Positions 1 through 34,349 of a stretch of 34,349 bases of DNA are shown here, in pieces. Positions within the stretch are counted from its first letter, which is position 1, and every line of letters begins with the position of its first letter. The stretch comes from a virus. The notes below the pieces were generated by a model. The model was not told the origin of the DNA. It did no database searches and saw only the letters and a list, made by a program, of their open reading frames with translations. The position numbers were made by a program, and so were the translations under genes. The stretch spans positions 1 through 34,349 of IMG/VR virus record IMGVR_UViG_3300026519_000040. The stretch is one strand, 5' to 3'.

Positions 1-108
1 GTTTATATTGTTGGTATTCAAGATCAACCTTATGACATGTTAAATCGACTACGCTTAATACCTGATGTGATATCTCAAGAAAATGTTTTTGAAGATGTGC
101 AGGGGTAG
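1..108 (+). CDS. 3' end of host SulP-type anion permease (STAS domain), partial
   Basis: Reads open from base 1 to TAG at 106-108, giving 35 residues that include VYIVGIQDQPYDML and LIPDVISQENVF. This resembles the last part of a STAS domain as found at the C-terminus of SulP sulfate/anion permeases. STAS tails in that family usually run on for another helix after the NVF-like motif, so the protein is probably cut short here. The likely cause is the prophage left end, which must lie within the next few bases. The family call rests on motif memory over a short stretch and could be another STAS protein. Confidence 0.55.
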   Translation, partial: VYIVGIQDQPYDMLNRLRLIPDVISQENVFEDVQG

Positions 109-121
109 GTGAAGTGTCAGG
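94..121 (+). other. candidate prophage left terminus (attL)
   Basis: The 7-mer GATGTGC at 94-100 is repeated as an inverted copy at 34341-34347 near the window's right edge. In both ends a YGTCA motif follows at the same distance (TGTCA at 115-119 on the left, CGTCA reading inward from the right end). Such short terminal inverted repeats with internal binding motifs fit a Mu-like transposable phage. The exact first base is unclear. Starts at 96 (5'-TGTGC) or 110 (5'-TGAAG) are both possible, and the flanking direct duplication cannot be confirmed because the right flank is almost absent. Confidence 0.45.
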
Positions 122-359
122 AAGGGTTTACCACAAGTAATTGCGGTGAGAGCGTTGTTTGATGGGATAATTCGATGACATTTTAGGTTGTTTTTTTGCG
201 TTACCACACACTATTTTACTCCTTAGCGAAAATTTGCGTTAAAATCATATGAAGTTTTGCAGTCTTAAATCTATTAGAGTGACGCTGTAGTAGTCGTTTG
301 CTTGTGTTGTGTGGTTTGCGAAAAAGTAATGCGATTTTGGTTATATTTTAAAGCAAAAG

Positions 360-423
360 CTTGTGGTAAACCTTTGGTAACCTTTGGTAATACACCCCCT
401 AATACAACCAATTTTACCACAAG
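360..423. repeat. 11-bp perfect inverted repeat enclosing tandem CCTTTGGTAA
   Basis: CTTGTGGTAAA at 360-370 is the exact reverse complement of TTTACCACAAG at 413-423. The inner segment begins with two head-to-tail copies of CCTTTGGTAA (371-380, 381-390). A third TTTACCACAAG lies at 127-137. The right arm abuts the end-type element at 426-445. Probably protein-binding sites of the transposition machinery or a regulator; the function is inferred only. Confidence 0.75.
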
Positions 424-425
424 AA

Positions 426-445
426 AACAAGTCAAGAATGTCAGT
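426..445 (+). repeat. end-type 20-bp element, left copy
   Basis: AACAAGTCAAGAATGTCAGT differs at one base from the inner right-end copy at 34298-34317 (minus strand). The two lie in inverted orientation, as expected for transposase-binding sites of a Mu-like phage. The similarity extends outward into AAAA on the 5' side. Confidence 0.7.
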
Positions 446-498
446 AGCGTTATTTATACAGTCATACATGGAGTATATTTCTTAGGTTGATCTGTGAT

Positions 499-1089
499 TT
501 ATCTGGAAATATGTAAACGTTTTCTGCCTAAGATTTGAAAGTCTAGTTGTGAGGTTTGGGGATTGTGATTTTCTGTACCGTATTTGCTGTTGTCTGAAAT
601 GATGTCTATAGAGCCATCTAGCTTAAAGTGTAGGCTTTTGACTTTAAGCATGCCATCGATGCGAAGCGCATAGATGCCGTCTTCTGTACTTCGGCTAGCT
701 TCTGGTGGTGTGACAATGATGTAGTCGCCATTTCGTAACGTTGGTTCCATCGAATCACCCATTATCTCTACAGCCGTTGCCTTCTCGTCTGCTACAAACG
801 GGAAAAGTGTAGGGCTCAAAGAGAGAATGGCAGTCGAGGGCGTAAAATTGTAGATGCCCTCTCCTGCACCTGCTTGTAGCTTTAAGAGTGGAACGCCTAT
901 GACATTGTCTAGACGACTCTTTTGGTGTTCGAAGTCATCCATTATAATCACCCACTTCTCAGGTATACGGTCCCTCTTAATCCAGCTGTCTATATTGTTT
1001 TTACTTGTACTTAGCAAAGCAGCCAGTTCTTTATCGGATGCAATTCCAAATTTCTTTTTAAATCTATTTAAGTCCACTCTAGCCGACAT
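499..1089 (-). CDS. CI/LexA-type phage repressor, S24 peptidase fold
   Basis: 196 residues. The N-terminal ~60 residues form a helix-turn-helix (FGIASDKELAALLSTSKNNI). The C-terminal half is a LexA/CI-like S24 peptidase with GDSMEPT placing the nucleophile at Ser113 and VKSL placing the general base near Lys151. QAGAGEG (72-78) supplies Ala-Gly bonds of the type cleaved in RecA-stimulated autoproteolysis. The ATG at 1089 is chosen because GGGGG precedes it, and an upstream ATG at 1143 would fall inside the operator/promoter. Transcribed leftward, back to back with the early operon. Its expected role is lysogeny maintenance by binding the GTAC array. Mu's own repressor is not of this type, so DNA damage could plausibly induce this phage. 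Confidence 0.9.
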   Translation of the reverse strand: MSARVDLNRFKKKFGIASDKELAALLSTSKNNIDSWIKRDRIPEKWVIIMDDFEHQKSRLDNVIGVPLLKLQAGAGEGIYNFTPSTAILSLSPTLFPFVADEKATAVEIMGDSMEPTLRNGDYIIVTPPEASRSTEDGIYALRIDGMLKVKSLHFKLDGSIDIISDNSKYGTENHNPQTSQLDFQILGRKRLHISR

Positions 1090-1113
1090 GTTTCCCCCTA
1101 CAAAAACAAAAAT

Positions 1114-1160
1114 AGTACAAAAATAGTACAAATGCCTTGACAATGTACTATTTTTGTACT
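1114..1160. promoter_or_regulatory. repressor operator array: 17-bp perfect inverted repeat with four GTAC cores
   Basis: AGTACAAAAATAGTACA at 1114-1130 is the exact reverse complement of TGTACTATTTTTGTACT at 1144-1160, with a 13-base spacer. GTAC cores lie at 1115, 1126, 1145 and 1156, spaced 11, 19 and 11 bp, so they sit on about the same helix face. The array lies immediately upstream of the repressor start and overlaps the -35/-10 spacer of the rightward promoter. It is the obvious site for mutual control of repressor and early genes. Confidence 0.85.
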
Positions 1161-1165
1161 ACAAT
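1137..1165 (+). promoter_or_regulatory. rightward early promoter (sigma70 type)
   Basis: TTGACA at 1137-1142, a 17-base spacer, then TACAAT at 1160-1165: a perfect -35 and a one-mismatch -10. The spacer is almost entirely operator arm, so a bound repressor would block RNA polymerase. The start point is expected near 1172 and would drive the regulator and transposase genes. Confidence 0.85.
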
Positions 1166-1171
1166 ACACTC

Positions 1172-1214
1172 ATCAAACAATTACACTTTAAGAAGTGTAT
1201 CGAAATTGTTTGAT
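1172..1214 (+). other. large nested dyad at the expected 5' end of the early transcript
   Basis: ATCAAACAATT (1172-1182) pairs perfectly with AATTGTTTGAT (1204-1214). Inside it ACACTT (1183-1188) pairs with AAGTGT (1193-1198) around a TAAG loop, leaving a five-base bulge on the 3' side. It begins about at the predicted transcription start. It could be a 5'-protecting stem, an attenuator, or an additional operator for the Ner-like protein. Confidence 0.7.
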
Positions 1215-1218
1215 AAAA

Positions 1219-1238
1219 AACAAGGCTTAAATGTCAGT
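1219..1238 (+). repeat. end-type 20-bp element, early-leader copy
   Basis: AACAAGGCTTAAATGTCAGT matches the right-end copy except for a three-base block in the middle (17/20), with matching A-rich sequence before it. It lies just downstream of the early promoter dyad, about 1.1 kb from the left terminus. Mu carries its transposition enhancer at a comparable place, although Mu's enhancer sequence is unrelated to its end sites. Confidence 0.6.
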
Positions 1239-1240
1239 CT

Positions 1241-1549
1241 TGGGTTATTTAACATTCCTCATCTGTGCGTCCGCAGATGACACTCTGACAGCAGGGTGCG
1301 TAAGAACTATAAGACTTTTGGTTGTGGAGAGCAGCAGGCAAAAGATAACGTACAGGTGAGCTCTTTGCTGTTTTAGTATTTCCCTTCCTCTTTTATACTT
1401 TTGACAGTATAAGGGCTCTCTTGTGTGTTAAAAATAAAAAAATGTGTACCAAAGCTACCAAAGCTACCACAGTACCAAATATAGACGCTGTTAGCGTTGT
1501 TTGCTTGTGGTAGATGAAATAGGTAGCGTTACCACACGAAAGGAAAAAA
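1241..1549 (+). other. early leader without a gene; hairpins and tandem repeats
   Basis: No supported gene. Two stem-loops are visible: TCATCTG/CAGATGA at 1259-1280, with an 8-base loop, and a TTATACT/AGTATAA stem lying within about 1395-1415. A tandem array of TACCAAAGC-type units follows at 1447-1480. TTTGCTTGTGGTAG at 1500-1513 recurs exactly at 18598-18611, and GCGTTACCACAC at 1526-1537 recurs at 198-209. A small regulatory RNA or attenuated leader is possible but not shown. Confidence 0.55.
1447..1480 (+). repeat. four tandem TACCA(A/C)A units
   Basis: TACCAAAGC, TACCAAAGC, TACCACAG and TACCAAAT run head to tail. The same unit is arrayed at 12728-12821 and 18554-18636 and appears inverted at 371-390. 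Function unknown. Confidence 0.75.
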
Positions 1550-1657
1550 ATGCTTGGAAATATAGTGATAGTGATAGTGAGCGGGGTAGCGTGGTTTGTT
1601 TTTGGATTTGCCTTTGCGAAGTTTTTATACTGGATTCAGACTTATATGTCTCAGTAA
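1550..1657 (+). CDS. small single-span membrane protein (35 aa)
   Basis: ATG at 1550 follows AAAGGAA with good spacing, and the frame stays open to TAA at 1655-1657. Nearly the whole protein is hydrophobic (IVIVIVSGVAWFVFGFAF), ending in a short polar tail, so it is a predicted one-pass inner-membrane peptide. It is the first gene of the early transcript after the long leader. Its last seven bases overlap the convergent minus-strand gene. No family recognised; a superinfection-exclusion or membrane-sensing role is only a guess. Confidence 0.55.
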   Translation: MLGNIVIVIVSGVAWFVFGFAFAKFLYWIQTYMSQ

Positions 1658-1899
1658 GGACATCGATTGGCGTCTTTGACGCAGATATTATTTACTGAAT
1701 CAAGATGTGGACATGTGTTTGATGCACCAAGGAGAGGTAATTGGGTTTGTTTGAACGATATTTTTCTACCTCGATTGTCGGTATGTACTTGGCAGTATAG
1801 TCGTGTCGTTGCGGCATATGTACTCCATACTCCAGCAGAGAAACCAAGACCAAACAAAGAGAGATTAATCCCGATTGATACCAAATCAAAAACATCCAT
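1651..1899 (-). CDS. small membrane protein with cysteine-rich tail, unknown
   Basis: 82 residues starting at the ATG at 1899, preceded by AAAGGAAAAC, a good ribosome site. Residues ~1-35 are largely hydrophobic (SIGINLSLFGLGFSAGVWS) and predicted to span the membrane. The tail carries CPHLDSVNNICVKDANRCPY, whose cysteines could bind a metal or form disulfides. It runs leftward between the repressor and the rightward early genes, against the early transcript, which suggests lysogenic expression and a moron-like role. The opposite-strand ORF here has no comparable start signal and was rejected. Confidence 0.6.
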   Translation of the reverse strand: MDVFDLVSIGINLSLFGLGFSAGVWSTYAATTRLYCQVHTDNRGRKISFKQTQLPLLGASNTCPHLDSVNNICVKDANRCPY

Positions 1900-1973
1900 A
1901 GTGTTTTCCTTTTTGATGAAAGTATAACACAAAGGAAAACAGTGTGGAAGACATTATATAGAAAGGAGGAACG

Positions 1974-2186
1974 GTGAGAGATTTACGAGAAAGATTTGAC
2001 AGTAGAGGGTTTGGCGTCACGAAATATGCACGTGTGCACAAGGTGAAACAGCCAACTCTGTCGCGTGTTTTGAATGGAGAGTTGACTGGAAAGAATAAGT
2101 CTGGTGGTGAAGTGAGAAAGATTATCTCACAGCTTAAAAAAGACAAGGTGTGGGTCGGAACTTTGCCTTGGGAGGTGTCGCCATGA
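1974..2186 (+). CDS. Ner/Cro-like small DNA-binding regulator
   Basis: 70 residues from a GTG start at 1974 preceded by AAAGGAGG. A helix-turn-helix is visible as GFGVTKYARVHKVKQPTLSRVL, with basic residues around it. Position directly before the transposase matches ner in Mu, which represses the early and repressor promoters once replication is under way. The stop overlaps the transposase start (ATGA at 2183), implying translational coupling. Orthology to Mu Ner is inferred from place and size; the sequence itself is only generically Cro/XRE-like. Confidence 0.7.
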   Translation: MRDLRERFDSRGFGVTKYARVHKVKQPTLSRVLNGELTGKNKSGGEVRKIISQLKKDKVWVGTLPWEVSP

Positions 2187-4165
2187 ATAGCGTTGACTTA
2201 GCTGAAAAAACAAAGATTACACAACAAACAATTTCTAAAAAAACAAACAAAGCCATTGCACAAGATATGAGCGTCATCGAAATAGATAAGAAACGTTATG
2301 CCTTTTCGTGTACAAATGGTCGTTATGACTATGAGCAGATACCAGATGTGATAACCGTGGAGGCTAAGAAGACGACTGAGAATACAAAGTATCTCAGTTT
2401 TACGGTAGAAAAAAGAAAGGAGGCAGAGCTAAGACTTGCCATGGTGCAAGAGTATGAAAAGCGTGGCGACATGAGCTACACAACGTTTATAGAGATGCTG
2501 CCAAGACGGTTTAAGTCTTTGCGTTTTTCAGAACGGCAGTTTATGCGGTGGGTGAAGTTGGTACGAGAGTGTCCCGCAAACGAAACACCGCTTGTGTACC
2601 TGGTGGATAAGCGAGGTGTACGCACGAAACAAAAAGGTGTCACCGAGGATATGGGGAAGATGATTGAAAAGATGATTTTGGAAAAGCCTCATCGCAAAGC
2701 AAAGCGTATTTATGAGTATTTATCAAAAGAGTTTGACGATTTACCGAGCTATGAAACGGTACGCAAGTGGTTAGCAGCGTGGAAATCAAAAGAGTTTTTG
2801 GTTTATGCGTTTGCTAAAAATCCAGACAAAGCCAAAGGGATGTATAAGCCTGCTGGTGGGAGCATGTCGGAGGCTATTAACTTTTGTAATGAAGTGTGGG
2901 AGTTAGATGCAACGCCCGCGGATGTTATCTGTAGTGATGGTAAGAGGTATGTACTCAGTGCAGCTATAGATGTTTATAGTCGTCGCGTGATTGTAGTCGT
3001 AGAAGAGTCTGCAAACTACACGACACTGGCTAAAGTCATGCGTAAGGGGATAAAGCGTTTCGGCGTCCCTGAAAATGTGAAAATCGATAACGGGAAGGAT
3101 TACACCAGTAACAACTTTGCCTACACTTGCTCAAGACTGAAAATTAATCAAATTTTATGTCCGCCTTACAGTGGTGAGTATAAACCACATATTGAGCGTT
3201 TTTTCGGGACGCTTAGTCGTGAACTGTTCGAAGAACTCGATGGCTATATAGGGCACAGCGTGTCAGATCGTGAAGCCTTACAAAGTCAGCAAATGTTTTC
3301 TGACAAGCTTGAGAGCATCAGAATGTGGCGAGAGCGTTACAAAGATGGTAACGAATTTGCGAAACGTTTTGCGAGTAAAAAAGAAAATGCAGGCCTAAAC
3401 GTCGGTATACCGCTTTCTAAAGCCGAGTTACAACTTTGGATAGACAAGTGGATTGTGATGTATGAAAACAGAAGGCACAGCAGCTTGAAGATGTCACCGA
3501 TGAGTCGATGGAATCGCGAGTTTAGTGCATCTCGAAAGGTAGAAGATGAACGTATGCTTGATATTTTGCTGGGGATTTCTACCACGAGAAGCATCCGAAA
3601 GAAAGGCATCGAGTGGCATGGCGTGACGTATTGGTCAGAAATATTTGGAGACATGGTTGGGCAAAAAGTATGGGTGCTCAGCGACGACGATCTTTCCAAG
3701 ATTTACGTCTATGACTTAGATATGCAGTATGTGTGTACAGGCGTGAATCCCGAGTATGAAAATGTGAGCCGTGCCTCCTTCTTGCAGGCCAATAAAAAAT
3801 GGAGTAAAAAACTGCATAAAACCATAAAAGCTTTGGAGGAGTTACGCGCAGAAGCACCAGAACGTATGATGGAACGTATTAACGGTGAAGTGGGTGTTGA
3901 CCTTCGTTCTGACATTCAAAAAGAAGCCACACCAGTGCAACTAGAGAGTGCTGAGATGTTGGCCGTAGAGGCTGAGAGTATGAAGCCTAAAGTAGAAGCA
4001 GAAGTACTTCCCAGTGGAAGACCACAGTTTACACAGGTCTTTGACCGTTTTGTATGGGATCTTGAACATGACAGGGTGGACAAGAGTACGGAAAAAATGA
4101 AAACAAAATATGAACAAATCTGGCATATGGCAGAAAAAGAGTATGAAAGGAGAAAGTGTAGTTAG
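2183..4165 (+). CDS. MuA-type DDE transposase
   Basis: 660 residues; the start at 2183 is taken from GGAGG and the ATGA overlap rather than an upstream in-frame codon. Residues ~1-190 hold DNA-binding helices. The rve/RNase H core carries Asp242 (VWELDATPAD), Asp302 (KIDNGKDYTS) and Glu338 (KPHIERFFGT), so the catalytic triad is complete. A Mu-type C-terminal beta-barrel follows around 455-525, then a charged tail that may contact the partner ATPase. Asp302 and Glu338 are separated by 35 residues, close to TnsB/Tn552 and much shorter than MuA. It should catalyse strand transfer for integration and replicative transposition. Confidence 0.95.
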   Translation: MNSVDLAEKTKITQQTISKKTNKAIAQDMSVIEIDKKRYAFSCTNGRYDYEQIPDVITVEAKKTTENTKYLSFTVEKRKEAELRLAMVQEYEKRGDMSYTTFIEMLPRRFKSLRFSERQFMRWVKLVRECPANETPLVYLVDKRGVRTKQKGVTEDMGKMIEKMILEKPHRKAKRIYEYLSKEFDDLPSYETVRKWLAAWKSKEFLVYAFAKNPDKAKGMYKPAGGSMSEAINFCNEVWELDATPADVICSDGKRYVLSAAIDVYSRRVIVVVEESANYTTLAKVMRKGIKRFGVPENVKIDNGKDYTSNNFAYTCSRLKINQILCPPYSGEYKPHIERFFGTLSRELFEELDGYIGHSVSDREALQSQQMFSDKLESIRMWRERYKDGNEFAKRFASKKENAGLNVGIPLSKAELQLWIDKWIVMYENRRHSSLKMSPMSRWNREFSASRKVEDERMLDILLGISTTRSIRKKGIEWHGVTYWSEIFGDMVGQKVWVLSDDDLSKIYVYDLDMQYVCTGVNPEYENVSRASFLQANKKWSKKLHKTIKALEELRAEAPERMMERINGEVGVDLRSDIQKEATPVQLESAEMLAVEAESMKPKVEAEVLPSGRPQFTQVFDRFVWDLEHDRVDKSTEKMKTKYEQIWHMAEKEYERRKCS

Positions 4166-4247
4166 ACATGAGGTTATTTGGAGGATGCTTCGACATCCAC
4201 CAAAAAGGTTTGACAAACAATTTAAAATTTGAACGAAAGGAACAAAT

Positions 4248-4955
4248 ATGAAGGAAAAGTTTATCGAAACAGAGAATTATATCGCAATTCATGAGCTTCT
4301 TACAAGGCTTATAGAATTTCAGGAAATGGGTCAAGATATTTGTATGGGACTAGTGTATGGTGATTATGGCTTAGGAAAGTCTTTTTCACTTGAACGACTT
4401 GCGGCTGAGACGGGTGCGATTTTACTAAGGACAGACCAAACATGGACGGTTGCATCGGTGTTGCGTATATTGTGCGAAGAGATGGCGCTGGATAGCCGCG
4501 GTAAAAGTGCTGCACTTATGGAACGGGTTGTGTGGCATATGTTACGTGAGCCACGACCTATTATTATAGACGAGATAGATACGTTGCTTCCAGCCACAAA
4601 GTTTGCAGTCATGGAAATGTTCCGTGATATTCATGACAAGGCGCATCATGCCTTGCTGTTTGTAGGGATGCAAGGCGCAGAAGGGCGACTCAAATTGCAT
4701 CCTCATTTTTATTCTCGTATCGTGGGTAAAGTGAAGTTTAAGAGTATTTCACACGAAGACATCAAGAAGTTTTGTGAGCAATGCGAGGTGAAGATAGCAG
4801 ATGACCTGGTAGAGTACTTCTTGCGAAAGTATCCCAATTTGAGACGCATTAAAGTATTTATGTTGCGTATTGAATCATGGGCAGAAATGAATGACGTTGA
4901 CACTATGAACTTGAAACTTTTTAAAGACAGTGGGGTGGAATATGCGGATAAATAA
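4248..4955 (+). CDS. MuB/TniB-type AAA+ target-selection ATPase
   Basis: 235 residues. Walker A GDYGLGKS at 38-45, Walker B PIIIDEID near 104-111, a sensor-like LLFVGMQG at ~137-143 and an arginine in HFYSRIVG at ~153-160 define the AAA+ core. The family binds target DNA as ATP filaments, stimulates the transposase and gives target immunity. It is shorter than MuB (312 aa) and lacks an N-terminal helix-turn-helix, which may be supplied by the winged-helix protein encoded just downstream. GAAAGGAAC precedes the ATG; 82 non-coding bases separate it from the transposase. Confidence 0.9.
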   Translation: MKEKFIETENYIAIHELLTRLIEFQEMGQDICMGLVYGDYGLGKSFSLERLAAETGAILLRTDQTWTVASVLRILCEEMALDSRGKSAALMERVVWHMLREPRPIIIDEIDTLLPATKFAVMEMFRDIHDKAHHALLFVGMQGAEGRLKLHPHFYSRIVGKVKFKSISHEDIKKFCEQCEVKIADDLVEYFLRKYPNLRRIKVFMLRIESWAEMNDVDTMNLKLFKDSGVEYADK

Positions 4956-5505
4956 GAAGAAGATGCGAAAAGGAAAGAGACAGAAAGCATGGCAGTATAT
5001 GCGTCGGAATCCTATGTTTTCTACCCAAGACATCCTGGTCTTGTTAGAAATGAGCCACAATAGTTTACGGGTGTTTATACGACAACTTATGAATGACGGG
5101 TATCTCCGTAGAATCAGCGGTGGGAAAGAGTTTACTTCGCGTACCTATAAACTTATTAAAAATACGGGTGTTATCTGCCCTGTATGGGTGGAGAAGCAAG
5201 GCAAATTGTTTGATGTAAACACGCATAAGTTTGGTGTTAGAGATCCAACCTATGTGCCAAAAGTATGTAAGAAGATCGAGCATCGACCTGTTGACGCGGC
5301 TGATTATGATGCAGGGCGTGTGTTGCAAGTTTTAGAATCAGAACCTGAAGGACTCGATCTTTTAAGGTTGAGTGAACGAAGCGGTGTTTTAGGCGCCAGA
5401 TTTGCCACGGCATTATCCACTTTAGTAGATGATGGAATAGTCGAAGAAAGAGGACTTGAAAATGGCGTACCAGTCTTCAGACTGGAGGTGTGTCATGAAA
5501 CCTAA
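4942..5505 (+). CDS. double winged-helix protein, unknown role in transposition block
   Basis: 187 residues starting at ATG 4942 after GGGGTGG, inside the end of the ATPase gene, so translation is probably coupled. Two winged-helix-like units are visible: residues ~20-60 (MFSTQDILVLLEMSHNSLRV) and ~130-185 (LLRLSERSGVLGARFATALS, followed by a wing-like GLENGVPVF). The N-terminus is very basic (RINKKKMRKGKRQK). It is therefore likely to bind DNA. Placement beside a MuB-like protein lacking its usual DNA-binding head suggests a partner, but that is inference. Confidence 0.7.
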   Translation: MRINKKKMRKGKRQKAWQYMRRNPMFSTQDILVLLEMSHNSLRVFIRQLMNDGYLRRISGGKEFTSRTYKLIKNTGVICPVWVEKQGKLFDVNTHKFGVRDPTYVPKVCKKIEHRPVDAADYDAGRVLQVLESEPEGLDLLRLSERSGVLGARFATALSTLVDDGIVEERGLENGVPVFRLEVCHET

Positions 5506-5689
5506 TCTTGAATCTTGCATACGACGTGCACGCATAGGGTATCTACCAAGTAAGTTGCCTTATGTCATCAAGACGTATGAGGCACCTAAAAAAGAGAGCT
5601 TGAGGGTTCGTCCACGAGGGGTAAGACGCGTGGTCTATTTAGACAAAATAGTTCTGCAAATATGGAGGTCGGGTGATGATAATGTTTGA
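5495..5689 (+). CDS. small basic hypothetical protein
   Basis: 64 residues, start ATG 5495 after GGAGGTG within the last codons of the previous gene. Rich in Arg/Lys (RPRGVRRVVYLDK) with no domain I recognise. The 11-base overlap upstream and 14-base overlap downstream place it in one translationally coupled early run. A nucleic-acid-binding role is possible from charge alone. Confidence 0.6.
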   Translation: MKPNLESCIRRARIGYLPSKLPYVIKTYEAPKKESLRVRPRGVRRVVYLDKIVLQIWRSGDDNV

Positions 5690-5798
5690 AATATGGATAG
5701 GTGTGGTGACTTTGTCTGTGGTTCTTCTGCTGATTAGAGATGAATTGCTGGTAGCTCACCGTTGTAGAAAGAAAGCCAAGATACGGAGGTACAAATGA
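5676..5798 (+). CDS. tiny single-span membrane protein (40 aa)
   Basis: ATG at 5676 lies 7 bases after GGAGG and inside the end of the previous gene; TGA at 5796-5798. The first half is one hydrophobic span (FEIWIGVVTLSVVLLLI), the second a positively charged cytoplasmic tail (RCRKKAKIRRYK). The next gene begins in the ATGA overlap at 5795. Function unknown. Confidence 0.55.
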   Translation: MIMFEIWIGVVTLSVVLLLIRDELLVAHRCRKKAKIRRYK

Positions 5799-5902
5799 AA
5801 AGAGTCATACGAACGACTACAGCTGGACTGCTTGCCTTGTTGTTGTCAGGTTTTTTTGCAGGTGCATCGATAGCGATGTTGATACAGATGATGATTGATT
5901 AG
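5795..5902 (+). CDS. tiny membrane protein (35 aa)
   Basis: ATG at 5795 overlaps the previous stop and is preceded by GGAGG at good distance. MKRVIRTTTAGLLALLLSGF then a small-residue hydrophobic stretch gives a single predicted span or uncleaved signal. Two tiny membrane genes in tandem suggest a paired membrane function, for example exclusion or early lysis control, but nothing in the sequence proves it. Confidence 0.5.
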   Translation: MKRVIRTTTAGLLALLLSGFFAGASIAMLIQMMID

Positions 5903-5910
5903 GAGATTGT

Positions 5911-6027
5911 ATGCGATTTATAGGATGGAAAGATGGTGTAGAGCGTGTGCTGCAGACAAACAATGCACTAAGACTAATGCAGTTTTCAGGTTTGATGGAC
6001 AGGGTGGAATATGTTTCAGGAGACTGA
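5911..6027 (+). CDS. tiny hypothetical protein (38 aa)
   Basis: AGGAGA sits just before ATG 5911; the frame closes at TGA 6025-6027 after overlapping the next gene by 17 bases. Soluble, with no recognisable motif. Kept because of its ribosome site and because the overlapping arrangement matches its neighbours; could be only a translational coupler. Confidence 0.45.
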   Translation: MRFIGWKDGVERVLQTNNALRLMQFSGLMDRVEYVSGD

Positions 6028-6223
6028 TTTTTACACATTGTGTCAAACCTTTAGACAAGATGCAAAAGGTGACTGGTACATGACGCATACACAAATTTCA
6101 AGAGTACTGATGATGACGAGAAAAGAGGTGTGTCACTTGTTAGATAGTGGCGCTTTGGAAGGATACCACATACAGCAGGTGGCATCTTATATCATAAAAA
6201 AGGATTTACATGGAACAGATTAG
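6011..6223 (+). CDS. small helix-turn-helix protein (excisionase/MerR-like fold)
   Basis: 70 residues, ATG 6011 after GGGTGGAAT. After a short N-terminal stretch the sequence THTQISRVLMMTRKEVCHLL then DSGALEGYHIQQVASYI follows the pattern of excisionase-type winged helices: helix, helix, beta hairpin, helix. The first unit of the next gene has the same layout (TAAAQRLGCSVEEIEQKVEA, then GVL). Overlaps that gene by 14 bases. Probably a DNA-binding regulator or architectural protein of the early block. Confidence 0.65.
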   Translation: MFQETDFYTLCQTFRQDAKGDWYMTHTQISRVLMMTRKEVCHLLDSGALEGYHIQQVASYIIKKDLHGTD

Positions 6224-6857
6224 CTACACAGCAGCCGCACAAAGATTAGGCTGCAGTGTCGAAGAGATAGAGCAAAAAGTAGAAGCAGGTGTTTTAAGAG
6301 AGTACAAGCCTCGCATGGTGAGTAAAGAAGCAGTGTATGCACTCAATGGCCTACAGCTAGACGGCAAGCAGTCGAGTAAGGAGAAAACAAAGAAACTAGA
6401 TGAAGAGAATAAGATGACTATGACTCTACAAGCAACAGCAGCCTTTCTAGATATAGATACGGAGGATGTTCAGAAACTTATAGACACGAATATGATTCAG
6501 ACAATCGCAGATGACAATGGCATGTCGAGACCAAGCATAAAGTCTGTTAAAAGTTACAAGGATACTTATATACCACTGGATGAACCGCCTAAGAGTTTCC
6601 AGGACGAAAAGAAGAAAGAAGTCAAAAAGGCAGAGCCGTTTGATTTAGATGCGGTCATGCGTGATCTTTTTGATGGCATGCAGTGCTTTTCTAAAGAGAC
6701 GAGAGACGCGCTGCTTGCAGGGTCACAAGATACAAGCAACTTATATAGCAGCCAAGAGATGAAGCAAATTGTCAATATGTCTATGAAGATGGGTAGATTA
6801 CAGGTTTATGAGAGCATGGATACATTTTCTAGAAGACAAAGAAAGGAGAAAAAATGA
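6210..6857 (+). CDS. protein with two tandem excisionase-like helix-turn-helix units
   Basis: 215 residues. Unit one, residues ~4-45, contains TAAAQRLGCSVEEIEQKVEA and VSKEAVYAL. After a charged linker, unit two at ~70-115 contains QATAAFLDIDTEDVQKLIDT and RPSIKSVKSY. The remainder is helical and charged (residues ~120-215) with no domain recognised. With the preceding gene this makes three similar HTH units in a row. The ATGA overlap at 6854 couples it to the DUF3164 gene. Likely DNA binding, target unknown. Confidence 0.65.
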   Translation: MEQISYTAAAQRLGCSVEEIEQKVEAGVLREYKPRMVSKEAVYALNGLQLDGKQSSKEKTKKLDEENKMTMTLQATAAFLDIDTEDVQKLIDTNMIQTIADDNGMSRPSIKSVKSYKDTYIPLDEPPKSFQDEKKKEVKKAEPFDLDAVMRDLFDGMQCFSKETRDALLAGSQDTSNLYSSQEMKQIVNMSMKMGRLQVYESMDTFSRRQRKEKK

Positions 6858-7492
6858 ACACACGAAAAGATGAGTACTGGATTAACGCGAAGGGTGAAGA
6901 CGTGCATATAGGCAATATCACAGAGCCTGACAAGTTAAAGAACGAGCTGGTTGTTAAAATAATTGCCCAGGTGAAACAAAAGCAATCTGAACTTGCATTT
7001 TTCAAGTCACAGATCAAGCAGGATATACTGGAATACATCGACATGCTACGTGATGTCTATCGCATGGACCCTTTAAGTCGTAGTAAAAAAGGGAACTTCG
7101 AATTGGTGAGTTATGATGGTACTCTCAAGGTGCAAATAGGCATACAAGACAGTATCACATTTGACGAAAAGATTACACTGGCCAAAGAGAAGATAGATGC
7201 CTTTTTAAAAGAACAGACCAAAGACGCTGCACCGATTGTGCATACATTGGTGATGGAAGCGTTTGAAGTGGATAAGAAAGGAAAACTTTCCGCTCAGAAT
7301 GTCTTAAAACTTCGTACATTAAAAGTGGAGCATGCTGAGTGGAAAGAGGCGATGGATATCATCGGAGACAGCATAACCATAGTCTCTTCGAAGGAAAACA
7401 TACGTTTTTATGAGCGTATTGGAGATGAGGGAAAGTGGACGTTGGTTACGCTTGATTTTTCTGCGTTGGAGGTGGAACATAATGGGATATAA
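6854..7492 (+). CDS. DUF3164 family early phage protein
   Basis: 212 residues matching the layout of DUF3164, a conserved family of Mu-like phages. The N-terminal KDEYWINAKGEDVH is followed by a long helical region and then GNFELVSYDGTLKVQIGIQD, with repeated Phe/Lys-rich helices after it. The biochemical function of the family is not established. It occupies the usual position between the transposition genes and GemA. Start is fixed by GGAG and the ATGA overlap with the HTH gene. Confidence 0.8.
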   Translation: MNTRKDEYWINAKGEDVHIGNITEPDKLKNELVVKIIAQVKQKQSELAFFKSQIKQDILEYIDMLRDVYRMDPLSRSKKGNFELVSYDGTLKVQIGIQDSITFDEKITLAKEKIDAFLKEQTKDAAPIVHTLVMEAFEVDKKGKLSAQNVLKLRTLKVEHAEWKEAMDIIGDSITIVSSKENIRFYERIGDEGKWTLVTLDFSALEVEHNGI

Positions 7493-7901
7493 ATTAGGAA
7501 AACGTTCTTTGCAACGTTTGGTCGGCGTGCACCCACAACTGGGATACGCCGTACATGAAGCGATTAAAGTATCCCAGGTTGACTTTGGTGTTTTGGATGG
7601 TGTCCGCAGTATGGACAGGCAGCGTGCTTTGGTGGCAGAAGGGAAAAGCAAGACGTTTAGATCTTATCATCTCAACGGACTTGCAGTCGATTTAGTGCCG
7701 TATATAAACGGGAAATATACCTGGGAAGATGAAGATGCCTTTGTGTTGATTGCATCTGCTATGGAAACGGTCATCGCTGACCATGATTTGGAAATTGAGT
7801 GGCCATTTCGTCGATGGGGTTGGGATATGCCACACTGGCAAATGACGGGCTATAGAGATCAATTTGATATACGTAAGATTGATAAAAGGAGGTTTGGATG
7901 A
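7482..7901 (+). CDS. endolysin, M15 (VanY/L-Ala-D-Glu) peptidase
   Basis: 139 residues; ATG 7482 chosen after GGAGGTGG and overlapping the end of the DUF3164 gene. SYHLNGLAVD supplies zinc ligands His63 and Asp70. WDMPHW supplies the catalytic Asp115 and the third ligand His118. The enzyme should cut the peptide stem of peptidoglycan. No signal peptide or membrane span, so a holin is needed for export; the holin-like gene is 25 kb away at 32631. An endolysin in the early half, split from the rest of the lysis cassette, is unusual for Mu. Confidence 0.9.
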   Translation: MGYKLGKRSLQRLVGVHPQLGYAVHEAIKVSQVDFGVLDGVRSMDRQRALVAEGKSKTFRSYHLNGLAVDLVPYINGKYTWEDEDAFVLIASAMETVIADHDLEIEWPFRRWGWDMPHWQMTGYRDQFDIRKIDKRRFG

Positions 7902-8194
7902 TGCATCCGTTAATCAATCCTGACAGTGCCGCATATTATGATGCAGGTGAACGCACTGCTATTGAGATGCTAGAAGAGATCGCCACGGTTTCCGAGCAGA
8001 TTGGCTGGTGCAAAGGCAACATTTTTAAGTATACGCACCGCCAAGCTCATAAAGGGCAGCAAGCAGCAGACAGACATAAAATAAAAACCTATGAAGCGTA
8101 TTTAGCATTATTGAGATCTATGGGACGTGAGGCAGTATACTTACGCGTGTTTGAGGCATACCGAAAGTATGGTATCGAAATGAGGTATCGATGA
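7898..8194 (+). CDS. DUF3310-like small phage protein
   Basis: 98 residues after AAAGGAGG; two ATG codons (7898, 7901) are possible. The pattern HPLINP then GWCKGNIFKYTHR then HKG and a helix with Asp/Lys/Tyr resembles DUF3310, which is common in phage early regions and sometimes labelled nucleotide-kinase-like without biochemical proof. Overlaps neighbours by four bases on each side. The family match is by motif memory and moderate. Confidence 0.6.
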   Translation: MMHPLINPDSAAYYDAGERTAIEMLEEIATVSEQIGWCKGNIFKYTHRQAHKGQQAADRHKIKTYEAYLALLRSMGREAVYLRVFEAYRKYGIEMRYR

Positions 8195-8709
8195 ACAACG
8201 TAATGATTGATTTAGAGACTATGGGTACGGGACGTAATGCAGCGATTGTTGCCATCGGTGCTGTGAAGTTTGACAAAAGTGGTTTGGGCGAAGAATATTA
8301 TGTAAAAATTTCTTTGGTTGAAGCGTGTATGTTTGGTATGGAAATGACAGCAGAAACGGTTCTATGGTGGTTGAAACAAAGTGACGAAGCACGCGCAGAA
8401 CTAACAGATGGAAAGACTACCTGCGTGTATCAGGTGATAGAAGACTTTGAACATTTTCTTGGTGATGATGCGGTAGTGTGGGGCAATGGCTCAGATTTTG
8501 ACAATGTCATTTTGGCAGAACTGTGGCTTTCACAAGACTTGCAAGTGCCGTGGAAGTTCTGGAACAGTCAGTGTTACAGAACCATAAAAAACACAAATAG
8601 GGATGTGCCATTCAATCGTGTTGGTGTACATCACAATGCCTTGGATGATGCACGCAGTCAAGCAGCGCATTTGGTAGAAATTGCGTATGCAAAAAATATA
8701 CCATTGTAA
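8191..8709 (+). CDS. DEDDh 3'-5' exonuclease (ExoX/Rv2179c-like)
   Basis: 172 residues. MIDLETMG gives Asp7 and Glu9, GNGSDFDN gives Asp102, and HHNALDDARSQA gives His148 and Asp153, so the full DEDDh set of the DnaQ superfamily is present. No polymerase domain is attached. Phages use such enzymes in recombination, DNA trimming or nucleotide recycling; the substrate here cannot be read from sequence. A hairpin terminator follows directly. Confidence 0.85.
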   Translation: MNNVMIDLETMGTGRNAAIVAIGAVKFDKSGLGEEYYVKISLVEACMFGMEMTAETVLWWLKQSDEARAELTDGKTTCVYQVIEDFEHFLGDDAVVWGNGSDFDNVILAELWLSQDLQVPWKFWNSQCYRTIKNTNRDVPFNRVGVHHNALDDARSQAAHLVEIAYAKNIPL

Positions 8710-8716
8710 ATTCATA

Positions 8717-8745
8717 AAGCCACCACTGGGTGGCTTGTTTGAGTT
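8717..8745 (+). terminator. likely intrinsic terminator after the exonuclease gene
   Basis: AAGCCACC (8717-8724) and GGTGGCTT (8729-8736) form a perfect 8-bp stem with loop ACTG, followed by the T-rich GTTTGAGTTT. It sits 8 bases after the exonuclease stop. Read-through is probably needed for downstream genes unless a separate promoter exists, so it may be partial or regulated. Confidence 0.7.
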
Positions 8746-8764
8746 TAAATTATAAGGAGGAACG

Positions 8765-9247
8765 GTGGCGATAGCAAATGCGGTCTGTGAGGCACATGAT
8801 ACACAGCTAGGGGATAAAACAGCTCTTGACTCTCCTAGACTATTACAAGCTAAGATGATAGATGCCCTTAGCAAGGGCTTAGGAGGCAAAATAGGACATT
8901 TTTATGTGTATGGAGCCATAGAAGGCGAAACGCTGGTATTTTACCTCTCACACCCTGCCATGTTGATGGAGTTTAAGGGAAAGAAAGCAGATATTTTAAA
9001 TGCCTTGCGTGTCATTTATAAACGGGAACGCTTTAAGAAGAGTGAACTGTATTTTACAGACATTCGTGCTGCGGTGAAAAACAAGCCCATAGAACGCGAA
9101 GAACGCATCAATATAGAACGAGACAGAAGCGATGGCACGTTTGAAATATATGGTGAAGGTGCAGTGGCTGCCAAATTTAAACAAATAGCCAAAACCATAC
9201 GTGAAAAAAATTTACGGTACGAAGCACAGCAGAAAGAGGGAGAATAG
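8765..9247 (+). CDS. unknown protein, possibly DciA (DUF721)-like
   Basis: 160 residues from a GTG start at 8765 after AAGGAGG. The middle, GHFYVYGAIEGETLVFYLSH then PAMLMEF, and the following basic helix recall DUF721/DciA proteins of Campylobacterota, whose short KH-like domain has a similar 'can be written, expressed, hydrophobic strand, HP..EF' rhythm. DciA loads the replicative helicase in bacteria lacking DnaC. The next gene is a RecA-fold ATPase, which makes a replication-linked pair attractive. The remote similarity is judged by eye; the C-terminal half (IEREERINIERDRSDG onward) is not explained. Confidence 0.4.
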   Translation: MAIANAVCEAHDTQLGDKTALDSPRLLQAKMIDALSKGLGGKIGHFYVYGAIEGETLVFYLSHPAMLMEFKGKKADILNALRVIYKRERFKKSELYFTDIRAAVKNKPIEREERINIERDRSDGTFEIYGEGAVAAKFKQIAKTIREKNLRYEAQQKEGE

Positions 9248-9248
9248 G

Positions 9249-10175
9249 ATGGAACTAGAGTTTGAGAAGTGGGCTTTAGGGCTGAACGACTTAGAAGAGG
9301 AGGCAACGCATTTTCTCATACGTGCTTTTCTAGTAGAACAGGCTATTACGATGTTCTATGGTCGCGAGAAACAAGGAAAAAGCTGGCTCATGTACGCGAT
9401 AACACACTTACTGTGTGAACATGAACGTGTTAAAAAAGTGTTTTATGTGGATCAAGACAATCCAAAAAGGCAACTCAAAGAACGAAGGATTGATGTGCTT
9501 ATCGGTCAGTATCCAGAGAAGTTAAGGTACCTTGCGCGTGGTTCTACCCCGCTACAAGGCTTAGATCTAGTAGATACATTTGTGAAGCCAGCTGTCATGG
9601 ATGCTTATACTGGGTATGTATTTATCTTTGATTCAACACGAGACTTTGTAGACAGAACAGACTCGGATGTACAAGCAAAACGTTTTATGGAGAATATGAA
9701 GCGCTTACGAGATGCAGGTGCAACCGTGTTACTCGTACATCATGCCACAAAGTCTGGGCGCGCAATAGACGGTTCAGCAGAATTCACAAAGTCTGCTGAC
9801 AACGTGTATGAAGTCTTGCAACGTGGTAAAGATGGGAACAGTATTCAGTTTGAAGTACCAGTGTACCGAGACAGAGATGCAATAAAAGATATGCTCATCT
9901 CGGTTGATACAACGCGCTTGCAGCTGTTGGTTGAAGATGACACGTACTTTGGGGTCAAAAAAGAGGATGAAGACTTTGTGTTGCAAGTCTGTACTGTGCT
10001 TGCAAGGAACGTGCAGGGGCTGACGCAAACGGCAGTGCTTGAAGCATGTGGGTATAGACGCGATGACAAAACGAAGCGAAAACTACTTCAAGAGTATATA
10101 GACAGGTTCTGGACAGGTGAAAAAATACGTGGCCAAAAAATATTTACATTACTAAACAAGGAAAGTGTAACATGA
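9249..10175 (+). CDS. RepA-like RecA-fold ATPase (AAA_25) with C-terminal winged-helix-like module
   Basis: 308 residues, ATG 9249 after an AGAGGGAG ribosome site, two bases beyond the previous stop. Walker A GREKQGKS at 38-45, Walker B YVFIFDS with Asp128, and LLVHHATKSG at 161-170 define the AAA_25 ATPase seen in RepA-type helicases. It is therefore likely a ring helicase or DNA translocase used during phage replication. The last ~50 residues (LTQTAVLEACGYRRDDKTKR onward) closely resemble the C-terminus of the antirepressor at 11740-12552, a shared accessory module. Mu itself has no such gene. Confidence 0.8.
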   Translation: MELEFEKWALGLNDLEEEATHFLIRAFLVEQAITMFYGREKQGKSWLMYAITHLLCEHERVKKVFYVDQDNPKRQLKERRIDVLIGQYPEKLRYLARGSTPLQGLDLVDTFVKPAVMDAYTGYVFIFDSTRDFVDRTDSDVQAKRFMENMKRLRDAGATVLLVHHATKSGRAIDGSAEFTKSADNVYEVLQRGKDGNSIQFEVPVYRDRDAIKDMLISVDTTRLQLLVEDDTYFGVKKEDEDFVLQVCTVLARNVQGLTQTAVLEACGYRRDDKTKRKLLQEYIDRFWTGEKIRGQKIFTLLNKESVT

Positions 10176-10591
10176 AGATGAATGCGAAGCAAAAAGCATA
10201 TCACAAGGCGTTGATTCAGTCTGTGCATGTGAGCAAGAAATACAGAGCATACTACAAAGATAACAAAGAGGAATACCAAGATGTTATGGAAAAAGCTTTT
10301 GGTGTGAGAAGTTCCAAAGTATTAACGATTGATGCTTTGGTGTTGTTTGTGTCGTGGCTGAATGAACGCAGTGACACGTTGCCTGTGTTTATGCCAGAGG
10401 CATTGAGCGATGCGCAGGAACATGCACTCAGAGACTTGTGGCAACGGTATGCTAGAGACACTAGTGAGGCTGCTTTGTTAGGCTTTGTGCATCGCGTGAG
10501 TCGAAAACCCTATATGAATGTTCGATTGATAGACAAAGAGAGCGCCACTAAGGCGATTACGGCACTTAAAAAAACACTAGGAGAGAGATAA
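10172..10591 (+). CDS. GemA family regulator (Mu gp16-like, DUF1018)
   Basis: 139 residues. The pattern KALIQSVHVSKK then YQDVMEKAFGVRSSKVLTID, ALSDAQEHALRDLW and a C-terminal ITALKKTL follows the GemA/gp16 family of Mu-like phages, reported to modulate host gene expression and DNA topology. It overlaps the ATPase by four bases and lies directly upstream of the Mor-like gene, as in Mu. Confidence 0.85.
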   Translation: MKMNAKQKAYHKALIQSVHVSKKYRAYYKDNKEEYQDVMEKAFGVRSSKVLTIDALVLFVSWLNERSDTLPVFMPEALSDAQEHALRDLWQRYARDTSEAALLGFVHRVSRKPYMNVRLIDKESATKAITALKKTLGER

Positions 10592-10899
10592 TGGCGAAGT
10601 CTGCAGGATTGGAAATGTTTGAGGAATTTTACAAGTTTATCAAAGAGGCGGAATGTATAGAAGATGTGATGCTCGAGTTTGGTGGCATCGTTATAGCAGT
10701 ACCTGCCTTTGTAGGAGAGCATAGAGATAAGAAAATATATGAAGCCTTCTTAGAGTTGCCTGACAGCACTCCCGCATCAACTAGATATATGATATTGTCA
10801 CGTAGATTTAATGTAGGTATGCGGAAAGTACAATCTGTTATACGTGAACGAAAAGGCACTGTTGGGTTATGTTCTGATGAAAAAACAGAGCAAGAGTGA
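10591..10899 (+). CDS. Mor-like activator of middle transcription
   Basis: 102 residues. GGIVIAVPAFVGEHRDKKIY followed by a helix, then RYMILSRRFNVGMRKVQSVI, fits the Mor/C family: a dimerising strand with GG.x.IP, an arginine-rich helix and a C-terminal helix-turn-helix. In Mu, Mor activates the middle promoter and C the late promoters; only one such protein is visible here, so it may serve both steps. Start codon overlaps the GemA stop by one base. A 121-base non-coding gap follows, the natural place for an activated promoter. Confidence 0.75.
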   Translation: MAKSAGLEMFEEFYKFIKEAECIEDVMLEFGGIVIAVPAFVGEHRDKKIYEAFLELPDSTPASTRYMILSRRFNVGMRKVQSVIRERKGTVGLCSDEKTEQE

Positions 10900-11020
10900 C
10901 AGTACCGTTTTACAAGGGTGTTTCGATAAAATAAAGAATGAAAAATAAATATCCGATATATATGTACGTGGCTATGTGGCGAGGAATCGTTAAATTATTT
11001 AAATTAATTAGGAGAAAGAA

Positions 11021-11386
11021 ATGAGAATCAGTAAGATTTTGGTGTTGATATTTGTGTTGATGTTTTCAGGGTGTAACACTCCGACTACAGCAGACGAACG
11101 GGTACAGACACAAGAGGCAATCGTCATAAAGAAGGGTTATGAAGGTACATGGCCATTTACTGTAGACATGGCCGTTTTAAAGTGTTACAGGGGATATGGT
11201 ACTGATGCTCCAGTTGTTGTGTTGAACGGGAAACCTTACGGTTTAACAGGTGCTGCCGATATTATGTATGGGCAAAGTGACACCAGTGCTTTGAATCCAT
11301 TTTGGCGAAAAAGCGCATATGGTTTACGGGTAGATTTGCATGCCATAACACAAGATGCCCTGGCACTATGCAAGAAGTTATTATGA
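11021..11386 (+). CDS. DUF2511 (YebY-like) lipoprotein
   Basis: 121 residues after AGGAG. An N-terminal signal ends in a lipobox (MFSGC, acylated Cys18), so the protein should be membrane-anchored outside the cytoplasm. EGTWPFTVDMAVLKCYRG then NGKPYGLTGAA and a final ALALCKKLL match the DUF2511 pattern with its two conserved cysteines. The family is of unknown function and found in phages and enterobacteria. Its place just after the Mor-like gene suggests a moron or a surface-exclusion factor. Confidence 0.75.
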   Translation: MRISKILVLIFVLMFSGCNTPTTADERVQTQEAIVIKKGYEGTWPFTVDMAVLKCYRGYGTDAPVVVLNGKPYGLTGAADIMYGQSDTSALNPFWRKSAYGLRVDLHAITQDALALCKKLL

Positions 11387-11607
11387 GTAACATCGTCAAA
11401 GAGACTGCCAAAGAACTGGGGATGACGCAGAAGGAATTGGCAGAAGTAATGAAGGTAAGTGAATCTACCTTACGCAAGTGGAGTGCCGAGGATGGTGTAG
11501 TGCCTGAGTCTACACTTGTTACACTAGAGCTATTGAAAGAATTAAAAGAAAAAAACTTAATCCTCTCCAATCTTAAAAAAGCATTTTCAGACCTACAAAA
11601 CATATAA
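11383..11607 (+). CDS. small XRE-like helix-turn-helix protein
   Basis: 74 residues from ATG 11383, overlapping the lipoprotein stop (ATGA); an ATG five codons earlier is an alternative. LGMTQKELAEVMKVSESTLR is a clear helix-turn-helix, followed by PESTLVTLELLKEL and a short helical tail. The first of three iterons begins in its last codons and a strong promoter follows, so it is the best candidate to control the antirepressor gene. Confidence 0.75.
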   Translation: MSNIVKETAKELGMTQKELAEVMKVSESTLRKWSAEDGVVPESTLVTLELLKELKEKNLILSNLKKAFSDLQNI

Positions 11608-11625
11608 AACTTACACGTTTAAAAC

Positions 11626-11654
11626 CCTAAAGATATAAATATTACATCTTTAGG
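11626..11654. promoter_or_regulatory. 9-bp dyad just upstream of the antirepressor promoter
   Basis: CCTAAAGAT (11626-11634) and ATCTTTAGG (11646-11654) are exact reverse complements with an 11-base spacer, ending one base before the -35 box. No T-run follows, so an operator or activator site is likelier than a terminator, although it could end the upstream transcript weakly. Confidence 0.6.
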
Positions 11655-11655
11655 C

Positions 11656-11684
11656 TTGACAAACATATAAAATTTACATATACT
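11656..11684 (+). promoter_or_regulatory. strong sigma70 promoter for the antirepressor gene
   Basis: TTGACA at 11656-11661, a 17-base spacer, TATACT at 11679-11684. Start expected near 11691, where a second dyad begins (AATAACCT 11691-11698 with AGGTTATT 11710-11717). The ATG at 11740 follows AAAGGATAAC. This gives the 11740-12758 pair a transcript independent of the early run. Confidence 0.8.
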
Positions 11685-11739
11685 TTCATCAATAACCTAT
11701 AATTTTTACAGGTTATTTAAAATATTTTAAAGGATAACT

Positions 11740-12552
11740 ATGCAAACAGGCATTATAGAATTTCAAGGTAAGGAACTGCTTACTGCAAAAGATGTAGAGA
11801 GTGGTAAGGTCTATGTGGCAATGAAGCCGATAGTCCAAAACATGGGGTTAAGTTGGGGTCGCCAGTCAGATAAAATCACAAGTGATGTAAGGTATACACA
11901 AATGCGTATACCTTACAAAACAACTGGAGGAACCCAAGAGATGTTAAGTTTGCCGACCGACCAACTCGCAGGATTCCTTTTTTCAATAAACCCTAACAAA
12001 GTAAGAAAAGATTTACGAGATAGGATTATAGCATATCAGCAAGAAACATTCAATGCGATTAATGACTACTGGAACAAAGGCTATGCTCAGCGAGATGTTG
12101 GCACTTCTGCACCCAAGCCTATGTCTGATGCTGAGGCACAAATGACACAAGCAGTGTTAAGTAGCTTACAAAACATTGGAGAAGTGGTACAGGCACTTGG
12201 TGGACAGATGGAACGACTGGACAGACGGCTACAAATATACGAAGAGGCAGAACGTTACAAACGTGAGAAAGCAAGACTGCGTTCAAACAGAAAGGCTACA
12301 GGTAACGGCATCATTACGCGGGCGTATGAGGGCAGACGCACACAGTTTATTGAAGTGATGCAGGCTATCTTGAAACGTAGCAAGAAACAGTTAAATCAGT
12401 CGCAACTTCTTATACAAGCTGGGTACCGAAGAGATGATAAGACAGCACGCAAATGGTTGGGCGAAGGTATGGGGATATACTGGAGAGCTGAAGCCGTGCA
12501 AGGCGCGTTAATCTATTCGGTGATCAATCTCTCTACGGAGACGGCAGCATGA
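11740..12552 (+). CDS. P22-type antirepressor (P22_AR_N) with shared C-terminal module
   Basis: 270 residues. Residues ~1-120 fit the P22_AR_N domain: IIEFQGKELLTAKDVES, YVAMKPIVQNMGLSWGRQ, SLPTDQLAGFLFSINPNKV, and IIAYQQETFNAINDYW. A coiled, charged linker follows (EEAERYKREKARLRSN). The last ~50 residues (LNQSQLLIQAGYRRDDKTAR onward) match the tail of the ATPase at 9249-10175. P22-type antirepressors inactivate phage repressors by direct contact; here the target could be the S24 repressor at 499-1089. It has its own promoter and iterons. Confidence 0.8.
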   Translation: MQTGIIEFQGKELLTAKDVESGKVYVAMKPIVQNMGLSWGRQSDKITSDVRYTQMRIPYKTTGGTQEMLSLPTDQLAGFLFSINPNKVRKDLRDRIIAYQQETFNAINDYWNKGYAQRDVGTSAPKPMSDAEAQMTQAVLSSLQNIGEVVQALGGQMERLDRRLQIYEEAERYKREKARLRSNRKATGNGIITRAYEGRRTQFIEVMQAILKRSKKQLNQSQLLIQAGYRRDDKTARKWLGEGMGIYWRAEAVQGALIYSVINLSTETAA

Positions 12553-12758
12553 CTGAGGATGCGTTTGAAAAGCTAGAGTCTGTGCGTAGGCATTTACACT
12601 TTATGAGCGGTGTGATGTTGGCATGGGACCTGGACAGCATAGAGATAGGAGAGGAGGAGAAAGACGGTTTTTGGCACATGCTAGAATGCATGAAACAAGA
12701 AGTCGATGAGATCCTTCCTCAAAAACGTGCCAAAGCTACCAAAACTACCAAAGCGTAA
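12549..12758 (+). CDS. small acidic hypothetical protein
   Basis: 69 residues, ATGA overlap with the antirepressor. Mostly one helical hairpin (KLESVRRHLHFMSGVMLAWD, then IGEEEKDGFWHMLECMKQEV) and a Lys/Thr tail whose codons are the tandem TACCAAAGC-type repeat. No family named with confidence. Last rightward gene before the strand switch. Confidence 0.6.
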   Translation: MTEDAFEKLESVRRHLHFMSGVMLAWDLDSIEIGEEEKDGFWHMLECMKQEVDEILPQKRAKATKTTKA

Positions 12759-12821
12759 CGCAAAACCCATTCTACTGGGCGTTTGATAAAAAACGTCCAT
12801 CTACCAAAGCCTTACCAAAGG
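12728..12821 (+). repeat. TACCAAAGC-type repeats at the strand-switch junction
   Basis: TGCCAAAGC, TACCAAAAC and TACCAAAGC run head to tail at 12728-12754 through the last codons of the small gene. TACCAAAGC at 12802-12810 and TTACCAAAGG at 12812-12821 follow in the gap. The gap (12759-12834) also contains GTTTGATAAAAAAC, identical to 1208-1221, and weak hairpins (CCCA/TGGG; CGTTT/AAACG) that may end the converging transcripts. Confidence 0.7.
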
Positions 12822-12834
12822 CCCCCAGAAACAC

Positions 12835-13293
12835 TTACATTTCCAAATAATCACTTACTATTGTTAAGATATCATCAATCACCGTATCATAGACTTCACC
12901 ATGCTCATCGAAAGGCAGGAATGGTCTAGCAGGTACGTTTTTACTTCCATACTGATGCACAGCAGGATAGGCATAGCCGTTGGCTGAAGCATTGACACCT
13001 ACATAGGCTGCATCACTGGTGGCTTCATAGTTTAAAGAGCGTTGCAGTGTGCCTTCATGATAGAGCATTTTACTGTTTTGTTTTTGCTTGAGTGTGCTAG
13101 ATGCCAGTCGTTCCCATGGTGTGCCATAAAAACTACTCTGTGTGTCGAATGCTTCTTCTGTGAGGTTGTAGAGGTGGTTGGCTATCTCTTCTGTGACAGG
13201 GGTAAAGTTTTCACCTTTTGCGATGAGTGTTGCAAAGGCTGCTTTGACACGCTTGTCTTTGAAGTCTATGTTTATGAAGTCACCTTTTTTCAT
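12835..13293 (-). CDS. phage virion morphogenesis / tail completion protein (Mu gpG, P2 S family)
   Basis: 152 residues, preceded by AAAAGGAAT. TPWERLASSTLKQK, LYHEGTLQRSLNYEATSDAA, YPAVHQYGSKNVPARPFL and a final helix are characteristic of the virion morphogenesis family, which works at head completion/tail attachment. It is the last gene of the leftward head operon and lies 80 bases from the F-type gene. Confidence 0.85.
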   Translation of the reverse strand: MKKGDFINIDFKDKRVKAAFATLIAKGENFTPVTEEIANHLYNLTEEAFDTQSSFYGTPWERLASSTLKQKQNSKMLYHEGTLQRSLNYEATSDAAYVGVNASANGYAYPAVHQYGSKNVPARPFLPFDEHGEVYDTVIDDILTIVSDYLEM

Positions 13294-13373
13294 CTGTATT
13301 CCTTTTGTGTTATAATACTGTTAAGCAAAGGCTGGGTGAGTAATTTGTGTCAGCAAGAAGCCCCGGAAAAATC

Positions 13374-14549
13374 TCATCGTCGTTCTTGCCCTTTGCTGTA
13401 TACTAGTTTTCCCACTCTTTTTTTATCTATCTGTGTTTTTCCTTCTACATTATAAATCGTAGAGCCTATGGTTTTGTCAGCACGGTAATGGAAGATTGCC
13501 AATATTGCGACAGGTTTTTTGTTTTCTGTGATAAAAAATTTAAAAAATTTCTTGGTAAACCGATATCTCTTCCCTCTTTTATTGTCCTCGTGTTCAGCCT
13601 CAATCCATATCTCATCGGGAGAAGAAATGACTTCAGCATACTTGCTTAAAAATAAATGTCTATTTTTCTTTTTGGTTTTATCAAAACCTTTACCGCTAAA
13701 TAGACTATTATCGATTGTTAAAACATTCTGTGTCTTGTCTATAAAGCTATCTCCTGCCTTGACACCCAGAGCAGAGTAAAACATCTTCTTGAGTTTGTCA
13801 GCTGTGAGATTACGGTTTGCCTCTTTTGGGAACAAGGTAGGCAGTGTGTCCATAGAGTCATCTATGTTTAGCTTTTTGACTCTTCCTACGTTGTTCAATT
13901 TTCCTACGTTATATGCCCAGTCGGATGTCGCGATACTCTCTGGTGAGGTAGCAGCTACTTCAATGCCTCTTTTTTCCAAAGCAGACTTTGAATATGCACG
14001 TACAGAACATTTACAGTTCCAAGCGTTTGGCGGATAGTTAAGATCCCACCAGGGGTCGTCTCGATGTAATACAGTTTCATGTTTGGCAGCGTGTGTTTTT
14101 CGTGTGTTTGGTAGCAATAAAGAGGTGTACATCCAGTACTGGGATAGAGGCAGTGCACGCAATTTCTTGTAACGTCCGACGGCACGGGAGACACGCATGT
14201 TGGTTTCATAAATGGTTCGAAGCCTACGTGATCCAACATGAATGGTTTTTACTTTATCCGTACGTGGGTCCTTCACTGTAGTTTCTCCATACCAGCCGTA
14301 ACTTTTTAAGGTGGGTTTGATGGTTTTTTTCCATGCTTTGAATCCTACACCGTCTTTTTGTGCTGCTACCAACGAGCTGTGAATATCACTCAAAAGGTCA
14401 TCACGCATCACCTTTGCTACAGTAAAGCTGGTATGGTGTGCTGACTGCATGATCTCTTCATAGTCGAAGCTTTGTTTGAACCCTTTGCCTTGTAAGTAGT
14501 CTATAGACTCTTTAGGCTCAAGGTTAAAACTGAATTTAGGATTTGGCAT
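13374..14549 (-). CDS. Mu gpF-like head morphogenesis protein fused to a PBECR-type nuclease-like domain
   Basis: 391 residues. The N-terminal ~230 residues fit the Phage_Mu_F minor head family, including GSRRLRTIYETNMRVSRAVG and PPNAWNCKCSV with the paired cysteines. After a linker, residues ~300-391 (HLFLSKYAEVISSPDEIWIE, KRYRFTKKFFKFF, ILAIFHYRADKTIGSTIY, RVGKLVYSKG) look like the PBECR2 group of barnase/EndoU/ColicinE5-RelE-like nucleases that often tail phage F proteins. The toxin domain may be injected with DNA or processed in the capsid; activity here is inferred. Starts three bases after the portal stop. Confidence 0.8.
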   Translation of the reverse strand: MPNPKFSFNLEPKESIDYLQGKGFKQSFDYEEIMQSAHHTSFTVAKVMRDDLLSDIHSSLVAAQKDGVGFKAWKKTIKPTLKSYGWYGETTVKDPRTDKVKTIHVGSRRLRTIYETNMRVSRAVGRYKKLRALPLSQYWMYTSLLLPNTRKTHAAKHETVLHRDDPWWDLNYPPNAWNCKCSVRAYSKSALEKRGIEVAATSPESIATSDWAYNVGKLNNVGRVKKLNIDDSMDTLPTLFPKEANRNLTADKLKKMFYSALGVKAGDSFIDKTQNVLTIDNSLFSGKGFDKTKKKNRHLFLSKYAEVISSPDEIWIEAEHEDNKRGKRYRFTKKFFKFFITENKKPVAILAIFHYRADKTIGSTIYNVEGKTQIDKKRVGKLVYSKGQERR

Positions 14550-14552
14550 CTC

Positions 14553-15938
14553 TTAACCTTTTGGGTTTTCATCTTCTACTTCTGCCAGACCGTAGAGATG
14601 CGCATTTGCGATGTATGTGCTTAGCGTCTCTTCCACTTGCGTAGTGTCAAAGTCTATGTATTGTGCTGCTAAGGCATCAAACGCTTCTTCGTAACTTTCA
14701 GCATTGGCAAATATTGCATCTATTTGCTGTACGAGTTTTAACTCTAAGTCTTGCGTTTGTGCACCTAGCGGTAACTGGGTGGTGATATGGTCTAGGCCGT
14801 TATCTTTGTTGGCGATGACTACAGAGTTTGGGATGACGCTACCTTGAGGTACCTCTTCAAGTTCTATCTTGTATGTTTCTTCCAGGTACTTCTTGGTCGG
14901 TCTCATGCGTGTACCTGACATTTGATGAATACGTAGATCACGCTCGGAAAGTTGTGTGTTGTCATTGTCTGCATCTTTTAAGACAGCTGTGATGTCTTTA
15001 GCATAGTAGTTTGCCTGTTTAAATGCCAGTATGATTTGATCAATCAAACTTTTTAAGATATGTTCATCTGTCATTGCAATGTCTTCACGCACTTTGTTCT
15101 GCTCTTTAGCAGCCGCGAATGAACCGCCTGAAGTCGAGCCCATAAGGATAGACCCTACAAGGGTTTCGCGTATTTGATCATCGGCATATTTGCTTAGTTC
15201 TTGGAAGTTTCCTTTTTGGTCTGGCGTGATAAGTTGCACCTTATCATCTTCTTCAATTACGGCAACATCTCCTGCGAGCATGGCATAAAGATTTTCTGCC
15301 ATCTCGTTTTTGTCACCTTCCGTGCTTCCTACAATCCATGGTGATGAGAAGCGTTCCATGTACTCTAACCAAAACTCTAGTGATGCGTTTTTAAACTTCA
15401 CTAACCAAAACAGTGTTTTATAGAGGGGTCGCCCCATCGGCTTATTAAATTTCGGTGCATACACGGCATGCACAGCTTTAAACGGTGGTACTTTTATGTC
15501 GTCTGGTCGGTACCATAGGGTATCGCCTTTGAGTGTGAAGTCTTGATAGTTTCTTTCTATAGGCGTAGGATAGTACAAGCCGTCTACCTCTTCCCACATA
15601 AGCTCAAAAGTAGAAAATCCTTGAAGTGGCGTATCGAGTGCTTGCTGCCTAAATACAAAACCCATACGGCGTTGTAGCTCTTCTGCAATCTGTGTATTCT
15701 CACATGTAATTAGCAATTCTTTTTTTAGGGTGGCAGATTTTCGAAGCGAAGTACCTGCTATAACGGCTGCGTCATTGTCGATGAGCTCTATTTCTTCAAA
15801 GTCAAGCCATTCATCCATCACCTGTAATGAAGTTGCCATGGCGATAATGTTTTTTTTCAGCACATTGTAGTTTGGTCGTCTACTCGCTTTGGTTGGTGTG
15901 TTTGCCTTGAGTGTGAAAGGGTTTTTGAGTTTGAACAT
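14553..15938 (-). CDS. portal protein, DUF935 (Mu gp29-like)
   Basis: 461 residues. Features of the DUF935 portal family include LKKELLITCENTQIAEELQ, QGFSTFELMWEEVDGLYYPT, YKTLFWLVKFKNASLEFWLE, FSSPWIVG and TSGGSFAAAKEQNKVREDI. It forms the dodecameric DNA gate at the head vertex and docks the terminase. Its ATG overlaps the terminase stop by one base, so the two are probably translated in step. Confidence 0.9.
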   Translation of the reverse strand: MFKLKNPFTLKANTPTKASRRPNYNVLKKNIIAMATSLQVMDEWLDFEEIELIDNDAAVIAGTSLRKSATLKKELLITCENTQIAEELQRRMGFVFRQQALDTPLQGFSTFELMWEEVDGLYYPTPIERNYQDFTLKGDTLWYRPDDIKVPPFKAVHAVYAPKFNKPMGRPLYKTLFWLVKFKNASLEFWLEYMERFSSPWIVGSTEGDKNEMAENLYAMLAGDVAVIEEDDKVQLITPDQKGNFQELSKYADDQIRETLVGSILMGSTSGGSFAAAKEQNKVREDIAMTDEHILKSLIDQIILAFKQANYYAKDITAVLKDADNDNTQLSERDLRIHQMSGTRMRPTKKYLEETYKIELEEVPQGSVIPNSVVIANKDNGLDHITTQLPLGAQTQDLELKLVQQIDAIFANAESYEEAFDALAAQYIDFDTTQVEETLSTYIANAHLYGLAEVEDENPKG

Positions 15939-17653
15939 TATCTTCTTTTCCTTCGTGTTTTTGAAAACTGTTTTTTATACCTGGTGCGTTTTTTACTCTG
16001 TTTTTTAGAAAGTTTCGAAATACGCCATAGGCCTGCAAGACCATCTGACAAGTCATCATAGTCTGCCTCTGGGAAGTCATCTAATTCATTAAAAAGTGCC
16101 CGATGTTCACCGACAAATATAATGTCGTATTCGTCAAGCGGGTATTCAAGTGTCTCGATACGACTCTCTTTAGAGTCAGACATGTGTTTGAACTTTAGCT
16201 CACCTTCTTCGATGCCTTGTTCTTGGCATTTGTCTTTGTACCACTCTTTGTACACAAAAAAGCCACCGTTCGTCTCTCCACCGATGAGATCAAAGCTGTA
16301 CTTCTTTTGCATCTTGACTAGCATTTCAACTGCTTTTTTCCCTGCAATCCTCTCACGGTAGCTCAAGTAGACGTAGAGTTTACGTTCTGCCTTGACAATG
16401 CCAGCTGCAATGAGCGTGGTGTAGTCACCCTTTTTCTTGCTTCCTTTGGATGTAGAGCCTTTGAAGTCGGTATAGGCTACAGTAAGATCAAAACGTGGGC
16501 ATTGTGTTTTTGAAATGACTTTAAACGTACTTGAGTCAAAACGCTGATCTTCCGCGTTGGGTCGGTTTTGTTGTTCTTTTTCAAAAGCTTTAATGCTTTT
16601 GGCTCTTTTTTTCATGAGAGACTCTAGTGTGACAGCCTGCCATAAAAGCTTCGCACCTTTGTCCATCTTCTCCCGTCTGTTGAGATAGAACTCGTGTGCT
16701 ACATCTACACCTTCATTTCTGTAAAGCGTTGTGTATTCATCCCACAAATCCATGCGTTCTGGATATTTCTCCAGGGCTTTGAAAATCTTAGGATTCCAGA
16801 AGGCGAGTTTCAGTTTACGAGCAAGCACAGAATCACGATGTAGTAGGGTACCGATGTAAATGAAATCCATCTTGTCATCTGTGACATCTCCAAGGTTTTC
16901 TATGGCAGCATCTAACCACTCTTCGCCTTTGTCTCTTTGCGCACGACTCCTGACGTTGTCATCATTCTCGAGGTCATCCCCCACGCCAAAATCTACACGG
17001 TAGATACCATGTTTCACACCTCTTACTTTTTTACCTGTACCATAGCCTTTGAGTCGAATATTGTTACGTGTAACGATGTCGCCCACTTTCCACTTTTTCC
17101 CAATGCCTGTGGCATGAGGAAAGTCTGCTATGAGTGCTTGATTTTCTTCTAGCTCAGCTTTGATAGCTTCAATCAGTGTTTCAGTCAGCTCGATGGCATC
17201 TGAGAGGATGACACCGAAATGTTTTAAATCATAGACGATACAGTACAGTGGGAAAGCCAATGAGGTATCTGTCGATTTCCCAAAACCTCTGGGTGCTGCT
17301 GTAGCAAATCTTTCTCCAGTGATATCTGTACCTTTTTTGTCTCGAATACGGTGAAAAATAGATTTCAAATGTACCTGCAGGGTACTTTCTTCTTTTGCAG
17401 TGTAGTAATGTGAGAAATAGGTACGTCGGAACAGGTCAAAGTCTGCCAAACAGTCTGCTACACGTTCCTCTCTTGTTTCAGGATCTAAAGCATGCGTGCT
17501 CTGTAGCTGCTCTTTAAGACCTGACGAAAATTCTTCCATCCACGAAAGTACTTCTTTTCTAGAAAGCTTTTGTGCTTCAACATCGTCTAGCTCTTTATGC
17601 TTGTTTGATTGTGATACTAGCGCTAGCAGTTCGTCTTTATCAAAAAGAGACAT
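15938..17653 (-). CDS. terminase large subunit (Mu gp28-like)
   Basis: 571 residues from ATG 17653, preceded by AGAGGAAC and overlapping the small-subunit gene; an upstream in-frame start is less likely. The ATPase has FATAAPRGFGKST (Walker A around 121-128) and YRVDFGVGDDLEND (Walker B region 219-231). The C-terminal RNase H-like nuclease shows LTVAYTDFKGS and KGDYTTLIAAGIV with acidic residues. It should power headful packaging of phage DNA with host flanks, as in Mu. Confidence 0.9.
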   Translation of the reverse strand: MSLFDKDELLALVSQSNKHKELDDVEAQKLSRKEVLSWMEEFSSGLKEQLQSTHALDPETREERVADCLADFDLFRRTYFSHYYTAKEESTLQVHLKSIFHRIRDKKGTDITGERFATAAPRGFGKSTDTSLAFPLYCIVYDLKHFGVILSDAIELTETLIEAIKAELEENQALIADFPHATGIGKKWKVGDIVTRNNIRLKGYGTGKKVRGVKHGIYRVDFGVGDDLENDDNVRSRAQRDKGEEWLDAAIENLGDVTDDKMDFIYIGTLLHRDSVLARKLKLAFWNPKIFKALEKYPERMDLWDEYTTLYRNEGVDVAHEFYLNRREKMDKGAKLLWQAVTLESLMKKRAKSIKAFEKEQQNRPNAEDQRFDSSTFKVISKTQCPRFDLTVAYTDFKGSTSKGSKKKGDYTTLIAAGIVKAERKLYVYLSYRERIAGKKAVEMLVKMQKKYSFDLIGGETNGGFFVYKEWYKDKCQEQGIEEGELKFKHMSDSKESRIETLEYPLDEYDIIFVGEHRALFNELDDFPEADYDDLSDGLAGLWRISKLSKKQSKKRTRYKKQFSKTRRKRR

Positions 17654-18134
17654 CAGCAAGTTCCTCTTGATGCGATGCAAGCTCTTCCGCAATCACTAAC
17701 AAGCAGTCTTTAGAGACAACGGGTTGAATAATGGAAATAAACATTTCTATGGTAGCTTTGATAATGCCATGCTTATAGGCTTCTGGATTTTCCACTGCCG
17801 CTATGTTTCTCATTTTGGAAAATGAGTCCCCTAAACGAGAGAGTGCTTCTATGCGTTCTTTGGTTTTCAACTTCTTGTCTGCACGAATGTTACGCAGCTC
17901 TTCGTACATGTGCTCTACAAAGTCTGCATAGATTGACTCTTGGTCTTTTTGTGCATGATCCAGATGTTTGCTGATCCGCTGTGATTCCCAGTTGTCACCT
18001 TGTTTTTGTGCTTTGGCTTTGTAGCTTTGTACTGTTCTTACCGTCACATCTAGGATGGATGCGATACGTTCTGAGTTGTGCCCAGAGAGATACAAGGCTT
18101 TGGCTATCACGGCTTTCGAGTTTGATTTACTCAT
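17640..18134 (-). CDS. terminase small subunit (DUF1804-like)
   Basis: 164 residues. N-terminal helix-turn-helix KALYLSGHNSERIASILD then VTVRTVQSYK, followed by long helices for oligomerisation, is typical of the small terminase of Mu-like phages that recognises packaging sites. ATGA overlap with the DUF1320 gene upstream and 14-base overlap with the large subunit downstream. Confidence 0.8.
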   Translation of the reverse strand: MSKSNSKAVIAKALYLSGHNSERIASILDVTVRTVQSYKAKAQKQGDNWESQRISKHLDHAQKDQESIYADFVEHMYEELRNIRADKKLKTKERIEALSRLGDSFSKMRNIAAVENPEAYKHGIIKATIEMFISIIQPVVSKDCLLVIAEELASHQEELADVSF

Positions 18135-18529
18135 CGCTTGTTTGTCTCCAGTCTGCGTTTACTTGTCTTAAAAGCAAAACTCTTACTTGTTTTGCTGCCA
18201 CTGTCTTGTTCGACGATTGTTATAGGCATAGATCCTTTTGCCATTTTGATAAGATATGACTCTATTTCTTTAAAGCGTTCTTTCTCTGTGTCAGATATCA
18301 ATTCATTTTTACGTTTGAGCTCATAAATACTTAGATCTACAGCAATCTTCTGCAAGAGCGGTGTAGGATTCGCAGGAATAACAATAAAAGACTTAATAAA
18401 AGAGAGCGCGTCTTGCACGGCATCATCGATAACACTTTGGTTTAATGCGTATGCACCGTCAAGGTCAGAGAGTTCTATAAGCTGTTCTTGACTGATCTCT
18501 TTGTATAAATCTTCGTTTGTAAGTATCAT
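18131..18529 (-). CDS. DUF1320 protein (Mu gp36-like)
   Basis: 132 residues. MILTNEDLYKEISQEQLIEL, then VIDDAVQDALSFIKSFIVIP, and a helix with AVDLSIYELKRK match DUF1320, a head-tail connector-type family in Mu-like phages. Ribosome site AAAGGAAAC lies before ATG 18529. Upstream lies the repeat-and-hairpin region that separates it from the capsid gene. Confidence 0.8.
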   Translation of the reverse strand: MILTNEDLYKEISQEQLIELSDLDGAYALNQSVIDDAVQDALSFIKSFIVIPANPTPLLQKIAVDLSIYELKRKNELISDTEKERFKEIESYLIKMAKGSMPITIVEQDSGSKTSKSFAFKTSKRRLETNKR

Positions 18530-18553
18530 GTGTTTCCTTTTTTATGCCAAATG

Positions 18554-18636
18554 TAACAAAGCTACCACAGTGGTCTGAAAAGCCCTTAAACACGGGCTTT
18601 GCTTGTGGTAGTCTATGTTGTCTATGCTACCAAAGC
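18554..18636. repeat. nested hairpin with TACCAAAGC/TACCACA repeats between capsid and DUF1320 genes
   Basis: CTACCACA (18562-18569) pairs with TGTGGTAG (18604-18611), and inside it AAAGCCC (18579-18585) pairs with GGGCTTT (18594-18600). On the minus strand the inner stem is followed by TTTT after CC-rich arms, so it may attenuate leftward transcription from the highly expressed capsid genes into the packaging genes. TAACAAAGC (18554-18562) and TACCAAAGC (18628-18636) flank it. TTTGCTTGTGGTAG (18598-18611) is identical to 1500-1513. Confidence 0.7.
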
Positions 18637-19611
18637 CTAAAGGACTGTTGCGTCACAGATCGCTGATGGATTTGGAATCGGTAATGGTTTTGACATCGTG
18701 TTGACGATCCATCCGCTAGGCATCTCTCTTTTGATTGCTTTACTGTACAGCGGTAAAGGTTTGAGACCTGCATCGATATCATCTAGCGCTAAATATCTAA
18801 ACGCGAATCCACCGTCTGAGGCAATTGCTTTCATTGTACCTGCAGCGATACCTGCTACATACGCTTTGGTTGCTGGGTCATAATACTCGGCATCAAAAGA
18901 GGAGAATTTGAATCCACCTACCTTAATGCTATCTCCATCATGTTCTACTTTAACCGCAGAAGTACTTCCAAGGTTTTGCGTCAAAGACACAATTTTGTCA
19001 AATACATTTGGCGCACATTCGAAGGATACTTTGGTACCACCACCTGCTTTTTTGATGCGTCTTTTCATGCCACGTGCGATGTTTAACAGCGTAGCGATGT
19101 CTGCATCGGTAGCAGAAAGAAGTTTTGCTGGTGTGTACAGTAGGATATCGCCAAACTTGACATCATACGTATCCATACCGTCTTCTGTCTTCATGGCAAA
19201 TGATATCTTGCCTGAGAGGGACTGGATACACAGTGCCTCTGATGTTGCTCGAATCGTGTCTCTAGCAAAAAGCATACGATTTTCCAGCCATATTTTTTCA
19301 GAGGTACCGTCAAAATGTTTGAGGTTGTTCAAGTCTGTACCAGAGATAGGATCGATTACATCGATAGGCTGTGGCTCAATAGCGTTGATAGACCCTGCAC
19401 CGTCACCGATGGATACGGGCGTTGAACCTCTAAGTACTACAGGTACCGCTTTGGCAATCTGTGCAATTTCATCGATACGGATGTACGCACTAGGGTGAGA
19501 ACGTCTGATGTTTGAAGGGTAATATGTGTCCATCACTTCGCTCGTTGCTGGTGGCAATGCATTCAGCGCCTCAACTACTTTTTTCTCGGTTACAATTTTT
19601 CTTAATGGCAT
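18637..19611 (-). CDS. major capsid protein, lambda gpE-like
   Basis: 324 residues. Residues ~55-150 (VPVVLRGSTPVSIGDGAG, FDGTSEKIWLENRMLFARDT, RATSEALCIQSLSGKI) and the C-terminal half with a beta-rich central domain resemble the Phage_cap_E family of HK97-fold capsids. Mu uses gpT, a different branch, so this head appears mosaic. Upstream neighbours (decoration and protease) support the call. ATG 19611 follows AAGGAAAT. Confidence 0.75.
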   Translation of the reverse strand: MPLRKIVTEKKVVEALNALPPATSEVMDTYYPSNIRRSHPSAYIRIDEIAQIAKAVPVVLRGSTPVSIGDGAGSINAIEPQPIDVIDPISGTDLNNLKHFDGTSEKIWLENRMLFARDTIRATSEALCIQSLSGKISFAMKTEDGMDTYDVKFGDILLYTPAKLLSATDADIATLLNIARGMKRRIKKAGGGTKVSFECAPNVFDKIVSLTQNLGSTSAVKVEHDGDSIKVGGFKFSSFDAEYYDPATKAYVAGIAAGTMKAIASDGGFAFRYLALDDIDAGLKPLPLYSKAIKREMPSGWIVNTMSKPLPIPNPSAICDATVL

Positions 19612-19623
19612 GTTTTATTTCCT

Positions 19624-19962
19624 TTATGCAGAGTATATAGTTAAATCTGCGAGCGCAGAGATTGTAGTAGCATCGTTGGGTGTGATATGGTCTTGATTCA
19701 CCATACCGTGTCTTAATACTAACCCTGCAGATGCAGTGGCTGTGTCTACTTCATTCACGTTCACGCACACTGGAACACCCGTTGTGTCTGCTGCACCTGG
19801 AACATAAGCTACATAGGTACCTGCTGCATCTTTTGCCAAAACGGTGCCTGCGGGAATAATTCCATTGTTGGGTGTGAAAGACCCTGTAAGTACAACTGGT
19901 GGGTGCGTACGATTCACTACAGGGATAGCATAGTTTTTTGTTTCTTGTGTATTAAAATCCAT
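19624..19962 (-). CDS. head decoration protein, lambda gpD-like
   Basis: 112 residues. YAIPVVNRTHPPVVLTGSF then IPAGTVLAKDAAGTYVAYVP and a C-terminal Gly/Val-rich part with VLRHGMVNQD match the gpD-like decoration family, trimers that clamp capsid three-fold axes. Sits between protease and capsid gene with 12-base gaps on either side, as in lambda-type head operons. Confidence 0.85.
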   Translation of the reverse strand: MDFNTQETKNYAIPVVNRTHPPVVLTGSFTPNNGIIPAGTVLAKDAAGTYVAYVPGAADTTGVPVCVNVNEVDTATASAGLVLRHGMVNQDHITPNDATTISALADLTIYSA

Positions 19963-19974
19963 GAAAGTTCCTTT

Positions 19975-20322
19975 TTAGACTTGTGTCATGTTGATAGCTG
20001 CTGTTGCAGCACTGTTGTTGTTTTCCGAGTTGGCAAACATCTCACCTGAAGACATAGGTGACTTAGCTTTCAGTGTAGACATATAGTCTTCAAAGCCTTG
20101 TTTGTCTGACAAGGCATAATTTTGTGCCCATGTCTTTTGGCCTTCGTCAAGTTTACCGTCTGTCACGGCAGCTTCGATGATGGCATCTGTGGCGACTTTG
20201 TGCGAAGCTGCAATGATTGTCTCTTGCTCTGTCACTTTTGCTTTTAGATCTACCACCTCTTGTGTGAGTTTTGTGTTGTGGTTAATTTGTGTATCAAGTT
20301 GTTCTTGCAACGATTTTGGCAT
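19975..20322 (-). CDS. nested in-frame scaffold protein (Mu gpZ-like)
   Basis: An ATG at 20322, in frame inside the protease gene, is preceded by AAGGAGAAAAAC, one of the best ribosome sites in the window. The 115-residue product would be just the coiled-coil scaffold (MPKSLQEQLDTQ onward). Mu makes its scaffold Z in the same way from within I, as do several other phages, so independent translation is likely. Confidence 0.75.
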   Translation of the reverse strand: MPKSLQEQLDTQINHNTKLTQEVVDLKAKVTEQETIIAASHKVATDAIIEAAVTDGKLDEGQKTWAQNYALSDKQGFEDYMSTLKAKSPMSSGEMFANSENNNSAATAAINMTQV

Positions 20323-20805
20323 GTTTTTCTCCTTGTGTTGGGGTTGCTTGTTTGTAATAGCGTCTAGTTCTGATAAGAACGGTTTGTTGGTGAGGGCGAC
20401 TGAGTGCAGCGTCCAGCCTATGTTTTTGGCCGTGACTTGGTCGTACGAGTCGGCAACAAAGACCGGGGATAAGTACTTGTATTCCCCTGCGTCGATGTGT
20501 TTTTTTGCCGTTGGTGTCCATAAGATTTTGCAATATAGATTGCCACTTTCTACTTTCAAATTTTCGAGGGTTATCCACCCTGCTGCTGGTGCTTTGTCTG
20601 GATTGTAAATTGTGGCATGTTCGTAATCTACAACGATATCCAACGCGCGTTGTTGGGCGTTAAAAATCATTTGTTCATAGTCACGTTCTTCTAATTCAAA
20701 CATGCCTGCGTTGTGCCCTTCCCACTTTCCTGTTACACCGATTTTTAGCCATCCAGATGCTTTGTTTGGATTTAGTTTGAGTGCGTGCATTTTATTTTTT
20801 GCCAT
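19975..20805 (-). CDS. Mu gpI-like capsid maturation protease with scaffold domain
   Basis: 276 residues. The N-terminal ~155 residues (KASGWLKIGVTGKWEGHNAG, ALDIVVDYEHATIY, APAAGWITLENL, KYLSPVFVA, SVALTNKP) fit the Mu I protease family. The rest is a helical scaffold (QEQLDTQINHNTKLTQEVVD). The protease should cleave scaffold and itself during prohead maturation. A strong internal start at 20322 suggests a separate scaffold product. Confidence 0.85.
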   Translation of the reverse strand: MAKNKMHALKLNPNKASGWLKIGVTGKWEGHNAGMFELEERDYEQMIFNAQQRALDIVVDYEHATIYNPDKAPAAGWITLENLKVESGNLYCKILWTPTAKKHIDAGEYKYLSPVFVADSYDQVTAKNIGWTLHSVALTNKPFLSELDAITNKQPQHKEKNMPKSLQEQLDTQINHNTKLTQEVVDLKAKVTEQETIIAASHKVATDAIIEAAVTDGKLDEGQKTWAQNYALSDKQGFEDYMSTLKAKSPMSSGEMFANSENNNSAATAAINMTQV

Positions 20806-20813
20806 GTGGTCTC

Positions 20814-21269
20814 CTAAAGATTGGTTGGTTGTCTATCGAGATGATAGTTGCGTGTTGTCGTCGTGTGAATTTGTCGCATGTAGATAGTCAAATAGCCTTT
20901 ATCGCTTTTGGCATCAAAAATCTTTTTGAGAGAGCCTAGCAGTAAAAGGGACGTGTTGTCTGTGAGTGCAAGGGAAAGACTTTTGTCTATCTGATTAAGC
21001 AAGATAAGTACTTCTTCATGTTTTTTTTGTCTTGTGTGTCTGTTCTTACTGAGGGATACATGTGCAATATATAGATTGAACGTCAATTGTACTTCGGAAA
21101 TAGAGAGTGGTTTGTCCCCAACAAAGTCTACAAGTATCAATGGTAGTTCGCCATCACTCAACAATGGTTGCGAAGGCGTAGAAAGCTCTCCATAGTATCG
21201 ACGCACGGAAATATCCTCTCCTATGCTTTGAATAGCATCAATAATATCTTGCTGAGTCTTGATTGGCAA
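20814..21269 (-). CDS. DUF1834 protein (Mu gp37-like)
   Basis: 151 residues from a TTG at 21269 placed 7 bases after AAGGAG; an ATG further upstream lacks a ribosome site. PIKTQQDIIDAI, YYGELSTPSQP, GELPLILVDFVGD and YIAHVSLSKNRHTRQKKHEE match DUF1834/gp37, a head-tail or tail-terminator-like component. First gene of the leftward head operon. Confidence 0.75.
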   Translation of the reverse strand: MPIKTQQDIIDAIQSIGEDISVRRYYGELSTPSQPLLSDGELPLILVDFVGDKPLSISEVQLTFNLYIAHVSLSKNRHTRQKKHEEVLILLNQIDKSLSLALTDNTSLLLLGSLKKIFDAKSDKGYLTIYMRQIHTTTTRNYHLDRQPTNL

Positions 21270-21469
21270 CGCATGGCTCCTTGTATGTATATTTAAAATG
21301 CCATAGTAGCAGTCTGGTGATATGAAAATATATATTGAAAAAAACAATGCAAGAACGTCAGTAGATATTGCCTTTGTAGAGTATAGATGATGCGTGACAT
21401 AGTGTACTGTGCCCTATATCTTTGGTGCTAGCAGGCACTATACTGCTGAAAAACAAACGGAGAATACAT
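21270..21469. promoter_or_regulatory. divergent control region between head and tail operons
   Basis: 200 bases with no gene between two TTG-started, back-to-back operons. It must contain both late promoters unless transcription enters from afar. No consensus -35/-10 pair is convincing, which fits activator-dependent late promoters. ATAGTG...GGCACTAT-type imperfect symmetry at about 21400-21447 could be an activator site. It also carries the third end-type element at 21343-21362. Confidence 0.6.
21343..21362 (+). repeat. end-type 20-bp element, central copy
   Basis: AACAATGCAAGAACGTCAGT matches the right-end copy at 18/20 and the left copy (426-445) at 17/20, and shares the flanking AA before and AG after with the left copy. 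It lies in the head/tail divergence region, far from either end. Confidence 0.65.
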
Positions 21470-21997
21470 TTGATTTCCAATCTTATCCGCACAGGTACTA
21501 TTGTTCAAAGTCGCGCAGTAAACGGCAAGATGGTAGCGCGTGTTGATGTGCACGGTCGCGTGACAGACTGGCTGCCTGTGATCGGTACAAGTAATGCATT
21601 TATGAAAATATATATACCCATTGTAGTAGGTGAGCAGGTGACTGTCTTATGTGAATTTGGCGAAGCAGACAATGGCATCGTTCTGCGCTCACTTTTTTCA
21701 GAAGAGAGTGCTGAACCTACTGGGATGAACGAAAGCACAGCGATGATTTTGTTCCATGATGGTGCCAAAGTACAGTATGACAGTGGCACGGGCAGGATGG
21801 ATGTGAAAGCTATAGGTTCCGTCCACATGACTGCACCTCACGTGGAACTCGTATGTGACACAACACATATAACAGGTACCTTAGATATAGACGGTGCGCT
21901 AGGTGTTGGCGGTGATATCAGTACGGATGGAGGCATCACAGATGCCAATGGTGATTTGAGTAACTTCATCACAAGTGATGGAGCAGTAAGAGCATGA
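21470..21997 (+). CDS. baseplate assembly spike protein gpV
   Basis: 175 residues from TTG 21470 after CGGAGA. LIRTGTIVQSRAVNGKMVAR, PVVGEQ-like IPIVVGEQVTVLCEFGEADN and a C-terminal repetitive beta stretch (GTLDIDGALGVGGDISTDGG) are typical of P2 V/Mu gp45 spikes, an OB domain followed by a beta-helix needle. First gene of the tail operon; it overlaps the gpW-like gene. Confidence 0.9.
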   Translation: MISNLIRTGTIVQSRAVNGKMVARVDVHGRVTDWLPVIGTSNAFMKIYIPIVVGEQVTVLCEFGEADNGIVLRSLFSEESAEPTGMNESTAMILFHDGAKVQYDSGTGRMDVKAIGSVHMTAPHVELVCDTTHITGTLDIDGALGVGGDISTDGGITDANGDLSNFITSDGAVRA

Positions 21998-22275
21998 TGA
22001 CAGTAGCAGAGCGTATCGCACGGGTGTTTAGGACACGGCTGGGAAGCAGACCTGGGAATCCGACGTATGGGAATCGGCTGTATTTACTGCGCGATAAAAG
22101 AGCAGATGGGGAATCAGCCGTATGGTTTGCAAAGTTCGCACATGAGGATGTCGTGCGTTCTGAACCTACTGTTGTTGTGACGGAAGCGCGTTTAACAGCT
22201 ATAGAAGGCAGTAAAGTCTTTGGGCGTATTGTAGTCGGAGATGGAAGTGATATCGCTGTGGAGGCACAACTATGA
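21994..22275 (+). CDS. baseplate protein gpW-like (gp25 family)
   Basis: 93 residues. VAERIARVFRTRLGSRPGNP, YGNRLYLLRDKR and TVVVTEARLTAIEG follow the GPW/gp25 lysozyme-like wedge family. Two adjacent ATG codons (21994, 21997) overlap the V stop; the downstream end overlaps gpJ by four bases. Baseplate wedge component. Confidence 0.85.
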   Translation: MMTVAERIARVFRTRLGSRPGNPTYGNRLYLLRDKRADGESAVWFAKFAHEDVVRSEPTVVVTEARLTAIEGSKVFGRIVVGDGSDIAVEAQL

Positions 22276-23330
22276 ATGTACCCGATTTAGTGCAAGCGTA
22301 TAGCTTGGAAGAACTTATTGAGGTAGAAAAGGGGATTTTTGAATCTTTATATCCGAATGTTCTAGGCAGTGAGAGCGACTACTATATGCCAGTCATAGAG
22401 TCTTGGGCTGAGTCTATGTTTCGTTTGCGCACGGAGATTAACTATAACTTCAAGCAGCAATTTTGGATGAATGCAGAGAATGAAGGCTTAGATTATGCCG
22501 CTTCATTTTTCGGTGTCACGCGATTAGATGGGACTAAACCAGTCGCTAGTTTTTCATTTCGCTTGTCTGCAGTGCAAAATATAGACACAACAATCCCTGC
22601 GGGTATTGTACTAGGAAGTAGCAACAATGAAACAGCTACTACACTGAATGATATTGTTATCCCAGCAGGGAGTATCAGTGCAGAAGGCTTGGCAGAACTG
22701 AATGTCTATGTAGAGTCTAGCACTACTAAAACAGAAGATATTTTAACGACGATTCCGTTTGTGTCTCAGGCAACGCAGTTAGGAAACTACCAAAACGGGA
22801 AGGCGATAGAAGGAGATGAGGCGTTACGACGTCGTGTGTCCTTATCTCTAGAGACGCTTTCCGCTGCTGGACCTATTTCTGCATATCAGGCAAGAGCATT
22901 GAACGCAGACAGTAGAGTGAAAGATGTATCTGTCTTTGAGGTCAATGGTCGTGTTCAAATCGTGATTGACAGTGAGACATGGGATGCCACGTTGGTACAA
23001 CGCGTCAATGATGCATGTAGTGCAGCAGATGTGAGACCTCTGAATGATCAGTTAGATATCTACCAAGCAGAAGTGCTGACAGAAAATGTGGCAGCTACGC
23101 TGACTGTACAAGAAGGGTATGACGCTTTATCTGCTGTAAATAGTGCTACAACGGCCATTTTGGCACTAGCCCCATTCCGTATTGGTCAACTACTGTCGGT
23201 TTCTGCAATTATAGATGCATGCATGGTAGAAGGCGTCATAGATGTAGGCATTAGTTCGCCTTTGTCGAATGTGACACCAACACGTACTCAAGTCGTTCGA
23301 CTTGGCACTGTGGGAGTAAGTTATGTCTAG
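22272..23330 (+). CDS. baseplate J protein
   Basis: 352 residues matching Baseplate_J: YPNVLGSESDYYMPVIESW, a central beta domain (SFSFRLSAVQNIDTTIPAGI), GDEALRRRVSLSLETLSAAG, GPISAYQARALNAD and a ferredoxin-like C-terminal region. It forms the baseplate wedge with W and I. Eight-base overlap with the next gene. Confidence 0.92.
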   Translation: MNVPDLVQAYSLEELIEVEKGIFESLYPNVLGSESDYYMPVIESWAESMFRLRTEINYNFKQQFWMNAENEGLDYAASFFGVTRLDGTKPVASFSFRLSAVQNIDTTIPAGIVLGSSNNETATTLNDIVIPAGSISAEGLAELNVYVESSTTKTEDILTTIPFVSQATQLGNYQNGKAIEGDEALRRRVSLSLETLSAAGPISAYQARALNADSRVKDVSVFEVNGRVQIVIDSETWDATLVQRVNDACSAADVRPLNDQLDIYQAEVLTENVAATLTVQEGYDALSAVNSATTAILALAPFRIGQLLSVSAIIDACMVEGVIDVGISSPLSNVTPTRTQVVRLGTVGVSYV

Positions 23331-23907
23331 ATCTACTTTACCCGCAGCATATGAGTTAAAAGAACATCGCTTGGATATGTTGCGAGGAAAACTGTGCAGT
23401 GGTTTGCTACGCACATTGCCACAGAACGCTGAACACGCTTTAAATCCACAAACATGTCAAGAGAAGATGTTGAATATACTTGCGATTCACTACATGACAG
23501 ATTTTTGGGACACAAATCTTTTGGTATCAGATGCAAGAAATTTGATATCGCGTACTTTATATCTAAAACAAATCAAAGGTACCATCGAAGCTATTCATCT
23601 TGTGTTGGCGTCTTTTGGGATTGTTGCGACTATAAAAGAAGGAATGAATCTTGACAAAGCAGATGGCGCGTATGCAGCAAATGGGATTTATTATGCTGGC
23701 GGTGGCTTATGGCAGGGATTCGTGCTCTACATTGAAACCCCAGTGTCTGTACTGCGGGCACAGCTATTTAAAAAAATGCTAGTGCGTTACACGCCAGCAC
23801 GCAGTAAACTGTTTGCACTCGTCTTTCATAGTTTAGGGATAGCCGATGGCACGTATATATCAAATGGAGCCTACACGGCTGGAATTATAGGAGAAGCATA
23901 TGTTTAA
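23323..23907 (+). CDS. tail protein I (P2 gpI family)
   Basis: 194 residues. LPQNAEHALNPQTCQEKMLN, MTDFWDTNLLVSDARNLI and KGTIEAIHLVLASFGIVATI are standard for phage tail protein I, which joins baseplate to fibre. The C-terminal half carries two copies of an ADGxYxxNGxYxAG motif (ADGAYAANGIYYAG, ADGTYISNGAYTAG), probably a fibre- or baseplate-docking repeat. Confidence 0.88.
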   Translation: MSRSTLPAAYELKEHRLDMLRGKLCSGLLRTLPQNAEHALNPQTCQEKMLNILAIHYMTDFWDTNLLVSDARNLISRTLYLKQIKGTIEAIHLVLASFGIVATIKEGMNLDKADGAYAANGIYYAGGGLWQGFVLYIETPVSVLRAQLFKKMLVRYTPARSKLFALVFHSLGIADGTYISNGAYTAGIIGEAYV

Positions 23908-24367
23908 TATTAATGAGACAGCACAATGGGAAGCAACGATTCAAGAAATGGATACTACTGATGTATTACTCGGTGGTCAGACAGGAGAATTAACGCAATC
24001 TGCACAGAAACTAGCGAACAGAACAGCGTGGTTAAAAAGTCAGGTTGAAGCTTTGGGTAATGACAAATCAAACCTTAGTGATTTTGCTAATGGTTTGGCA
24101 GTGGCAGGTTATCAAAAACTCCCAGGTGGGTTGATACTGCAATGGCAGAGTGTGTCGGTTACACAGCTTTCTATAATCAATTTTGCTTTTCCGATTTCGT
24201 TTCCGACTGCATGCATCCATACAGTAGGTAGTGCTTCGGGAACGACTGGGTTAGATGACGGTGACAATTTTTGTGCAGTTGTGCCTTTAAGCATATCGCA
24301 AGGCACCATAAGAAGTTACTACAAACATTCGGGTATTCCGTATACAGTAATATCCATTGGTTACTAA
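23900..24367 (+). CDS. short tail fibre with gp53-like C-terminal tip
   Basis: 155 residues. N-terminus NINETAQWEATIQEMDTTDV and the LLGGQTGELTQSAQKLANRT linker are typical attachment segments of Mu/P2-like fibres. The C-terminal domain (GYQKLPGGLILQWQ, FPISFPTACIHTVGS) resembles the gp53-like tip fold used for receptor contact. It is much shorter than Mu gpS, and no DNA invertase or alternative tip gene is seen. Overlaps gpI by eight bases. Confidence 0.8.
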   Translation: MFNINETAQWEATIQEMDTTDVLLGGQTGELTQSAQKLANRTAWLKSQVEALGNDKSNLSDFANGLAVAGYQKLPGGLILQWQSVSVTQLSIINFAFPISFPTACIHTVGSASGTTGLDDGDNFCAVVPLSISQGTIRSYYKHSGIPYTVISIGY

Positions 24368-24375
24368 GGAATACA

Positions 24376-24873
24376 ATGAAATATGCACATTATGATAAAA
24401 CGACATACGAGTTAATGGGATGGTACCACAAAGATATACACAACTCGATTCCAACACCAAACATTGCAGTGAATGAAGCTGCGTGGAAAACAGCTATTGA
24501 AAACAATGCAAACTTTGTGGATGTTAACAATAAAAAGGTTGTTTACAAAGATTTGCGCCCACCTTTAACAAATGCGGAATTACAAGCTAAAGCTGAGACA
24601 GCGTTTGTTGCTCAAATAGAAACTGTTATTCAGGCAGAAGTCGACAGGCTCAATGCGGCACTTGGTGTGAAGTTTCAAGACAAATATGCTGTCAAAAGTT
24701 ATGCAGACACGCAAGGGTACATCTATCAGTCTCAGTGTAAAGCACTATGGGAATGGTCTGTCATGGGACTGTACGAACCGATGAGACTCTGGCAGAAAAC
24801 CCTTACTGAGATTCCAAGTGAAGCAGTCTTTATAGCAGAGCTGAACAAGCATCAATTTACAGTAACTTATTAG
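24376..24873 (+). CDS. tail fibre assembly-type protein, family uncertain
   Basis: 165 residues from ATG 24376 after TAAGGAAT. MKYAHYDKTTYELMGWYHKD and IPTPNIAVNEAAWKTAI are typical of short fibre assembly chaperones, with a helical middle (ELQAKAETAFVAQIETVIQA) and a conserved-looking Trp-rich end. Position after the fibre supports a folding or attachment role. Confidence 0.6.
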   Translation: MKYAHYDKTTYELMGWYHKDIHNSIPTPNIAVNEAAWKTAIENNANFVDVNNKKVVYKDLRPPLTNAELQAKAETAFVAQIETVIQAEVDRLNAALGVKFQDKYAVKSYADTQGYIYQSQCKALWEWSVMGLYEPMRLWQKTLTEIPSEAVFIAELNKHQFTVTY

Positions 24874-24886
24874 ATAAAGGACAAAA

Positions 24887-25162
24887 ATGGCACTTGTACA
24901 AAAAACATTAAATGCTGGGGAAGTTGATATCAGTATCGGCACAAACGAACTTGTAGAATTTGTGGTTGCGGTAGATGAAATTGTGGTGATTCAAAACTTT
25001 GATACCGCAAAACAGGTAACTGTGTTGTTTCAAGTATCTAATGATGTGAATCGACAGTGGTTTGTCCTGAAACCGGGAGAATCGACACGTATAGACAAGA
25101 CGATGTTCTTTCGTGCGCTGCATGATTTTGAAACGATTACGCTCGTGACGGATAGAGCATAG
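24887..25162 (+). CDS. small beta-rich tail-region protein, unknown
   Basis: 91 residues with AAAGGAC before ATG 24887. Alternating hydrophobic strands (ELVEFVVAVDEIVVIQNFDT, VTVLFQVSND) and LKPGESTRIDKTMFF suggest a small beta sandwich, possibly a fibre/baseplate accessory. No family recognised. Confidence 0.55.
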   Translation: MALVQKTLNAGEVDISIGTNELVEFVVAVDEIVVIQNFDTAKQVTVLFQVSNDVNRQWFVLKPGESTRIDKTMFFRALHDFETITLVTDRA

Positions 25163-25166
25163 TACT

Positions 25167-26426
25167 ATGCAATTAAATAATATGATGCGCTTAGACAAGG
25201 ACACAGGGTTTCAGCCTATGCCGAAAATATCTGTGAAGCAGTCTATGGATTTGGTAGGCTCTACATCACGAACGCATATGTTTTGGAATATGCAGTATTT
25301 TACTGTCAATGATGCCAAAGAAAACGTTATCGAAAATATTGGTGCAAATGTTTCATTGGAAAATATACGCATGCACGCCAGTCATGCAGTCTATCTTAAT
25401 GGGATAGATCAAAGTGTTGACTTGCCTATCGCTAATGGAGGCGTAGGCACGTATGTAACGTATTATGACCCTGTCGGCTTAACATTTGTGTCTGCTGCTG
25501 CTCCACTGGCTTCTGTGTACACGATGACGGTATCGTTTTCTCACTACTTCACACACGTGTTACCTTTGGCACAAGCGGATATTGACGCGCTTAATGCCAA
25601 CCCCAATCTTCTTATGAAAGTTTGGTTTGATGGGGCTGTGCTTCCTAGTGGTTTTAAGAAAAGTGACATGGTGCACTATATCCCTGCAAACGAAGGTGAA
25701 GCTAGTAGCGCCTTTGTGCAAGATATCAGTGTGGCAAAAGAAAATGTATTGAATCCTAACTGGAATATCTTGGGTGTGCGCAGCTCTGTGACAGATAATG
25801 GAGATGGGACTCAAACCATCACAGGTACGGATGTCATCGGTAGTGTCTATGGATATATAAGACTTTCTGCTACAGGTGTATCTGGGGACTTGTTAAGAGA
25901 TTTGGTACCAGGTGAGACAGTTTTGTTGTGCATGCGCATAAAAGCTTCTTCGACGCTTGCCAAGATCACAATGTTTGGCCTTAATAGTGTCTCGAAATTT
26001 GTAGATGCCGTCGATGTATGGGAGACATATTCGACAGTAGGACGATTTACAGGCTCAAATACCTCTTGGATGGGGATTTTCCCAGAAGTCAAAATAGGTG
26101 AAAGCATAACAGTAGACACTGCCTCTTTTAGCGTAGAGGTGGTATCGGCTTATGAGATAGTCAATTTCACGAGTGCCTGTAGGTCAACCTATGCCAATGT
26201 ACCCGATGGCGTAAGCAACGGCTTACTCTTGCAAGACACAACCGGCAGGGCAGTGGATATTGCTCCTTTACGAACTTTAGTAGGTAGGGATGACGGCAGA
26301 CGGATGGAGATTCCTTTAGCTGTGCCGTACATGCATACTTTTACAAAAGACGTGATGCAGATAGCTGGTACACAAGACGCTGTGGTGGTTTCTTATGCCG
26401 ACAATACTACCGAAATTTTAAGTTAA
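25167..26426 (+). CDS. putative receptor-binding or adhesin protein with carbohydrate-binding-like domain
   Basis: 419 residues. Residues ~194-328 (ENVLNPNWNILGVRSSVTDN, SATGVSGDLLRDLVPGETVL, VWETYSTVGRFTG, VDTASFSVEVVSA) have the pattern of a CBM_4_9-like jelly roll that opens with 'NP.W' and closes with an edge strand describing variance. The N-terminal ~170 residues are beta-rich and unassigned. The start is uncertain (25167 or 25182) because neither has a strong ribosome site. Likely on the virion tail, contacting surface glycans; inferred from context and domain. Confidence 0.55.
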   Translation: MQLNNMMRLDKDTGFQPMPKISVKQSMDLVGSTSRTHMFWNMQYFTVNDAKENVIENIGANVSLENIRMHASHAVYLNGIDQSVDLPIANGGVGTYVTYYDPVGLTFVSAAAPLASVYTMTVSFSHYFTHVLPLAQADIDALNANPNLLMKVWFDGAVLPSGFKKSDMVHYIPANEGEASSAFVQDISVAKENVLNPNWNILGVRSSVTDNGDGTQTITGTDVIGSVYGYIRLSATGVSGDLLRDLVPGETVLLCMRIKASSTLAKITMFGLNSVSKFVDAVDVWETYSTVGRFTGSNTSWMGIFPEVKIGESITVDTASFSVEVVSAYEIVNFTSACRSTYANVPDGVSNGLLLQDTTGRAVDIAPLRTLVGRDDGRRMEIPLAVPYMHTFTKDVMQIAGTQDAVVVSYADNTTEILS

Positions 26427-26436
26427 GGAGAGAGAG

Positions 26437-26865
26437 ATGACCGATTTAGTACAACGCTTACAAGACAGTTATGAGAGGATTGTGTATCCTACGGCGATGG
26501 GTGATGTACCTATCGTTTTAGAGAAGATGGCACAGTATGATGAGGGCGGTATGCTTGTAGGGTATTACTCTATTAACGCACTGGCTGCTGAACTTGGGAA
26601 CTTGCTTGTGCCTACACCGTTTAATGCTTCTGGCACATTGATGACGATTCGATGGGCATTTGACAAGCAAACAAAAGCAGGTGAGGTCTCTGATGAAGAA
26701 GCCACACGCGCTTTACTCAAATCGTATGGCTTAGTAGACATGATGGAAAACAAAGAAGCATCAGATATCGTCATAGGTGACTTGGTAGGTAATGAGTTTG
26801 GTCTTTTTGGCAGTTATGAGTTTAGGCAGATACCTAAAGAAATCTTTCGAGAAGAGGGTGTTTGA
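26437..26865 (+). CDS. hypothetical tail-region protein
   Basis: 142 residues after AAGGAGAGAGAG. Mixed helix/strand, containing YDEGGMLVGYYSINALAAEL, WAFDKQTKAGEVSDEEATRA and a C-terminal FGLFGSYEFRQIP. No family recognised. Its last codons overlap the phospholipase-like gene, hinting at a shared function. Confidence 0.5.
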   Translation: MTDLVQRLQDSYERIVYPTAMGDVPIVLEKMAQYDEGGMLVGYYSINALAAELGNLLVPTPFNASGTLMTIRWAFDKQTKAGEVSDEEATRALLKSYGLVDMMENKEASDIVIGDLVGNEFGLFGSYEFRQIPKEIFREEGV

Positions 26866-27161
26866 TGAAAAAATGGTGCGATATAGGCGTGTGTACATGC
26901 TTTTGGGATGTTCTTTTTGGTAAAGACCATAGCGCATGTTGTACGTTGCATGATTATAACTATGCAAAACAAAAGATTACACGCAAAGAAGCTGATAAGC
27001 GCTTCTTAAAATGTTTACGTAAAAAAACGTTTACCGTTTTGGCATTTGCAATGTTTGGTGCGGTAAGGATGTTTGGCTGGTGGCGATGGAATGCGTTAGC
27101 GCCGATGCAGTTCCTCAATGATACCTTAACCACAAAAAAGAATACTAAGGAGAAAGAATGA
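26865..27161 (+). CDS. phospholipase A2-like miniprotein with membrane segment
   Basis: 98 residues from ATG 26865, overlapping the previous stop; TTG one codon earlier is possible. CTLHDYNY (Cys26, His29, Asp30, Tyr33) matches the CC-x-x-HD-x-x-Y core of secreted phospholipase A2, and ADKRFLKC (Asp44) could supply the catalytic Asp. Six cysteines lie in the first 50 residues. A hydrophobic span follows at ~55-73 (FTVLAFAMFGAVRMFGWWRW). It could damage host membrane or aid DNA entry from the tail; inferred from the motif. Much shorter than classical enzymes. Confidence 0.6.
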   Translation: MKKWCDIGVCTCFWDVLFGKDHSACCTLHDYNYAKQKITRKEADKRFLKCLRKKTFTVLAFAMFGAVRMFGWWRWNALAPMQFLNDTLTTKKNTKEKE

Positions 27162-27322
27162 AAAAGATATGCTTCACAAGAGAGTTCAGTCTCAATGGGA
27201 CTTGGTTTAAGAAGGGAGAGCAGGCGACGTTCGTGCCATCTGTCTCGGACGCGCTTATTGGCGAAGGTGTTGCAAAAGAAGTGACAGTCAAGAAAACAAA
27301 AAATATGAAGGATAATAAATGA
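27158..27322 (+). CDS. small protein before the sheath gene (DUF7210-like)
   Basis: 54 residues, ATG 27158 after AAGGAGAAAG and overlapping both neighbours by four bases. KKGEQATFVPSVSDALIGEG has the 'kkGd..vps..a.LI..G' look of tiny structural-region proteins annotated as DUF7210-like. Function unknown. Confidence 0.6.
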   Translation: MKKICFTREFSLNGTWFKKGEQATFVPSVSDALIGEGVAKEVTVKKTKNMKDNK

Positions 27323-28437
27323 ATTATGGCATCAATGGAAGCATCTCGGTAGAAGCTGCTAGACCGATCACTGTAGAGAGCACCACACCTATTGCGCTAG
27401 TAGGGACTAGTGATGTAGGTACTGCAGGACTGCAGTTCTTTTCAAATGCGGATTTGGCACTTGAATATGTCAATGCATCGACTACAGGTACTTTAAAAAG
27501 TGCTTTACGGCTTATTTCTGATCAGGGCGTATTTTGTCCTATTATCTTGGGTGTTGTGCCCTATGCTATCGATGTGAAAGCAGAAGTGCTTGCAACGCTT
27601 GACCTACTTAAAAATGCAGAAGCATCCGTAGGGTATCGTCCTGATATTATCATCGCACCTGAACATAGTTTTGATGTAGATATCGCCGCTAAGATAGATG
27701 CAGTTGCATCGAGGTTGTGGGCTACAGGAATACTAGACAATTTAGCGGCTGACGAAACAAGTGCTTTGGCATTTGCTGCGAACTTTGGATCGCGTCACTT
27801 GCTCATTTATGGTCCTCATGTAAAATATTATGATACGACGTCTTCATCAACGGTGTTGTTGCCAGCGAGTGCTGCCATCGCAGGAATGATAGCAAGGACA
27901 GATGGGGAAGTGCCTTTTGGGTTTGCAGACTCGGTGAGTAACCGTGTCGTCAAAGGCATCTCTGGAACAGATAGAATCATTGATTATGCTGATGGACAAG
28001 ACAGCGAGGCTAGAAGACTTAGAAACGCAGGCGTAGGTTCAGTCGTAGCAGACATCGGTTGGCGCACCTATGGTGGCGAAACAACGGATATTGATCCTAT
28101 ATGGCAGGCACTAGAGCGCGTACGAACATTTTATAAAGCTTTGCGTGCAGTGATGAAAGCCAGTAAGTGGGCTAGAGACAGAAGAGCTAATGAGTTAGTG
28201 TATATACGTGACAGTATTGATGCGTTTATGCGTGAACTCAGAGGTAACAATGTCGCTATAGGGTTTGAAATTTATTTTGATATGGAAAAAAACACATTGG
28301 CTACGGTCACAGCTGGGAAATTTTATCTTACTGTTAAATGGCAAAACATGCCTTTGATTAGAGAGCTTAATATCGAAATGATTTACACAGATCAGTATGG
28401 TGAAGTACTGTTAAATTACATTAATGGAGGTAACTAA
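27319..28437 (+). CDS. tail sheath protein (P2 FI/Mu gpL type)
   Basis: 372 residues. TTPIALVGTSDVGTAG, ADLALEYVNASTTGTLKSAL, PDIIIAPEHSFDVD, LWATGILDNLAAD, YGPHVKYYDTTSSSTVLLPA and the C-terminal RRLRNAGVGSVVADIGWRTY are characteristic of contractile sheath proteins. Start follows AAGGATAATAA and overlaps the previous gene. Confidence 0.93.
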   Translation: MNYGINGSISVEAARPITVESTTPIALVGTSDVGTAGLQFFSNADLALEYVNASTTGTLKSALRLISDQGVFCPIILGVVPYAIDVKAEVLATLDLLKNAEASVGYRPDIIIAPEHSFDVDIAAKIDAVASRLWATGILDNLAADETSALAFAANFGSRHLLIYGPHVKYYDTTSSSTVLLPASAAIAGMIARTDGEVPFGFADSVSNRVVKGISGTDRIIDYADGQDSEARRLRNAGVGSVVADIGWRTYGGETTDIDPIWQALERVRTFYKALRAVMKASKWARDRRANELVYIRDSIDAFMRELRGNNVAIGFEIYFDMEKNTLATVTAGKFYLTVKWQNMPLIRELNIEMIYTDQYGEVLLNYINGGN

Positions 28438-28438
28438 G

Positions 28439-28939
28439 ATGCCAGTAGATATCAAAAACCCACGTACGCTGATAGGCTCAGCTGTATACATGGAAGATAA
28501 CAGATACATAGGAACAGTAGAAGAGATAGAACTTCCAGATTTGGAGTTTGGCACTGTTGAAACAGGTGCAGGCATGAAGCGAGAGCAAGTTGTGCCTGTT
28601 TTGGAGCCGATGAAAGCACGTGTGAAAGTGTCAGGGGACAATTATCCTATGGTGAAGTTGTTTGCGAAACAAGTTACTGAGAATGCGACAGTGTTTATAC
28701 GTAACGACACAACAACTGCTAGACATGATAGTTTGGATGTTACACTCAAGGGTAATGGGAAAATGCTCAAGGCGCCTATACCTGGTGCGGGAGAAAAGAT
28801 GGAAACGGAAATAGAGATCAATGTCGATGTGTACATCTACATGATCAATGGGCAAAAGTATTATGAAATAGATGCTTTAAACAATGTGCTTGTCATCGAT
28901 GGTAAAGATTTGATGGCTGAGACTAGAGCAAATCTGTAA
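28439..28939 (+). CDS. major tail tube protein (P2 FII type)
   Basis: 166 residues from ATG 28439, GGAGGTAAC just upstream. IGSAVYMEDNRYIGTVEEIE, LPDLEFGTVETGAGMKRE and DVTLKGNGKMLKAPIPGAG plus a C-terminal YEIDALNNVLVIDGKD match the FII tube family, the inner tube of the contractile tail. Confidence 0.92.
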   Translation: MPVDIKNPRTLIGSAVYMEDNRYIGTVEEIELPDLEFGTVETGAGMKREQVVPVLEPMKARVKVSGDNYPMVKLFAKQVTENATVFIRNDTTTARHDSLDVTLKGNGKMLKAPIPGAGEKMETEIEINVDVYIYMINGQKYYEIDALNNVLVIDGKDLMAETRANL

Positions 28940-28948
28940 GGAGATAGC

Positions 28949-29209
28949 ATGGCAAAAGTAACTGTAACATTTGAAAGAAAAATAGAAGTAGGCGGTAAGG
29001 TTTTTGAAGGAGATATGGAGGTTGAGAAGCCAAACACTGGTGTCTTAATGGATGCAGGCAGTATAGCAGACCCAAGTAATCAAGTTGCTTTTACTGTAGC
29101 CATTATGGGTGTAGTCCTTGATGTGCCTTTAAACACAATGCGAAGTCTCGAGATTGAAGACTTTGCGGTATTAAAGCGGACGCTGGAGCCAATACTCCCA
29201 AAGATGTAG
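28949..29209 (+). CDS. tail assembly chaperone E
   Basis: 86 residues after AAGGAGATAGC. KVTVTFERKIEVGGKVFEGD and DFAVLKRTLEPIL give the short P2 gpE-like layout. The frame ends at TAG 29207-29209, right after a slippery CCCAAAG. A -1 shift there continues into E'. E and E' guide tape-measure folding and tube length. Confidence 0.85.
   Translation: MAKVTVTFERKIEVGGKVFEGDMEVEKPNTGVLMDAGSIADPSNQVAFTVAIMGVVLDVPLNTMRSLEIEDFAVLKRTLEPILPKM
29197..29203 (+). other. -1 ribosomal frameshift heptamer C CCA AAG
   Basis: In the E frame the codons are CCA and AAG preceded by C, exactly X XXY YYZ. Sliding back one base reads CCC AAA and carries the ribosome past the TAG six bases downstream. Programmed -1 shifts at this gene position are well known in P2/Mu/lambda-type tails. 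Confidence 0.85.
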
Positions 29210-29358
29210 CCCTTCTTAGTTACGAAGGGATTTTGAATGCAGTGATGCATATGGCATCCGTACTGAGTTTTTCTTATCTGGATCAACGCCAAATGGAAAT
29301 CAATGTTTGGCTTTACTACGTACAAAAAACAATACAGGCTATGGAGGCTAGAAAATGA
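29203..29358 (+). CDS. E' extension, expressed as E+E' fusion by -1 frameshift
   Basis: From 29203 the -1 frame is open to TGA 29356-29358 (51 codons): DVALLSYEGILNAVMHMASV, then YLDQRQMEINVWLYYVQKTI and AMEARK. This is the usual helical E' tail. The fused product would be about 136 residues. No separate start with a ribosome site is visible. Its stop overlaps the tape-measure ATG. Confidence 0.82.
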   Translation, partial: DVALLSYEGILNAVMHMASVLSFSYLDQRQMEINVWLYYVQKTIQAMEARK

Positions 29359-31043
29359 GTGCAACAATCGGACTTGGCATTGCTATTACGCTTGCTGACA
29401 TGTTTAGCCCTAAACTCAAACAAGCAGGGAAGGGCTTAGGCAGTTTCAATGCAAAACTAGCAGCTACTTCTACAGCTGCAGTAGGCATCGGGAAAAGTTT
29501 AACAGCAGGACTTGGAAAATTTTATGATGCTTTTGGTGAAACAGCGCAAAAACAAGGTGACTTAATGTCACTTGGTGTTGATGCTAAGGGTATGCAGGAC
29601 ATCACGAAAAAAGGATTAAAATTTGCCAATACCTGGTCTAATGTTGTAGCAAAAGATTTCATCGGGGCAGCGTATGATATAAAGTCTGGCATATCATCAC
29701 TGACTGATGATGGTGTGGGTGAAATGACACGTTATGCGTTACTTACTGGAAAAGCAACGAAGTCTTCTTCGGAAACAATGAGTAAATCATTTGCTCTGGG
29801 ATATGGTATATTTCGAGATGAGTTTAAAGATGATTTTGACTTTGGTAAAAAGTTTTCTGCCTCATTTGCGGCGACTGTACAACTATTCAGAACGGATGGT
29901 GAAGACTTAGCACGCGGTATTTCAAATCTTGGTGCAGTAGCTAAAAGTTTTGGGGTGTCACTTTCCGAAGAATTGTCTGTACTTGGAATGTCTAAAGGTG
30001 CGTTTGATTCTGCTGCCGAAGGTGCTACAGGTTATAAAGCCTTTTTGATGGGTGCTACGAAAGCACAAAAGGGGTTAGGCCTTAGTTTCGTTGACAAAAA
30101 AGGACAGCTTCTTTCGATAGCAGATATCTTAGACAAAATAAAAAAGAAATTTGGAAAACTAGATGCAAAAGAAATAGGCATCTTAAAAAAAGAATTTGGC
30201 AGTGATGAAGCAGTTAAAATTATTTTGGCACTTATCGATAAAACGGATCAACTAAGGGAAAGTCAAAAAAAGTTAAATGATGCACAAAATAGGGGCCTCG
30301 ACTATACAACAAAGATGGCACAAGCGAGGGAGTATGGTCAAGAGGCCAAACTGTTAGGTGACCAGATGAGTTCTTTAGCATATATTTTCGGAGAAAGGCT
30401 TTCACCTGCCATGGGGTGGGTTGCAACAAAAATGGGTAGCCTCGTAACCTGGACGCAAGACTTTGTAAGCGAAAATAAAGAGCTTACAGGCAACATAGCT
30501 ACAGGTTTAGTCGTATTTGCAGGACTGGCTACAGTACTGGGAACTATCGGTATCGCTGTGGCTGGTATCACATTTGGGATGAAGGCTCTTGGGATTGCTA
30601 GCATGGCTGCTTTTGCACCTTTGCTCATCAGCGTGGGACTTGTGGCGCTAGCCGCATACGCTGTCATAGATAACTGGGAACTTGTGAGTACCTTTTGGTC
30701 AGGTATGTGGAAAGATTTTGTCAAGGGAGTCAACGAAGCGATAGAGCTTGTGACGACGCTTGGAGGTTTACTTCCAAATGGTGAAGACCAGGATGTTTTG
30801 GCGATGAAAAATGGATATATAGGGAATCCTGAAGACGCGGATACTATGAGTAAACAGGTTGATTTTAATGCTATCCCTTCTTTGCCACCTAGTAGTAATT
30901 CTGTAGTCAATAATACGACAGTAAATGAGGCACCTGTGAATGTTTACGTGAAAGGAAATACTATCAAAGAACTGACAGATGGTATCAAGAAAGAACTAGA
31001 TTTGATAGCAAGGGACAAAGAGTCTCGAAGGATCACGTTATGA
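29355..31043 (+). CDS. tape measure protein
   Basis: 562 residues. Helical, with ADMFSPKLKQAGKGLGSFNA at the start, a TMP_core-like region (LARGISNLGAVAKSFGVSL, ATGYKAFLMGATKAQKGLG) and a hydrophobic stretch near residues 375-435 (GLVVFAGLATVLGTIGIAVA, ISVGLVALAAYAVIDNWELV). It sets tail length; a shorter protein than Mu's (about 640 aa) predicts a slightly shorter tail. Start overlaps E' stop (ATGA). Confidence 0.9.
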   Translation: MSATIGLGIAITLADMFSPKLKQAGKGLGSFNAKLAATSTAAVGIGKSLTAGLGKFYDAFGETAQKQGDLMSLGVDAKGMQDITKKGLKFANTWSNVVAKDFIGAAYDIKSGISSLTDDGVGEMTRYALLTGKATKSSSETMSKSFALGYGIFRDEFKDDFDFGKKFSASFAATVQLFRTDGEDLARGISNLGAVAKSFGVSLSEELSVLGMSKGAFDSAAEGATGYKAFLMGATKAQKGLGLSFVDKKGQLLSIADILDKIKKKFGKLDAKEIGILKKEFGSDEAVKIILALIDKTDQLRESQKKLNDAQNRGLDYTTKMAQAREYGQEAKLLGDQMSSLAYIFGERLSPAMGWVATKMGSLVTWTQDFVSENKELTGNIATGLVVFAGLATVLGTIGIAVAGITFGMKALGIASMAAFAPLLISVGLVALAAYAVIDNWELVSTFWSGMWKDFVKGVNEAIELVTTLGGLLPNGEDQDVLAMKNGYIGNPEDADTMSKQVDFNAIPSLPPSSNSVVNNTTVNEAPVNVYVKGNTIKELTDGIKKELDLIARDKESRRITL

Positions 31044-31471
31044 GGATTATGGCTATTCTTGGTGCATTTGTATTTTCTGCACAGGACAAAGAGTTTCACA
31101 AGATGAACAAAACTACTCGATATCACTTTGCCAAAATCGATAAAGTCCATACAGGGACAGAATACCATGCAATCGGTGGCAGAGATGAAACAAGGGTGAT
31201 GAGTGGTCGCATCAATGCTTTGCAAAGTGGCAGTAACCCTTTAGACGCTTTGGAGATAATGGCTGAGTTGAAATATGCGTATCCTTTGTTTTTAGGTACA
31301 GGCAGATACTTGGGTCGCTTTATTATCGAAGATATTAGAACAGTTGAAGAGAAGATCTTAGATAATGGCGCAGCCATACAGGTAGACTTTACCATTACGC
31401 TACAGCGTACCGATGGCGGATTACTCTCATGGGTGCAGTCTCTTGGGCTTGATTTAGGCGGTATCTTATGA
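31040..31471 (+). CDS. tail protein U (P2 gpU family)
   Basis: 143 residues. FVFSAQDKEFHKMNKTTRYH, MSGRINALQSGSNPLDALEI, and LGRFIIEDIRTVEEKILDNG with SLGLDLGG at the end follow the gpU pattern, a tail-terminator/baseplate hub component. Overlaps neighbours by four bases. Confidence 0.88.
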   Translation: MRIMAILGAFVFSAQDKEFHKMNKTTRYHFAKIDKVHTGTEYHAIGGRDETRVMSGRINALQSGSNPLDALEIMAELKYAYPLFLGTGRYLGRFIIEDIRTVEEKILDNGAAIQVDFTITLQRTDGGLLSWVQSLGLDLGGIL

Positions 31472-31677
31472 CATATGTTGCCAAAGACTTTGAGAGGCTT
31501 GAGGAAATATTTTATAGATTTCATGGGGTTACAGATGAAAGGTACCGTGAATTTTGCGAAAAGAATGTACCTCTGTTAAAAAAAGATTTGCTAGATGCTG
31601 GAGACGTAGTTACGCTTTTAGATAGTCTTCCTAAGACTAATGTGAGTTCTGTACAAAGAGTATCACTATGGGACTAA
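31468..31677 (+). CDS. tail protein X (LysM-like, P2 gpX)
   Basis: 69 residues. YVAKDFERLEEIFYRFHGVT, ENKN-like FCEKNVPLLKKDLLDAGDVV and a final TLLDSLP recall the gpX family, a LysM-like module often with the D protein. Ten-base overlap with the D gene. Confidence 0.75.
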   Translation: MTYVAKDFERLEEIFYRFHGVTDERYREFCEKNVPLLKKDLLDAGDVVTLLDSLPKTNVSSVQRVSLWD

Positions 31678-32621
31678 CAGGTAGCGTTGAGCGTCCACAG
31701 GTAATGCTACTAAAAGACGGTATAGATATCGGACAGAGATTAGCAGAACATTTGGTATCTGTTGAATATATAGATGCCATTGACAATGAAGTTGATGGCC
31801 TTGTGCTTACATTTTCTAAAATGTTTTTAGCACCGAAATCTGGAGACAAACTTACTGTGTCAATAGGATTTGGTGCGATCCTGGACCATATCGGTGAGTT
31901 TTATGTGTCAGGATGGACAGAGCGCCCTCATGATGGCATTATGATGGTGCGTCTCACGCCGGTAGACTTTTCGAAAGCATTGAAAGAGCGCCGTACTGAT
32001 GGATATGACAATGTTACGTTAGATAAGTTGTTAGGCATTATTGCTAAAAGGCACACATTACTTGTAAAGAATGAATTAAATGATGTAGCTTATACCTACA
32101 AGGCGCAAACAAATGAAAGTGATTTAAGATTTCTGCATCGTCTGGCACAAGAGCATTATGCAACGTTTGCTATTAAAAACGGAACGATTATTTTTAAACC
32201 CAAAAGCCTTAATGAAGACAGGACGTCATTACCTCAAGTGTTCGTGAGTGTATCGGATATATCGGATTTGAGTATAGAGTATCAAGACAAAACGCATTAT
32301 GTCTCAGGGATAGCGAAATTTAGAGATCATTCCACAAATAAAACAATTTCAGTACAAGAAGGAGAAGGAAAACCACAGCTTATAATCGAGGGATCATTTA
32401 AAAATATCGCAGAAGCAAAGGCACGTTTACAGGCTGCGTTAAACAAGGAAAACTCTGGAAGAGTACATGGCTATTTTGTGGCAACGACACAAGCAGTTAT
32501 CGCCGGTGCGATACTCACTATTCAGCTAGAAGACAGAGTAGAGAGTGATTTACAAATAACAGAAGTGCGGCATACGATTGATCACAATGGATATACAAAA
32601 GACGTGACATTTAGTCGATAA
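31668..32621 (+). CDS. late control/baseplate hub protein D (P2 gpD type)
   Basis: 317 residues. AEHLVSVEYIDAIDNEVDGL, FYVSGWTERPHDGIMMVRLT, SDLRFLHRLAQEHYATFAIK and the C-terminal ESDLQITEVRHTID are typical of the GPD family that joins tube, hub and spike. Last structural gene before the lysis block. Confidence 0.92.
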   Translation: MGLTGSVERPQVMLLKDGIDIGQRLAEHLVSVEYIDAIDNEVDGLVLTFSKMFLAPKSGDKLTVSIGFGAILDHIGEFYVSGWTERPHDGIMMVRLTPVDFSKALKERRTDGYDNVTLDKLLGIIAKRHTLLVKNELNDVAYTYKAQTNESDLRFLHRLAQEHYATFAIKNGTIIFKPKSLNEDRTSLPQVFVSVSDISDLSIEYQDKTHYVSGIAKFRDHSTNKTISVQEGEGKPQLIIEGSFKNIAEAKARLQAALNKENSGRVHGYFVATTQAVIAGAILTIQLEDRVESDLQITEVRHTIDHNGYTKDVTFSR

Positions 32622-32630
32622 GGAGAAGAT

Positions 32631-33032
32631 ATGGATATAGGAACAGCAACGGTAACAGCAGCGACAAAAGTAGGAGCAATCTCGGCATTGATTACAAGTA
32701 TTGCGACAGATACAGATCTAATCATGGTGTGTGTTGTCGGTGTGGTAGGAGGGATAGCATATGTTGCTAAGGAATTTGTGGTAGAGGAATTTAAGGAACA
32801 ACCGATTCGCACAGCTATTAATATGTTAGTGTCTCTTTTGATGGCTATGTCGTTAACAGGTTTCGTGTTCTATGCTGGGAAAGAAGGATTTAACCAACAT
32901 ATCAAAGATGTGGGTACTTATGTTTGGATATTTCTTGCTTTTATGTGTGCTATCAACTACAAACGTGTTGTGTCGTTTTTATCGAATTTAATAGCGATAT
33001 TTCTGTCAAGAAAGGCAAAAGGAGATGACTAA
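32631..33032 (+). CDS. holin-like multi-span membrane protein
   Basis: 133 residues after AAGGAGAAG. Three hydrophobic stretches are visible: LIMVCVVGVVGGIAYVA, MLVSLLMAMSLTGFVFYAG and YVWIFLAFMCAINY, with a basic C-terminal tail. Arrangement resembles class I/III phage holins of the lysis-S type. It should release the M15 endolysin encoded at 7482-7901. Antiholin role for the following 28-residue protein is possible. Confidence 0.7.
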   Translation: MDIGTATVTAATKVGAISALITSIATDTDLIMVCVVGVVGGIAYVAKEFVVEEFKEQPIRTAINMLVSLLMAMSLTGFVFYAGKEGFNQHIKDVGTYVWIFLAFMCAINYKRVVSFLSNLIAIFLSRKAKGDD

Positions 33033-33033
33033 G

Positions 33034-33120
33034 ATGAAACATTTTATACAAGAAGTTTTGATAGCAGCTTGCCTTGCAGGTGGTGTATACTTATATTTGT
33101 ATTTTATTAATTTAGTGTAG
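33034..33120 (+). CDS. tiny membrane protein (28 aa) in the lysis block
   Basis: ATG 33034 follows AAGGAGATGACTAAG, and TAG closes at 33118-33120. FIQEVLIAACLAGGVYLYLY is a single predicted span. Between holin-like and lipoprotein genes, so it could tune holin triggering. Too short for family assignment. Confidence 0.5.
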   Translation: MKHFIQEVLIAACLAGGVYLYLYFINLV

Positions 33121-33126
33121 ATCATA

Positions 33127-33663
33127 ATGAAATATATTTATTTATTTATTGTTAACATCCTAATCTTAACTGGATGTAACGACACGCAATATGGCGATAG
33201 GAACAATACAATATATCAAGATGCAAATAGTAATACAGTTGTGCCTCCAGATCATAATAGAACAGAGCTTCAGTATGTAGACACGCATATTCCAACTATC
33301 AAGTACAGGGATAGAAATGTGACTATTTATGAACCACAAGAAGAATGCCTGGTGAGAGAGTTTGACGCTACATTGTGGGGACGCATCGTGTATGAAGATG
33401 GGAAACCATATGCACGCGGTATAGTAAAGGTCAGTAGTGTATCATGGCAAAATTATGCGTTATCAGATGACAATGGGACATTTAGAGTCGGTGTTGTTGG
33501 AGACGAGAGGTTTTTTTTCTCAGCAGCTTCTCCGTTTGGGGATTTCGTGTTTTATGTATATGATAATACCCTTGTGGTGCCTGCCTATACGATTGGTCAA
33601 GGCTATGAATGCTCTTTTCTGCAAGACATTGTAGACTGTGAAAAATACCCTACAAAGGAATAA
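33127..33663 (+). CDS. lipoprotein with carboxypeptidase-regulatory-like (Ig-like) domain
   Basis: 178 residues. MKYIYLFIVNILILTGC gives a lipobox with Cys17. A Asn/Asp-rich stretch leads to residues ~80-130 (LWGRIVYEDGKPYARGIVKV, DDNGTFRVGVVGDERFFF), the pattern of a CarboxypepD_reg-like beta sandwich. No strong ribosome site is visible before ATG 33127. Likely outer-membrane or periplasmic, perhaps for exclusion or lysis assistance. Confidence 0.65.
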   Translation: MKYIYLFIVNILILTGCNDTQYGDRNNTIYQDANSNTVVPPDHNRTELQYVDTHIPTIKYRDRNVTIYEPQEECLVREFDATLWGRIVYEDGKPYARGIVKVSSVSWQNYALSDDNGTFRVGVVGDERFFFSAASPFGDFVFYVYDNTLVVPAYTIGQGYECSFLQDIVDCEKYPTKE

Positions 33664-33665
33664 CT

Positions 33666-33980
33666 ATGTTAAGAGTAATATTATCTCTACTTCCATCGCT
33701 TCCTAAAGCTATATTTGCCCTCGTGCTATTAGGCAGTGTCGTATTTACTGTGGATAAGTTTTGTAATCAAGAAAAACGTGTTTTGAAGAAAACGGTTGCA
33801 CAATCTTTATTAGAAATACAAGGTAAAAACGTCAGTATCCGAAAATTAAACTCGGAAATAACACGCTTGAAAGAAGAGCATAAGCAGACTGCATTTGATA
33901 TGCTAATAAATTGCAAGCAAACACAAAGGATAATGTTTGAAGACCCTTATGTTGATCTTAATGCCACTCTATTTTTTTAG
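33666..33980 (+). CDS. inner-membrane spanin (Rz-like)
   Basis: 104 residues, ATG 33666 after AAAGGAATAACT. One N-terminal span (AIFALVLLGSVVFTVDKF) is followed by a helical, charged periplasmic region (LNSEITRLKEEHKQTAFDM). This is the i-spanin layout. It overlaps the following lipoprotein gene in another frame by 44 bases, as Rz and Rz1 do. Confidence 0.75.
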   Translation: MLRVILSLLPSLPKAIFALVLLGSVVFTVDKFCNQEKRVLKKTVAQSLLEIQGKNVSIRKLNSEITRLKEEHKQTAFDMLINCKQTQRIMFEDPYVDLNATLFF

Positions 33981-34302
33981 TGGTTGTACTCAGAAAAATC
34001 CACCGAAGCCTATCACCCTATATAAGAGTATGCCTGTGGCGAAACTCAAGTATTGGCAGCATAAGGTCGCAATTCCTGCTAAAGCTCAAATTGACGCACC
34101 AATAACCATTAAAGAAGCATATAGCTTACCAGAGAAAGATAGAGCTCGGTATGTTGCTGTAAATGCGACACAGCTGGTAAACGCATCTAAGAAGTCACAG
34201 GAGCTTAGAAATACAATAAAGAAAGCTTTAGGAGGCCTCTCTTTTTACGAGTACCAGGTTAGGGTTTTTAATAAACTTTATACGAAAAATATAAGACACT
34301 GA
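33937..34302 (+). CDS. outer-membrane spanin lipoprotein (Rz1-like)
   Basis: 121 residues from TTG 33937, six bases after AAAGGA; an in-frame ATG at 33949 also works. The signal MKTLMLILMPLYFFSGC ends in a lipobox Cys17. PPKPITLYKSMPVAKLKYW and further Pro- and Lys-rich sequence follow. Overlap with the i-spanin gene and the lysis context support the role of bridging to the outer membrane to complete lysis. It is longer than lambda Rz1 and ends 47 bases from the window edge. Confidence 0.75.
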   Translation: MKTLMLILMPLYFFSGCTQKNPPKPITLYKSMPVAKLKYWQHKVAIPAKAQIDAPITIKEAYSLPEKDRARYVAVNATQLVNASKKSQELRNTIKKALGGLSFYEYQVRVFNKLYTKNIRH

Positions 34303-34339
34303 CATTCTTGCCTTGTTTTTATGACGTTTTTGGTTTGTT
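34298..34339 (-). repeat. two end-type 20-bp elements, 22 bp apart, at the right end
   Basis: Read on the minus strand, AACAAACCAAAAACGTCATA (34339-34320) is followed by AACAAGGCAAGAATGTCAGT (34317-34298). GTCA cores are 22 bp apart, two helical turns. Mu's R1 and R2 transposase sites are also adjacent 22-bp units. The inner one matches the left copy at 19/20, the outer at lower identity. Confidence 0.75.
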
Positions 34340-34349
34340 CGCACATCAG
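34303..34349. other. prophage right terminus (attR region)
   Basis: After the o-spanin stop no gene remains. The GCACATC at 34341-34347 mirrors GATGTGC at 94-100. If the terminus is CA at 34347-34348, only one base of host flank is in the window. A start at 96 would need a GAAGA duplication and a start at 110 GTAGG; both agree with the single visible G. Confidence 0.55.

Follow-up and report, generated by a model that had tools for sequence, protein, structure and literature searches.

Phage Mu has the gene order repressor-ner-A-B...gemA-mor, with the repressor pointing leftward beside the left end. It encodes a DDE transposase with the Mu C-terminal domain and an AAA+ partner, and it has TG...CA termini with multiple sites at each end. 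The phage described here shares all of these features. Two studies report that MuA at the Mu ends clears MuB from nearby DNA, so that the flanks become a poor target. This cis-immunity acts most strongly over the first 5 kb or so and falls short of 37 kb, which means that Mu needs another mechanism (PMC2837660, PMC7350765). The D3112-like Pseudomonas phages are reported to have TGT termini and, at each end, three putative transposase sites, as in our phage; unlike in our phage, only end sites are described (PMC4378225). In Mu/Tn7/Tn3-type target (cis) immunity, transposase-bound sites protect nearby DNA, and in the known cases this works from the ends of the element.

The window analyzed here, meaning the whole stretch of 34,349 nucleotides, is the IMG/VR virus record of a Mu-like transposable phage, in which a 20-mer, AACAAGGCAAGAATGTCAGT, occurs at both ends and in the interior. 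When we scanned Mu, Shewanella phage MuM16-1, and the D3112-like phage Spike, no such pattern of internal copies was seen. A single isolated place with three mismatches is present in Mu, and likewise in Spike, which has no internal family; the right-end 20-mers of MuM16-1 match nowhere in its interior. In contrast to Mu, the window lineage has recurrent internal copies, and confinement of sites to the ends, a property of Mu although not a strictly defining one, does not hold in it. An earlier note on this DNA had placed the internal copies outside the Mu model, and our scan agrees, as does the MuA ChIP signal, which was reported only at the Mu ends (PMC2837660). Our search of open-licence papers turned up no description of internal transposase end-sites conserved in Mu-like transposable phages.

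The window phage and its relatives

Campylobacterota bacteria are the hosts of the window phage, a Mu-like transposable phage with ordinary ends. Its genes include those for a CI/S24 repressor, a small HTH protein, a transposase (A; 2183 to 4165, plus strand), a TniB/MuB-type AAA+ ATPase (B type; 4248 to 4955, plus strand), DUF3164, GemA, and a weakly Mor-like protein (10591 to 10899, plus strand; PF08765 with an E value of 0.0087, below the curated cut-off). Pfam and PHROGs results identify a Mu-like transposase (rve and Mu-transpos_C domains) and its AAA+ partner, with matches to PF00665, PF09299, PF13401/PF05621, phrog_310, and phrog_296. The transposase is the presumed binder of the 20-mer sites and the ATPase its presumed partner in immunity. 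Unlike in Mu, the head genes run leftward and the tail genes rightward, with an Rz-like gene at the right end, and the two right-end sites are 22 bp apart.

No relatives were recovered by a single-protein search with the window transposase; those used here came from alignment-based searches. The closest are found in Sulfurovum/Sulfurovaceae metagenome-assembled genomes, namely, G001 (also L091; 63% transposase identity) and G002 (also L092; 59%), the latter a prophage that appears to be split across two contigs. Remoter relatives are found in Campylobacterota genomes and viral contigs. Among annotated phages, MuM16-1 and Pseudoalteromonas phage HS6 come closest in their transposases, at 28 to 36% identity. 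We assigned the phages to three groups by the look of the end motif, or of the portal site where the ends are missing: W (the window, G001, G002, L244, and L249), T (G003, G192, G398, G515, G180, G178, G336, G183a, L250 to L264, and others), and F (G323, G430, L267 to L275, and others).

Sites at the genome ends

We scanned both strands of the window with the 20-mer and took the expectation from shuffled sequence. Four places match with at most three mismatches: 34298 (minus strand, no mismatch), 426 (plus, one), 21343 (plus, two), and 1219 (plus, three). They are far above chance, because 0.01 matches of this quality are expected in the whole shuffled window, and these four copies claimed in the earlier note thus stand, also against a shuffled background. 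A limit of four mismatches adds 10884 and 33817 (both plus), and the copy at 34320 (minus) has six. An exact search for the 20-mer in viral contigs gave no match.

Alignment with G002 and the rule TG-N4-[20-mer] place the phage genome at 96 to 34345, between a left terminus TGTGC and a right terminus GCACA, a Mu-like 5'-TG...CA-3' arrangement. Bases 1 to 95 and 34346 to 34349 lie beyond these termini, and the former, judging from their open reading frame, may be the 3' portion of a host gene. The flanks, GAAGA and TCAG, differ, with only 4 bases available on the right for the 5-bp duplication sought.

Three predicted transposase sites lie at the left end. The outermost, L1 (GGGGTAGGTGAAGTGTCAGG; 102 to 121, plus), is absent from the earlier note and was found by the TG-N4-[20-mer] rule; the window and G002 left ends both read TGTGC...GGTAGGTGAAGTGTCA. 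The inverted L2 (AAACAACCTAAAATGTCATC; 174 to 193, minus) was detected with a profile from relatives only, at an expectation of about 0, and is kept in G001 and G002. It corresponds to the gapped reverse copy previously suspected at 176 to 195; a copy is indeed present, but its best placement is slightly different. L3 (426 to 445, plus; 19 of 20 positions) adjoins the 3' end of the repressor gene and is also kept in G001 and G002. The distance between the L1 and L2 cores is 62 bp in both the window and G002, and that between the L2 and L3 cores is 263, 264, and 272 bp in the window, G001, and G002, respectively.

At the right end, R2 (34298 to 34317, minus) is accompanied, 22 bp farther out, by R1 (AACAAACCAAAAACGTCATA; 34320 to 34339, minus). 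With 14 of 20 positions, the diverged R1 copy pointed out before is not significant by itself; it is nevertheless real, because the same layout, TG-N4-[20-mer R1]-N2-[20-mer R2], recurs in nine phages (the window, G002, G003, G323, G430, G336, G515, G192, and G183a). The core of the right-end sites is approximately RAAATGTnAGT, and the outer half is group specific. An inverted third site (R3) lies about 53 bp further inward in G192, G515, G323, G180, G398, and G178. The window has a possible inverted accessory site (TACAAGGTAAAAACGTCAGT; 33817 to 33836, plus; 16 of 20) 481 bp inside R2, also absent from the earlier note, and in G003 an inverted copy lies 466 bp inside the R2 of that phage. Target duplications of 5 bp flank the TG...CA termini in four prophages (G003, G336, G192, and G180). 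In divergent phages, ungapped left/right comparison and a search for duplications only gave noise, and the ends were then located by the R1-R2 rule; the duplication search did not resolve the left ends of G323, G430, G398, G515, and G178. With the R1-R2 rule, the L1-L3 spacing, the TG...CA termini, and the duplications in relatives, the reading of the opposed end copies as Mu-type transposase-binding sites, already proposed in the earlier note, is well supported by analogy with Mu.

Internal sites across the lineage

Phage interiors were scanned in two ways, using either the phage's own R2 or a profile derived solely from other phages' ends, and both scans found interior sites at an expectation near zero. 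On sequence grounds, the internal copies are a lineage-wide feature at recurrent positions. Their number and location vary among the phage groups. They are mostly single, without the tandem R1-R2 layout, and occur in both coding and intergenic DNA, most of those in relatives being inside coding genes; some retain one orientation across relatives. In L011, L141, L140, G048, G128, G072, and G291, no convincing internal site was found with the window-type profile, which may not be theirs, so that this result does not speak for a true absence. Host genomes were also considered. All six matches with zero to two mismatches in the G192 host genome, the five best matches in that of G398, and all four matches with up to three mismatches in the 1.7 Mb of G002 are prophage sites. 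A host regulatory motif was rejected, since prophages contain the best matches in host genomes, with the exception of some on other contigs of G003 and G183.

The window copy at the late head/tail divergence (AACAATGCAAGAACGTCAGT; 21343 to 21362, plus; 18 of 20) has counterparts in the same position and orientation in G002 (G002r 10482), L244 (7524), L249 (6860), and G192 (28730), at the gp37-V divergence. A second internal copy (AACAGAGCAAGAGTGACAGT; 10884 to 10903, plus; 16 of 20), absent from the earlier note, lies at the 3' end of the mor-like gene and was found with a profile of relatives' ends only, at an expectation of 0.10. Resembling copies are present in G002, and copies between the DUF/AAA gene and mor are found in G178 (13655), L250 (3020), and G180 (13869), as in the window. 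Another recurrent position is in the portal gene, 155 to 167 nt from its 3' end; more than 20 phages of the T and F groups have a copy there. T-group phages have a further copy, in the opposite orientation, in the 5' portion of the transposase gene.

Such positions bear on a regulatory role, in which transposase at internal sites would control the transposase gene as well as the middle and late promoters and so link replication to late transcription. The window copies just after mor, where the middle promoter of Mu is located, and in the late divergent region, kept in position and orientation, favor it, as do the T-group copies early in the transposase gene. However, the most conserved copy is near the 3' end of the portal gene, far from expected promoters, the late copy is inside gp37 in G183a, L251, and L250, and the early-leader copy is not conserved. 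We consider this role unlikely, though the most credible of the alternatives weighed here. The link to regulation suggested in the earlier note is weaker than its reading of the end copies. The refuting condition named there, relatives that lack the internal copies, does not apply to 21343 but does apply to 1219, and internal sites in relatives are mostly inside coding genes (3' part of portal, 5' part of transposase) and not at control regions.

The early-leader copy (1219 to 1238, plus; 17 of 20) overlaps a hairpin and is doubtful as a functional site. In the aligned leader, G001 reads AAAAAACAAGCCCGCTTTAATAGCAGGCTTG and G002 diverges more, and the TGTCA core is absent from both, while a CAAG...CTTG stem is retained in the window and G001. 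Because of the missing core, this copy appears to be a feature of the window alone or else to have arisen accidentally from the leader hairpin, and a function as an enhancer or as an equivalent of the Mu internal activation sequence, a conserved enhancer located in the operator region close to the left end, was rejected. An Rfam search of the early leader returned only microRNA models far below the cut-off, on the operator palindrome.

The weakly Mor-like gene adjoining the 10884 copy raises the question of a different binder, such as a Mor-like activator whose motif resembles the end sites. Against this, the internal copies follow the end motif of their own group, and many are in coding sequence, which makes another protein improbable. 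As a general explanation, Mor/C activator sites, which are found upstream of middle or late promoters, were rejected, since the portal and transposase genes contain the commonest of the internal sites. Among 20 T phages, the log-odds of the portal copy favor T ends in 19, and among 13 F phages, they favor F ends in 12. This is the pattern expected if one protein binds both ends and interior; it is support and not proof, because T and F also differ by descent.

Some copies encode conserved peptides, LTFQKQ in the portal protein and, from the same DNA in another frame, TNISKA in the transposase, so that similarity by chance or through the protein had to be weighed. Synonymous positions speak against it. 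In F phages, the portal site is the most synonymously conserved part of the gene, with ranks 1 to 4 of 361 windows all overlapping it; in T phages, an overlapping window ranks 8 and the site window 19 of 348, within the top 6%. Where the fifth residue is lysine, its codon is AAG in 14 of 14 phages, compared with 12% of the lysine codons in the same genes, a count from related phages whose naive product is not a P value. We conclude from these alignments that the portal-gene site is conserved as DNA. With rare and synonymous codons conserved, the same DNA used in different frames, and the low shuffle expectation given above, a chance or protein-driven origin is largely refuted for all copies except 1219, which does look accidental; as an account of the copies as a whole, it is very improbable.

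Possible role of the internal sites

The internal sites shorten the distance to the nearest site, and the reach of Mu cis-immunity is limited; for these reasons, our leading model, held tentatively, is that they are sites of the phage's own transposase, kept as single copies throughout the lineage as beacons of self-immunity. Here, we infer both the binding and the function. The element would be recognized by the Mu-type transposase of the phage. End copies would form the transpososome platform (L1-L2-L3 and R1-R2, plus R3 in relatives). At an internal site, bound transposase would stimulate the B ATPase to leave nearby DNA, as it does in Mu near the ends, and the interior of the 34- to 40-kb phage would become a poor target during replicative transposition. 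Solitary internal sites would not be cut as ends, because they mostly lack the tandem R1-R2 arrangement. The mixture of coding and intergenic positions suits a function that needs proximity only. With the internal sites, the farthest point in the window from any site is 6.5 kb away, versus 17 kb with the ends only, and it is 6 to 11 kb away in other phages. The window encodes a transposase and AAA+ ATPase pair that matches the one in target immunity, of which dispersed internal sites would be a new deployment.

Several observations temper this model. Gaps of about 20 kb between sites are present in G003, G515, G398, and G178. Without 1219, the sites in the window are evenly spaced (P = 0.02), but the lineage mean (P = 0.42) is not significant, and even spacing was rejected as proof of immunity. 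Since spacing is not significantly even across the lineage, self-immunity is put forward here as a hypothesis beside regulation and architecture. The orientation conserved at some sites, which immunity does not require, is counted against it.

An architectural or replicative role would have transposase multimers at internal sites hold loops of the genome and aid end synapsis or the setting of domains. Mu is reportedly organized as a domain, and its central gyrase site has an analogous role in synapsis or domain formation. In many phages, sites occupy the central part of the genome (portal and late region), which fits this role, but their number and place differ between groups, and we regard it as less likely than regulation.

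Also against the self-immunity model, the immunity of the Mu genome reportedly depends little on MuB or on internal MuA sites, and a Mu-type phage therefore needs no internal sites (PMC7350765, PMC2837660). Even for Mu, whose cis-immunity falls short of the interior, it is an open question what keeps a transposable phage from inserting into its own DNA as it replicates (PMC2837660, PMC7350765). The lineage described here may, with some doubt on our part, shield its genome by single transposase sites spread through the interior, even within portal and transposase codons; Mu does otherwise, in a manner still unexplained. If the sites are instead regulatory, the transposase would double as a genome-wide regulator. 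A lineage with internal putative transposase sites under DNA-level selection offers a directly testable alternative for self-avoidance.

Site copies near mor and a possible site in terL

Three copies of the end site, the presumed transposase site, lie near mor: two in prophage G002, a close relative apparently split over two contigs (L119:18612-18637 and G002r:149-174), and one in the window (10881-10906). All are at gene 3' ends and in one shared frame, reading KTELECQ*, KTEQECQ*, and KTEQE*, respectively, as if a gene end bearing the site had been duplicated. Directly downstream of the mor-like gene is a gene resembling P22_AR_N/Ant-type antirepressors (window 11740-12552). A weaker end-site-like match recurs in the 5' part of terL in three more distant relatives, G515 (20994), G178 (19463), and L253 (11517), approximately 184 to 214 nt from the start of the terminase gene, and could possibly be a further internal site.

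Termini and flanking sequence

Target duplications are present at the termini of relatives but are not formed by the window flanks, which read GAAGA (91-95) on the left and TCAG (34346-34349) on the right, where only 4 bases of flank are present. The window contig may join different insertions or may carry packaged host ends. By eye, a repeat of 6 bp rather than 5 bp, ATTTAT, apparently flanks the G002 termini (L119 ~6229 and G002r ~22143).

Repeats and hairpins around the early leader

TACCACA-type motifs form a left-end cluster (window 127-136, 200-208, 359-368, and 412-421) and a second cluster at 1440-1540 (1464-1472, 1503-1512, and 1528-1536); the motif is common to the window and the related prophage G001, while G002 has the variant CTACAACA. 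In the stretch that separates the repressor from the early leader lies an 18-bp perfect inverted repeat, TAGTACAAAAATAGTACA (window 1113-1161), which is probably the repressor operator. The leader itself contains a perfect hairpin, CATCTGTGCGTCCGCAGATG (window 1259-1284), adjoined by a second hairpin that is variable in sequence. When the leaders of the window and these two relatives were compared, the CATCTGTGCGTCCGCAGATG hairpin was found to be kept in G001 (L091 ~1407) and G002 (L092 ~7769), with paired changes, and this conserved hairpin is possibly an antitermination-like leader RNA element.
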